Part shown: positions 1 through 64,000 of the stretch, in pieces
Numbering within the stretch: position 1 is the stretch's first letter
Layout: each line of letters begins with the position of its first letter
Origin: Boothiomyces macroporosus
Lineage: Eukaryota > Chytridiomycota > Chytridiomycetes > Rhizophydiales > Terramycetaceae
NCBI GenBank assembly: GCA_027604185.1
Contig: JADGKB010000052.1
Location: 1-64,000, forward strand
Direction: 5' to 3'
Length of the DNA stretch: 64,000 nucleotides
The notes under the pieces: model-generated
Told to the model about the DNA's origin: nothing
Seen by the model: only the letters and a program-made list of their open reading frames with translations
Databases searched by the model: none
Program-made: the position numbers and the translations under genes

Positions 1-470
1 GTGTTTGTTCCAGTATTTGCTGCCGTTCCAGTGTTGGTACATCCCAAAACCTGGCCATTCGCTAACGTTCCAGAGACTAGTCCATTTGGTGTAGTGACAG
101 TTGCAACTCCAACCGCTTGTCCATTAGCACATCCCACTTGCTGTCCTTGAACAAGAATTCCAGCAGTCGAACCAGCAGCATTGGTCACTGTTGCCTGCTG
201 TCCTGCAGCATTCGCAGCTGGTGGCGGAGCGTTTAGTAAAGCTTGTGCAGCGGCTTGATTAGCCCCAGTATTGTTGTTGTTGGTATTCTTGTTCTTGTTC
301 TTTTTTGCCTTTTTCTTTTTGTTTTTCTTCTTTTTGGCTGCAACGCGTCTGTACAATGAAGATCCTACCTGTTCGTGGGAAACCACTTCTCCAGATGAAA
401 AAGATGGCAGAGCAACTACTTCGGATGCGGCAATAGTCAAAATCACAGTTACAAGTTCAGAGAATCTCAT
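1..470 (-). CDS. Secreted low-complexity protein, 3' end beyond window
   Basis: Partial gene running off the left edge; the ATG is at 470. Reading the minus strand gives about 156 codons without a stop: an N-terminal hydrophobic stretch (MRFSELVTVILTIAASEVVA) that looks like a signal peptide, then a linker, then a Lys tract mixed with Asn (residues about 47-68), then Ala/Gln/Asn/Thr/Gly-rich sequence with two Gly-Cys pairs (VGC, LGC). It lies head-to-head, 197 bp away, with the gene at 668, which also has a signal peptide followed by Lys then Asn runs, so the two look like diverged relatives or co-regulated partners. I do not recognise a domain. Secretion is inferred from the N-terminus; function is unknown. 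Confidence 0.7.
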   Translation of the reverse strand, partial: MRFSELVTVILTIAASEVVALPSFSSGEVVSHEQVGSSLYRRVAAKKKKNKKKKAKKNKNKNTNNNNTGANQAAAQALLNAPPPAANAAGQQATVTNAAGSTAGILVQGQQVGCANGQAVGVATVTTPNGLVSGTLANGQVLGCTNTGTAANTGTN

Positions 471-631
471 GGGTATTCGAGTTTCAATTTTCACCTGCAA
501 GCCTCAAATATTTATATTCGTTTCACAGGCTCAACCTCTTACCCAATAGTAGTGTCATTAAAAACTCAATGAATGTGTCATACTAGGTCATAGTGATATT
601 TGATATGAGATAATAACAGCCCTCCGTTGCA

Positions 632-637
632 TATAAA
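632..637 (+). promoter_or_regulatory. TATA box of the secreted-protein gene at 668
   Basis: TATAAA lies 36 bp before the ATG at 668. The same arrangement (TATAAA about 29-40 bp before the ATG) occurs at the secreted-protein genes at 31083, 31760 and 32251, implying very short 5' leaders. Confidence 0.5.
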
Positions 638-667
638 AGCGTACAGAATCCAATCTGCCAATCACAA

Positions 668-1354
668 ATGTTTATCAAACCTTTCTTCTTGCTTGCGTTA
701 ACTGTCCTTGCAGCAAAGAAAAAGAACAACAATAACAATAATAATAATGGAAATGCCAATGCTTTGCCTGCCAACAACCGCCCTGCAGGAAATACCCCAG
801 CTTGCCAAACAGTCGTCAATGGTGCTGCATCTATTGTTGGAGTGATGCAACTGGTTCTCAACAATGTAAACCAAAGAGGAGCTGCTGCTACCAATCAACA
901 GACTCTGAATGCAAATCTAAACGATCTGGCTACTTATGAACAAGCAGTTCAAAACATTCAGCCAATGGTTGATTTCGCAGCTGCATGTAATGGGGGAACT
1001 CAAGTTAATGCAGCTTACTTGAATGTACGATCAGCTTGGTATACCGCCAAAACTGCCATCAGAACTGCTCAAGTAGCCACAGGGCAACCAGATGGAACTT
1101 CAGGGATACCACCAACTACCAACACCGGTGTAAAACCTGTATCAGTAACTGCCAATCAAGCCCAAGCAATATTGAATTCTGCAGCACAAGCATCTCAACT
1201 AACGTTGCAAAATCTGCCAGCACCAGGAACTGGAGCAGCAAACGCTCAATCCCAACAAGGAGGACTACCTAATGGAGCACAGAATGGACAAAACGCTGCT
1301 GGAACAGGAACCATTCAACCTGCCCCACAAGTCCAAGCTCCTTCTGTTCAATAG
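668..1354 (+). CDS. Secreted Ala/Gln/Asn-rich protein
   Basis: A 228-aa single-exon protein. Residues 1-16 form a hydrophobic signal-peptide-like stretch ending in LAA, followed by KKK and a run of eight Asn. The middle (about 45-125) is more complex: a CQTVV motif, a predicted helical stretch (NLNDLATYEQAVQNIQ) and a second Cys (AACNGG). The two Cys could pair. The C-terminal third is Gln/Ala/Pro-rich. TATAAA sits 36 bp before the ATG. It is divergently paired with the gene at 1-470. No known domain is recognised; a cell-surface or extracellular role is inferred only from the signal peptide. Confidence 0.75.
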   Translation: MFIKPFFLLALTVLAAKKKNNNNNNNNGNANALPANNRPAGNTPACQTVVNGAASIVGVMQLVLNNVNQRGAAATNQQTLNANLNDLATYEQAVQNIQPMVDFAAACNGGTQVNAAYLNVRSAWYTAKTAIRTAQVATGQPDGTSGIPPTTNTGVKPVSVTANQAQAILNSAAQASQLTLQNLPAPGTGAANAQSQQGGLPNGAQNGQNAAGTGTIQPAPQVQAPSVQ

Positions 1355-2146
1355 TTCTGTTAATAAATCCTGTTCAACATCACAAGAGTGTCCATAGGAT
1401 TAATACTTAATGCTATGTGCTTGAGTACTTTTTGCATGATCATGACATTGATAATGGTTAACTCGAGTAAATAATTAGGAATGGATTTCCTTTAATAGAT
1501 TTTATTGAGCCATTCTATAGTTTGTTGACTCAATAGTTTGTTGGGTCAATATTAGTCATTGGCCGTAATCCCGTAGTACACAACTAATCGAAATCGTTTA
1601 CTCTCCCGTAATTGATAGCTATTCGCAATTCCACTTATCTGGACTAGGTTTATGTAACAACTGAAATAGAGAGATGGAATTGACTTGAATGAATTTTCCG
1701 CTAGGTATACTGAATCGATACAAAAGTCTTTATGTCCTATGAGAAACAGCAGGGACGGCTACGTGGTCGAATAGTGTGTTTCCAAAACGCGAATATAGAA
1801 TTCAATACTATTGAATCAATAGTACTATTCGTGGCGGCTACTGGCAATTAGAATCTAGCAGTGTACTCAATAGGAAATAGATAGTTTCAAAGCCCTTTAA
1901 ATCTCCACTGGTGTTGAAATTCTTTTTTTTTCAATCCCGATATTAGTCATTATTTATAATTACGCATTCCGAGCAATCCCATATAACCAAATACTAATAA
2001 AAAGACAACCCAAACTATTCTTTTGATTTAGAGTAGCCGCAAAAGTGGTTTTGGCGGTCTCTGAAAATGGGAATTTTTTTTCCATCAATCCGCATGTGAT
2101 TTGGCTTACCTAAGAATTTTTGATCATTTTTTTTCATTAATTTTTG
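1355..2146. other. Gene-free spacer
   Basis: About 790 bp of AT-rich sequence with no supportable gene; it contains a short direct repeat (CAATAGTTTGTTG, near 1513-1550) and several T runs close to the glycine dehydrogenase start. Confidence 0.5.
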
Positions 2147-5100
2147 ATGCTTCGCTCAATATTAATTGTAAATTTAGACTAATCCAAGGCAACTACTAGA
2201 CCGCGCACTGTCCGTCATTTCGCATCTGCAAAGATCGCTCGTTCCTCAATTTTTGACGCTCTCGATACGTTTGAACGCAGACATTTGGGGCCAAACGAAT
2301 CTAATATTGAAAAAATGTGCAAAGTAGTTGGGGTATCCAATTTGGATGACTTGGTATCCAAGACTGTGCCTCCAGCGATTAATATTAAAAATCCTACACG
2401 TCTGGGTAAAGCATTGAGCGAAACTGAAACCATTGCTAGGATTAAAGAAATTGCGGCTAAAAACAAAGTCTTTAAATCGTACCTTGGATTAGGATATTCA
2501 GCTGCGCACACTCCAGCCGTGATTTTACGTAACGTAATGGAGAATCCTGGATGGTATACTCAAGTACTATTTCATTTTAAACTTTAGTATACTCCGTATC
2601 AACCAGAAATATCTCAGGGACGATTGGAAGCACTAGTAAATTATCAGACCATGGTTACAAACTTGACTGGTTTGGATGTTGCAAATGCGTCATTGTTGGA
2701 TGAAGGAACAGCTGCTGGAGAGGCAATGCTTCTTTGCTATGCCACTGCAAACAAAAAGAAGAATGTTTTTTTCGTTGACTCCAACTGTTTCCCTCAAACT
2801 ATCGCTTGTGTCCAAACTAGAGCTGAAGGTTTTGGAATTAAAGTCGTTGTTGAAGATTTCAAATCATTTGATTTCGCAAAGCACAATGGAAATGTAGTCG
2901 GAGCACTTGTTCAATATCCAAATGTCAATGGAGAAGTTCATGATTATGAAGCCTTTTGTGCAGAAGCACACAAGAATGGAGCGTTAGTCGCCTGTGCAAC
3001 TGATTTAATGTCATTGGCTTTGTTGAAACCACCTGGTGAATTTGGAGCAGATATTGCTCTTGGTAACTCTCAAAGATTTGGTGTCCCACTTGGGTATGGT
3101 GGTCCACATGCTGCTTTCTTTGCTGTAAAGGATGAATTAAAGAGAAGAATGCCTGGTCGTCTGATTGGTTTATCAAAAGATGCAGAAGGCAACCAAGCTT
3201 ATCGTTTGGCATTGCAAACCAGAGAACAACACATTCGCAGAGAAAAAGCCACTAGTAATATTTGTACTGCTCAGGCTTTATTGGCAAACATGGCTGGATT
3301 GTATGCTGTTTATCATGGTCCAAAGGTAAGTTATTCTAACTTTAGGGTATTAAAGCCATTGCCCAAAGGATTCACAATTTAACTGCCATTCTTGCTCATA
3401 GTGTTACTGCTCTTGGACATAAAGTTACTAACACTTCATTCTTTGACACATTAACCATCCAATTGACATATCCTGCAGATGATTTGATTAAAAAGGCAGC
3501 GGATCATGGAGTCAACGTTAGAAAAGTAAACGATGGTACTGTTGCAGTATCACTAGACGAAACTGTTACCAAGCAAGACTTGGTCGATTTGATCAACTTG
3601 TTTGCCTCCAGTTCATTCATTGAATCTTTCCAAAAAGGAACTGACAAAGCACCATTCATTTCTGCAAACACCATCGATTTATTAGCCACAGCTTCAAATA
3701 TCACATCTGACAGTGGAGCAAAGGTATTCCCTATCAAACTTGCTAGAACCAGCCCATATCTTGAACACCCGGTATTCAACTCGTACCACTCTGAAACGGA
3801 TATGCTTAGATACCTCTACCACTTGCAAAAGAAGGATCTTTCTTTGGCAGATGCAATGATTCCATTAGGTTCATGCACTATGAAATTAAACTCTACCGTT
3901 GAAATGATTCCAGTCACTTTCCCAGAGTTTGGAAACATCCATCCTTTTGTTCCTAAAGATCAAGCCGAAGGGTACCAAATTTTGTTTAAAGAATTGGAAT
4001 ATGCACTATCAGAAGCAACTGGATTCGATCATATTTCACTCCAACCAAACTCTGGCGCACAAGGTGAATATGCTGGATTACGCTGTATCAAAGCTTATTT
4101 AAAAGCAATAGGAGAAGGACATCGTGACATTTGTTTGATCCCTGTATCTGCTCACGGAACAAACCCTGCTTCTGCAGTTATGAGTGGAATGAAGGTAGTC
4201 ACAGTTAAATGTGATGAACTTGGCAACTTGGATTTGCAAGATCTTCGAGAAAAAGCAAAGAAATATGAAAAGACTTTGGCTGCCACCATGATTACCTATC
4301 CATCTACATATGGTGTATTTGAAGAGGGAATCACTGAAGCTTGTAAAATTATTCATGAACATGGTGGACAAGTATATATGGATGGTGCCAACTTGAATGC
4401 TCAAATGGGATTATGTAAACCTGCTGAAATTGGAGCTGATGTCTGTCATTTGAACTTGCACAAGACATTCTGTATTCCTCATGGTGGTGGTGGCCCTGGA
4501 ATGGGTCCAATTGGTGTCAAATCGCACCTTGGACCATTCCTGCCAGGCAACCCTGTCATTACATCTGGAGGAGAAAAGGCAATAGGCCCAATTTCAGCAG
4601 CTCCATGGGGTTCAGCATCCATTTTGCCTATTTCATGGGCATACTTGAAATTGATGGGTGATGATGGACTTCGAAAAGCTACTCAATTAGCATTGCTTAA
4701 TGCAAACTACATGATGTACAGGCTAAAGGACCATTACAAAGTCTTGTACACCAATGGACATGGAAAATGTGCTCACGAATTCATCATTGACTGCCGTCCG
4801 TTCCAAGCAACATCTGGAATTGAAGCTATTGATATTGCAAAGAGATTGCACGACTATGGCTTCCACTCACCAACAATGTCGTTCCCAGTTGCAAACACAT
4901 TGATGATTGAGCCAACCGAATCTGAATCCTTGGCTGAACTGGACAGATTCTGTGATGCCATGATATCTATCCGCAAAGAAATCAAGGACGTTGCGGATGG
5001 CAAGTATCCAAGAGATAACAATGTTCTTGTTCGTTCACCACATACGCAGCAAGTAGTAATGTCTGATAACTGGGATAGACCATACAGTCGTACTTTGGCA

Positions 5101-5226
5101 GCTTATCCTATGAACTTGCTCCGCCATAAATCCAAATTCTGGCCAACAGTGAGCAGAGTAGATGATACTTTTGGTGACCGTAACTTGATTTGTTCTTGTC
5201 CTCCATTAGAGTCTTATGAAGATTAA
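2147..5226 (+). CDS. GCV2: Glycine dehydrogenase (decarboxylating), P-protein
   Basis: P-protein of the mitochondrial glycine cleavage system: PLP-dependent decarboxylation of glycine, passing aminomethyl to lipoyl H-protein. Exons 2147-2167, 2189-2563, 2588-3325, 3346-5226 join to 1004 aa, the usual length. Introns are 21, 24 and 20 nt, all phase 0. The first exon has only seven codons (MLRSILI) and, joined to [15 protein letters not shown], gives an Arg-rich presequence; without the intron no ATG precedes the conserved RRHLGPNE. Family signatures: NPGWYTQYTPYQPE across intron 2, GPHAAFFA, and the PLP-lysine region [18 protein letters not shown] (Lys about residue 749). The last exon is long and uninterrupted. 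Identification is secure; mitochondrial targeting is inferred. Confidence 0.95.
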
Positions 5227-5667
5227 TATATGCAATATTGAATAATTATTCTTGCTCTCTTTAGGAATAACAACCGAGCAATATGTTCATTTCAATTCAA
5301 CAAAGATTTGAATGACCATTAAGAGACTTTTATGACAGCTAGTATTTTGTTTGGCATTATTTCACAGCGATTCGCTTAATGAAACCCCTGTTGACCATGC
5401 GCAAGTCTTTTGCTGTGGTACCAATCGTTCAGATGACTTTTTGTTATCCGATAAAAAAATAAAAAATCGCAAACGGATGAAATCAGACCGCAGCTATCCG
5501 TATAGATACTAAAGATATGCGCGGCCCCGATGCGTTCATTTTAATATAGTTGCAGTGAAACTAAGCTTATTTGAACTGGCGCCTCTGATCTTTTTCCTCC
5601 TTCCTTTCTGAGACGGTGGCGTTATGGCTTTGTGAAAAAAGCCTTGGTGAAATTTTTCACAACTATA
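5227..5667. other. Intergenic spacer with promoter of CCCH gene
   Basis: About 440 bp, AT-rich, no gene seen. It separates the glycine dehydrogenase stop from the first plausible ATG of the CCCH protein and presumably holds its promoter. A T/C-rich stretch lies at 5588-5610. Confidence 0.4.
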
Positions 5668-6869
5668 ATGAAGGATTTGCTTCCTAGCGATTTGTACAAT
5701 GAAATCGATAAACTAGACGACAATCTAGCAAAGTCACTCCCTAATCCACCTACATTTCGACAGCCAGTGAAACCAAAAGCAAAGAAAACGGATGAAAGGG
5801 ACAATAGGAAAAAGTCTCTGTACAAGACTGAGCTCTGCAGGTCTAGAGAAGAAACTGGGGTGTGTCCGTACGGGCCCAAATGCCAATTTGCGCATTCTGA
5901 AGCAGAGCTGCGAGTCCTTGATCGTCATCCAAAGTACAAGAGTGAACAATGTAAAACTTTTTGGGAAAAGGGAACTTGTCCTTATGGTAAGCGATGTTGC
6001 TTTATTCACACTTCAAAGGACGACGTAAAGGTGCTTGCTTTCTAACGTAGAAACCTCTTATGATCAAGACAGAGAGGCAACGAACCGTTTCAGAAGGTTT
6101 CGAGTATGACACCTCATCCCCAGTGGAAATCAAATCGGCAAGGCCATTCAAGGAAATGCGATCTATTCCTTCGTTCGATTATGCAGAGTCTGCTGGAGTG
6201 TATAGAAGGTATGACTATCCTTTCGAAGATGAAGATGACTATGGCTCTTTCAAATCTCAAGACATTTCAAATTCACTTCGAAACTATGATGCTTTCGAGC
6301 ATGCTCGCTCTGTTTCGGACTTTGGAAGCTTAAAGAAGCCGTTCTCGGTTGATCCAAAGCCTTCTTTTGAATCATTTAGAAATAGCTACAAGGAACCAAT
6401 GTTTGGAAGCAAGTCATTCCAGGACCCAATATCCATGCGCTCATTCCAAGACCCTATTGGTATGCGACAAGACGCATTCTCTATGCGCACATACCAAGAC
6501 CCACTACCATCTCCAAGTGCGTTCACAAAGTTCCAGGAACCAATTTTCCCAGAATCTCCAGTTAAAAGCAGCAAATCATTCACTCAACCATCTGCATTGC
6601 ACAAATCATTTGAAGACCTTTCACTCTCATCTCCATCATCCTATGAAACACTTGCTGACAAGAAAATTCACTCTAGCGCAAGCGTAAGTGATCTTGGAAA
6701 CTCTCTTTCTAAAATGAGAGTTACTGTTGATAGGTCATTATCTAGAAGTAGAAGAGGATTCCCTGATGTATTTAATTCTCAAGAAACATTATTTTCTCCT
6801 GTAACACCTGTCACTGGAAAGTTTGATTTATTAAGTCCTCCTTCATCGCCAAAATATTTAAATCAATAA
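5668..6869 (+). CDS. Tandem CCCH zinc-finger protein, TIS11/tristetraprolin type
   Basis: Exons 5668-6030 and 6051-6869 give 393 aa. Two CCCH fingers of the C-x8-C-x5-C-x3-H type lie at about residues 54-120; each is preceded by the family lead-in (YKTELC, YKSEQC). Such proteins bind AU-rich 3' UTR elements and promote mRNA decay. The C-terminal region is disordered and Ser/Phe-rich with a repeated SFQDPI/TYQDPL unit (residues about 236-265). The splice is needed because the first frame stops at 6045. The donor is ambiguous: GTGC at 6031 (20-nt intron) or GTAAAG at 6025 (26 nt); both keep frame and differ by two residues. The start is the first ATG in frame; an upstream ATG at 5624 opens only a three-codon ORF. 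Confidence 0.85.
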
Positions 6870-6951
6870 TTTATATTACGTTTTTAGTAAACTCGGTTTT
6901 TATTTAAAGTTGCTTTTAATTGTTTGTATATTTCAATTTGGGTAGACCAAA

Positions 6952-7062
6952 TGGTTTGGGTATCGAAAGGAAAATGGTTTGGGTATCGAAAAGAAAATGG
7001 TTTGGGTATCGAAAGGAAAATGGTTTGGGCATCGAAAGGAAAACAGTTTGGGTATCGAACCC
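6952..7062. repeat. 23-bp minisatellite, about 5 copies
   Basis: Head-to-tail copies of a 23-bp unit beginning TGGTTTGGGTATCGAAAGG, copies starting at 6952, 6975, 6998, 7021 and a degenerate one at 7044. It lies in the 255-bp gap between two convergent genes. The open frames across it are repeat artefacts. Confidence 0.9.
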
Positions 7063-7124
7063 TGGAATAACGAGGTGTGAAACATAGAAACCAGTAATAA
7101 TATCATCGGATACACAAAAAACAA

Positions 7125-8451
7125 TCAAATCTTTATTCTCTTTCTTCGAAAATCCTGCTCATTTTCTTCGAAATCCCATACTGTGATACTACCATTATAA
7201 TGCCCCGTAAAGATTTTACTACCAATCCAGCTGATGCACAGTATAGAACTACTAAAGTCGCTTTTCAGGGTCCTCGTCAGCAGCCCCCGCTTTAAATCCC
7301 ATATCCTTACTCTGCCATCCCAACTGCCACCAACTACCATATTACTTTGCATGTAAAGACAAGTTATTCTGTCACTTAGGGATGACAGCATTGGTAATTG
7401 CTCCACAAGAATCGATTCAAAGTCACTTATTTGCCATGAGCGAATGTTTCCGTCTTGGTACCCTGCAATGATTTTGTATTTCATCTGTTTGACAAATTGA
7501 CCAGTCAAGATACCTGCCACACTATCAATGGTGTGAATTAATTTGCCTGATTTGTAAATGTAAATCTTTCCCAGTGAAGTCATTGCCACTATGATGGATT
7601 GAATCTGTCCAACATAAACTATATTTGATATTGTACAACTCAATCTTGAAAAATGGGTGGGATCTTTTGAGCCTGATGCTTGGACAGATCCGCTTTGTTT
7701 GGTAGATATCTGCTCCAAATCTTGGCCAAATCTATTCGTGGTATAAATGGTATTATCTGAGCCTAGTACTATTTGGTCCCCAATTTCTATTCTATTTATA
7801 TTACATATATTGAAATCTTTTCTATGTCTAGTTTTGATATTTAATACAGTGAATCTGCTGCTCGACCCAATATATACTAAATCGCCATCTATTTTAACTG
7901 ATTCGATTTTCCCTTTCCACCGTCCAATGGTTTCTTTAAAAACACAAGTAGGTAGTGGTACATTTCTATTTGGAGATGTTGGTGGGGTTAAATTGAACCA
8001 TTCGGGGTTACAAATGGATGTAGTTTCAGGTTCTTGATTATTGATATTCCACAGACTGAGTTTACCATCCCAGCTACCGGTTAAAACCGTGTCTTTATAT
8101 ACTGCCATGCAACATATTGCCTTACTATAGGTTTCAGTGCTACTATAATTGTATGGTACAGTCATCCACAAATACCTTTGTTTCAGATATTCCTTGAAAA
8201 AGACGTACAAATCTGGGTTAATGAACAGTACTATTTCGCGAGTATATTTGTTCTGTTATGCATAATCTTCTCCAAACTGAATCATCGGTTATCAATATTG
8301 CGAAAAGCTTGCATGTCTGTTTTAACGCGATCAAATCTGAAAAATCCAAGTATTTTGAAATCAATTGCCACAGCTCTGTAGGCAGACTAGATAATGTAGG
8401 AGAAAGCAATCTCGATAGCTTGGATTGAATATACTCTATCTTATGCTGCAT
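7125..8451 (-). CDS. F-box/WD40 repeat protein
   Basis: Exons 8451-8232 and 8212-7125 (19-nt intron, phase 1) give 435 aa. Residues about 16-62 form an F-box (LSSLPTELWQLISKYLDFSDLIALKQTCK...DSVWRRLC). WD40 blades follow: LTGSWDGKLSLWN, IIAGYQDGNIRSWQ, VGGSWDGRVRIWD and FTGHYNGSITVWD are clear, with degenerate blades between. F-box/WD40 proteins are substrate receptors of SCF ubiquitin ligases. The intron is supported because the F-box frame meets a stop at 8218 while the WD frame continues with NNLYVFFKEYLKQRYLW. The substrate is unknown and no close named orthologue is evident; the repeats are too diverged to call it Cdc4 or Met30. Confidence 0.85.
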
Positions 8452-8524
8452 TTGTTTTTCAAAAAACTTTTTGTTTACGTAATTATAATTTTTGTTTGTC
8501 GAGCAAAGTCAATATGATATATGT

Positions 8525-11500
8525 TTATTCGAGAATTTCAGTGAGCTTCTTTCTTTCTTCCTTGGACAACCCAGAGAGGAGAGAGGCAATCGCGTCAAAT
8601 TTACCCGTTTTGATGGCAGAGAGCTTTTCAATGCTGTTTTGCAACACAATTTGATCAATCTTTTCCGAGTAAATGTTCTTGTTTTCTCTAATCCACTCAA
8701 CAAATTGTTGGTCATGGTTGATAACGTCTTTTGAAACATCTTCCTGCAGCCATTCGTTGAAGAGCTTTTGAGCTTTTTGGATTGGCAAGGATGCTTTGGT
8801 AGCAATGTCCTTTACGATAGCCAGCTCTTTAATTCTTCTTGACAAGCGGTAGTAAAAGTATTGGCGAGAATCTTGCCATTGGACAATATCACGAATGACT
8901 TTCTTGCTATACATTCTGCTTGGTCTGTCATGCAAATCAGCCAATTCAACTGCTGCTTGTTGGTATACTGGTAGCAATTGGGTTTCTAGATCCTTAATCT
9001 TTTTACCAATCTCAAACTTTGCAGATTCGGCGGTTTCCTTTTCAAGAGATTGAAGCAAGGTTTTATACTCGGTTTGCAATCGCTCCATAGTATTGATCAC
9101 TTTAGGAGTACGGTACTTGATTTCCACAATCCCTTCTGGTTCCAACACACCACCACGTGCATCTTCGTAACTGTACATTTCCATAAATTCAGGATTAATA
9201 GAAGGATCAACCACAACCCACGCTCCACCACGAAGCTCCCCAACAATATAGATAAAGATTGGCTGCTTGTAGTCTGTCAATGCATCAACGATTTCGGCAC
9301 CAAACTTGAGTACTTCTTTGGACATGTCACTCTGTCCACCAGAGAACCCTCTCCAATTGGCAAAGATGATTAATGGAAGCTGTTCACCATAGTTAAAGTC
9401 TCGGATTGCTTGAGCGGTTTTGAATGCAGAATTTGGATACCATACTTGCCCTGCTTCTTTTACCACTTCTTCTTGAGATGTTTCATTTGCTGGATCAGCA
9501 TACAAAACAGTTTCAGTAGCTCTAGTTTCGACCGAAATGACACCCATTGGAATACCTACATTTAAATAAGACTTTACCTCCTAAACGAGCTCTACCAACA
9601 ACAATACCCTGAGCCCATCCTCCAAGAGTTTCTTTAAAGGAGTTTCTATCAAAGAATCCAGATTTATAGGAGCCATCTTGAATACCTCCTTCAAGTAAAA
9701 TTCTTGGGTTGTAAGCTCCCTTTGGAATGCAGACATCAACTGTACGATGAATAGAATCCTTGGAAGGAATGATTGGTAAAGGAGCATCCCTCTTTTCTGG
9801 AACGTAAGAGAGCCATCTAAGAGTTTCTTGGATACCATTAAAATCATTGGAGGCAGTAAGGTGAGACACACCATTGTGGTACATGATTCTTGGACCTCCG
9901 AGCTGCAAGTTCGATGCATAAACTTGTCTACCCAAAACTTTGTTTAATGCGGCAGCACCAGTCAAAATAATTGGAGTGTAATCGACTTGAATCACACGTT
10001 GACCCAAACGAACCAAGTACGCACCAATACCGACTGAACGGCAAGTGACCAGTGTCAAGGTAAAGATATCCTTGTAAGCCCTAGAAGTTTCACCAGCAAT
10101 CATACCAGACCCTTGAAGGTTTTCAACACCCAAGCCATGCTGTTGACCAATGATAGCCTCAAGTTTGTAAACAGTTTTGCCTTCGTATACAACAGGCTCA
10201 GCTTTCACAGATGGGTTTTCTGAATCCTTGTTGAGCTGATTGTAGTCTGCTTCTTCTACATACAGGTACTCGAATCCTTTTTGAGGTGAAGACGAATCTT
10301 TCCATGCAATTTTGTACTTTGACAACAATTCATCCGCCAATCCGATTCTGGCACCGCTATTGGCAGACAAGTAAATACGAGGCAATCCTAAGGAGCGTGC
10401 TAATTGAGATCCTTTCAAGAACACTAGATCTTCGAGCGGACCAAAAGAGCCCATCTGGAAAGTAATATCATTGGCAATCACAATCAATTGGCGACCTCTA
10501 GGATACTCTGGAGTGTACAATTCCATTTTGAATACAACCATACCGCAGTTATTTGAACCTAAATTAATCATCACTCACCTGCAAGCCGGCTGCTTTCTTC
10601 AAGTTCGTTTTCAGAATTTAGGACCAACTCTACACATCTCATTAGCTTTTTAGGAACGTTATCTTTCCAAATATTCTTGAGGGCTTGCTCAAACAATGCT
10701 GGGAAATCATAAACATAAGTTGTTCCAAGCAAGTGAGCCTTGTATCTCTTTGGCTGGATAGCATGCTTTGGAGCATGATGACGAAGCACCAACTGTCCAT
10801 GATGTGGTCCATTTTGAATAGTAGACCCATTTGGAGAAAGAGTTTGCAATACCATCTGATCCTTTTCCTTGATCTGAGTGTACCATGAAATGTTCATTAC
10901 ATATTCAGATGGAATATCGATAATCAAACGGAAAGGAACGACTTGTCTTGAAGTTGGATGGTAGGCCAAGAAACAGATTTCGGCTTCACTAACTCGCAAT
11001 TTACACAACTGCGAGCGATGACGTTCTAGTAATTGTTCCAAAAACACCTGGACCAAGTCAATTGGCAAGTCGAAAATTGGGATAAACTGCAACAAGATAT
11101 GGTTGCAATCGGTGTTTGGATAGGTAGACGAGAGCAAATCCAGTGTATTGAGCATATCAATTGTGATTCTATTCGCTTCAGAAATGATAAAGTCTTGGAT
11201 AGAGACAACGTTTGCAGGGTGAATGATACCTCTGATAAAGAATCTAGTATCAGTTGGATTGGACTTTCCAACTGCGTGGTAAATTCTAAGCCCTCTGGTT
11301 GATATTGGACATGGTTTCACGTGGAAGTTGCTTAATCTTTCAAGCTCCAAACGGTGAGACATGAACGGTTCGATATGTCTAATAACCAAATCTTCTTGAT
11401 AATCTCTAGAAGCCTTGAAAGTAAAGTATCTAGTCTGTTGGTTAGGCTCGTAAATCATAAACGTAACCCGCTTGATCAAGTTTTCTTTGAGGAACTCTAG

Positions 11501-14500
11501 ATGCTCTTGAATGAAACCAGCCAATAATCTTGCAACTGCTTCATCACTCTTGTTTAATTCAGGATTGTTCAAGACAATTGTAACATAGCCTGAAAAATTT
11601 TGATCAGGGTTTTCAGCAATTCCCAAGTACGGCAAGACAGATTTTACTTGTTTTACAACTTCATCAATAGACTTGCAAGCAAACAAGACCCCTTTCTTTA
11701 GATTATTCTTGTTTGTAATTGGGCTTTCCAAGATATCATCAGTCTCTTTTCTAATGTTTTGTTCAGGGTTGCTGAAATTCCAAGAGAAAATAACTGTATC
11801 TTCAATGAAATGGTGATCGAAATAGTTGATGGTGTACGCTTGGTTAGTGCGCATAACATAGGTGTATAGAGCAATAGCACGTAGTGAAATGTCGCTGTCA
11901 AAGAAAAAGTCTGGAAGGATATCCAGGATTGGATGACGGGATACGATTAGCCTGCTTAGCTGACTGAAATCGAAAAATACTCTGTCGCCACTCTTTTTCG
12001 AGACTTTGGAGAAAATGTTTAAAATGGTAGATTTACGTTCTGCAATACCAGGAAGTTGGTAGCCAATGAGGATTTCTCTAGCTCTAAAAGATACCTTGTT
12101 GGTACTCTTGTTGCCGAGCTGCGCCAACTGATCAAGAATATTTGCAAACAGTTTCTTGTGCACTGCTGGGCATTCGCGTTCGATATGGTCCAAAATAGCA
12201 AGCACAAGTTCAGATCTTGGCTTTGGTTTAGAATGAGCACGAACAATGTTCAGCACCTTTTCCAAATTGTCCTTGTTTTCATCACGGAGTTTGAGGATTA
12301 CTCTTGCAGCAGCTGTTGATTCGTACAAGCTTTCGATATCATAGTACTTTTTGAGGATATCTAGTAGAAAGTCTCTTGATCTAGTTTGTAATCCAATCTT
12401 GTTCTTGTTTAGGATATCCATTATTGGCTGTAAAAGACCGTAAACAGAGTCCTGTTCATCCAATGGCAATGCTTCAACCGATTTTTTAATGTACCCTTGG
12501 ATTTCTGGAATGTTGGCCATTAACATGGTTGGGTTGTTTAGCAATTCCTTGCAAGTATCATACAAGAAGGCAGCAAGTGCGCTTGGAATACGAGAATTGA
12601 TTGATCCTAACACTTCCATAATTTCAAAGAGTGGCAGTTCAGGATTTTCTAATACTTTGATCAACTTTTCTACAAGAACTGATGGATCACTTTTAGGCTC
12701 GAAACCATTCATAAGGTTATCCACTTCAACAGACAGTTTCTTTAATTTGTAATGGATTTTCTCGTCGAGTTCAGATTCGCTATGTTAATAATTAGTACTT
12801 TGAGAATGGCAAGTTGCCCTGGAATGGAATAGCCTTCTTTACAGCTGATGGATCATCAAGCACCAAAGTAGCAATAATATCACCAGTAGACAAGACTGAT
12901 GATATTGGTTTGCAAGAGTTGAAGATACCGCTTTCTTTTGAAACTAGAGGCATGTACATTTTCATTACTTCAATTTCTGCATAAGAGTCACCCGCAAAGA
13001 TATGCTCTCCATCTTTAACCAAGTATCTAATCAATTTACCTGGCGATGGTGATCTTAATTGGGTAGGATCGTTTTCCTTTTCCATCAAAAACGTACTTCC
13101 ATCAACAACCAAAGTAGTTCCGTTAGGTTCGTCTTTAAGGTACACTACATTGCTTTTACCATTGATGACAACAAGAATACCGCCATCAGATAATGGTTTA
13201 GCAATAACATTTAGTTTTTGGTTTCCATGAACAATAGTTAGAGATTCAGGGCCAGTACAAAATACTTGGAATCTGTATTGAATGTTGTTGATGATAAAGT
13301 CTGAATTGAATTTTGTAGATAAAGATTCTTGAGATGGCACCTGTCCTTTTGCCAATGCTTTTAAAAAGTATTCATTGTACTCTCTAAAAGTAAGAAAAGA
13401 CTTTCCAATAGCTCCGCAGACTGCTGGCAGGTTGTTTATGGTTTGTTCCATTTGAACCATCTGATTAGAAGCAATCAGTTTGTCCAGCCAAGAAGTAGTG
13501 AATTCATTGTTTTTAAATACTTCATTTTCCAACAATTTGACTAGGTATTCAACAGTAGTGCGGAAATCACCTCTAATAGAGATTTCTTTTAGCGCGACAA
13601 CTAAATTTCTTCTTGCTTCTTCTCTAGTTTCACCATAAGCAAACAAGTGACCAAATTGCGAATCTGCATATTCGTGTACACCACCAGCAGCATTGACGGA
13701 AAAGTAGCCCCACACGTTGCTATTACTTTTAAAATTAAGTTCAAGGAATCTTCCACTGTTTGGTTTAAACCCAGCTTCAGGGTTTTCAGCAGTAATTCTA
13801 GTAGCAATAACATGGCCTTTAGCCTGAGGAACTCTTTGAATTTCAAATGATTTCGGATTCTGGAAATCAAAATCAATTTCGTCAGTTCCAGTAGGAGTTA
13901 GTCCGTACAATAATCTGATATCTTTAATGTTTGATAATGGGATTCCCATAGCTACCTGTAACTGAGCAGCAGGGATATTTACTCCACTAACCATTTCGGT
14001 GGTTGGATGTTCTACTTGCAACCGAGGGTTCAATTCTAAAAAGTAGTACTTTTGAGTCGATGGCTCATAAAGGTATTCTACAGTACCAGCAGACTTGTAA
14101 CCAACCAATTTAGCAAGATTAACAGCAGACTGTTCCATTTGTCTGAGTATTTCTGGCGGTGCAATAGTAACTAGATTAATTTAAAAGTACCTGGTGCTTC
14201 TTCAATGATTTTCTGGTGTCTACGTTGAACAGAACAGTCTCTGCCAAACAGAGCAATAGCGTTTCCATAAGCATCTGCCAACAACTGGACTTCTAAATGA
14301 CGAGCATCTTGGACTACTTGCATAACAAATATAGGAGATCCAGGAACTTCTCTTTGTACTTGAAGAAAAGAAGAACTGAAATCCTTCTTTTCATAAACCA
14401 GTCTGATTCCTTTACCACCACCTCCTTCTGAGGCTTTAATCATTACCGGAAATCCTATTCGCTCAGCGTGTTTCAATCCTTCATTCAAAGTAGTGATTGT

Positions 14501-15065
14501 GGCTTCCTTGTATAATTCATCGGGAACATTGCAGCCATCTTTAATAGTAATTCCTTGTCCACTCCAGTTAACACACGGTACATTTGCAGACTGGGCGACA
14601 ATAGTGGAGGCAATTTTATCACCCAGTGACCGCATTGCAGAAGCGGGTGGCCCGATAAAGCAGATTCCCAACTCTGTTAACCTATCTGCAAGAATAGGGT
14701 TTTCAGAAGCGAAACCCCATCCAACATAAACAGCATGTACTTTGTTTAATTCCGCAAGTTCTACAATCAGGTCGACATTCGAATAGTTGTTGTGGGAAGC
14801 ACCACCTGGTATTTCAATGAAATGATCAGCCATCCTGATATATTCCGCATTCATCTTTAAATCTTCAGGGGTACACATTGCGTAAAACTGGATTTCATCC
14901 TCACTTCCAAAAGTCTCGTAGGACCACTTTCTGATTGACCTGATGGCTTTGACAGCAGCCATACCATTGTTGGCAATCAGCACTTTTTGAACTAGTCTGT
15001 TTCCATTGGATTTCTTTACAAAATCGTCAACTACGTTAGTGAGGATTACCAGTCTTTTTCTTCAT
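8525..15065 (-). CDS. ACC1: Acetyl-CoA carboxylase, multifunctional
   Basis: Cytosolic enzyme making malonyl-CoA for fatty acid synthesis. Exons 15065-15050, 15030-14191, 14170-12799, 12779-10579, 10558-9578, 9555-8525 total 2146 aa. Introns are 19, 20, 19, 20 and 22 nt. Order of domains: biotin carboxylase ([18 protein letters not shown]-grasp loop [22 protein letters not shown] restored across intron 2), biotinyl site EVMKMYMPL near residue 650, central region, then the carboxyltransferase halves ([26 protein letters not shown] restored across intron 5; NWRGFSGGQ). The first exon is five codons plus one base, so the N-terminus is short ([14 protein letters not shown]). There is no mitochondrial presequence. 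Every exon junction keeps frame, so the gene looks intact. Confidence 0.96.
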
Positions 15066-15717
15066 TATTTTTTTAGCTTTTTTTTCTGGTTTTAAAGAGA
15101 AAAATTAAATTAGGTGGGTGGACGGTTCGCTTAATTAAACTGTACGACGATATCGGGCCGTCATGCATTGCCACTATTTTTTTACTTTTTTTACTATATT
15201 CATCTCTATTCAGTTATGATATTGTTATTAATTATTATTTACCTTTATATATGCATTTAATCTTGCTGTTTAATGGTTTTATCCAATGCTATCATTCCAC
15301 CATCATGCATTGCGCCACTTCATTAAACGAAAATGGGTGTGGGGGTATTTAAATTAAATTTTAGCTTATCTGGTTGCACGAGAATGTTCCTTGATCCTAG
15401 TTTCTAGTTTGCGATGGACAGACTTGATGTCAGTCTTGGTGTATCACTACAGAGGGATATTTGTGCTCTATTGATACAGTTGATTCTGGTGTATTGGTTC
15501 TAATGAGTTGATTTGGAACACATAAAAGCATTCTAGTATTAACCCATCTGCCAAGCGATATCCAAGTATTAGATTACAAGACCTTTAGCTTAACTTGAGG
15601 ATTTACAAGACTTTTTTCTTAAACCATTGCATTCATGGACAATGCCATCAATGAAACCTAATGCTATATAAACAGAAACTTTTAAATTTTGAAACAGTAT
15701 AACTTTTTTTCCCAAAA
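15066..15717. other. Divergent promoter region
   Basis: About 650 bp between the divergent ACC and F-box/LRR genes. TATATAAA occurs at 15665-15672, 46 bp before the ATG at 15718. Two near-identical CATCATGCATTG/GTCATGCATTG motifs lie near 15161 and 15300. No gene is seen. Confidence 0.45.
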
Positions 15718-17163
15718 ATGTTTTTTGAATCGCTCTACCCAGATATTCTAGAAAGAAGAATCCTTTACTACCTCAAAGGAAGAGACTTGTTCAACCTCTC
15801 ATTACTAAACAAGCAAATGTACCACAGGTTCATTGCTATTCGTCTCTTGATTCAACTCAAAATCAAGCCTGAAGATGTTTGGCCCACCTTAGTATTTGAT
15901 TTTGAACATTGTGACTTGGATTTATCAATATTGAAACAGTTGAATTATAGATTTCCAATGATTAAAGTCAATTCACTCTTGTTTCCTGAAATAGCGCAGT
16001 ACTTGCCTCCATACAAAGAGTTGAAAGTAAATGTATTGGATCAAGTCTGTTTTAAAGAACTATCTCAGCTATTCAAATCGGATCTAGTAACTCAACTACA
16101 TATTCCATTATTACCTGGATTAAATGAAACAGATTTGTACTATATAATTTGTAACATGGAATACATGACTAGACTCAAGAAACTAGTTTATCAATCTCAA
16201 TTCGATTCAGAGATAGCAATGATCCTACAGGAATTCGTTTCTAAATCACAAATCAATGAAATTATACTGTCAAAAACATTTCTTGATCATGAACAATTAC
16301 ACTTGCTAACTTGTCTACAAAACATTGAAAAAATCGATTTATCTTACAATCCTATATTTAACGAGGGAATAGATTCACTATCATTTATTCTACAAGGAAG
16401 AGTAAAAAGTTTGATTTTGGATGGAATTGAAATTGGAGGAAGTGATATTTCTATTTTTGCACAAGCATTAAAACACTCTAAATTACAAAAACTAAGTATG
16501 ATGGAAATTGATTTACAAGAACACGTAGTAGAAATATTTAATGTATTACCATATACGAATATACAAGAGTTTCATTATGGGTATCCTACCAAGGCTGCAA
16601 TAATTACCTTGGTTGAAAATATAGATAAAACTAGATTAAAAAGCTTGTCATTGCCAATCAATATAGAGTACTTGGAAAAGCTTCTTGAAAAACAAAAACT
16701 AGACAGTCTTACCATAGCGACAGATGGAAACAAGGCATGTGAAATAATCAGCAATCAAATTAAATATTTCAAATTAAATAGTTTTAGTATGCCATTCAGT
16801 CAAGTCAGTACTGGATTCCAACTGCTATTTCCATCAATCTCTGAAACTGTACTATCAGAATTAGACCTAAGTTTTAATCCAATAGGAGATTTATCAATAC
16901 TAGAACACTATTTACCCAAAACTAGACTAACTAAATTGAAACTAAATGGATGTGAAATAGGAGATGATGGATTGAAACAGTTATGTAGAGCAATTAGAAA
17001 GTCAAAGGTAAAAGAATTACACGTGCATTCCAATTACTTTACTGAAAATGGAATTATTTCACTCTTGTATTTGGATTTGCGTTATTTGAATGTTTCTAAT
17101 ATGGGTATTGATGGTAAATTTATTGATCGAATCAAGAAATCTAGTCTTGAAGTAATATATTGA
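15718..17163 (+). CDS. F-box/leucine-rich repeat protein
   Basis: Single exon, 481 aa. Residues about 5-45 look like an F-box (LYPDILERRILYYLKGRDLFNLSLLNKQMYHRF). The rest contains irregular leucine-rich repeats of the RNI type (for example IEKIDLSYNPIFNEGIDSL, LSELDLSFNPIGDLS, LTKLKLNGCEIGDDGLKQL, VKELHVHSNYFTENG). This arrangement is typical of SCF substrate receptors. No orthologue can be named, and the middle third is diverged. A TATA box lies upstream. Unlike most conserved neighbours it has no intron, as is also true of NAF1 and the secreted proteins. Confidence 0.75.
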   Translation: MFFESLYPDILERRILYYLKGRDLFNLSLLNKQMYHRFIAIRLLIQLKIKPEDVWPTLVFDFEHCDLDLSILKQLNYRFPMIKVNSLLFPEIAQYLPPYKELKVNVLDQVCFKELSQLFKSDLVTQLHIPLLPGLNETDLYYIICNMEYMTRLKKLVYQSQFDSEIAMILQEFVSKSQINEIILSKTFLDHEQLHLLTCLQNIEKIDLSYNPIFNEGIDSLSFILQGRVKSLILDGIEIGGSDISIFAQALKHSKLQKLSMMEIDLQEHVVEIFNVLPYTNIQEFHYGYPTKAAIITLVENIDKTRLKSLSLPINIEYLEKLLEKQKLDSLTIATDGNKACEIISNQIKYFKLNSFSMPFSQVSTGFQLLFPSISETVLSELDLSFNPIGDLSILEHYLPKTRLTKLKLNGCEIGDDGLKQLCRAIRKSKVKELHVHSNYFTENGIISLLYLDLRYLNVSNMGIDGKFIDRIKKSSLEVIY

Positions 17164-19000
17164 ACACTTGGTATTTGGTCTTTTTTATGGTCTGCATTAG
17201 TTGTTTACAGTTATATGGTCTTGACATGAGCCAACCTTGTCAGTACTGCTGGTATGTGTATTCTGCTTTTACTCTTGACAATTTCATGGGTTACTATCTG
17301 TCACAGATGTTAATTAGAAGGATTAAAGAACTTGTTCCAGGTTCATCCCTACTATTGGAAAAAGCACTCTTTCTGCAAATATTGGAATACTATTGTTTGA
17401 TTGGTTTACCACTTATTCAATTTCATTTTTACTGGCTCGTTTGATGGTAATTTTGGTTACTGTAGATATCACAAAGATGAGACTTTTTTATACACACTAT
17501 ACTCTGATTTGTATGCATAATTGTTTAATTGTTGTAATGTTTTTCAAGTATAGATCACTGGTACTAACTAAACGAACCATCGATACAATATCCAGTCATT
17601 GGGCATCTTGATTTGACACCAAATAATTAAACTCTTTATTTCTATTTCTGTAATGATTTCCTTGTTCAAAACCAATAGACTTTTTCTATTTCTGTAATGA
17701 TTTCCCGGTTTGCTGTATTTCAAAATCAATAGACAGACTGGACGGAAAACAAGGCTTTTCAAATCTAGATCGATCAATAATATCAAACTGTCGACTATAA
17801 ACACTCTGAATGAAGCCACTAAATTAGCATTTAAAACCTTTGAATATCGATTACTTGACATTGTAATATATATTTTCCTTTTAGTTTTACATGTATATTG
17901 TCAAAGATAAAGAATATGTTTGGGGTATGTTTAATGGGATCGATCAGGATCGTTCCAGTAACTGTGGTGGTACCAAACAAGTTTTGGCTAAATAGTCTTC
18001 TGGAATAGGGCAAGTTTCTTAGAACTGATACAATTTCGTACTTGTCATTTGAATATAATACTAGATTACATATGAGATTGTAACAAGACAGCTATATTAA
18101 TATAAAGTACTTGGGAAATTGTCTTTTGCGATTCAAAGACTGTTTCGACTATTAAATCAGGATGTCTGTGATTAATCATGGATACATGTAGCTTTTAAGG
18201 TAAGGGTACTTTTCACCACAGTCTCTTCCTGTAATTGGTTGTTGTTTTATCCTAATTGTGTAATCCATTCCAACTTTTTTTCGTGATACAATTCGGGTCG
18301 TTTGCAATGTACGTGTGATTCAAATCAAGAAGTTGTACCAAACTGAAGATATTTCTTTTGGATTACTATTGCAGATTCAATACAGGTGTATTTTAACACT
18401 TTTGCAACCAGTTATTGCCACCATCTTTCTTGAACAATATCAGCCTTGAAAAGAGCTGTAACATGAATCCGTGTCTTGAACAAGGTAATCAAGAACTAAT
18501 CATCTGGTTGAAAATACTGCAATAAAAATCGTTCTCTCCCCAAGTAATTCTTTTTGGATTTTGCAAATGCCAAAATACAGGGTACTTTGTGCGACATTTA
18601 ATCAAACCACTTTTCGCAAAAGAACAGTTGAACCGTTGGTTTAATATTTTGCGGTTTATTTAATTTACTAATCACTCATTTACCAAATAATTGTATTCCG
18701 GGTTTCCCCATATTTATCCCTCACTTGAATAGTATTGTAAAAGACACTGATAACCCTAACTTCAAAGTAGGGTTACAAAATGATTTCAATAGTAATTGTA
18801 GTCTCGATTGATTGTGGATATCCCACTAGGGTAATATTGTCTTATTACTGCCAGAGAACAATGTGATTACCTTATTAGTCAACTCTATACTACAGGCGAC
18901 TATATAATTACCAGACAACACTAATATTACAGCTTAATTTTATCCGCCATTCTGTATACTTTAAACCATGCATATTCACCCTAACTTGTAATTATTTTTC
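17164..19000. other. Gene-poor 1.8-kb spacer with a short direct duplication
   Basis: No gene can be supported. An open frame at 17160-17444 starts inside the stop of the LRR gene and resembles no protein I know. A direct duplication is visible at about 17636-17740: TTTCTGTAATGATTTCC occurs twice, each followed by CAATAGAC. The remainder is unstructured AT-rich sequence up to the RNase H2 gene. Confidence 0.5.
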
Positions 19001-19844
19001 ATGTCCGAATTAAAGATCTCCAAAACCTCATTTGAAAAATATCACATTCCAGAGGACGATAGAGAATATATACTGGGTGTAGATGAAGCAGGTAGGGGTC
19101 CTGTACTAGGTCCCATGGTATACGCAATCGCATTTATTCCCATAGAGAAATCAGACAATCTCGATTCACTTGGGTTCAAAGGTATCCTTTTCGTAATTAG
19201 ACTCTAAAATCCTAAGCGAAGAAGATCGAGACGCTCTATTTGACAAAGTACAGCAAAACGAATGGATAGGATACGCTTACTACTCAATCTCACCCTCAGA
19301 TATTTCCAATTTCATGCTCCAAAAGTATTTTTAATTTAATCAGAAACAAGTATAACCTGAATGAAATCGCGCATGATACAACTATTCATTTGATCAACAA
19401 AGTGTTTGGCAAATTGAAAATCAAAAAGATTATTGTTGATACTGTTGGGCCAGCAGAGAAATACCAAGAGAAACTAAAAAAGATTTTTGACACGGATATA
19501 CTTGTAACAAAGAAGGCAGATTCGCTTTATCCGATAGTTTCATGCGCTTCTATTGTTGCCAAAGTTACCAGAGATGCGAGTACTTTAAATTAAACGTAGC
19601 ATTGAAAACAATGTTTGAAAATCACAGTAATTTTGGAAGCGGGTATCCTAGTGATCCAAATACAAAGCAATGGCTGGCAGAGAATGTGGATCCAGTATTT
19701 GGATATCCCAATACTGTGAGGTTCAGTTGGTCAACTTGCGAGACTATTTTAGAAAGCAAAGGAGTTTCTGTAGTGTGGGAAAAGGAAATTGAACCAACCA
19801 AGAAGCGGGGGGTGTTTTATGATTCTATTGGACTGAAATATTAG
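19001..19844 (+). CDS. RNH201: Ribonuclease H2 catalytic subunit A
   Basis: Exons 19001-19181, 19201-19324, 19344-19579, 19600-19844 give 261 aa. Introns are 19, 19 and 20 nt. The enzyme cleaves RNA of RNA/DNA hybrids and removes single ribonucleotides from DNA. Signatures: [17 protein letters not shown] (catalytic Asp-Glu), the DSKIL motif restored across intron 1, [12 protein letters not shown] across intron 2, [11 protein letters not shown], and the Asp-containing [22 protein letters not shown]. The C-terminal third ([20 protein letters not shown]) also fits. NAF1 follows only 24 bp downstream on the same strand. Identification is secure. Confidence 0.93.
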
Positions 19845-19868
19845 TTTTTTTTTATTTTTTTTTTGAAA

Positions 19869-21281
19869 ATGTCTAGTGTTTCAAATGCAATAATTGGAGA
19901 GGATAAACCTACTGTGGATGAATCAGCTGATAAAGTTAATATTCTTGGTGAGACAGACTTGGTTCTTGTTTCAAATCAGAATGATGACAGTGGATTAGAA
20001 AAAGACAGCACTATTGGAAATTATGGTGAAAAAGAAACAACCCAAGAGCAAGACGGGGAAAGTATGGTTAAAACTGATATGAATGAAGAACAGAACGTAG
20101 ACAATGTAACGATGAATGAAGAACAGAACGTAGACAGTATAACGATGAATGAAGAACAGAACGTAGACAGTATAACGATGAATGAAGAGCAAAAGGATAA
20201 AGTTACTAAAGAGAGTAATGATGCGCTATATTCAATTGATGAAAAAGGAGAAAGGGAAGAAGACGAAATGTCTCAAGCAAGTTTGGTGGATTTGGGAAGT
20301 GATTCTAGCTCCGACTCTAGCTCTGAAGAGGAAGAGGACAATGATCAAGCAGAATTAGAATCTGTAAAATCAGAGAATGATGATTTTGAAGTTATAAAGT
20401 CCAAGAATGAAACCATCAAGCCTGTTATTGAACCAATCAACATTACTCTTACGAATGAAGCCATTGTTTTATTGGGAAATATCTTGTCCATAGTCGATGA
20501 TACATTGACTATCAATTCTGTTCAGTCAGGAGAAGATTCTATCGTTGATTTGGATTCACTAGTCTGCACAAAAGATAAAATTGTAGTTGGAAGACTGTTT
20601 GATATCATTGGGCAAATCAAAAAACCAATTTACATTATTAATTTCAACAACAATCAAGAAATTCAAGAAAAGAATTTAAAAGTAGGAGACGAACTTTACT
20701 ATGCACCAAAGTATTCCAACTTGGTTAAAACGAATGGTTTAAAAACTAAAGGATCAGATGCTTCCAATCTGTATGATGAAGAAATTATGGAAGATGAGCA
20801 AGAGTTTAGTGATGACGAACAAGAAAGATTGAAAAAACGCGGGTTAGAAGATGGAGAGATTTCATCTAAAAAGAAGCGACCAAACAAACCCAAGAATGAA
20901 AAAGTAAAGCCAAGAGATAATAGAAATCAAAGTTATAATCCACCAAATAGAAGCAGTAATCCAAATCAAGGAAACCCGTATAGTCAGCCTAATCCATACA
21001 CCCAACCAAACCCATACAGTCAACCAAGTCTCCCATATAACCCACAAAGCCAATTCTATCAACCAAACCAGTTTATGCCAAACCAATTTAACCAACAGTA
21101 CATGTACAACCAAATGAATCCTCAGTTCCAGTTTAACCAAGCATTTAACCAATATCCAGCACAATTCAATCCATATCAACAAATACAACCAGCAAATCCA
21201 ACTCAAGATATGAACGAACAAGAAAAACAAGCGTATATTCAAAACCTTAGTAATTTATTGCAGCATTTGCAAAAGAAATAA
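19869..21281 (+). CDS. NAF1: H/ACA ribonucleoprotein assembly factor NAF1
   Basis: Single exon, 470 aa. NAF1 brings H/ACA snoRNPs together in the nucleus and is replaced by Gar1. The Gar1/Naf1 beta-barrel lies at about residues 190-290: ILSIVDDTLTINS, VVGRLFDIIGQIKKPIYII, VGDELYYAPKYS. The N-terminus is acidic and contains a 33-bp tandem repeat (MNEEQNVDSIT, three copies and a fragment). The C-terminus is Asn/Pro/Gln/Tyr-rich, as in fungal NAF1. The upstream in-frame TTG at 19863 is ignored; the first ATG is at 19869. It starts 24 bp after the RNase H2A stop, with T runs between. Confidence 0.88.
   Translation: MSSVSNAIIGEDKPTVDESADKVNILGETDLVLVSNQNDDSGLEKDSTIGNYGEKETTQEQDGESMVKTDMNEEQNVDNVTMNEEQNVDSITMNEEQNVDSITMNEEQKDKVTKESNDALYSIDEKGEREEDEMSQASLVDLGSDSSSDSSSEEEEDNDQAELESVKSENDDFEVIKSKNETIKPVIEPINITLTNEAIVLLGNILSIVDDTLTINSVQSGEDSIVDLDSLVCTKDKIVVGRLFDIIGQIKKPIYIINFNNNQEIQEKNLKVGDELYYAPKYSNLVKTNGLKTKGSDASNLYDEEIMEDEQEFSDDEQERLKKRGLEDGEISSKKKRPNKPKNEKVKPRDNRNQSYNPPNRSSNPNQGNPYSQPNPYTQPNPYSQPSLPYNPQSQFYQPNQFMPNQFNQQYMYNQMNPQFQFNQAFNQYPAQFNPYQQIQPANPTQDMNEQEKQAYIQNLSNLLQHLQKK
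20079..20198 (+). repeat. 33-bp in-frame tandem repeat in NAF1
   Basis: Three nearly identical 33-bp copies starting at 20079, 20112 and 20145, then a truncated fourth, encoding MNEEQNVD-type units. Copy number could vary between strains without breaking the frame. Confidence 0.9.
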
Positions 21282-21288
21282 ATAAAGA

Positions 21289-22934
21289 TTACAACACATT
21301 TCCCCAGAAATGGCTGAATTCTCTGCAGTACCTTGAAACTGTATAAGCATGGATATAGTTATCCACAATCCATTGAGACGAGTCGGTGATTGTGAATGGG
21401 ATATAATAGAACTTTGGAACAGTTCCGCGGCTGGCAAACATTACAAATGCGACTACTAGGAGCATGCCAAGAATCTTGCGCTCTTTTAACCCAATAGAGT
21501 TTGAAAACGCCAATATCTCTTGTTTCGTAGCATCAGGGTTCGCGTCAAGATACTTGACCATTGGCTCAAAGTATTCTTCAAAGTCCTATAATTAATGTAG
21601 ATTACCAAGTCAATTTGTTTGGTGATGACATTGTGTTCCAAATTGAGAAGAGGGGCAGCTTTTGGAATTTCGCGTTCTTTTTGCTAATGTTAGATGCTTT
21701 TACTTGGAGGGGTTCAACAGAGTTTAGAGATACATTGTCATCATTTACATCAGCAGGTAGTGGATCAATTTCATCAGCAACCATCACAATACCAGTGCTA
21801 CGTTCTGGGTGGTCTGCAGCATAAACGCAGACTTCATAAGTGTAGCATTTAGGAAATGCAGTATCAGAAGGAGTTTCAATAGAAACATTAGACCAAAGTA
21901 CTTTTTCAGGCTCGGATTGCTCGTTTGGACGCGTTTCAACAGGCATAACAGGCATAACAGGCAAAACATCTTTGGAAACTTCCGCGGTATCAATAGCTTC
22001 AAGTTGAATCACAAACTCGCCATTTTCTTTAATAACAGTTGGCATTGGCTGCTCCTATCGTAAGAAAAAGTAATACCAGATCATCCACAGTATGGTCACT
22101 AAATGACAATGAAAGAATACCATCGTCTTTATCCTAATATTAAAGCGTGTAATACATCGGAGTTGATGGATATACCACTATCGTGCTTTTCCTATTATCA
22201 GCAACCAACTTACCAAGAGCTGAAATGTCTCGGTTTGTGTTTGCGGGAGAGTATTCTCACTAGCAGATAACTCTGGTTCTGGCTTTTCAGGTTTGGTAGT
22301 CCATATTGAGTCTATAGCAACCTCATTTTCGTTTGAAATCGTGGTTTCAGTGTTGGTTGATATTTCAGAGGAGGAAGGAATTCCTTGGGCAGCGTCGTCG
22401 ATATCAATGACCACTTCGGGAAAGGCATGCTCGTGTTGATTTTCCTATGGTTAACTGTTTTTACTTGACTAGCATTCAAAGAGGAGCCAGTATCTTTGCC
22501 AGGTCTTTCAAACTAGAGGTTAACTAAGGGCACCATTTTGTAGAGGGTTTTCAACCCACTTTTTATCATTTCATTCAGTTTTTGTAATAAGCTCTTTGTC
22601 AAAGTAATAAATGTCGACACTGGGGAATCCATTTTTAGAAAATTTGTAAAGAATACAATGACGTAAGGAGCGTGTTTAAATTGTTTGTTGATCATAGTGC
22701 AAACAAACTGGTTGTCGTTCCATTGATTGGATAAACAAATCATATTGTATTCATCTACTATACATTCAAATTTCATAACAAGTAAATCTATCCCAGCCTG
22801 TGCAACTTGTTCATAGTAAGTTGGAAACATTTACTGAAATAACCAAGAATGTGTGGAAAAGATTCATCAAATACTTTATCTAATCTCTATTGTTAGCAAG
22901 TAAACCCATCAATAGTATCGTTTCTGTTTTCCAT
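21289..22934 (-). CDS. Unrecognised 484-aa protein with one membrane segment, ten exons
   Basis: Rebuilt exons: 22934-22906, 22884-22829, 22805-22534, 22512-22465, 22444-22214, 22191-22156, 22133-22077, 22054-21704, 21683-21606, 21585-21289. The nine introns are 20-23 nt, and the last seven are all phase 0. One exon is 36 nt (EKHDSGISINSD). The ATG at 22830 falls inside an intron, so the long open frame there is misleading. The N-terminal 100 residues (HILGYFSKFAQAGIDLLV, YVIVFFTNFLKMD) look folded; the middle is acidic and disordered; a basic patch then a membrane segment (KILGMLLVVAFVMFASRG) lies near residue 435. No family is recognised. It ends 4 nt past the NAF1 stop on the other strand, so the two genes converge with almost no gap. 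Confidence 0.72.
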
Positions 22935-23552
22935 AGTGAGTTATCACGCGAGTTTCACTGGGTACAATTTGAAAGAAAAAAAGCTTCTATACTGAATCAG
23001 TTGAGGCTGAAATTATTGCTGGCATAGTAAACTATCATTTCCGGCTTACAATTTTAAATTAAATCTTGAGTTGAATGTTATGCGGCTTGACGCGCATAAA
23101 TATGACTTTCGCATGAGCTTAGAGTCGTAGCGTCTCTGATACTATATTCGACATCATAAAAACACTTTTCTGACAACACTGCGTGTTTAATCGGAGGTTG
23201 GAGTTCCATTACTGCTTGGAACATTTTCTTGCTTCAAACAGTACTAGAATGGAATGCAGATATTGACCACTCCAAACTATCTTTAGGGAAATTATTGGAC
23301 ATCAGGTGAAGTGAAACAAATTCATTGGTTATTTGACAAAACATGTGTCAGCTGCGATCCAAAGTTCTATCAAATTGTGGAAATCCATCTCGAGATTTGA
23401 TCATGGAGCAGTACGGTAGGATTCCCTCTCGTTCAGGTCAAAGTCAGTCTACGATTTGACATTCAAATACAGGCGAATGTGAATCGCATTCGACTGAGCA
23501 ATCACCACGTCCGAATCGATTACAAAAGAAAAAATACAAGAAAAATTTATAT
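22935..23552. other. Spacer between tandem minus-strand genes
   Basis: About 620 bp with no supportable gene; it should hold the promoter of the membrane-protein gene that starts at 22934 and the 3' region of glucose-6-phosphate isomerase. Confidence 0.4.
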
Positions 23553-25334
<1,782 letters not shown>

Positions 25335-25614
25335 GAAGATTTGGAAATTAATTTGTAGTTAATGAAGCCTTGTGGCGCAGTTAGTTCATTCGTGAGAGAT
25401 CATAATATCTATTGACACTAGAATATACATGCTTATTGACGATCATTATAACGTCGAAAGTAGTATGTTTGATTATGATAGTCGCTTGTATAAAATCGCG
25501 ACTAACCAGACAGCAGTCGCCCAACGGAATAGCCCCATGAATGATTTCCATTAGCCCGACTACAAAAGAATGCAATCTTGCCAATTCATCCTGCGTATAA
25601 AGGAAATGAGTTTA
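25335..25614. other. Spacer with an unsupported open frame
   Basis: 280 bp upstream of PGI1. A 67-codon minus-strand open frame at 25381-25584 cannot be joined in frame to the preceding gene by any visible intron and resembles no known protein. Confidence 0.4.
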
Positions 25615-27604
25615 TTACCATAATCTAAACTGGACAAGATTCAAATTTACCAGTTGAACAAGACCAACAAGTTTAAAAATGGCAAGAGCAAGCAACAACC
25701 ACCGATGTTCGACTTTGATTTTGTAAAAGCATGCAATTCCAGTGACCAATGTAATCAGAGCAGTTGTAAATGTAAAGAGAATCAATGAACATTCCAATGC
25801 CGCCAATACTGGTCTGTCTGATGAATCTATACTTTGTGTGATGTAATAGTAAAGACAGATTGTTCCTGCTACCAATGAAAAGATGGGTGCAATCATAGAA
25901 AGAACATCAATGACTTTTTGATAAAGATTGATTTCAGCAAGCGCTTCCGGTTGAAGAAGAGGTTGAGTCTCTTGATTATCCTCTGGCTTTTTGCTTGCTC
26001 TTTGTAGCGTAAAATAGCTCAACACTGCCATCGCAATGTGAGATGCAAGCTCGCATAGCAGACCAATCACCACAATGATATATTGATCCAAGAAATTCAA
26101 CGGGTAATAGGTTCCAGTACCCTTTACAGAAATGAATTTCACATTTTGGCCATCAAAGTGTGCAGAGACATATCTCCTACCATTTGCAGATGCATAGAGA
26201 GCTACATTTTCAGGAAGGATATCTTCACTATTGATAGGCTTGACTTGCTTGTAAATAATTTCTGTTCCTTTAAACTTCATTGACAGCGAATTTGAGTTTG
26301 GAATTGCTTCAATATTTTCTGAAGCAAGTAAAAAGAATTTCAGGATACCATGCCATATAGTTCTTTTGCTTCTATATTTACCCTATAATTAATTGCTATT
26401 ACATTGATTCGTTGAGTAACTGCAATGTTGTCTTTGGTAGGTTCAACCGGTTCAAAAACTACACTTTCTGCACTGGATTCTTTTGGATAAAGTACTTTGA
26501 GGAAACTTGCTAAAGCCTGGATCCTGTATTGAACATCTGGCGTATTCACAAAAACACCACCTTCATTATATTCAGGGATGATCCAAGCCAATGAAGAGAA
26601 TCCCATCAAGTCACCACCAAAGTAAATATATAGTTACCTTTTGTCCAAACTTTGATTGTTCCATGAGTCTCAAATTCCCATCCATTTCTGTACCCATTTT
26701 CTCCAAACATCAAATGATAGTCCATTGGAGCGCGAGATTGTTTTACAGTATCAAGAGAATGGTAAATTCCTTTTCCATTAAGCATCAGCCCAGTAAAGAA
26801 TTTCGCGACATCATCGACAGTAGAAACTAGATCCCCAGTAGCGTAATCGTCAATATCATAGGGCTCAATATTCACTTTATGGGCTTCAAACGGAAAGCAC
26901 AAGTTGTTCAAATCTGTCTGTTGATATGAAAACCCACTTGAATGAATATCCAAAGGATTAAATATTTCCTTTTTCAAGTAATCGCCAAGCAATTCACCAG
27001 TGATTTCTTCGATGATAGCGCCAAGAACTACCCATCCTGAGTTTGAATAGCTGGGACCATTCTGAATACCAGGAGAATCAATGAAATCTGTCCATATTTT
27101 CAACAGCGTTTCCTTGTGAGATTTTGCAGAGTGAGGAAAGGACACTGGCATCTTCTTTCCGATTCCTATTTCGTCAAACGCAGTTGTATGCTGCATCAAG
27201 TCTTGAACTAACAAGTTTTGACTTTCAAGTCTGGATTCTAACCACGGAAGGTATTGAACAACAGGTGCTGTTCTGTTTAACAAGCCTTTTTCAATCAACT
27301 GGAAAGCCGCTGTTGCAGTGTACATCTTGGTTATGCTAGCAAACCTCCACAAGTGCGATTCGGAAGGCACACCCTTGGGAGTGCCGTCCAAATTGTAGCA
27401 GGATCCGTTGAAAAATTTGACTGTGCGTTGCTCTTCGCCATCGACTTTAAAGAATACAGCAGCAAAGGCATTTGGGTTTTCGGTCCACGACGATTGATTG
27501 ATTTGCTCCTGAAATTCATTCAACCAGTTTGCCTGCAGTTTGCTTTCAAAGTCCTTTAGACTCGTCCCCAGGACACTGGCAGCTAATAGTAAAGACTGAA
27601 ACAT
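25615..27604 (-). CDS. Serine beta-lactamase-like hydrolase with C-terminal membrane domain
   Basis: Exons 27604-26638, 26617-26403, 26382-25615 give 649 aa. An N-terminal signal-like stretch (MFQSLLLAASVLG) precedes a class C beta-lactamase/PBP-type domain (about residues 30-385) with the nucleophile motif SITK and the YSN motif, plus GGDLMGFSSLAW. After the second intron, GKYRSKRTIWHGILKFFLLASENIEA leads into a beta-rich segment (RYVSAHFDGQNVKFISV, YYPLNFLDQ) and about six membrane helices. This domain order is familiar in bacterial serine hydrolases. Intron 1 (20 nt) appears to end in TG; intron 2 is a standard 20-nt GT-AG. An in-frame 21-nt candidate intron at 25630-25650 is unresolved. 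The substrate is unknown; eukaryotic relatives are not antibiotic-resistance enzymes by default. Confidence 0.82.
26618..26637 (-). other. Putative GT-TG intron, 20 nt
   Basis: Begins GTAACT and ends ACTTTG. Removing exactly these 20 nt restores WTK-GGDLMGFSS, the expected GFSS region of the hydrolase. No AG occurs nearby downstream that could serve instead. A one-base deletion in the assembly is the main alternative. Confidence 0.6.
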
Positions 27605-28066
27605 GGGAAAGATAAGTTGCCGAATTTTTGCTCAATTTTTTGGTAGGTGTGCATGATCAAAGGGCTTGTCAAAATAACACTAGCGATAAATACCTTGAAT
27701 TAATCGTCATAATTTACAAATATATTCCTGATAGAAAGTCAACAGGTAACTTACCGAGAGTGTCTTTGAGATTTGGTAGTTGTATTATCGAAAAGACAAA
27801 ATCGATAAAGAATTTCTGATTTACAATAGAGTGAGCTGTTGAGAGTGGCATACTTATCTTGCTTAATTGGGTCTTCATTCGTTGGTGAAATATTTGGCAA
27901 TAATATTACCAGACTCTCTCAATAAACATATTTTGTCCTAATGGAAGAGAGAAACGTCGTATTGATTCTAGATTCTTTTATTGTAAGGGTAAACACATCA
28001 ATATAGTCGCGTATAAAGTAGCATTAAACAAATGATCAATAGAATTTAAAGTAAAGCCAAAAACAT
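27605..28066. other. Spacer, no gene seen
   Basis: About 460 bp of AT-rich sequence between two minus-strand genes; it should contain the promoter of the hydrolase gene. The open frame at 27628-27819 on the plus strand is not credible. Confidence 0.4.
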
Positions 28067-28719
28067 TTATAAAAGCAATTCAAACATTCTTTCAAGGACG
28101 CGGAGGCGGTACTCTTTAGGATAGTTGTCCTTGATCAAGGAGCGGTAGAGGTATGGATACATTTGGTGATTCATGGTGTCAAGAGATTGTATTATCCAGA
28201 CACAATCTTCTTCGGTAGGAATAGGCAATTCACTTTGGTTTGGTTCAGGCACACCATGTTGCTTTGGGGCGGGTACTTTCTATGTTAACCGAACCTACCT
28301 TTTTCTTTAAATTGAAAACAGGTCTCAATTCTCCCCAAGCTCTAGGTTTTTTACCAGCATAAGGTACCAAGGTTGCTGAAGAGTCTTCTTGGATTTGAGT
28401 GAGATTGTCTCGAGGAGAGCTGCTAGTAGACCCGTCGGACTTGTCAGAGGTAGAATGGTCACCACCGATAGAATTAGCTTTTGGCTTTGTAGTGAATGCC
28501 TACTATTAGATTTGCTAACCCATTTGAAAATAAACCATCGTTTATAGAAAGGCAGGGTGTTTTTTTGCTTTTCCTTAATGCAAAACTTACCTTTTCTGGT
28601 TTGGAATACAACGTGGACTGGTTTGAACCACCTTCGAATGTTACACTTTCAACGCTCTAGCATTAACAGACGAGTACGGTAGTAGCTGCGACATTGCTCT
28701 GGGTTTGGAAGCTCATCAT
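28067..28719 (-). CDS. Unrecognised 189-aa protein, five exons
   Basis: Exons 28719-28678, 28656-28591, 28567-28520, 28499-28299, 28279-28067; all introns phase 0 (21, 23, 20, 19 nt). The third exon is only 48 nt and encodes NTLPFYKRWFIFKW, a basic-aromatic patch that could contact membrane. The middle is Ser-rich; the C-terminal 70 residues look folded (DCVWIIQSLDTMNHQMYPYLYRSLIKDNYPKEYRLRVLERMFELLL is helical in character). The acceptor of intron 2 could instead be six bases earlier (17-nt intron), adding EK. If the short exon were skipped the frame would still hold, so alternative splicing is possible. I recognise no family. Confidence 0.65.
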
Positions 28720-29516
28720 TTTGATTTTTTGTTGGTGGATATCGCGAAACCTGCCCGCTATTTATGCTAATCACAATGGTGTGTCGTCATTCAAACATTA
28801 TACGCAGTTGGAAGCTGAAATTCTAATCATAGAGGGTTTTATGTACGAATAAACAAAGCTACAGATTCGATACGTCGCGGCTTTCGCTTGGAAAGACTTG
28901 CGCAAACCAAGGGCAATGTTGCTTACTTATTGCAGCTATAGAACATTATTTAAATAGATTTGAGACTTTAGAACTCTAAATGTAGTATCCAAACTATCAA
29001 AATGTAAAGGGATCCTCCACTCACGAATTGAAAAGTATCAAAGTAAATCCGATACGCATATGAATAAAGCAACTTGAAATCATCGTACGGGCTAGTTTGA
29101 ACAGTTTCCAGACTGTTACTAGATCCTTTTCTTTGTTTCAAAAGCCAAAAATCCATGTCCGGGTGATTTCGGTTCGGACATGTAAATTGACTGTATTTTT
29201 GACTGAAATCAAACGATAATGCTGTAATAGAGGTAGGGAGAAAAGTTCATTACTGAGTAAACCTTCATTCAGATATGTTATTGGATCGAACTGTTCTTCT
29301 CATACTATGGTATGCGTAACAGATACAACTGAAAGGTTAATATCCTGGTGATATGGACCATCTTTATTGCATATTTCAATACTGCAAGTAATCGAAAAAT
29401 ACAATGTTTATCCAAACCGCATAATTTTTTTTCTCCAAAAATTTAAGCAGATCAATTTGAAGCCAGCTTGTTGACTGCTATTGAGAGACATGAAGTTGTC
29501 TGTCAATATTCGTGCA

Positions 29517-29588
29517 ACAATAACTGGTGGCTTTCGAGTTACAATAACTGATGGCTTTCGAGTTACAATAACTGGTAGCTTTCGAGCT
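29517..29588. repeat. 24-bp minisatellite, 3 copies
   Basis: Three copies of a 24-bp unit (ACAATAACTGGTGGCTTTCG then AGTT) at 29517, 29541 and 29565 with two or three differences. Frames on both strands cross it open only because 24 is a multiple of three. Confidence 0.9.
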
Positions 29589-31045
29589 ACCTTCAATACC
29601 ACATTCAGTAGCGATACAGGGAAGGCATTACCCCAATCTAAATTATGGTATTTTGAATTTGATGATGTGTATTCACGATAAAGCACTGTAAATCGTTTGA
29701 TCTAGCATCACTGTTGCAAAAAAGTCTGAATCCCAAAATTGTGATTTATTGGGATTAAATCAACCTTTACACTGTTCTGTATTTTATTAACAGTGTGGAA
29801 ACGGTTTGTTTTCACTTTTTATTGAAGAGTGTAAAATTGAGCGCTACTTGTCAAAATACAAGGTGCGGTACTGAAGTCATAACCACGGAACCCTTAAAGC
29901 ATGGTTTTCTTAATATTTGGTGAGGCTTGGTCATGACAACCACCAATAACAAGCTGAGTGGCGCATTTAGTGAATAGCAGTCCTTTTTTTGAAGTAGATG
30001 TTGGACCAAAAAGATTTTGAACCAGTTAAAATCAACTTTAACAATTAAATTTGAATTATTGCTGCATATTTGTACAATATCACCCTGGTTTTCCGATGGT
30101 CACAACTATTTCAGATATTCAGTTCTTTTAAAACTTGCCAGTTTTCAACAAAAAGCTGTCTCGATGCTAGTACAATTATTTAGATGCTTTCTATCAACTT
30201 TTTCTGTGCTGTTAATCATATTAGTGGTTCCTGTTGAAATCTCAAAAGAACTGCAATTTCTGGAAATGGAAAACACAGCAATAATCGAATGAAAAAGCAG
30301 TCAGGAAATATTTATTATATAAATTAGCTCTTTTAAGCTAGTTGAGACTACTTTGGAATGTCTTTCTCGCGTTTCGTGGAGTTTAAATTGTGAGACAAAA
30401 TATCGAAAGTCCCTAGAGCGGTGTATATAATTGAGATTTTAATCACACAATGTTGATCTATTAAGCTATGTTTGGTGTTGTATTGTACTGCCCAACCGTC
30501 CCAACTCGGAAAACAGAAAATGGTCTTGTTTGATACAGAAAATAGTCTGATCTCGAGGGTTTTTAATTATACTACTGCATTTTGTGTATGTCATTAAAAA
30601 ACGGTTAGAACTCAAGTGTGGCTAAAGAGATCAAGTTGGAGAGGTACAAAGAGAGTGTTTAGAATAGAAAATGGGATGTAATAGAAAGGCAATTTCGATA
30701 GCCATAGCTACCGGAATTCAATTCCGCTATTTTAAGGCAATATTAAATACTTTTTCCGTGCTTGCTTTTCTGCGAAAACGAATCTGGAACCAAGAATGTA
30801 CTATGGTGTGACGATGTGACTCGGAAACTGGTGAATATAACACTATTCAAAGGTAGAATCTCTCTAATAAATGCGATTCTACCCTTTTATTCCGTTTATA
30901 CCCCACCCATTGAAACTACCATCCATTCAAAAACCGTCATCCTTTAAAAATTTTGGCGTTATTTTGTGCTGTGTCTCTAGCCTATATTTGGAATGCTTTT
31001 TGAGTTTAGAATGAACACAAACCACAGAATGACAGCCACCATCAG

Positions 31046-31051
31046 TATAAA
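31046..31051 (+). promoter_or_regulatory. TATA box of Thr-rich gene at 31083
   Basis: TATAAA 37 bp before the ATG at 31083. Confidence 0.5.
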
Positions 31052-31082
31052 TACTCGTTAATCTTTAAACGAGTAATCAAAA

Positions 31083-31382
31083 ATGAAATTCGCTATCGTT
31101 GCTTCTGTTGTTGCCGCTGCTGATGTCGCCGTTGGGAAAGGTAATACTACCACCACTGTTGCAGTCAATAGTACCACCACTGTCCCAGTTGCTGCATCTA
31201 CCGTTCCAGTAACTACTACCAAAGTAACTACTGTTAAACCAACCACAGTCCCATGCACTACTACCACCACTCAAGCTGGATACAAGCCAGTTACCACTAC
31301 TTCCAAGCCAATTTACAATGCTGCATTCGAAACCTCATTCTCAATCGCAGCTGTAGCTTGTGCATTTATCGCTGCTTTGTAA
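31083..31382 (+). CDS. Thr-rich, probably GPI-anchored surface protein A
   Basis: Single exon, 99 aa. An N-terminal signal (MKFAIVASVVAAADVAVG) is followed by about 60 residues very rich in Thr, Val and Pro with N-x-T sites (GNTTTT, NSTTT), a single TTVPCTTTTT motif, and a C-terminal hydrophobic tail (FSIAAVACAFIAAL) right at the end, the layout of a GPI attachment signal. Such proteins are usually heavily O-glycosylated wall or surface mucins. It is the first of three similar genes in tandem (with 31760 and 32251). The short length and missing catalytic domain suggest a structural or coat role. GPI anchoring is inferred. Confidence 0.75.
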   Translation: MKFAIVASVVAAADVAVGKGNTTTTVAVNSTTTVPVAASTVPVTTTKVTTVKPTTVPCTTTTTQAGYKPVTTTSKPIYNAAFETSFSIAAVACAFIAAL

Positions 31383-31759
31383 TAGTCAACTAGAATAAAT
31401 ATTTTGCGTTCATTAATTTTATTATTTTCATTAATGTTTCAGTAATGATTCATCAAAAGCGTTTTGTGCGACCGAGCTTTGTGTCGCTAACAGAATTTTC
31501 AGTTTCAAGGAATAGAAAAAAGGAAAGAGTGTTCGGTTATGGTGACCGAAAGTAAAGAAAGAATAAAGACGAAAAATCCCTCTTTCCATCCTCTTTTTAT
31601 TCATTTACAGCTCTTATCAATTATCACCAGAGAGCATAAGACTGAAAAAGACGCCGCTCCCTTTGAGTGGATTTTCAAAGGGCCTTCCTTTTTAGTAAAC
31701 CTTTGCGGTTAGCGGGTACTATAAAACCAAAAAAAAGAATAAAGTTTTTATACTTTAGA
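31383..31759. other. Spacer with TATA box
   Basis: About 380 bp between two Thr-rich genes. TATAAA at 31720-31725 lies 40 bp before the ATG at 31760. An in-frame upstream extension from 31667 lacks an ATG and is not used. Confidence 0.45.
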
Positions 31760-32101
31760 ATGATCTCTCAAATCGTCTTTGCTGCTGCCGTTTCCGCCCA
31801 ATACGCACAAACCACCACCACTACTACCACCACTGTTGCAACCACCCCATGCACCACTGCTGCTCCAACCACTACTCCATGCACCACTGATGCTCCAAAA
31901 GCTACCACCACTCCATGTGATGTTCCAGTAGTTACCACCCAAGCTGCACAACCAGCTTACACTTCCCCAGCTGCCAACGTATACAATGCACCAGCAACCA
32001 CCACCACCAAGGCTGCTTATGGCGGTCCAGTTGTTGCTGGATCTGCTGCCAACGTTGCATCAGTTGCTGCTTTCGTTGCTGCTGCTTTCCTCGCTCTCTA
32101 A
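31760..32101 (+). CDS. Thr-rich, probably GPI-anchored surface protein B
   Basis: Single exon, 113 aa. The N-terminus (MISQIVFAAAVSAQ) is a short signal peptide. The body is dominated by Thr runs and three spaced TTPC/TPCD motifs (TTPCTTAAPTT, TTPCTTDAPK, TTPCDVP), then Ala/Pro-rich sequence and a C-terminal hydrophobic tail (ANVASVAAFVAAAFLAL) with small residues before it, as for GPI attachment. It shares composition and Cys context (T-x-PCTT) with protein A at 31083, so they are probably paralogues. The start is the first ATG, after a TATA box. Confidence 0.75.
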   Translation: MISQIVFAAAVSAQYAQTTTTTTTTVATTPCTTAAPTTTPCTTDAPKATTTPCDVPVVTTQAAQPAYTSPAANVYNAPATTTTKAAYGGPVVAGSAANVASVAAFVAAAFLAL

Positions 32102-32250
32102 ATATAAGTATTCCATGTTTAAATATATATATAATAGAGTTTGAATTTTTTTGTTTAAACATTCAAAGTTTTGTTGGGCTCTTTAAGAGTTGATTAAGTT
32201 GCTATTTAGCCGCAGCAAAGATATAAATAGGGCAAGACAGAATAATCTTC

Positions 32251-32571
32251 ATGTTCTTTTTGCTATTCAATTTATATTTGTCTCTCTGTACTGAGCTGTC
32301 TTTTCCAACACATTCTCCAGCACACACCTTTACACAAACCAGTACGAGCCAAACAATCTATTCAACAACAGAAACACCTAAACAAACGAGCGAACTAACC
32401 TATCCAACAACAGAAACACCTAAACAAACTAGTACGAGCCAACCAACCTATTCAACAGATAAAGAAACTATTTTACCAAAAGCTATTCATCTTGGTCCAG
32501 ATAAACAAAACTTGTCAAGTGGATCAATTAAGGCCAAATTTGTCCTTTTTTTATTCATGCTACTTATTTAG
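32251..32571 (+). CDS. Thr/Ser-rich, probably GPI-anchored surface protein C
   Basis: Single exon, 106 aa. Signal-like N-terminus (MFFLLFNLYLSLCTELS), a Ser/Thr-rich centre with a duplicated unit (TYSTTETPKQTS / YPTTETPKQTS), and a hydrophobic C-terminus (FVLFLFMLLI). TATAAA lies at 32222-32227, 29 bp before the ATG. It is less similar to A and B than they are to each other and lacks their PCTT motif. It converges with the nuclease gene at 32586, whose stop codon is only 15 bp away. The surface role is inferred from the layout. Confidence 0.7.
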   Translation: MFFLLFNLYLSLCTELSFPTHSPAHTFTQTSTSQTIYSTTETPKQTSELTYPTTETPKQTSTSQPTYSTDKETILPKAIHLGPDKQNLSSGSIKAKFVLFLFMLLI

Positions 32572-32585
32572 AATACATTTATTAA

Positions 32586-32984
32586 CTATAATTTATCAAT
32601 CTTGTATTGATGCTGTATCTTTAAATTGAATAGGATCATCTCCAGCCTGTTGGTATAGTGAATCCCAATCAAAGGATACCTGCTAATCATCAATCTCTTT
32701 TTCATTTCAGTAGACCATTTACTACTGGTTGCAAGTACACCAATAGTATTCGGCTTAAAAGAAAGCGTACCTTCCAGTTCTCGTATTATATTTGTTGAAA
32801 TTGTTTGGTCTTTGCATTGGACTATTATTGGGATAGAGTTGTACTTGCCTAGGAGGTCTATGCCTTGGTCTCCCTTTCCTCCTACCCTTTCTAGAGTCAT
32901 GAACTGCGAGAGATAGTTTTTGATTACTTGTTCGTATAAAATTCCTTTTTGAACAGATGTAATTTTCATTAGTTTATTTTTCAA
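32586..32984 (-). CDS. Rrg7-like PD-(D/E)xK nuclease-fold protein
   Basis: Single exon, 132 aa. The core is GILYEQVIKNYLSQF, then RVGGKGDQGIDLLGKY, then PIIVQCKD, matching the Mrr/restriction-endonuclease-like fold: a conserved helix with Glu, the GIDL Asp, and a QxK motif. Fungal Rrg7, needed for respiratory growth in yeast, has this same layout (VGG...GIDL...VQCK), so it is the best guess. Remaining sequence (NTIGVLATSSKWSTEMKKRLM) fits the last strand and helix. The N-terminus is short and shows no clear mitochondrial presequence. A mobile-element or bacterial Mrr origin is less likely given the length and Rrg7-like spacing. Activity is not proven. Confidence 0.65.
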   Translation of the reverse strand: MKNKLMKITSVQKGILYEQVIKNYLSQFMTLERVGGKGDQGIDLLGKYNSIPIIVQCKDQTISTNIIRELEGTLSFKPNTIGVLATSSKWSTEMKKRLMISRYPLIGIHYTNRLEMILFNLKIQHQYKIDKL

Positions 32985-33004
32985 TTATTATTGATATCTT
33001 TTGA

Positions 33005-33215
33005 TTGAATAGAGATAGGGTTAGAGTTAACACAGTCAGATTTAAGAGATTGATAATAGGATAGAGTTAGAGTTAACACCGCCAGATTTAAGAGATTGAT
33101 AATAGAGAAAGACTTAAGGTAACAATAGAGAAAGACTTAATAGAGATAAAATAACAATAGAGATAGGGTTAATAGAGATAAAATAACAATAGAGATAGGG
33201 TTAACAGATTTATAG
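33005..33215. repeat. Compound tandem repeat
   Basis: Two imperfect copies of a unit of about 50 bp (GTTAGAGTTAACAC ... AGATTTAAGAGATTGATAAT), followed by shorter alternating blocks of GAGAAAGACTTAA and AGAGATAAAATAACAAT up to about 33215. It separates the nuclease gene from the LRR gene. Confidence 0.8.
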
Positions 33216-33298
33216 AAACAAATCAACAAAAGAAATAGATAATATAAATCTCTAGGGCTTTTCAAACATTAAATTTTGAAACAGGTTTCACAAAAAAC

Positions 33299-33952
33299 AT
33301 GGACTGCACAAGCTTGCAATCGCTATTCCAGTCATTGAACTACAATACCAATACAACCAATTGCTGCTACATGACAGGGATACAATGCACTAATGGAAGA
33401 ATCAGTGAGTTGCGGTTACAAAACAAGCAAATGAATGGAACGATTCCTTCTAAAATTAACTTGGATTTGACTACGCTGGACCTATCTGGTAACCCAATTA
33501 CAGGTAAAATACCAGTCATCTCTTCGCTAGTGCAGCTTTATTTGAATATGACTAGTATAAGCGGGCCTATACCACCAGAGTTGGGAAGCACTCAACTAGA
33601 GTACATTTACTTGCAAGATACTCTAATTAACGGAACTATTCCACAAGAGCTAGGCAATTTGAACCTCATTATGCTTAATTTGACAAATACCTCTCTAACA
33701 CCAGGATCAGCAATTCCAAACTCAATAACTCAATTGAGCCATTTCCATGATTTTGCAATTGGTGCTACTACTAGTATTGACTTTGGCAAGATTTGGATTA
33801 TTTCTGGTGTTATTACTTTGCTTATTCTGGCAATTGTTGGTATTGGTTTAGTCTTGTTTTTCTTTTCAAAGAGAGGGAATCCTCCTCCTGAAGATAAAGA
33901 CTCTGTAATTAGCGGCAGTACTGCTGTTGAATCATTAGAAATAGATTTGTAA
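33299..33952 (+). CDS. LRR protein with one transmembrane helix
   Basis: Single exon, 217 aa. It opens with a Cys-containing LRR N-cap (NTTNCCYMTGIQC), then plant-type leucine-rich repeats (LRLQNKQMNGTIPSKI, LTTLDLSGNPITGKIP, LQDTLINGTIPQELGNL), a membrane helix (IWIISGVITLLILAIVGIGLVLFFF) and a short cytoplasmic tail (SKRGNPPPEDKDS...). Such receptors normally have a signal peptide, but here the LRR cap starts at residue 3, there is no upstream ATG within 290 bp and no convincing leader exon. Either an exon was missed or the protein inserts by its membrane helix. No kinase domain follows. The ligand and role are unknown. Confidence 0.7.
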   Translation: MDCTSLQSLFQSLNYNTNTTNCCYMTGIQCTNGRISELRLQNKQMNGTIPSKINLDLTTLDLSGNPITGKIPVISSLVQLYLNMTSISGPIPPELGSTQLEYIYLQDTLINGTIPQELGNLNLIMLNLTNTSLTPGSAIPNSITQLSHFHDFAIGATTSIDFGKIWIISGVITLLILAIVGIGLVLFFFSKRGNPPPEDKDSVISGSTAVESLEIDL

Positions 33953-34023
33953 TATTTGTATTTTTTACTCAGGGATTTACAGTCTCAATCCATAGAGTAG
34001 ATTTAAAGGGTGTTAAGTATCGA

Positions 34024-34123
34024 AAAGTTTGTTTTAAGAGTTAAAAGTTTGTCTTAGGAGTTCAAAGTTTGTTTTAAGAGTTAAAAGTTTGTCTTAGGAG
34101 TTAAAAGTATTGAAAAGTTATTA
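34024..34123. repeat. 20-bp minisatellite with 40-bp higher-order period
   Basis: Units of 20 bp (AAAGTTTGTTTTAAGAGTTA alternating with AAAGTTTGTCTTAGGAGTTM) at 34024, 34044, 34064 and 34084, then a degenerate remainder. The strict alternation shows that a 40-bp pair was the last unit duplicated. It sits just downstream of the LRR gene. Confidence 0.9.
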
Positions 34124-34345
34124 GACCACTAAAATCTTGGACAAAAGGATCCAAAGAGACTCAATTAGAGTTGCATCAGAAAAGGTTGTAATGTGAATGA
34201 ATTGTTTGATATCATTAAGATGGATTTCTAGATTGCAGAATTCGCTCTTCATCACTTGCAACTAAAGAAAAATGAAATTTCTTTTCGCTTTATACAATTT
34301 GTCACGTGATACAAATACAAAATAATACTGTTAAAAATATATTGC

Positions 34346-35379
34346 TCATGCTAATAGTTGCTTGGTAGCTTTAGGAGTAGTTTCAGAATTCAAATGAACT
34401 GTACTGAATTTAACAACATTAAGCAATGGGTTAGTGTCATTGCCGCCATATTGTTGAATAGTCTTGACTGAGGCTCTAATCTACATTAGCAATTATTACA
34501 TTGATTTTGGATTCTTTAGCAAAAGCACCGACTGGATCGATATGATCGTGGAACAAAATGGAAGCAACCATTATTCTTAAAAATAGCGCATCGCCATGAG
34601 GTTGGGTTTGTTGTTTAGAGACTTTGTTGTAAGAGACACCAGCAAGGATAGCAAAGCAATCACAGACATGGTCTACTTTTAATTGGCGCTGAATTAGTAT
34701 TATTTACCATAGTGACACCAGCAGAAACAGCATCAATCAAGGCTTTTGTTACTGGGTTAGAATGAGCAAAGAACAAGGACATTCTGTTGGCCAATTCATC
34801 AGAAACGACATTGCCACCACTTGCATTTGACATTTTCATTCTGGAAACAGTTCTGCGGTAATAAGAAAAGTCATTTTGAATATTTGGATTTCCCATCTAC
34901 GTTAACAAAAAATACTTTTAATAAATCAAACTGAATAGCAAAATTGAGGATTAATGCTACTTGGAATGCCGTTGCTTGATATTTTTCAAAATTAACAGTT
35001 GGATCCTGAGAGCACAAGAACCCTAGTACTTTAGGGAACAACTGTTCTAATTGCTGTGCGAATTCATAATATTCCTTTAGCTTTGCTACACAAGGAACGA
35101 CTGCTTCCCATGCTTGATCATCATTCTGTTTACTAGGGCTTGAAATAGCCTACATTAATAGAAATTACTTGGCGAATAAATTCACCGCATCCAGTGTATT
35201 TCTCAATTGATTCGATATATTCCTTGTAACTTTTAGCTACTTGCGCACACTGAGCATAGATTTCTTGTTCGTCAGGTGTAGGCTGAGCTATATTAATATA
35301 GGATACCATTGAAATCAATTGGAATGTCGATTGGGTTTGCTTCTGCTTGGCCCTTGAGTATCGATAATAATATTCCCAT
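34346..35379 (-). CDS. CYRI: CYRI/FAM49 family Rac1-binding protein
   Basis: Exons 35379-35307, 35287-35169, 35149-34916, 34896-34708, 34688-34500, 34480-34346 give 312 aa, close to the family length of about 320. All five introns are exactly 19 nt. CYRI proteins bind active Rac1 and oppose the Scar/WAVE complex, limiting Arp2/3 actin protrusion. Signatures: N-terminal Gly after Met (MGILLSILKG, possible N-myristoylation), YTGCGEFIRQAIS, AWEAVVPCVAKLKEYYEFAQQLE, the hallmark NDFSYYRRTVSRMKMSN, SDELANRMSLFFAHSNP, and ILFHDHIDPVGAFAKESKI. The last exon ends TTPKATKQLLA. Presence implies that the organism keeps Rac/WAVE-driven actin protrusion, an inference consistent with a crawling or phagocytic stage. 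Confidence 0.93.
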
Positions 35380-35686
35380 TGGAAAAGTTGGATTCTATTT
35401 GCGTGGAGGAAAAGGCGCCTCAGTGTGACCTGTCACGATTATTGGTTTGTAGGAGATAGTAAGATAATAGTAGGTTTATTTTTAGGAATTCTCTTATCTA
35501 CCTGGTTTGTACTCTCTCTATCAGGATTGTTGATTTGTACACTAACTGGTATTTCTTTTATGGTAGGAATGCCTAGTAATTGCTTGTTTATAAACCACCT
35601 CTGCCAGGAAAGTAGTTTCTTTTTTATAAACCAACTCAGGTGCATTTAAAACTACTCTAATCCATAGACACAAGACAGAAATTATT
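35380..35686. other. Short spacer, CYRI promoter side
   Basis: 307 bp without a gene. Open frames on both strands (35425-35649) are mirror images crossing a near-repeat around TTATAAACCA (35588 and 35624) and have no support. Confidence 0.4.
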
Positions 35687-35986
35687 TTATTTTGGAATAG
35701 AATTCATTAAATGCATCTGAATAGCTTGCAAAGGATCAGATTTAAACTCTTTTAATTCCAATATCTTGCCAAACCTATTCATTTCTTGCTTTCTTAAATT
35801 CTTTTTAGAAATTCCTCGTTCTTTCTTTTCTTGTGTAATTTCCGGAATTGCAGTCTGCAGTTCTTTAATAGTCGATAGAATAGACTCTTGTTTTTTAGGT
35901 TTAATTGGTTTAAGCAAGTGTCTGGTTGGTTTCTTGCGCTCTTTTTTTGATATCTTGCCTGTGGTTTTCCTTGTCTTTATCTCCAT
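35687..35986 (-). CDS. SLX9: Ribosome biogenesis protein SLX9
   Basis: Single exon, 99 aa. Slx9 is a small nucleolar factor of fungi (FAM207A in animals) that helps 40S precursor maturation and export. The C-terminal signature is clear: ISKKNLRKQEMNRFGKILELKEFKSDPLQAIQMHLMNSI, which matches the family pattern LR.KE..RF..VL....F..NPL.AI..HL.N. The N-terminus is very basic (KTRKTTGKISKKERKKPTRH), as expected for a nucleolar protein. Start ATG at 35986. It is divergent from enolase with a 508-bp gap. Confidence 0.82.
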   Translation of the reverse strand: MEIKTRKTTGKISKKERKKPTRHLLKPIKPKKQESILSTIKELQTAIPEITQEKKERGISKKNLRKQEMNRFGKILELKEFKSDPLQAIQMHLMNSIPK

Positions 35987-36494
35987 TTTTATTTTTTTTT
36001 TTGAAAAAGCAGAGTACTATTCATGCGAGTCTAACACATATGATTCGTTTATATTCATGTATATCTGATTCATAATTATTCATGCAAGACTATGTGCTGA
36101 ATTCAGCCATTTAGAACAATTCTTCCATCTACAAGATAATCTAAATCAACAGTACGTGTTGATTAAAGAACCATGTAGAGTTACCATCGAAAATATCAAC
36201 CAAATAAACAACCTCGATTCTATATATCGTCAATTCAAATGCCAAAACTCAATCATATGCTTCCTAGAAATCACATGAAGCACGAAAATGGAAAGTCAAA
36301 TTTTCATTACCCCGCAACTGGAAAAATCCTCTTTCAAACCCAGCGTTGAATAACCAAATGCAATTGCAATCAATTCTTATTCATTATTACTATTACTCAC
36401 CTTCCTTTTTGGTTAAATTAAAAAGGTAACACAATCTCCTTTCATTGTGGCGCATGCACTATAAATTTGACTGGAAATTTCTCATCTCGTAAAA
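35987..36494. other. Divergent promoter region SLX9/enolase
   Basis: 508 bp; A/T runs close to SLX9, and two related segments GAGTCTAACACATATGATTC (about 36029) and near 36060 ending in ATTATTCATG. TATAAA-like CTATAAAT at 36460 lies about 35 bp before the enolase ATG. Confidence 0.45.
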
Positions 36495-37858
<1,364 letters not shown>

Positions 37859-37934
37859 TCTTAATTAAATAAATCCGATTATAGCAACCATTTGATATAT
37901 AGTATTCCGATGATATATCTCTTTGTGTAACTGA

Positions 37935-38170
37935 CAGCATATGAATCTAGTAACTAAAAGTGTATGAATCTAGCGATTGACAGTGTATGAATCTAGTGAC
38001 TAAAAGTGTATGTATCTAGCGAGACAGTGTATGAATCTAGTGACTAAAAGTGTATGAATCTAGCGAGACAGTGTATGAATCTAGTGACTGACAGTATACA
38101 AACAGAGTAACCGACAGTATACAAACAGAGTAACCGGCATTATACAAACAGAGTAACTGACAGTATGCAT
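37935..38170. repeat. 23/21-bp minisatellite, about 10 units
   Basis: Tandem array downstream of enolase. Units such as GTGTATGAATCTAGTGACTA (then AAA) are 23 bp, two are 21 bp with GCGAGACA ends, and the right part drifts to GTATACAAACAGAGTAACCG (then ACA). It fills most of the 400-bp gap to the convergent GALE gene. Confidence 0.9.
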
Positions 38171-38259
38171 GTATATTAATACCTAGTAGCTAACTGTAAT
38201 GAAAAAGTATCTGATAAATTAAATGCAGAAACTTTTACAAGTAATATTTAATCTCATAT

Positions 38260-39294
38260 TTATTGCTTTTTCATTCCATGAATGTTATTACGATGAAAGT
38301 TCCAAGCAGTTTGCACGATAGAATCAATAGTATCATACTGCTTCTTCCATCCCAACACAGTTTCAGCTTTTTCAGACGACGCAATCAACTTGTCTGGATC
38401 ACCAGCACGTCTAATTTAGTACAAATTACCTCTCTTTGACAATTGCAGGGATTGGATGGCCAGTCACTCTTCTAGCGGCTTCAATGATTTCTTTTACAGA
38501 GTATCCCTTGCCTGAACCGAGATTGAATCTAGCAGATACATTGTTCTTTACCATGTACTCTAACGCTTTGATGTGGGCTGTAGCAAGATCAGTTACGTGT
38601 ACATAGTCTCTGATACATGTACCGTCAGGAGTGTTGTAGTCATCACCAAAGATATACACCTGTTCTCTTTTACCTAAAGGCACCTGGAGCACAATTGGAA
38701 TCAAATGAGACTCTGGTTCGTGATCTTCACCCAAGTCTCCTTTTGCGTCTGCACCACAAGCATTGAAATAACGGAGACAGACGTAGCGTAATCCAAATGC
38801 TTTGTCACACCATTTAAGGATATTTTCCACTACTAGCTTAGTATCACCATAAGGGTTGATTGGCATTGTCCTGTCATCAGCTTCAATCGGCATCTTTTCA
38901 GGCATACCAAACAAAGCGGCGGTAGATGAAAAGATAAAGTACTTTACACCGTGTTTCTGCATTGCTTGTAATAAAGTGATTGTTCCAGAGACATTGTTTT
39001 CAAAATATTTCAAAGGGTCAGCGCAACTTTCACCGACTTCAATAGAAGCGCTGAAATGAAAGACGGCTTGAGGCTGGTGCTTGCTAAACACACGTTCCAA
39101 ATCATCCTTGTTTCTAATATCGCCAATCTCCAATGTAACATTAGCAGGAACTGATTCAGCGTGTCCTTTTGATAAATTATCCAACACTACGACAGAGTAC
39201 TTTTCCAACTTTGTTATTTCACGGACTAGATGGCTGCCAATGTAACCCGCTCCTCCACAGACTAGAACCTAGGTTAATTTGGTTTTACTTTCAT
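38260..39294 (-). CDS. GALE: UDP-glucose 4-epimerase
   Basis: Interconverts UDP-glucose and UDP-galactose using bound NAD. Exons 39294-39289, 39268-38430, 38410-38260 give 331 aa. The first exon encodes only Met-Lys (6 nt), joined by a 20-nt phase 0 intron to [15 protein letters not shown], the NAD-binding GxxGxxG motif. Further motifs: [36 protein letters not shown], and catalytic Tyr/Lys in [11 protein letters not shown]. The C-terminal intron (19 nt) restores [19 protein letters not shown]. There is no fused mutarotase domain as in yeast Gal10. The substrate-binding loop fits short bacterial/animal-type epimerases. Confidence 0.93.
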
Positions 39295-39595
39295 TTTTAA
39301 TTTGCAAGCTTTTTTTTGAAGCCACGTTGTTGAACACTGCCATAAAAATATTTTCGTGTTTGTTTGATTTGAATAAAAAGACTGACCAGCTGGCTAATCG
39401 CAAATGATTTGCTTTAGTACTGACGGATATTAATAGCCAATCGATAAACCAGATTAGTTTCGCTTGGTTTCTCAGTTTTACGCGTGGGCTCATCCTGGTG
39501 ACTGAAAAGAGTGGTTAAGATTCAATTTGTTCAAAGGGTTGCTATGCTTAAATGCTCAAGCAGTACACCTGCGGGTTATCCAGAGTTAAAACAGT

Positions 39596-40447
39596 TTATT
39601 GAAAGAGATGCTTGACTTCTTTAGCCCATTGCTCAACGGATGTCCATCTATCACCAATAAGATTTCCTACATCACGAGTATAAGGAGTTCCTTTTGCACC
39701 TTCCTTTTCCAAAAACCCAGCAAATTGCTTAATGTAAGATGGAGCCTGTAGTTCAGAAGCAGGGATAATCTCATACTTGAAAGGCTTCCATTCTTTTTGA
39801 AGTATTTCAAATATTTCTGTTATATTTTGCTGCTTTGGCCCATTCATTTCATAGTGCTTTCCATGATGCTTTTCAGGACCATCTACCAAACAAATCGCGG
39901 CACATTCACCTATATCTCGTGTGTGCACAGGGCTTAATACATAATTTGGAATCTTTACTGTGCCACCATTATTGATGAGATCCCTATACATCAACAAGTT
40001 AGAAATGAAATATCCTCCTCTCAAAACAGTCCATTTCAGCCCTTTTTCCTTTTCAAACTGTTTCAACAATGCTTCTGCTTCAACAAACCTATTTGCAATT
40101 TCAGAAATGATTTCCGGTTGGTGAACCGTCCAGCTTCCAACTAAAACAATATATTCTACCCCTTGATCAACCGCTTCTTTTATCATTTGGCATGTCATGA
40201 ATGAATCATTCTCGAATCCTTCTTTGTGATCATGAGGAGTAACAATCAATGCGCTCTTCATTGAATGGAAAGCTCGTTTCAAATCATCCCTGTTCATTGC
40301 GTTGATATTTGTTAAGATGTACTTTGAAGGAAGGTCTTTAGGAGTGCGAACACAGCATCGCACTGGGATATCGAGTGCGGCAAGGCTATTGACGCAAGCC
40401 AACCCAGAGTTTGACCCTGCTGGAATAACAACAATTTTCGGTTCCAT
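39596..40447 (-). CDS. NmrA-like atypical SDR, NAD(P)-binding
   Basis: Single exon, 283 aa. N-terminal Rossmann fold, though the glycine motif is unusual (VVIPAGSNSGLACVNSL in place of GATGxxG). Other features: RCCVRTPKDLPSKY, ALIVTPHD, YIVLVGSWTVHQPE, LKWTVLRGGYFISNLLMY, SPVHTRDIGECAAICLVDG and YEMNGPKQQNITEIFEILQ. The RGGYFISNLL and D(I/V)G.CAA segments are typical of NmrA/HSCARG redox sensors and NAD(P)H:quinone reductase-like atypical SDRs. It starts 130 bp from the divergent RBM25 gene. Specific substrate unknown. Confidence 0.75.
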   Translation of the reverse strand: MEPKIVVIPAGSNSGLACVNSLAALDIPVRCCVRTPKDLPSKYILTNINAMNRDDLKRAFHSMKSALIVTPHDHKEGFENDSFMTCQMIKEAVDQGVEYIVLVGSWTVHQPEIISEIANRFVEAEALLKQFEKEKGLKWTVLRGGYFISNLLMYRDLINNGGTVKIPNYVLSPVHTRDIGECAAICLVDGPEKHHGKHYEMNGPKQQNITEIFEILQKEWKPFKYEIIPASELQAPSYIKQFAGFLEKEGAKGTPYTRDVGNLIGDRWTSVEQWAKEVKHLFQ

Positions 40448-40576
40448 GATTACTTTTGCGGAAAAAACAAATTCACTGAAATGAAGATGAATAGATTTAA
40501 AAAGAATTGGAACTAGGATTGAATTTGATCCTTAAACTTGTATTATATTTCAGTTGAAATTTTTTTGCAAATCAGA

Positions 40577-42064
40577 ATGGCTCTCGTTCCACATTCCAAC
40601 CCTACACCGCTATACAACTTTCAAGCCCCAAAATCAAATACCATTTCGTATACAAACTACAGTCAGAATGATATCAAGACAATGGTGTTTATTTCAAGTG
40701 ATTTAATTGCTAATCATAGGTACTTTTTATATGATCATAGGAATCCCGGATGAAATGGATGATGATGACCTGATGGAGATTTTAGCATTGTGCGGGACTG
40801 TCAAATTATGGAAGAGAATCAAGAATGCTGACGGGACAAGGACTCAGTTTGGATTCTGTACATTTGCCGATCCAATGGGGGTGATCAGAGCCATGCGAAC
40901 GCTAGTACATGAAGACTACCCATTTATCGTCACTTGCGATAATATTGCCAAAGAGTTCCTCAGGACTCACCCTGAATTCAATTCAAAAAAGCCAGATAAA
41001 GCAGTGCTGGATAAGATGAAGGATTTATTTGAACCAATTAGGAATCCTGAAGCATTGAAATACATGCGCCAGATTGGAGGAGGTATTCTGTCTTAACTGT
41101 AGGTATTTTACTATTAACAAGACGCACCAAAGTTACCACCAGAGCCACCAGCAGAGTCTTTAGAGGTTAAACACCAAGAAGAGAATGAGGAAGAAGATAA
41201 TATACAGGATTTAAAGAGACAAGAAAAAAGAGAACAAGAGCGGATATTTGCTTTTCAAGAAAGAGAGAAAAAGTTTGAGCTGAACCAAGTAGCGAGAATA
41301 AAGAGATTCCAATCTGATTTAGAAGCTGACCAGGACTATGAAGTAAAGCGACAAAAAACAAGAGAGACTTTACTGGAAAAATGGAGAAACTATGATGATG
41401 ACTTGGAAAGAGAAAAGGGGGAAGAGGAATATTACAGAGATCCGTAGGTTCTATTTGATAATTAGGGCCAGATGGTGGGCAAAGAGACAAAGAGAAAGGC
41501 AACGTGAAATTGACTATGATAACAGAGATCGATCAGCCGAAGAAGAAGAAAGAGCATTTGCAATGGCTCAAGAACGAGAATCTGCACAAAGAGCTGAAGA
41601 AGAAAGAAAAAGACAGGAAGCTGAACAAGCAGAAAGGCGTCGTCATAATAGAAATCAAGAATTACATGAACAAGAACAAGCAAAGAAATTCAAGATTACT
41701 AGAATCATGACAAAAGAAGAGCGTGTATCTGCTATTCAAAACCTTGTTTCTCGTATTCCAGTAGATAGGGAAGGAATTTGGCAGTACCCTGTAAAATGGC
41801 AGTACTTGGACAATGTAAGGTTCACTAATGTAGATTATTGAAAAAAAGCTGGAAGGGTTCTTGACTAAAAAGATTAACGAGTACCTAGGAGATACTGAAA
41901 AAGTATTGATTCGCTTTATAATGAAAAAGATTGTTGGTCATGCTCATGTGCAAGAAATCTATGATGAACTTGAAAAGCTGTTGGTTGAAGAAACAGAAGT
42001 ATTTGTATTGAAATTGTGGAGAATGGTTATTTACGAAACTGAAGCTCGTCATGCTGGGTTATAA
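40577..42064 (+). CDS. RBM25: RBM25-like splicing factor (RRM, RE/KE-rich, PWI)
   Basis: Exons 40577-40697, 40741-41082, 41122-41443, 41466-41814, 41834-42064 give 454 aa. N-terminal RRM: KTMVFISRIPDEMDDDDLMEILALCGTVKLWKRI, with FGFCTFADP as RNP1-like strand; the WKR after the CG is an RBM25 feature. A long charged Arg/Glu/Lys region follows, then a C-terminal PWI domain (TKEERVSAIQNLVSRIPVDREGIWQYPVKWQYLDN ... VLKLWRMVIYETEARHAG). RBM25 joins the U1-associated machinery and influences 5' splice-site choice. The first two intron positions are double: 40698-40719 plus 40720-40740, and 41083-41102 plus 41103-41121, each pair abutting with no exon between. Later introns are 22 and 19 nt. Identity by architecture is strong. 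Confidence 0.9.
40698..40740 (+). other. Back-to-back introns (22 + 21 nt), zero-length exon
   Basis: Both halves have a GT start and a CATAG end (GTGATT...CATAG, GTACTT...CATAG). Removing all 43 nt gives VFISRIPDEM, a good RRM beta1. Removing only the first 22 nt also keeps frame but inserts STFYMII-like residues. Confidence 0.7.
41083..41121 (+). other. Back-to-back introns (20 + 19 nt), zero-length exon
   Basis: First unit GTATTC...TTAACTGTAG, second unit GTATTT...TTAACAAG. Each has its own branch-like TTAAC. Only removal of all 39 nt keeps the frame; removal of the first alone leads to a stop. Confidence 0.75.
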
Positions 42065-42457
42065 TATATTTTCATATTAAGACTGTTCAAGTTCAGTCTC
42101 GTTTTGGAATGGGATTGGTGACCAAGTTCAGCCTCGTTTTGTACCATCTTGGAGATAGTATGCCAGCAGACCATTCAAATTGATAAAAAACTGGAGCTGT
42201 CCTCTAGTCTACTTTATGGGGTGGACAAGCAAGTAGTAGATTATATAGCAAGTTTAGTTTGAGCTCAACTATTGGATAATAATTGGTATGCCAGCCTAAA
42301 GATGTACTTATAGACACCGCTAGTAATCCCAAGGCGGATATGAAATGGCAATTGCAGGTTTTCAAATGCTGTTGTGATGCTCTCTTTGTGAACGTTTGCA
42401 GGAGTGGCGTGAGGCAAATTGAAAAGCACAACACGCAATCAACAAGTTTGATTTTTA
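42065..42457. other. Spacer with a short direct repeat
   Basis: About 390 bp. CAAGTTCAGTCTCGTTTT (about 42088) recurs as CAAGTTCAGCCTCGTTTT (about 42123). No gene is seen; it holds the promoter of the next gene. Confidence 0.45.
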
Positions 42458-43606
42458 ATGACAAAAGCGCTGATTTTAGTAGGAGGGTTCGGAACCAGAT
42501 TGCGTCCGCTTACTCTCACTCTTCCGAAACCTTTGGTGCAATTTGCTAACAAGCCAATGATCCTTCATCAAATCGAAGCACTCGTCAAAGTAACTTGGAA
42601 TTGATATTAGGCTGGAGTAACAGATATTGTGCTTGCGGTAAACTACAGACCTGAAGTCATGGCAGATTTTATTGCTAAATATGAAAAAGAACTTGGTGTA
42701 AACATTACATTTTCAGTTGAAACTGAGCCTTTGGGCACTGGTAATTAAAATTTCATAGTAGCTGGTCCGCTAGCATTGGCTTCTGAAATCTTGGGTAAAG
42801 ACGACTCTCCATTTTTTGTATTGAACAGTGATGTTATTTGCGATTTCCCTTTCGAAAGCATGTTGAAATTCCACAAAGACCACGGATCTGAAGGAACCAT
42901 CATGGTCACCAGAGTAGATGAACCGTCCAAATACGGTGTTGTCGTGTGCAAGGGAGATACTTCAACCATTGAAAGATTTGTTGAGAAGCCGCAGGTGTTT
43001 GTTTCAAACAAGATTAATGCTGGTCTATACGTCTTCTCTCCTGATATCTTGAAAAGAATCAAGGTAACCAATAGCTTATCCTAGCCTGTTCCAACGTCTA
43101 TTGAAAAAGATATTTTCCCTGTGATGGCGTCTGAATCAAAACTTCATGCAATGGAGCTGCCTGGATTCTGGATGGATGTTGGTCAACCTAGAGATTTCCT
43201 TACTGGAACCTGTTTGTACCTTACTAGTTTAAACAAAAAATCACCATCAACACTCGCTAATGGTGCCGCAATCAAAGGAAATGTTCTTATTGATCCAAGC
43301 GCAAAGATTGGAGAGAATTGCTGTATCGGCCCTAATGTAGTTATTGGTCCTAATGTCGTAATTGGCGATGGTGTGCGAATTAGACGATCTGTTATATTAG
43401 ACCAGGTGCAAATTAAAGATCATGCTTGGATCATGTCTAGCATTATCGGATGGAGATCAACTATAGGCAAATGGTCTCGTGTTGAAGGTGTGTCTGTCCT
43501 GGGAGACGATGTACACGTTTCTGACGAAGTGTATTTGAACGGTGCTACTGTACTTCCACACAAGAGCGTCTCTGTCAATGTTCCCGACCCAAAAATCATA
43601 ATGTAA
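42458..43606 (+). CDS. PSA1: GDP-mannose pyrophosphorylase (mannose-1-phosphate guanylyltransferase)
   Basis: Makes GDP-mannose from mannose-1-phosphate and GTP for glycosylation, GPI anchors and wall mannans. Exons 42458-42589, 42611-42740, 42762-43063, 43085-43606 give 361 aa, the same length as yeast Psa1. Three introns of 21 nt each. Signatures: [47 protein letters not shown] restored across intron 2, [33 protein letters not shown], and a left-handed beta-helix C-terminus ([28 protein letters not shown]). All introns are multiples of three, so retention would add seven residues unless a stop occurs. Confidence 0.95.
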
Positions 43607-43731
43607 GAGGTTCCCTAATAAAAAATTAATCTCGGTCGTCAGAGAAAAGTCATGTTTGGATACAGATTTTATTTAAGTATGTATAAGATTTTTTTACATC
43701 CATGGGCCAGCCAAAGATCTTAAGTTAGATT

Positions 43732-44640
43732 TTAAAACATTGTTCCTTCAACTACAGTAGCTAATGCTTGTTTGGCACTTTTCATTCTCTTTTGTTCTTC
43801 CATCTTGCGCAGCAATTCCATGTCTGGGCCGCTAGGGCATCCATGGTCTTTGGAACGAGAGGTCATGTGTCTTTTAAGTGCATCAGAGCGACCAAATCTC
43901 TTGGGACATTTAGGACATGCCCATGGTTTTTGGTCATTTGGGGTGTGCATAGTGCGAATGTGACGTTGCAAATCAGTAGTGCGTCTGAAACCCAAGCCAC
44001 AAGTCTTGCAAGTGTGTGGGGTAGTCAATAAATGGCAGCGCATATGAGATCGCAAGTTCTGAATTCTAGAGAAAGTTCTATCGCAGGTAGGGTGAGTGCA
44101 GGTAAAAGTCTTTTCGCTACCGGTGCTAGAAATGCTGTTCTTTCTCATTGGCATAAACTTGTCTTCTTGCAGACCAAAGTTCATTTGAAGTAGTGGGTAG
44201 TCGCCTTGGTGGGAAAGAGGAGCCATCAAATGTGGAAGAGACATTGAGCGAGAGTGCGTCATTTGAGGCTGTTGTTGCTCTTCCATTGGATTCCAGATAA
44301 CTGATTCGCTTCTGTTTCTAACAGGAGGCCATTGAGGATTCGCGTATTGCATTGGAGGCGACATCCTCATTGGCTGTTGCTGTTGAACTTGGTTATTTTG
44401 AGGGGAATCAGGAGGCGATAGCATGGTAGGGTAGTAAGCTTGAGGAGCCATTTTCATTTCGTATCCATCAAGTCCGGCTTGTTGAATTTTTACTGGGAAA
44501 GGGTCCATTTGCAAGTCTTGAATATCGATACCATTGCTAAAGTCTGGGGCAGGCAAATTGTTTAATTTCTGCAATAAAAAGTTCATATTTTCAGGCTCTT
44601 GTTGTTGAAGGAAGAGGGATTGTACAGACATGGAAGACAT
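43732..44640 (-). CDS. C2H2 zinc-finger transcription factor, Crz1-like
   Basis: Single exon, 302 aa. Three C2H2 fingers lie near residues 180-270: FTCTHPTCDRTFSRIQNLRSHMRCH, HTCKTCGLGFRRTTDLQRHIRTMH, WACPKCPKRFGRSDALKRHMTS. The first finger and the RSDALKRH of the third closely resemble calcineurin-responsive Crz1/PrzA factors. The N-terminal 170 residues are Gln/Pro/Met-rich and disordered, with Ser-rich patches (RKNSISSTGSEK, SRSMSLPHL) that could be phosphorylated. No clear PxIxIT calcineurin dock is visible, so regulation by calcium is only suggested. It ends 125 bp from the convergent GMPP gene. Confidence 0.75.
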   Translation of the reverse strand: MSSMSVQSLFLQQQEPENMNFLLQKLNNLPAPDFSNGIDIQDLQMDPFPVKIQQAGLDGYEMKMAPQAYYPTMLSPPDSPQNNQVQQQQPMRMSPPMQYANPQWPPVRNRSESVIWNPMEEQQQPQMTHSRSMSLPHLMAPLSHQGDYPLLQMNFGLQEDKFMPMRKNSISSTGSEKTFTCTHPTCDRTFSRIQNLRSHMRCHLLTTPHTCKTCGLGFRRTTDLQRHIRTMHTPNDQKPWACPKCPKRFGRSDALKRHMTSRSKDHGCPSGPDMELLRKMEEQKRMKSAKQALATVVEGTMF

Positions 44641-45630
44641 TTAGAGGTTGTCCTATTACAAATCCTTGGTGCTTTTAAGGGCTTCAATGTGGCAATGGCC
44701 GCTTGCAAATTGTTTCAGAAAGAAATTGGGGGGTTTTATTATAGATCGGGAACCTAGGGAGGGTTTCGTTCAGTGTCGCCACCTTTATTTCGTCAAAACG
44801 TTCGATCATTAATGCTAAGGCTATTCCCTTATTTTAAATCTTTTTTAATCATCAGTTATCTGCCTTTTGGCACTATAGAGCAGATTTGGTTTCCCATAGA
44901 GATTTTTTCGAAATTTCATTTCTTCACCAATGGAGCACAAGGCCGCAAGAATTGAACGTGTGCCTCATTGAGTAAGTGAAAAATGAAAAATCCAGAGATT
45001 CAAAAGTTGGAGCCAACAGATAAAGGCTCTAATGTGTACAACCACGGAAAGCCTTGAGATAGATAATCACGATTAATTAAATACAAATGAACTCGTAGGA
45101 ATTATTCTATATTATCGATTCTCTCTTTAATTTTTTTATTTTTTCCCTGTGACGTAACCAGAGGAATGATTGATGGCGTCAATCACCAATATCACTGCCA
45201 ATTCATTGAACGTAAGATAAATGATTGATATTTAAAATATCAATCAGCATGCAATCAGTATCAATCAGACTTGATTCATTTGAGATGCTTTTAAAAATCT
45301 AATTGAATGATCATGAAACAAACCAACTGATATTAAATTGCGAATGTTTCAAATCCTTCAGTTGACTGAATACCCAACTGTTGCGAGCCACTCGAGTTCT
45401 GTACAACAGTATGCTTGAGGACAGATAATGTGAGCCAACAAATGTTGATGCTATATCTGTTCTAACTATACATGTATGAAATGACAGCATTAGTGAATCG
45501 TACAAATCACATTTAACTTATAGCAGAGTAATATAGAAATTTTAGACCGTCTTGATTTTAAAATCTGTATTTTCGGCCATCATGTTTATTGTCACGGGAT
45601 ATTTTGGCCGACTTTCAGAATCTCTTTGCA
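44641..45630. other. Gene-free divergent promoter block
   Basis: About 990 bp between the divergent zinc-finger and SDR genes. Near 45212-45280 lie several related motifs (TTGATATTT, ATCAATCAG, TATCAATCAG). Open frames at 44773 and 45311 have no support. Confidence 0.45.
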
Positions 45631-46559
45631 ATGTCATTACCAGACCTCTCTATTCAATCGCTGTACGACGTTAAGGGAAAAGTAGCCCTCGTAACCGGAG
45701 GAGCTACTGGAATTGGGTTTAGTAAGATGGATCTAATTTAGTGATTACCGCAGCTCTCGTCCAAAATGGTGCTAAAGGTACTCTTCACTAATCCAGTCTA
45801 TATTGCTTCTCGCAAGCTAAAGGCGGTTCAACAAGCGGCTGATGAATTAAATTCCAAAGGATATTCCGGACAGTGCATACCTTTACAAGCAGATTTAGCA
45901 GGGAAAATGGATGCTGATAAGCTTGCAGCATTAATTGCCGAAAAGGAATCTAAATTGCACTTTTTGTTTAATAATGCCGGAATGTCTTGGGGAAACCTTC
46001 TCACTGATTTTGATGAAGCTAACGGATGGGATCGATTGTTTGCCTTGAATGTCAAAGTTGTGTTTTATCTTTCAGTAGCGTAACCGTTACTAATGTAGAT
46101 TATTACCATTGCTCGACGCTGCATCTAACGGACGAGATGATCCGGCAAGAATCATCAACATTTCGTCTGTCGCTGGTAGCGCTCCTAAAGCTGAAACCCC
46201 TCTTAGTGATAACGGTGCTGGAACGTGGCCTTGTGATTATTTGCTTACCATAGATAACGCATCCAAAGCTGCGGTAAACCATTTGACAAGATCCCTTGCC
46301 ATCACATTTGCAAATCGCAATATTACTGTCAATGCAATCGCTCCAGGTTAATGAAACTAATACAGGCGTCTTTCCTTCAAAAATGACTGCATTTGGCATT
46401 AAACACAACAAGGATAAATTTGCAAAGATTGGAACTGCAAGGGACATGGCTGGGCTAGCCCTATTCTTATGCTCACCAGCCAGTGTACACATCACTGGAG
46501 CCGTTATTCCTATTGATGGTGGAGTAACTCTTAGTGAGGCAGCAATTTCAAAATTGTAA
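45631..46559 (+). CDS. Short-chain dehydrogenase/reductase (classical SDR)
   Basis: Exons 45631-45721, 45742-45777, 45797-46079, 46099-46232, 46254-46346, 46366-46559 give 276 aa. Introns are 20, 19, 19, 21 and 19 nt. Cofactor motif VTGGATGIG, then GFMITAALVQNGAKVYIASRK across introns 1 and 2, NNAG, NISSVAGS (catalytic Ser), and the catalytic Tyr/Lys in WPYNASKAAVNHLTRSLA. The Tyr codon is assembled across the fourth intron; without that splice the position would be Asp. The C-terminal GTARDMAGLALFLCSPASVHITGAVIPIDGG is typical. It resembles 3-oxoacyl-ACP-reductase/RhlG-like SDRs, but the substrate is unknown. One exon is 36 nt. Confidence 0.9.
46233..46253 (+). other. In-frame 21-nt intron creating the catalytic Tyr codon
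   Basis: GTGATT...CATAG contains no stop and is a multiple of three, so it is invisible to ORF inspection. Splicing gives T plus AT, a Tyr codon, yielding the classical YxxxK motif as YNASK. Confidence 0.85.
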
Positions 46560-46781
46560 TAAAGTCCCTTTGATCAAATCTTTGGAATTGATCGCTATGT
46601 GGTGGATAAATACAATATCATTTTATATCCCAACTGCCCTGTATCCCTGAGAGAAATCAGTGAGCAATACTAGATATTGGTTATGTGTTCAGTCTGGTTT
46701 CGATTGGAGCACTTTCGCTTGTGCCTCCCTTTTAGTCAGCCACCTTTGTTTTTGTCTTTCAACCCAAAATCCCATTCCGAA

Positions 46782-49196
<2,415 letters not shown>

Positions 49197-49253
49197 TTAA
49201 TTTCGGGGTAATAAATCATTTTGTATCAAATTTGATTCTGAAAAGACAGTATA

Positions 49254-52200
49254 TTAGTTTCTATGGGAGACAAAGTATTCTTTCAACTTTGCCTTCACTT
49301 CACCCAACTCCTTTGGATCGCGTCCGTTTGTTTCGCAGTATATCAATTCAACGATAACAAGATATTCTTCATAGGTAAACATCCCAACGTTTGTTTCGAC
49401 AAACAAGAGCAGCTCCTGCGATTAAAATATACTACCTCGCCAGAAAGGGCCAGTAGCTGAAAGTAGTTTCGAACTTTGGACAAATCCTTTTCATACAGAG
49501 CTGTAAAGCTAATAAGATTTTGCTGGAGTGAATGCACGTTGCTTAAAAGTCTAGAAACTCCATTCAAGTTGATCATTCTCAAGTGCCGAAGGTTGGAGCA
49601 TAAGACAGATGTAATTAGTTGTGTTAATCCATCAAAAACAAATCTGGGTCAACTGCAGGTACCTTGATTTTCTCATTGGGAGGGCTTCAACTATCATTTC
49701 TTCTATAGTAGTCAAATCAGTGTTTAGCAACCCGATATATGGATCTGGCTCAAAGTATTCCTCTTCAAGACAGTAATTTCCTTCCCTCATAGCCAAATCC
49801 AAGTAGTATATTACATGGCAACGCACCTCAATTCTAATCGAGAACAGTAAATGATTAATAAACGCTTGATATTCGTCAGTGATTTTGTCAAATTGCCTAA
49901 GTTAATAATACTTACAGTTCCATCTTTCCTGAAAGCGGCAATTCAAAGGCGTATTCTTCTTCAGCGATTACTTCTACCAAGCTGTCATCAGAAATGTTGG
50001 AAAATGCCCTAATCAATTCTTTCTTTTCAATAGCGAATATTTCAGTCATGTCTTTTTTGCTGGACGGACTTCGCAAGTACTTTAACTGATCAATCATCCA
50101 TTCTAACCCGTATAGCAAGTTCGCAAAGGCTTGTATTTTCCTTGGCTCAAGCAATAGCTCACTTCGGTGGAAAGATCTCTCTCCTTTGAGCTTCAGCTCC
50201 AGCTGAGTTTCCTTTTGGGACAAACTCCTATTCTGGTCCACGTTGATCTATTGTTAGTGTCTGTTACAGTTTTATTTCCAAAATACGTGATATCGGAAAG
50301 AACATCAACCAATTCATCCAATAATGACCATTGCACACTAATGACAGATATTTCCTGTTCTTGATCATTCGAAATTTGGTCAGTCGTCATATCGTGAGAT
50401 AAAATGCTTTTAAAGTAGTTGTTGCACTTTTCTGAATATTTCAAGAGAAGCGATTCCAAAAAGTTTACTACTTCCTTTGCTCTGACTGGCATGTTCTTTA
50501 GAGTTTGGCAAATACCATGCATGGCTAGCCCCATATTCAGCGCGCTCTGCAATTAGATTCAGTCTACTTTAAGTAATGGGTAAGGTGTGTCATTTCTGTT
50601 ATCTGCCTGGAAAGCATCTATTCCATTTATATGCGAATGGTAATACACTAGGATTTGCTCTTGAACCCGTACAAGGTAAACATTGAAAATGAAATCGTCA
50701 AGGAATAAATTGAAATTGCCCAATCTGGATTAGTTCGACAAACCTAGACCCAATAGTGAACTCCATATTTCTGATAAACTCCATCGTTGGTTTATAAGCA
50801 ATAAGAATATTTGCAGGACATGAAGGTACTATAAGCCTGTGGCCGCTATCAAGTACATTTGCAAACTTTTCAGCTATATTATCCTTCTTCACTTGGACTT
50901 TTGAAAAGTTGATTGGTAGAGCATCATTGTACAACTTTTGCAAGCTTTCATTCGTCTTTGTGGTGACATGAAATAGTTGCTTGGTTAAGATAACTCTACT
51001 TTAGCTTGTCTTTCATTCTTCTTTTTAGTATCTTTGAGCATCTCTGAGATTGCTAGCACTGGACTGAATGCAGTTTCATTGTGGTTAGATCCAGATAAAT
51101 AGTCATACAAGAGGGCACGCAATTCATTTTGTATGGCAACTGAAATCTCTCGTTTGGTGTAAAAATCTAATAAACGACAACTTACCGTATTCAGTTCCTG
51201 ATTTCTAAATTAGTTTTGCAGTACCTCTGAAAATACTTTTGCACATTCCAAAGTGAAAATATGCCCATCCAGCACTGCTTCAAAGTTCTGATATAGAGTG
51301 GTCAAAAACAGATTGAATAAAACATGGTCTGGCAGTGCATCGATATGCAAATACTCGGAATTCAATTCCCTTTCTGAATTTTGTGGTTGTCTCGATTAGA
51401 ATTTCGTTACAATGAATCGATTTCAGAAATTACTCGATCAACAACGTGAAACAGATCGATCAGAAGGTATTCCTTTAGATGCTATGTAAATCGGCAACTA
51501 CTTCAAGCACTTTTTCAAACTTGCCTAATTGGAACAAGCATTCCAGGATTGATTTCATCTGGCCATAACAGTCAACATCCTCTTCGATTCCATCTTCGTA
51601 ATCTTCTTGAAAAATCCCCTTCTTGAATTGCAATGTCTCGGTACTTTTTCGAGTTTCAAAGTCAAAGTTTAGGTTTTCAATATTTGGCCTACTATCAGAA
51701 TGAACTACATTTCTAAGATTAGCTATTCAGACCTCTATTTATTCGTAAAGCGTATACTTTGGTTTTGAGGTAAATGTGGTTTTGAAGCTCCTTAGTCAGG
51801 GTTTCTTGGAGCATCTACCTTAAAACCGAGTTACCAGTTTGCTCTGCTTTAATTTATCTCTAATGTCCTCGAGCGCCCCGATATCATTTAAATCTGGACT
51901 GTAAATTGTGCGTTCCATTGATCTCAATACTTTAACCGCGTCAATATACATCTTCTCTTGGATAAGAGATTCCAGTTTTATCTGGCTTGACTGAACATCA
52001 CTGATAGTTTCAAGTATCCTGCTCATCTCTTTGTACTGCATACTCTTCACCCAGAGATGTAACAAATCAAATCGCTTACACTCCAGCAGTTCTTTTGCTT
52101 GATCCAAACTGCTCTTGATTTCCTGCACTCTTCTCTTAGAATCCGCAATTGTATCGACCACTGAACTAAACTTTTGAATGGCGTTATTAAATGCCAAGTG

Positions 52201-52573
52201 GTAATCTAGGTCAATAATAGGATACCGTTGACCACTAGATCCATCGCATTCTCTACGCCGTCATATACTTTTAAAAATCCCTCGAAATCACTTCCCAGCG
52301 AACTGCCATCCAGCAACGACAATGAGTATGGTATAGGATTAAACTATTATTAGATTTATATACTTCTGCACTCGTCATAAAATCCCAGCTGTGTCTTACA
52401 ACGCTCATTACTTCTGTAACCATGCTTGGCATGGAGTTGGGTTCATCCATTTCAGGCGTAAGGATTTTTGAAGACGTTGAATTGGAATTGGATTCTGTTT
52501 GAGGAAAGAAAGTATTAAGATTGGGGGTTTTAGCATCTTTCTTTATCACTGGTCGTTGTCTGCCCGCAAACAT
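49254..52573 (-). CDS. SEC8: Exocyst complex subunit SEC8/EXOC4
   Basis: Tethers secretory vesicles to the plasma membrane. Exons: 52573-52364, 52343-52226, 52205-51835, 51814-51733, 51704-51502, 51481-51411, 51390-51225, 51204-51186, 51166-51000, 50979-50744, 50724-50568, 50546-50268, 50247-49916, 49896-49663, 49643-49436, 49415-49254, about 1004 aa. Family marks: SWDFMTSAEFNPIPYSLSLLDGSSLG, AFNNAIQKFSSVVDTIADSKRRVQEIKSSL, ELQNHIYLKTK, then the helical body ending in LLLFVETNVGMFTYEEYLVIVELIY. Introns are mostly 19-21 nt; one exon is 19 nt. At 51705-51757 the splice is uncertain: a single 28-nt intron (51705-51732) or two introns separated by a 2-nt exon. The start is the first Met of MFAGRQRPVIKK. 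Confidence 0.9.
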
Positions 52574-52702
52574 GTCGCGTTCTCTTTCAAAAAACTTTCT
52601 CAATACCAACTTTTTATCCCAGACCAACAAATAGTACTTGTTCAGCATAATCGGCAGCACCAGGGTTGGGGAGACTGGCAGAATTAATATCAAGTAAAGA
52701 CT

Positions 52703-55700
52703 TTATTTCAACAGTGAAGACAAAAATATGGCCTTGATTATCTGTGGAAGCGCTTTGTTGTCAAGACAAGTAAAGGAATTTCCTTTCAACCCACTTGAAA
52801 GGCGCTCTGCTTGCTGGGATAGGTTCCCAATAAAGATAATAAACGCATTTACAGCACTGTTTGCATGCAGTTCTAGGTGAAATTTCACTTACCGCTTGAA
52901 ATGGCAGCTGGGCTGATATTGTATTGATGGAGATTGGCATCTGAAAGCACGAGTACAAAATAATCATCTCCTTCTTCCTTTACAACATTCTTAATCCCTG
53001 TGGATATCGCAGAGAGCGTGTTATCTAGTTTAAAGAATACATACCCCCACTCATACAATAGTTTGCATGCGTTTTCATTCGTGACAGTATTTCAAAAATG
53101 TCCTTTTCATTCTTTGGATATATTTTGTTGGGAATCAACTCTAAATCAGGACCATCCCCAGAATGGCCATAAAACTTATAGTTGAATTTGTGTTCAAACC
53201 CTTTGAAGGCTTCATTAATTCAGGAATACCTTCCATTATCATAAGAGCGCACTCCAAAGATCGATCCATTCTTCCATCATGACCATTGAATCTCATCATA
53301 CTTGCACTCAGATCAAACACGACAATGATTTGTTTTGGTTTGTGTTGAAAAGAATTATCATCGTCTGTTCCTCTAATTTTATAAATTGCCCGATCGCCAG
53401 CAATGCTATCTACCCTAAGGTTAATCCAGCTTACAATTTTGCATCATCAATATCTCCGCCGGTTTTATTTTTGAGCCAAACCCTCTCTTTATTCTTTACC
53501 TCAATGGTTTCCAATATTGCTCGCAATTCTTGTATCTCTTTCTTTACATTTTCTTTGTATTTCAAAAATATATCCATATCCTTGGCCCCCATGTTGATTT
53601 TTTTCAAGTGATTTGCCAGATTCAATCTGTGAAGCTCTTTTTGTGCATCACTGACTTCTTTTGGGAGTTCACCAATTTTGCGCTGTCGTTAAGGATGTGG
53701 TACTAATTCGAATGTTTCAGGATTAATTGTATCAGACTTTCTAGCTTCAACAGGGATTGAATCTGCCTGCGTATTAATCGCCATAGTACCGGTCCTCCAG
53801 ATGACCCATTGCCCATACCACCTTGCCCTCCAACACCTTTATTAGCCTAATTTACCTTCTCCCTGACCTTCGCCCTCACCTTCTCCACTTCCTTTACCTT
53901 TTCCCTTTCCAATACCTATGCCTTCTTGGACAACATCCGATTCTACAAATGCAATTTTATCAGGATGCTCCCCATCAATAACTAATTTTAATTTTCCAGT
54001 TTCTAGGGCACCAGTTAAGCTGGCCCACTTTTTCAAATCCTCCGTTATTGCCTTTCGATCAAGCTGGAAAACACCCATATAGCCATATTGATTTGTGTAA
54101 AGGATTGTCCCATTGTTCAAGTCAAGCAATCTTCCCTTTTCGTCTGGACGAGACACATATATACGCCTTCCCTTACCCTGCTTAAGTGAAAGAACTTCAA
54201 TAAACCCTGTTAAAGAATCATTCTGAGATTAGCCTTGGATACCTTTTTGCTGGTACTCACAGATACAAAATATTCCAGATTTTCTACTGTTATTGAATCA
54301 CAATAGACAGCGCTCATACTCTCTCTTTGCAATCCAAATATTTCCTTGTAATCATAAGGTGTGGATTTGGAAAATGCTGTGTACAAATCTAGGTAAAAGT
54401 ACAGAGTACCAGGAGGTGCGAGGTTGAACCAATAAGATTTTGAACTGTCTATCAATATTTTTCCTGGTTGAATTTTTCCCTTGTACGTTTGCTGCAAACC
54501 GTGAGTGATAATCCTAAAGTCTTTTGTGAAATTAAGTTCAAACAAGTTGCTTTCAGTAGATCTCACAACAAGGTTTTCACCACATACGTCAATATGCTGA
54601 ATTCTAAATGGGAGCTCGTACGAGAACTGTACGAAATCAGTGAACCTCACCAAAACCAAGATTTGATAATTTTGATGATAAATCACTACTGTAAATGGAT
54701 CATTACCAGCATATTGTTCAAGAAAACAACCTTTGCAAAAAATTGATTCCGTCATTGGATCAAGCCCAAGAACCACAGTTTTTGAAATAGTCTGATCTGC
54801 AAAATTCAGGATAAGCAAACTATGTTCATGGGAATCGTGGATGACAAACTTCTGTAGCCCAATTTCACACACAGTTAGACGTAAATTTCTTCGGGAAGGA
54901 ATATATTCGTAAAGTGGAATCTGGCGTCGTTGGTTGAAATTTGGATTTATAAGAGTAAGCATAACGGGATCACTAGACACCAGATATAGATGATTGTCAG
55001 AAGCAAGATGAATGTCCATCAAAAATCCAGAAGATATACCTTTAAACGACAGTAAATGTTCAGAAAAAGTCATCGAGCGTTCAGAATTAACTAAAGTTTA
55101 CCATTGACCACATCGATATCTTCCCAGTGTTTGGAGATGTCCATTTTCCAAGTACCTCTCATTATCAACTCTCTAGTCGTGGCAGTTATGCCAGTAGGCG
55201 ACTCTGCACTATAATGCCATTTCCCCAATAACATTGGCTGTCCCAACGCAAAATCTTCGCCCAGATTAATTGAAAATTGGGATTCTGATATTGTAGGCAA
55301 TCCATTTTTACCCATAGTTTCGAAAATCAAGTCCTTTACATCATCATTTAAATCAAAATCAAAAACATTCTTCAATGCTCGGGACACCCCTTCCCCTGGA
55401 TACAATTCCAAATGTCTTACTACATTTACTAGTTCCCTTGTAGAGTAAGGATAGTTGATTAATCCATCATCTACAAGTTTTCGCAATTCAGTGAATGCTT
55501 TTATCAGTTTGGATAATGTCTCTTTGGGAATGTTTGGTCCATAATTTTGAAGGAGCTTGAGTTCTGAATCTGGAGGAGGATTGTCCACACAATGAAGTGC
55601 AAAAACGTCTCCTACCTCATTGAAAAAGTCATTTCCTAAAAATGGAAATCCAGGCCTATTTGCAAGCGCAATCACTCTAAAGTCTTTGTGAATTACTATA

Positions 55701-58342
55701 GTGTTTGAATCCATCATTGCATTCACTGAATCAGGAGAAACTATTTTTCGTCCATCGTTTAAAACCATTTCACCGTCTTCGATCAATGATTTCAAGATTG
55801 AAGTGACATGTGTTGGCGCTTTATCTGCTTCATCTACCACCAATACATAGCCTTCTTTCACTGCTCGAACAAGAGGTGAATCTTCATAAACCAATTTACC
55901 ATTGATGATTGAAGGGCTGGATGTTAAATTGTAAACAGTGGTATCCCTGTGGAGTTGAATATATTCCCTTGAGAATCTCATTAGCTGCAGGAATCGATCC
56001 ACTATTTTGTTTTTTCCAACTCCTTGGTTTCCAACCAAAAGTAAGTGTTCACCAAGATTGAAATCTTTCAGCATTTCCTGCATATTAAATATCATCTACT
56101 TGAATAATGCGCGTTTGTCTAGGGTTGTCGTAAAACAAGATATTTGGAATTAAAACTGGATTGGAAGTCTGTGAAATAGTTCCTTCAACCGATCCGATTT
56201 TCAATTTCACAGCCTTTCCAGAATCGTCATAAATAATCTCATGCTTTAAATTCGAATCGTCTACTGCGTGCTCTTTGATTTCATGCTGCTTCAAGAGTTC
56301 AACAAGCGCTTGCTTTACCAAGGTCGGAAGAAACTTGAAAAGCATGGTTTTTAATATTACACCGTAAATGGTGTCTTGGGGGTAATTCGAAAGGCGACGA
56401 CAAATTCTGATCATTTGGCGAATAGAAAAGTTGTCTGACAATTGCTTGATTGCTTCCGATTCACTCTGTCTAATTGTATTCGCAAAGTTGATAATTTTCA
56501 AAATTGTTGCAGGAGGCAAATTCGGGAAAAGTGAGTTTAAAATGCGTTGCTCTTCATCAGTGCCCAAAGGTCTCACGGTAACGAATAAAAACATTGCCAT
56601 TGTCTCCGGATTCAACCAATTTGATTTCTTGCTCAAGTTTCCAGGTTTTGCAATACCAATAATTCTAAACGACGGATGAATTGGATAAAATCCCTTACTG
56701 TCCATATCTTTGGCTGTCCAGTTGTTTCTCTCCATCAAAAGCTTAAACCTCTTGGTATTGATTAGATACTTTCCATTTGGAAGAGGAATTTCTCTTTCTG
56801 AAATTAATCGTTGCAACGAAGATATAGTTCCATGAGGAAGGACATCAATACCGTCTAGAATCGCAACTTTTCCTTGAATAGCTGCAGTAACAAGTTGAGA
56901 ATTTTCCCAAACAGTGTCCCCGTTTGAATTTGTATTTCTCCTTTGCAAAATATCCCTTGCAGTCATATCCTTGTATAAAGATATAACCTCTGTACCATAT
57001 CCTAATAGCTGGCAGAATGTTTTCACTAGAGTGCTTTTCCCCGTTCCTTTTTCTCCCACTACACATATATCGTGAGAACTATGAGCCAAAAGGATATCAC
57101 ACACAAGATTGTCATGGCTAAGTTAGAGCACGTATACTATGGTGTTCGAATGTAACTGTTGTTATACTGCACTTTTCCCCAGCCAGACTGGAGCTCCAAA
57201 TTGCTTTTCTTCCCATTAAGTGTAAATTTGAACACTTTAACCTGATCGGATTTCCAGGCAACCCGATTATACTGGATGGGGAATTCTACGGAAGACGGAT
57301 CCAAAAATAAATTGAACCTTTCAAACATTTTCTGCACAGTGTTTTTCATTTGATGGTCTGCGGATGAAATGAACAATGGGGGATAGCACATCTGTATGAT
57401 ATATTTGGGGTCAATATCAACCAAATTGAGCACATTAAATATTCCGTCCAAGGTTTTGGGGAAATCAATGATTATCGCACCTTGGTCAGGTTCAACATTT
57501 TGAACTACGTTTGCCAGTCCGATAATGTTCTTTACATGCTCCTGTTTCACAGAAATAAACCGACTTTGAATTGACGAAATGTGTGAATCATAGTCAAAAT
57601 GATTTATATTCCTAGCTTGAAATCTGCTTCTAAACGGAGGGTCAAGAGGGAATCCTTCATACTTTGGCACCGGCAATCCAAGTGCAATTACCAAGAACTG
57701 CTCCGATACCTTCACAAGATTAAACTTTTCATAATCCCCATCGTTATTTTTCACAATTTCATCATACCTTTTGGGGTGCACCAAAAACCTCCCATCTTCC
57801 AACGCCATTTCTCGATTTTCCAAGAGATTATTAAGGATCGGGAGCACGTTCCTTTCTGCTTTCTTACATTAGCTGTTTAAAAATACCTCTACTCCATCTA
57901 AAATCAAGATTCGTCCTTCAATTGCCGCTCGAACACACCCTTGGTCAAAATAAACGGCGTTTCCGTTTCTAATCTCCCTTCTTTGTTTCAAATCTCCATC
58001 TGTTGTATCTCTGGTGATGGGAATATATTCAATTTCGCGTTGGGTAAGCTGAGCGTAAATTAAGGCAATCAATAATTTCAACGGGCCTGGAGCACTTTGG
58101 TTACAACAAAATTACCCAATCAAGAACATATCTTGCTTCAAGTTTCCTTTCTGAATCATCCATCTCAAATGGGAGAGGACAGTTTGAGATTTCAAAAATT
58201 GTTCAACATTTTCCACATTTGGAACTAATTCAGGGTAATTAGGAGGGCTGACAATAATGTGTGCATCTCCAATACTTATCTGTGATGTGGTTGATGTAAG
58301 AGTGCTTTGAATATTCTTCAACCTTTCAATCGGCCGAGACAT
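52703..58342 (-). CDS. VWA8: von Willebrand factor A domain-containing protein 8 (MoxR-type AAA+ ATPase)
   Basis: Exons: 58342-58116, 58094-57887, 57862-57138, 57117-56100, 56077-55102, 55081-54243, 54222-53856, 53836-53790, 53766-53704, 53682-53435, 53414-53230, 53209-53045, 53024-52893, 52872-52703; 1789 aa (human about 1900). Three AAA+ modules: the first has a degenerate P-loop (FLIGAPGPLKLL), the second VVGEKGTGKSTLV, the third LLVGNQGVGKNKIV with LVVDEADKAP. After a beta-rich middle and a Gly/Lys/Glu repeat, a C-terminal VWA domain carries the metal site DLSAS and YGHSGDGPD, LVLSDANL. In animals VWA8 is a mitochondrial matrix ATPase of unclear role; the N-terminus here shows no obvious presequence. 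The fifth intron (55082-55101) seems to end in TG. Confidence 0.93.
55082..55101 (-). other. Putative GT-TG intron, 20 nt, in VWA8
   Basis: Begins GTAAAC and ends TTAATTCTG. Removing exactly 20 nt joins WEDIDVVN to ERSMTFSEHLLSF in frame. An internal TAG would otherwise stop the protein, and no AG acceptor that keeps frame lies within about 30 nt. Confidence 0.6.
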
Positions 58343-61300
58343 TTAAAGGGAAAAAGTGAAAGTGGCAAACTCAATTTTTCAACCGCAAATTGAGTATCTG
58401 GCTTTATGTGATTAAGTTGGATGAGTTGGGTACGTGCGGTTACTCGTTCAAGGAAGGAAGAATTGTCTAGTGTAACTCTAACTACCATAAATGGACAATC
58501 ATGGATTCACAACTGTATTTTTGATTCGAGAATCAAGTCCACTTAATAGTAATCATACCTGCATATATGCCTTCCACTTTGGCTCCCGTTTTGAGCCATT
58601 TGCAATTGATTGGTTGCAAACAATTATGAAATAATGGAATTAACGCGACATCTATTTTACATTGAATTGGATAATATCTCCATGATCAAATAGGTTACTT
58701 GCGAGCACCCATATTCACCGATAATCACCAACAATTAACAATATTGTTCCAATACAATAGCCATAGGAGGAGCTTCATGATTTATGTCAAACTAACCTCT
58801 CCTACATATAGGAAATTCTCACTTTTGCTTTGCAACCTTATCCAAGCTAATTGAGTCTCAATTCATCTGTAAAACTCTAATATCATTCGAAAATTGTAGT
58901 TCCTATACACCATACATGTCCAATAATAAGACCAAATAACTTTCTTCCAAAATATCTAATTATTCTAATATTTCAACTTTAATGTTACAAAGTGGGACTG
59001 TTAAGTGTTTGTTTTTGATCGTTTTCAACATAGTAGGAGAATATAATTTACATATCAACAGCAATAAACAATCCAGAATAAAAGTTGAAAACTATTTCAA
59101 GTACAATTGTTGAAAATCAAAGAATACAGATTTCCGCCTTGTCATAGGAGTCGACATTACTAAAAATACAACCTGAATAACTTATTTAGGAAACCAAAAG
59201 CTTTCATGCTCCACAAAGCATGTGCAAAATTTACTATAAGGGTAATATCTGGTGCCCTTCGCGATATTTATTGGTGCAAATTTCTGAATGGTGATTTTTC
59301 AGTCGCATTTGAACCAAAATATAAAAGTTACGTCGAATTACCAATAATTCATAATTACAATAAAATCATTGTAATTTCTTTCTTTCTAGATTAACACTTC
59401 CCAAGCAAAACATATAACATTTGGTAATGCCAATTTCTTTAAATCTTGTCAAATATAATTATGAAAACATTTTTTTTAAGTATTAATTTTGTATATATTA
59501 GTATTTTGTAATAGCAAAGCTCATTGTCTAATTGTGTTTGTCACTACATTTCAAGGGCATATAAACGATGAAAAAGCCAACTTGCCTAGAATTAAAAAGG
59601 AAAAATGAAAATAAAGTAATGGAGGGTTTGTAAATATAGGAAGTTAAAGTTTCACTATGCAAAGAATACCTTTTTGAATGATTCTCGCACAGCTCTTTTC
59701 TAAATGTTTAACCCAATTGTTAGATTATCAAGCAAACTTTGATTCCCAATCCAAGAATAAACTAATACAAATACAACAATATGTTGAAAAAATTTCTCAC
59801 TGGTATCGCTATAGAGAAATGGAGTATGCAAATAACTCAGTAAAATTCCTAGCAAATAAATGAGCGTCGATTCGGAAAATTTCCTGGTGAATGCATTCGT
59901 TAATCATTAAATGACCAAAATACTATATTTATTAACATTCTTATCTTGCTGCAAAATTTCACAAACTTTTATCTATCGCAATAACTTATTGAGGTAATTA
60001 TGTACATCCTACTTCTTTCAATCGCCCAAAAAATACTTTCATTGAAGGTATATTTGATTTTTCTAATATTATATACCTACCAGGCTTCTTTAACCTGTGG
60101 ACTCGATATTTTTTATCTTTGTAATATATTTGTTCAGTAGCAATTCGCTGGACTTGAAGTATTATTGTCCAACTGGTATTGTATATTTATTGATTCGATG
60201 GTAATTCGTATAATATGGTATGGAGATTTGCCTAGACCTAAACAATCCAATTACCGCACATCGAGTCAGCCAAGATTCAATTGCAGAGCAATCACCTTTG
60301 TTTCACCATGTTATTCCCATTCGGTAAAGCGCCTTGCATTCTTTGCTGCCAGAAGGGAAAAATATAATTCTATAATATGAAAAATGGAAGTATTCTAAAA
60401 TGACTATTTGCTATTTTTGTAATTTAACTTTATTTAACCTCGATCTTGGAAGAAAAGCACTCTCAAAATTGAATCGTAAAACTCACCAATAGTTCAGGCA
60501 ATATAAATATGTAAAATTATAAACAGCTATATGCATTCAAGCCCTACTAAATCTTTATTGCAAAAAGACACTACAAACGCTGAATTATCCGATATCATCA
60601 AGTAAATTGGTAGAAAGTTAAAGTCTTTGATTGTATTTCGGTTGTTGAACATGTTAATCTTTGGAAGAATTGGTAAATTGACAGTTTGATTGTGTTATTA
60701 AATATTACAGAGCCTGGTCCAACTTATTGTTCACTTGACTTTTTCTGGAATATTTCCTGTATCACCAAACATTGGAAGATCAAATTTCAAAATGTATTGA
60801 CTTTTTGAAGTTGTTCTGCTTTAAAAGGAATAATATTTGAATTGTACTTGTCTTCAATCACACCATAAATATTTGAAATAATCTTACCAATCATGCAATG
60901 TATGAATTATTTGAAATTCATAACTTTACCAGAGTGATTGAGGGAATGTTACACTCGGCACTTTAGGATATATTTTAAAAATGTGAATTCGATACAAAAT
61001 GCTTTTGAACTGACTTTCATGAGTGTCTGAATTTATTTAACGATTTTCAAAATAATTTAAAGTAGATTCACACTCTCTCAAACTGTATTTATCTAATTTT
61101 AGGCTAGTTGGAATAATTATAAAATGTTATTTCAACTTTTGGAGTTTACTTGAACAATTGTAGACTGGAGTATTAACAGCTAGGAATTGACTCTTATATT
61201 ATCAAATACCGAGAAAGTTTGCGTGATTTTAAACGTATAGTTTGATCTGAGCCTCATTTCCATTAACTTCCCACTGAAATTATATATTGTGAATAGTTAG

Positions 61301-61653
61301 TCAATGTTCCATTACGCTATTCAAAGTGTATCTGGAATTATAGATAGAACCCTGGTATTTCTGCCATTTAATCATATTAGTTTAGCACAAATTTGGTTTA
61401 TTTTGGTTGACCTGCTGATTTAGATACAAATTTGGTAGATGATCAAATTACCAATCTCATATTTTGGTTATGGAGGATAGTATAACATCTATGTATAACT
61501 TGAGTTGTATGTTTTTAACTGGAATGATATCTCGCTGGGTATAGATACGACCGTGAAGTAACAGGTGCTTATGGCATGAGAAGGTATCCAGTTTTTGATA
61601 ACAGTTTCATCATTTTGAATCGTTCTGTTACCAAAAACATACACCTCTCAGAT
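58343..61653. other. 3.3-kb gene-free AT-rich block
   Basis: The largest empty stretch. All open frames are under 75 codons and without recognisable sequence; I see no tRNA, rRNA, long repeat or transposon remnant. The left end contains the VWA8 promoter. Composition is visibly richer in A/T than the coding parts. Confidence 0.55.
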
Positions 61654-63497
61654 TTATACTTTATTGTAGTTTTCGTAAAATAACATATATGGTTTACACC
61701 TTGCGACTTCATCCCAGTTTGTGAATCGTACTAGCGAATCACTGCAATATTGCCAGCTAACCTTTTCTCCAGAGGCAGACTGCTTGCGAATATAGGCTAC
61801 ATAGTGTCCGCCATTCATCGTTCCCGAATGTACTATCACTGCGTAAAGCCGGTAATTGCATGATTGTAATTGCCGACCATTCTTTTGATCACTCGGCAAA
61901 GGAGGTGCCACGAATTCGGAAATATCTATTTCTTCTTCAAAGGTGACATGATTGTTAACTTTTGAAACTTTGTTTCCTTTCTGAGAAAATCGCTTCATAT
62001 GCAACACCAGCACTCTAGGTGGAGTGTACAGCATGTAGCGTTTAAATGCCCTGGTGTAAACTGTCTCAACAGATACTGAATCCTTTTCTTGAACTTGAGA
62101 TTCAGCTTCGACAACCGCACCGCAAGAATCCATAGACATATCGGATGGGGTTCTGCTGATTGTGATATCGGACATTGTTTCTTCTCTTTTATCTTTGGCA
62201 CAATTTTCGCATACAAAACCATTATCATTTTCTAATACTTCAATATCAAAGAATTTAGCTACACACTGGGAAATAGTTGGATTAGAGTTAATCAGGATTG
62301 GATCAGTTTTCAATATTTTTCGTATTAGCTCTACCTTTTCCCTTGGCAAAGCCGCATTAGTGGATATACTTAATGTAGTCATTTGTTGTGTTACCGAAAC
62401 GGATTCAACCTCCTTTTTCTGATTGAACAAATTTTTCTTTACTTGTCTACCCAAGGAATTCATGTAGTTTTTAAATTTTCCTTCTTCAACCTAATGTCAA
62501 CAAATATTTACATTTCCAGGCATTGACAGAGAAAGATCCAGGAAATTTTCAAAAGAATAACTGATCTAATATCAAACTCAAGAATACATTTTTGCAAGTC
62601 GCACAAATGATTGTGCTGACCAGATTCCCTCCAAACACTTGATCAACGACTGTGCTTTTCCTTTCTTCAATAGAATGAGAGGTAAGTTCATCGCCACAAC
62701 TTTCTTTAGAATTTTCTGGTATTTCTGATTTTTGTTCTGCTTCAATATTGCTTGGCAAATCTTGAGAACTTGGTGGAAACGCATTGTCGTTACCATCAAG
62801 AACATTTGGCTCTTTTTTAGAGCCATTCAGATCAAGTCCCAACTGTTCATTTCTAATCCCATCCAATAATCGCCGCAGCATTTCATGTGAATCTTGCTGA
62901 CCATATCTTCCATATACTCCCCAACTTGTTTTTAAAATGTCAAATAATTCCTTTGGATTTACAGTTTCCTTTCTGTCCGTGTTGAGCTTTTTCATTAGCC
63001 TAAACAAAGTAATCTACGTTAATATTGAATAACTGTTAGAGTATGCTGCTCCTCTGCAGTAAATTCATGGAGGGCTTTCGTATATGCGATTGCTTGAATT
63101 ACAGAGTTGAAAAAACAAGTGTTCCCCAAGTTAGATAATCCTGGCGACAAACTTAATTGCTTGGACATGTATTGAATTGCTACCTCGTTCGTTACCACTT
63201 CTGCTTCAGTTACAGCCTGCAGTTTTTGAAGGATAATTCCCTTTGCCTCCTTTACTAAACTGTTTTCCTTTGGAATAACTTTGCATTGGATGCAATATAA
63301 CTCTCTACTGCTTAGGTTGTAATAGATGGTATGTAGTGTGCAGCTATCGCAAGCAAATATCCCACAGTCAGTGCAAATCCTGGTTGCCAACTGGTCGCAC
63401 TTCTAAGGTTAATTGAACTTACGCTGCAATGAAAATCAACTTTGAGGGACTTTAATTTTTTTAACTTGATGTACTCTCTGAGGTGCTTGCAGCCCAT
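61654..63497 (-). CDS. Ubiquitin carboxyl-terminal hydrolase, USP16/USP45-like
   Basis: Exons 63497-63423, 63402-63034, 63013-62588, 62565-62512, 62490-61654 give 586 aa; all four introns (20, 20, 22, 21 nt) are phase 0. The N-terminal ZnF-UBP finger is assembled across intron 1: GCKHLREY...VDFHCSKCDQLATRICTDCGIFACDSC...H. The protease follows: Cys box GLSNLGNTCFFNSVIQA, QQDSHEMLRRLLDGIR, zinc-binding CATCKN and CENCAKDKREE, then His box VIVHSGTMNGGHYVAYIR and WDEVARCKPYMLFYENY. The LDLSLSMPG segment lies in the 54-nt exon. This layout matches USP16/USP45, which act on histone H2A and other targets. The Asp/Asn of the triad (SDSLVRFTNWDEV) is in place, so it should be active. Confidence 0.92.
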
Positions 63498-63823
63498 TTT
63501 TTCCCTGAAACTTTTAATGGAGCTCCAGCTTTTAAGTGTCACACGAAAATTCCTTGTGTCCATTACAAAAGATAACGCAGGGATAATCGCAACTAATTGG
63601 ATCAAACGCAGATCAGTCAGGGGTGATTGGGAGTGAGGAATCACACGACGATCCGTTTGGATCTCCTTTATATGTGGCAGCTACTAAACTCGGCATTCCG
63701 CCTTTGTCTAGAATTAATCGCAGTCCAGATGCGGGTGCATATTTAAAGTTATTATTCTGTTGAAACTGTTTCAGTTGAAACAATTAGTGTGCCACGCTGC
63801 CAGAACTTTACTTTTTTCAAAAA
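63498..63823. other. Divergent promoter between USP and ArfGAP genes
   Basis: About 325 bp. At 63759-63783 the sequence GTTGAAACTGTTTCAGTTGAAAC combines a direct repeat (GTTGAAAC) around a CTGTTTCAG palindrome, 40-60 bp before the ArfGAP ATG; a possible binding site. Confidence 0.4.
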
Positions 63824-64000
63824 ATGTCCCACCTCTCCAAGGAGCAAATCAACAAGGCGTTTGCCAAACTCCAGTCCAATAAATCCAACAAAGTAAAGAA
63901 GCGCTAACAGCAGATTTGTTTTGACTGTCAAGCGAAAAATCCAACCTGGTCCACTGTTACTTTTGGTGTATATTTGTGTTTGGATTGTTCTTCAGTCCAC
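63824..64000 (+). CDS. GLO3: ArfGAP, Glo3/ArfGAP2-3 type, 5' part
   Basis: Runs off the right edge. Exon 1 63824-63892 ([23 protein letters not shown]) and exon 2 from 63914. The intron is 21 nt (63893-63913) ending CAGCAG; using the first CAG (18 nt) would insert one Gln. The joined sequence [31 protein letters not shown] is the CxxCx16CxxC zinc finger of ArfGAPs. The TFGVYLC wording and the short N-terminus fit the Glo3/ArfGAP2-3 class, which removes Arf1-GTP on COPI vesicles. Only the first about 52 residues are visible, so the class is a good guess rather than proven. Confidence 0.85.

Follow-up and report, generated by a model that had tools for sequence, protein, structure and literature searches.

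Genes and introns at the locus

The window, the whole stretch of 64,000 nucleotides analysed here, comes from the rhizophydialean chytrid Boothiomyces macroporosus, which bears out the opisthokont host proposed in the earlier note. Thirty of its 33 gene models score at least 14 and contain 103 introns (Table 1), 97 of which lie in the 26 models that score above 20, the cut used for statistics. The 103 introns measure 19 nt (23 cases), 20 nt (40), 21 nt (21), 22 nt (11), 23 nt (3), 24 nt (2), 26 nt (2) and 60 nt (1). The three longest are doubtful. Seven introns were flagged for having a length divisible by three and no in-frame stop; six of these are doubtful too, the exception being 40720-40740, which sits inside a homology-backed gap of 43 nt. 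The first and last introns listed earlier, 2168-2188 and 63893-63913, proved exact. In the latter, an AG ending 3 nt past the branch A is skipped and removal restores a protein stretch (17 letters); the family (ArfGAP-like) is presumed, and so is the choice of this AG.

Pfam queries were proteins of a first restricted model, which had false 18- and 24-nt introns and was later replaced by a corrected one. They matched RNase_HII (2.7e-52, in a model then fused), CYRIA-B (9.4e-93), UCH in the ubiquitin-specific protease (3.4e-45) and both PWI and RRM_1 in the RBM25-like gene, and gave no match for the gene at 21289..22830. In enolase, positions 2-150 of the Pfam profile Enolase_C fall on DNA 36963-37403 and positions 151-294 on 37424-37849.

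Table 1. Intron-bearing genes of the window (lengths in nt in brackets; "no stop", no in-frame stop; "presumed", name assumed by the authors).
Gene	Position	Strand	Introns	Doubtful introns
Presumed glycine dehydrogenase-like (name from sequence)	2147..5226	+	2168-2188 (21), 2564-2587 (24), 3326-3345 (20)	
Presumed CCCH zinc-finger-like	5668..6869	+	6031-6050 (20)	
Weak model (score 14.8)	7252..8451	-		8213-8231 (19), 7312-7337 (26)
Presumed acetyl-CoA carboxylase-like	8525..15065	-	15031-15049 (19), 14171-14190 (20), 12780-12798 (19), 10559-10578 (20), 9556-9577 (22)	11960-11980 (21, no stop)
Without name	15718..17144	+		17114-17136 (23), near 3' end
Ribonuclease HII	19001..19844	+	19182-19200 (19), 19325-19343 (19), 19580-19599 (20)	
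Without name	21289..22830	-	22513-22533, 22445-22464, 22192-22213, 22134-22155, 22055-22076, 21684-21703, 21586-21605 (20-22)	
Glucose-6-phosphate isomerase (GPI)	23553..25334	-	25288-25309 (22), 25234-25254 (21), 24997-25015 (19), 24835-24854 (20), 24558-24578 (21, GC-AG), 23847-23866 (20)	
Beta-lactamase-fold (PF00144) hydrolase, two poorly joined models; Pfam on earlier model	25381..27604	-	26383-26402 (20)	26524-26549 (26), 25591-25650 (60), 27037-27057 (21, no stop)
Small gene without name (score 18.1, under the cut for statistics)	28067..28719	-	28657-28677, 28568-28590, 28500-28519, 28280-28298 (19-23)	
CYRI (FAM49)	34346..35379	-	35288-35306, 35150-35168, 34897-34915, 34689-34707, 34481-34499 (19 each)	
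Enolase	36495..37858	+	36521-36540 (20), 36693-36714 (22), 37405-37424 (20)	
Presumed UDP-glucose 4-epimerase-like	38260..39294	-	39269-39288 (20), 38411-38429 (19)	
RBM25-like (RRM + PWI)	40577..42064	+	abutting pairs 40698-40719/40720-40740 (22+21), 41083-41102/41103-41121 (20+19); single 41444-41465 (22), 41815-41833 (19)	
Presumed mannose-1-phosphate guanylyltransferase-like	42458..43606	+	42590-42610, 42741-42761, 43064-43084 (21 each)	
Presumed short-chain dehydrogenase-like	45631..46559	+	45722-45741 (20), 45778-45796, 46080-46098, 46347-46365 (19 each)	46233-46253 (21, no stop)
Presumed Rsp5/NEDD4-like HECT ligase	46782..49196	+	46807-46828, 47448-47468, 47940-47960, 48483-48502, 48641-48660, 48782-48801, 49077-49096	47111-47131 (21, no stop)
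SEC8 exocyst	49254..52648	-	16 introns (19-21) between 49416 and 52363	
Presumed VWA8-like, 3' part	52703..55073	-	eight introns (19-23) between 52873 and 54242	54686-54706, 54389-54409 (21, no stop)
Presumed VWA8-like, 5' part	55091..58342	-	58095-58115 (21), 57863-57886 (24), 57118-57137 (20), 56078-56099 (22)	
Ubiquitin-specific protease	61654..63497	-	63403-63422 (20), 63014-63033 (20), 62566-62587 (22), 62491-62511 (21)	
Presumed ArfGAP-like, missed by the finder	from 63824, cut by window end	+	63893-63913 (21)	

The intron length class

The window and 20 other contigs were searched with a gene finder whose inputs were limited to GT...AG, codon usage and a length prior kept flat over 8-150 nt. 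It called 85 introns of 19-24 nt with GT..AG, whereas each of nine dinucleotide pairs tried in its place gave 9-21. For GT..AG, the adjacent 6-nt length classes gathered 9 and 4 calls; the 19-24 nt class holds 85 of all 172 calls, and other lengths showed no excess over the control pairs. Introns of 19-24 nt in B. macroporosus genes, as claimed earlier, are confirmed at the level of sequence in both the window and the sampled contigs. Under a prior favouring such lengths, 326 of 331 required introns measured 19-26 nt. The refined set comprises 324 introns of 19-25 nt (311 of them 19-22 nt), and in every one of these removal is demanded by frame or stop. The bulk of the introns is shorter than about 30 nt, as in an ultrashort-intron genome; their number extrapolates to 18,700 in the 15.2 Mb nuclear genome, and they appear to lie near the shortest intron lengths on record.

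The lower limit of 19 nt also appears to hold, with no shorter intron supported among calls in the window and sampled contigs, under a final model whose prior disfavours 17-18 nt. A flat-prior run still gave 10 calls of 15-18 nt in 264 kb, three of which are really 21-nt GC-AG introns and seven of which are at most candidates. Early models contained false introns of 18 and 90 nt in GPI and of 24 nt in CYRI; these stretches are coding, and the 18-nt call was rejected. With self-trained motifs, a flat prior reaching up to 300 nt led the model into spurious long introns and was dropped.

Splice signals and geometry

The finder required AG ends and GT or GC donors, and within these limits the 324 introns comprise 319 with GT and 5 with GC. 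The GTA start, the YTAAY-like branch site and the AG end, often TAG, that had been described earlier all recur. The 319 GT introns carry +3A in 90% of cases (commonest donors GTAATT, GTATTT, GTAAAT and GTAAGT) and +5G in 17%, the latter not significantly linked to -1G (p 0.76) or +4A (p 0.23); the donor +5G is lost and no longer selected. Acceptors end in TAG (212 of 324), CAG (66) or AAG (42).

A branch motif of the YTNAY kind scores in 273 of the 319 GT introns and is missing from 46. Its A occupies position 14 or 15 of the intron in 232 of these 273, a count taken from a refinement whose acceptor model includes the branch region and so favours this geometry, as its length prior favours 19-24 nt; over 200 shuffles of the intron bodies the same count averaged 19 and never exceeded 29. 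This bias was checked on smaller unbiased sets (flat prior, no motif model): among the 85 introns called without a motif model, 57 hold a strict YTRAY, 51 of them at 14 or 15. The motif falls before position 13 in 12 of 273. Where the branch A lies at position 13 or beyond (261 introns), the acceptor AG ends at least 4 nt past it in 260, the exception being an AG that ends 2 nt past the assigned A; the distance is 4-7 nt in 255 and usually 5 or 6. All ten introns containing an earlier AG skip one ending 2-3 nt past the branch A.

With a GT (rarely GC) donor, an AG acceptor, frame-restoring removal and a branch motif upstream of the acceptor, these introns correspond to the U2-type GT-AG class. 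They do not fit the U12 type, which has an ATATCC or GTATCC donor and a branch site further from the acceptor; GTATCC was found in 4 of 319 and the branch-acceptor distance is short. The weak or absent branch signature expected of ultrashort-intron genomes was not observed, and a strong YTAAY occupies a near-fixed place.

Alignments without splice signals

Spliced alignment that ignores splice signals recovered 25 distinct single introns at their exact lengths of 19-22 nt, plus two abutting pairs. SEC8 contributes 11 of its 16 introns (against Globomyces or Batrachochytrium SEC8), CYRI all five (against one or other of two chytrid homologues), GPI four of six, the GC-AG one included, the fungus's own U2AF1 gene three and the RBM25-like gene two, its gaps of 43, 39, 22 and 19 nt having been recovered against Terramyces P0142. 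In these genes removal of the segments restores conserved proteins. Nine alignments gave 71 gaps; for 42 of them a GT/GC...AG placement existed within 6-9 bases, for 29 there was none, and four of the 42 match no modelled intron. Conserved stretches are absent from some public chytrid proteins; in public CYRI proteins of close relatives, the conserved stretches that are missing end at these introns. This matters for comparative work that uses such proteins.

Abutting introns

Some introns adjoin directly and leave no exon in between; in one place three follow each other in this way. Their origin by tandem duplication was considered and found unsupported: the neighbours in five pairs did not clearly resemble each other more than introns paired at random, of which a fraction of 0.05-0.41 reached the same similarity or more. 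An intron follows directly on 5 of 359 intron ends (1.4%) compared to 96 of 11,749 exonic AG sites (0.8%), and abutting is therefore roughly as frequent as one would expect from insertion at AG sites; a contrast of 5/359 with 0/11,543 was discarded as biased, since called introns had been left out.

Such an array may instead be one intron, about 40 or 57 nt long, removed in one step from first donor to last acceptor, a reading whose chances we put just short of even. It would yield the same mRNA, and the public RBM25-like annotation lacks the 43 and 39 nt whole. A small excess of calls at 38 nt (14, compared to 7 at 37 nt and 2 at 39 nt; flat prior, learned motifs), for which no explanation was found, could mean that some introns of this size exist; most apparent introns of 37-44 nt, by eye, have no branch motif at the right place. 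Against one-step removal, each abutting unit has a donor and an acceptor of its own and what looks by eye like a branch motif at the spacing of a unit, and the flat-prior run gave no excess outside 19-24 nt over control pairs.

The splicing machinery

The pairing segments of U1 (ATACTTACCTG), U2 (GTAGTA) and U6 (ACAGAGA) are canonical. U2 (twice) and U6 matched above the cut-off, and U1 reached 68.8 bits with a cut-off of 69.5; a U5 search returned nothing, and its controls gave no match either. Genes for SF1, U2AF1, Prp8, Yju2 and a U2AF2-like protein, so termed for a partial match below the family cut-off, are present. The readable parts of the machinery look ordinary, and the earlier proposal of a spliceosome 'adapted to almost no spacing' finds no support in them.

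With the introns taken as real, the spliceosome may nevertheless be specially modified in other proteins that permit the short spacing, a view we hold possible but rather doubtful. A modified branching factor has been conjectured for Stentor in the part of PMC9505925 cited here. The unselected +5G beside a canonical U1 would fit such a change; so would an empty search (run without a working positive control) for RED, a protein that a reference of PMC12862383 links, together with Smu1, to short introns. The alignment of Yju2 leaves its first 8 residues uncovered, which gives this view some room. The canonical pairing segments speak against it, as do the Prp8 PROCN domain (6.3e-233) and Yju2, which aligns with its human and yeast counterparts starting at residue 9 of those chains.

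Probable compressed U2-type introns

It is very improbable that the introns are an artefact by which short GT..AG stretches are cut from ordinary coding sequence: the early models did drop coding stretches, and among called introns 21 or 24 nt long 35 of 99 have no in-frame stop, but the flat-prior peak belongs to GT..AG alone among ten pairs, signal-free alignment agrees in both length and place for 25 introns, and frame or stop demands removal in 324 of 324. Removal of real segments otherwise than by a spliceosome (DNA elimination, ribosome bypassing) can be set aside almost entirely, given the GT/GC...AG ends, the branch motif at a fixed place and the spliceosomal snRNAs and proteins of the same genome, even though the evidence here comes from DNA; DNA elimination is not known in chytrids.

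Very probably, then, the introns belong to the spliceosomal U2 type and are as short as two spacings permit, and an ordinary spliceosome would remove them from RNA. The first spacing would run from the donor to the branch A, mostly at nucleotide 14 or 15, a stretch that may be tiled without a spare base by U1 pairing, which reaches about +8, and by a U2 branch helix of some 6-7 nt that extends just past the A. The second would make the acceptor the first AG whose G lies at least 4 nt past the branch A, usually 5 or 6. A floor of 19 nt would follow as 14+5 or 15+4, which may be why it lies there. Recognition would lean on the branch site (YTAAY) and on GTA. We tentatively suggest, with less than even confidence, that a largely canonical fungal spliceosome works here at its physical minimum (donor-branch 14-15, branch-AG at least 4) and that stacked introns are spliced unit by unit. 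If so, they would form modular arrays in which any order of removal leads to the same mRNA, and a new intron beside an old one would be neutral.

Fungi are main models of splicing, and a chytrid with introns of about 20 nt, a strong branch site and canonical snRNA pairing segments opens the question of the minimum donor-branch spacing to genetic and structural tests in an organism not far from the yeasts.

Comparison with known systems

The literature search gave no report of ultrashort introns for chytrids. They are known, in the passages cited, from ciliates, a nucleomorph, mikrocytids and dicyemids (PMC9505925, PMC10245619, PMC2483917); the earlier note rightly named the first two but neither the mikrocytids, with introns of 16-17 nt (PMC10245619), nor the dicyemids, opisthokonts as well (PMC2483917). 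The strong branch site contradicts the generalisation, as worded in the cited part of PMC2483917, that short-intron lineages lose branch signatures.

The ciliate Stentor coeruleus, with introns of 15-16 nt, shares GT-AG ends, a fixed branch A followed by 5 nt, conserved U1/U2 pairing motifs and AT-richness, but its branch A lies at position 10 of 15-nt introns rather than 14-15 and, according to the portion cited, has no strong consensus compared to the YTAAY found here (PMC9505925). The Bigelowiella natans nucleomorph (18-21 nt) has a near-equal length range, high density and a largely GT(A) donor; it differs in that the cited passages report no branch signature (PMC10245619, PMC2483917) and in being a reduced endosymbiont genome, not a nuclear one of 15.2 Mb. 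Mikrocytid introns show a narrow length range and conserved motifs, whereas M. mackini is a parasite with a reduced spliceosome and 224 predicted introns compared to the extrapolated number here (PMC10245619, in part). Dicyemid introns, also opisthokont, are dense and among the shortest known; no weaker donor than theirs is known, and the excerpt cited reports no branch signature (PMC2483917). Paramecium has short introns genome-wide (P. bursaria, PMC12862383; P. tetraurelia, PMC2483917), though somewhat longer ones (P. bursaria median about 24 nt), and for P. tetraurelia, unlike B. macroporosus, no branch signature is reported in the cited section. Cryptococcus neoformans is likewise a fungus rich in short introns, with a 20-40 nt bin among those analysed; 'ultra-short' there means below 60 nt, with an average of 56 nt and, in the part cited, a spread of lengths compared to the narrow 19-24 nt class of B. 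macroporosus (PMC11913375).

Intron Length and the Refined Intron Set

The assembly comprises 15.2 Mb in 216 contigs, and a sample of 264 kb was analyzed, consisting of the window (bases 1–64,000 of a contig of 100,253 bases) and 20 stretches of 10 kb, each from another contig. A first gene finder relied solely on codon usage, trained on long open frames, and on GT, AG, start and stop, and its intron length prior was flat over 8–150 nt. Among models with a score of 20 or more, introns of 19, 20, 21, 22, 23 and 24 nt numbered 19, 36, 17, 5, 3 and 5, and every other length was represented by 0–5 introns. In the identical search nine other dinucleotide pairs gave 9–21 introns of 19–24 nt as against 85 for GT..AG, with no peak at 19–24 nt for any of them across the 264 kb; beyond these lengths GT..AG showed no excess (87 vs. 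113–154 for the nine pairs).

In a refined run, the donor and acceptor models were trained on the sampled sequence itself, and the length prior favored 19–24 nt. After removal of 7 of the 33 window models (score 20 or less), 109 gene models scoring >20 contained 366 introns in the 264 kb, of which 331 are required by a frame shift or in-frame stop; the other 35, all of 21 nt and without this requirement, were excluded from the counts. The 331 lengths were 19 nt (77), 20 nt (141), 21 nt (61), 22 nt (32), 23 nt (9) and 24 nt (3), with a longer tail at 25 nt (1), 26 nt (2), 30 nt (1) and 38–60 nt (4). Motif statistics were based on the 324 introns of 19–25 nt, 311 of which measure 19–22 nt. When the learned motifs were combined with a flat prior from 15 to 45 nt, the peak at 19–22 nt was reproduced (77, 133, 53 and 32) over a background of 1–10 at most other lengths, with 14 introns at 38 nt. 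The 19–24 nt intron class proposed in the earlier note was borne out. As judged from the sequence, the ultrashort introns are real at the genome level and in all likelihood genome-wide; linear extrapolation puts their number at about 18,700 for the whole genome.

Homology Without Splice Signals

A protein-to-DNA aligner in which gaps of 6–120 nt had equal cost and GT/AG was not favored gave 71 gaps from nine alignments over five genes. Placement on GT/GC...AG within 6–9 bases was possible for 42 gaps and not for 29, and four of the 42 were absent from the modelled introns. Distinct single introns were recovered at the modelled length in CYRI (5/5), SEC8 (11/16), GPI (4/6, one being a GC-AG intron of 21 nt), U2AF1 (three) and the RBM25-like gene (two), all of them 19–22 nt long. 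The five CYRI junctions fall at identical residues in the alignments and the final model, and in U2AF1, itself a splicing-machinery component, the conserved protein is broken by introns of 19, 19 and 20 nt.

Branch Site, Acceptor and Donor

A scoring branch motif was present in 273 of the 319 GT introns, and the best sites of all 319 read Y (91%), T (98%), A (79%) or G (14%), A, Y (87%). Among the 273, the branch A lies at position 14 in 120 and at position 15 in 112; in 200 shuffles of intron bodies 89 motifs were left, with a mean of 19 and a maximum of 29 at these positions. Because the acceptor model spans the branch region, a recount was made on the 85 introns found without a motif model: strict YTRAY occurred in 57, at 14 or 15 in 51 of these. 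Where the branch A lies at 13 or later (261 introns), the distance to the acceptor G was 5 nt in 131 and 6 nt in 99, and more rarely 4 nt (11), 7 nt (14), 8–10 nt (5) or 2 nt (1). The 19-nt floor therefore corresponds to 14+5 or 15+4. An earlier AG follows the branch in 12 of the 273 introns; in the ten of these whose branch A lies no earlier than 13, the skipped AG ends 2–3 nt beyond the A, against 5–7 nt for the one used. The ArfGAP-like intron, whose acceptor was picked by presumed homology, likewise passes over an earlier AG.

Donors of the 319 GT introns show -2A (57%), -1G (49%), +3A (90%), +4A (56%) and +6T (58%), and +5G reaches 17%, barely above the 13–15% at +7 to +9; among the 85 introns found without a motif model, +5G stands at 13%. 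GC-AG introns number 5 of 324 in the 264-kb sample, three starting with GCAAGT.

Splicing Machinery

The components singled out in the earlier note were located in the same genome, U2, SF1 and Prp8 above the cut-off. U6 and Yju2 also exceeded it and U1 fell slightly below; U2AF1 was detected with a fission-yeast query in four matched stretches, and a U2AF2-like gene matched partially, below the cut-off. The genome search, run without a working positive control, returned no match for U5 or RED. The alignment of Yju2 to its human and yeast counterparts begins at residue 9 of those chains, and the first eight residues lie outside it. The two U2 loci, L003 and L004, have nearly identical 5' halves and diverged 3' halves. 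By eye against the consensus, the U1 5' end is ATACTTACCTG despite the low donor +5G, and U2 carries GTAGTA and U6 ACAGAGA. A gene with a METTL16-family domain is present, a domain that also gives matches in bacteria; purely as an assumption of ours, U6 methylation might play a part at donor +4A.

Abutting Introns

Five intron starts directly follow an intron end in the 264-kb sample, and three more cases have exons of just 3–4 nt. The abutting rate after intron ends (5/359) is close to that after exonic AG (96/11,749), and abutting introns therefore look like introns that arose at the AG ending another intron.

Coordinates of window features, and abutting introns outside the window
Feature	Location	Strand	Description	Basis
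Open frame	7128-8255	minus	376 codons	coding score -0.6
Repeat in Gar1/Naf1-domain gene	20079-20188		in-frame 33-nt repeat (MNEEQNVDSIT)	
GC-AG intron	24558-24578		example	
Tandem array	37930-38166		downstream of the enolase gene; repeat units ~23 and 44 nt long that contain GTGTATGAATCTAG	
RBM25-like gene	40577-42064		two abutting pairs, 43 and 39 nt	signal-free alignment
ArfGAP-like intron	63893-63913		earlier AG passed over	
Presumed methyltransferase-like gene	L014		three introns in a row, 19+19+19, between HNA and WDNVEF	gene model
Presumed MCM7-like gene	L016		one abutting pair	gene model

The tandem array is probably an intergenic satellite. The minus-strand open frame lacks a coding signal and is therefore unlikely to be a gene in its present form.

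Public Annotations and Relatives

The RBM25-like protein corresponds to public HK103_005573 of Boothiomyces macroporosus (Chytridiomycota, Rhizophydiales, Terramycetaceae) and is identical over the aligned part. Aligned to the window, HK103_005573 leaves out the 43- and 39-nt stretches and a single 19-nt intron, so some of these introns are already in public annotation. It also has a 55-nt intron instead of the 22-nt one and thereby loses ARWWAKRQRER, which occurs in the same or similar form in Terramyces, Globomyces and Kappamyces; the 55-nt intron is wrong. The Terramyces JEL0728 CYRI protein lacks precisely the exon flanked by introns 4 and 5 of the window gene, and in that of Boothiomyces sp. 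JEL0838 the skipped stretch ends at intron 3, which, as read from CYRI proteins only, suggests that relatives may have these introns too. For SEC8, no Boothiomyces or Terramyces entry was among the 20 matches listed, scoring being limited to candidates sharing most words. The public gene models of B. macroporosus and of related genomes may have to be revised.

Comparison With Known Systems

Ultrashort introns as such are a known kind. For chytrids no report was found in the literature searched, which was mostly without subscription papers and preprints and is no proof of novelty. What sets these introns apart within the known kind is the strong branch site, the two clear spacings and the abutting units.
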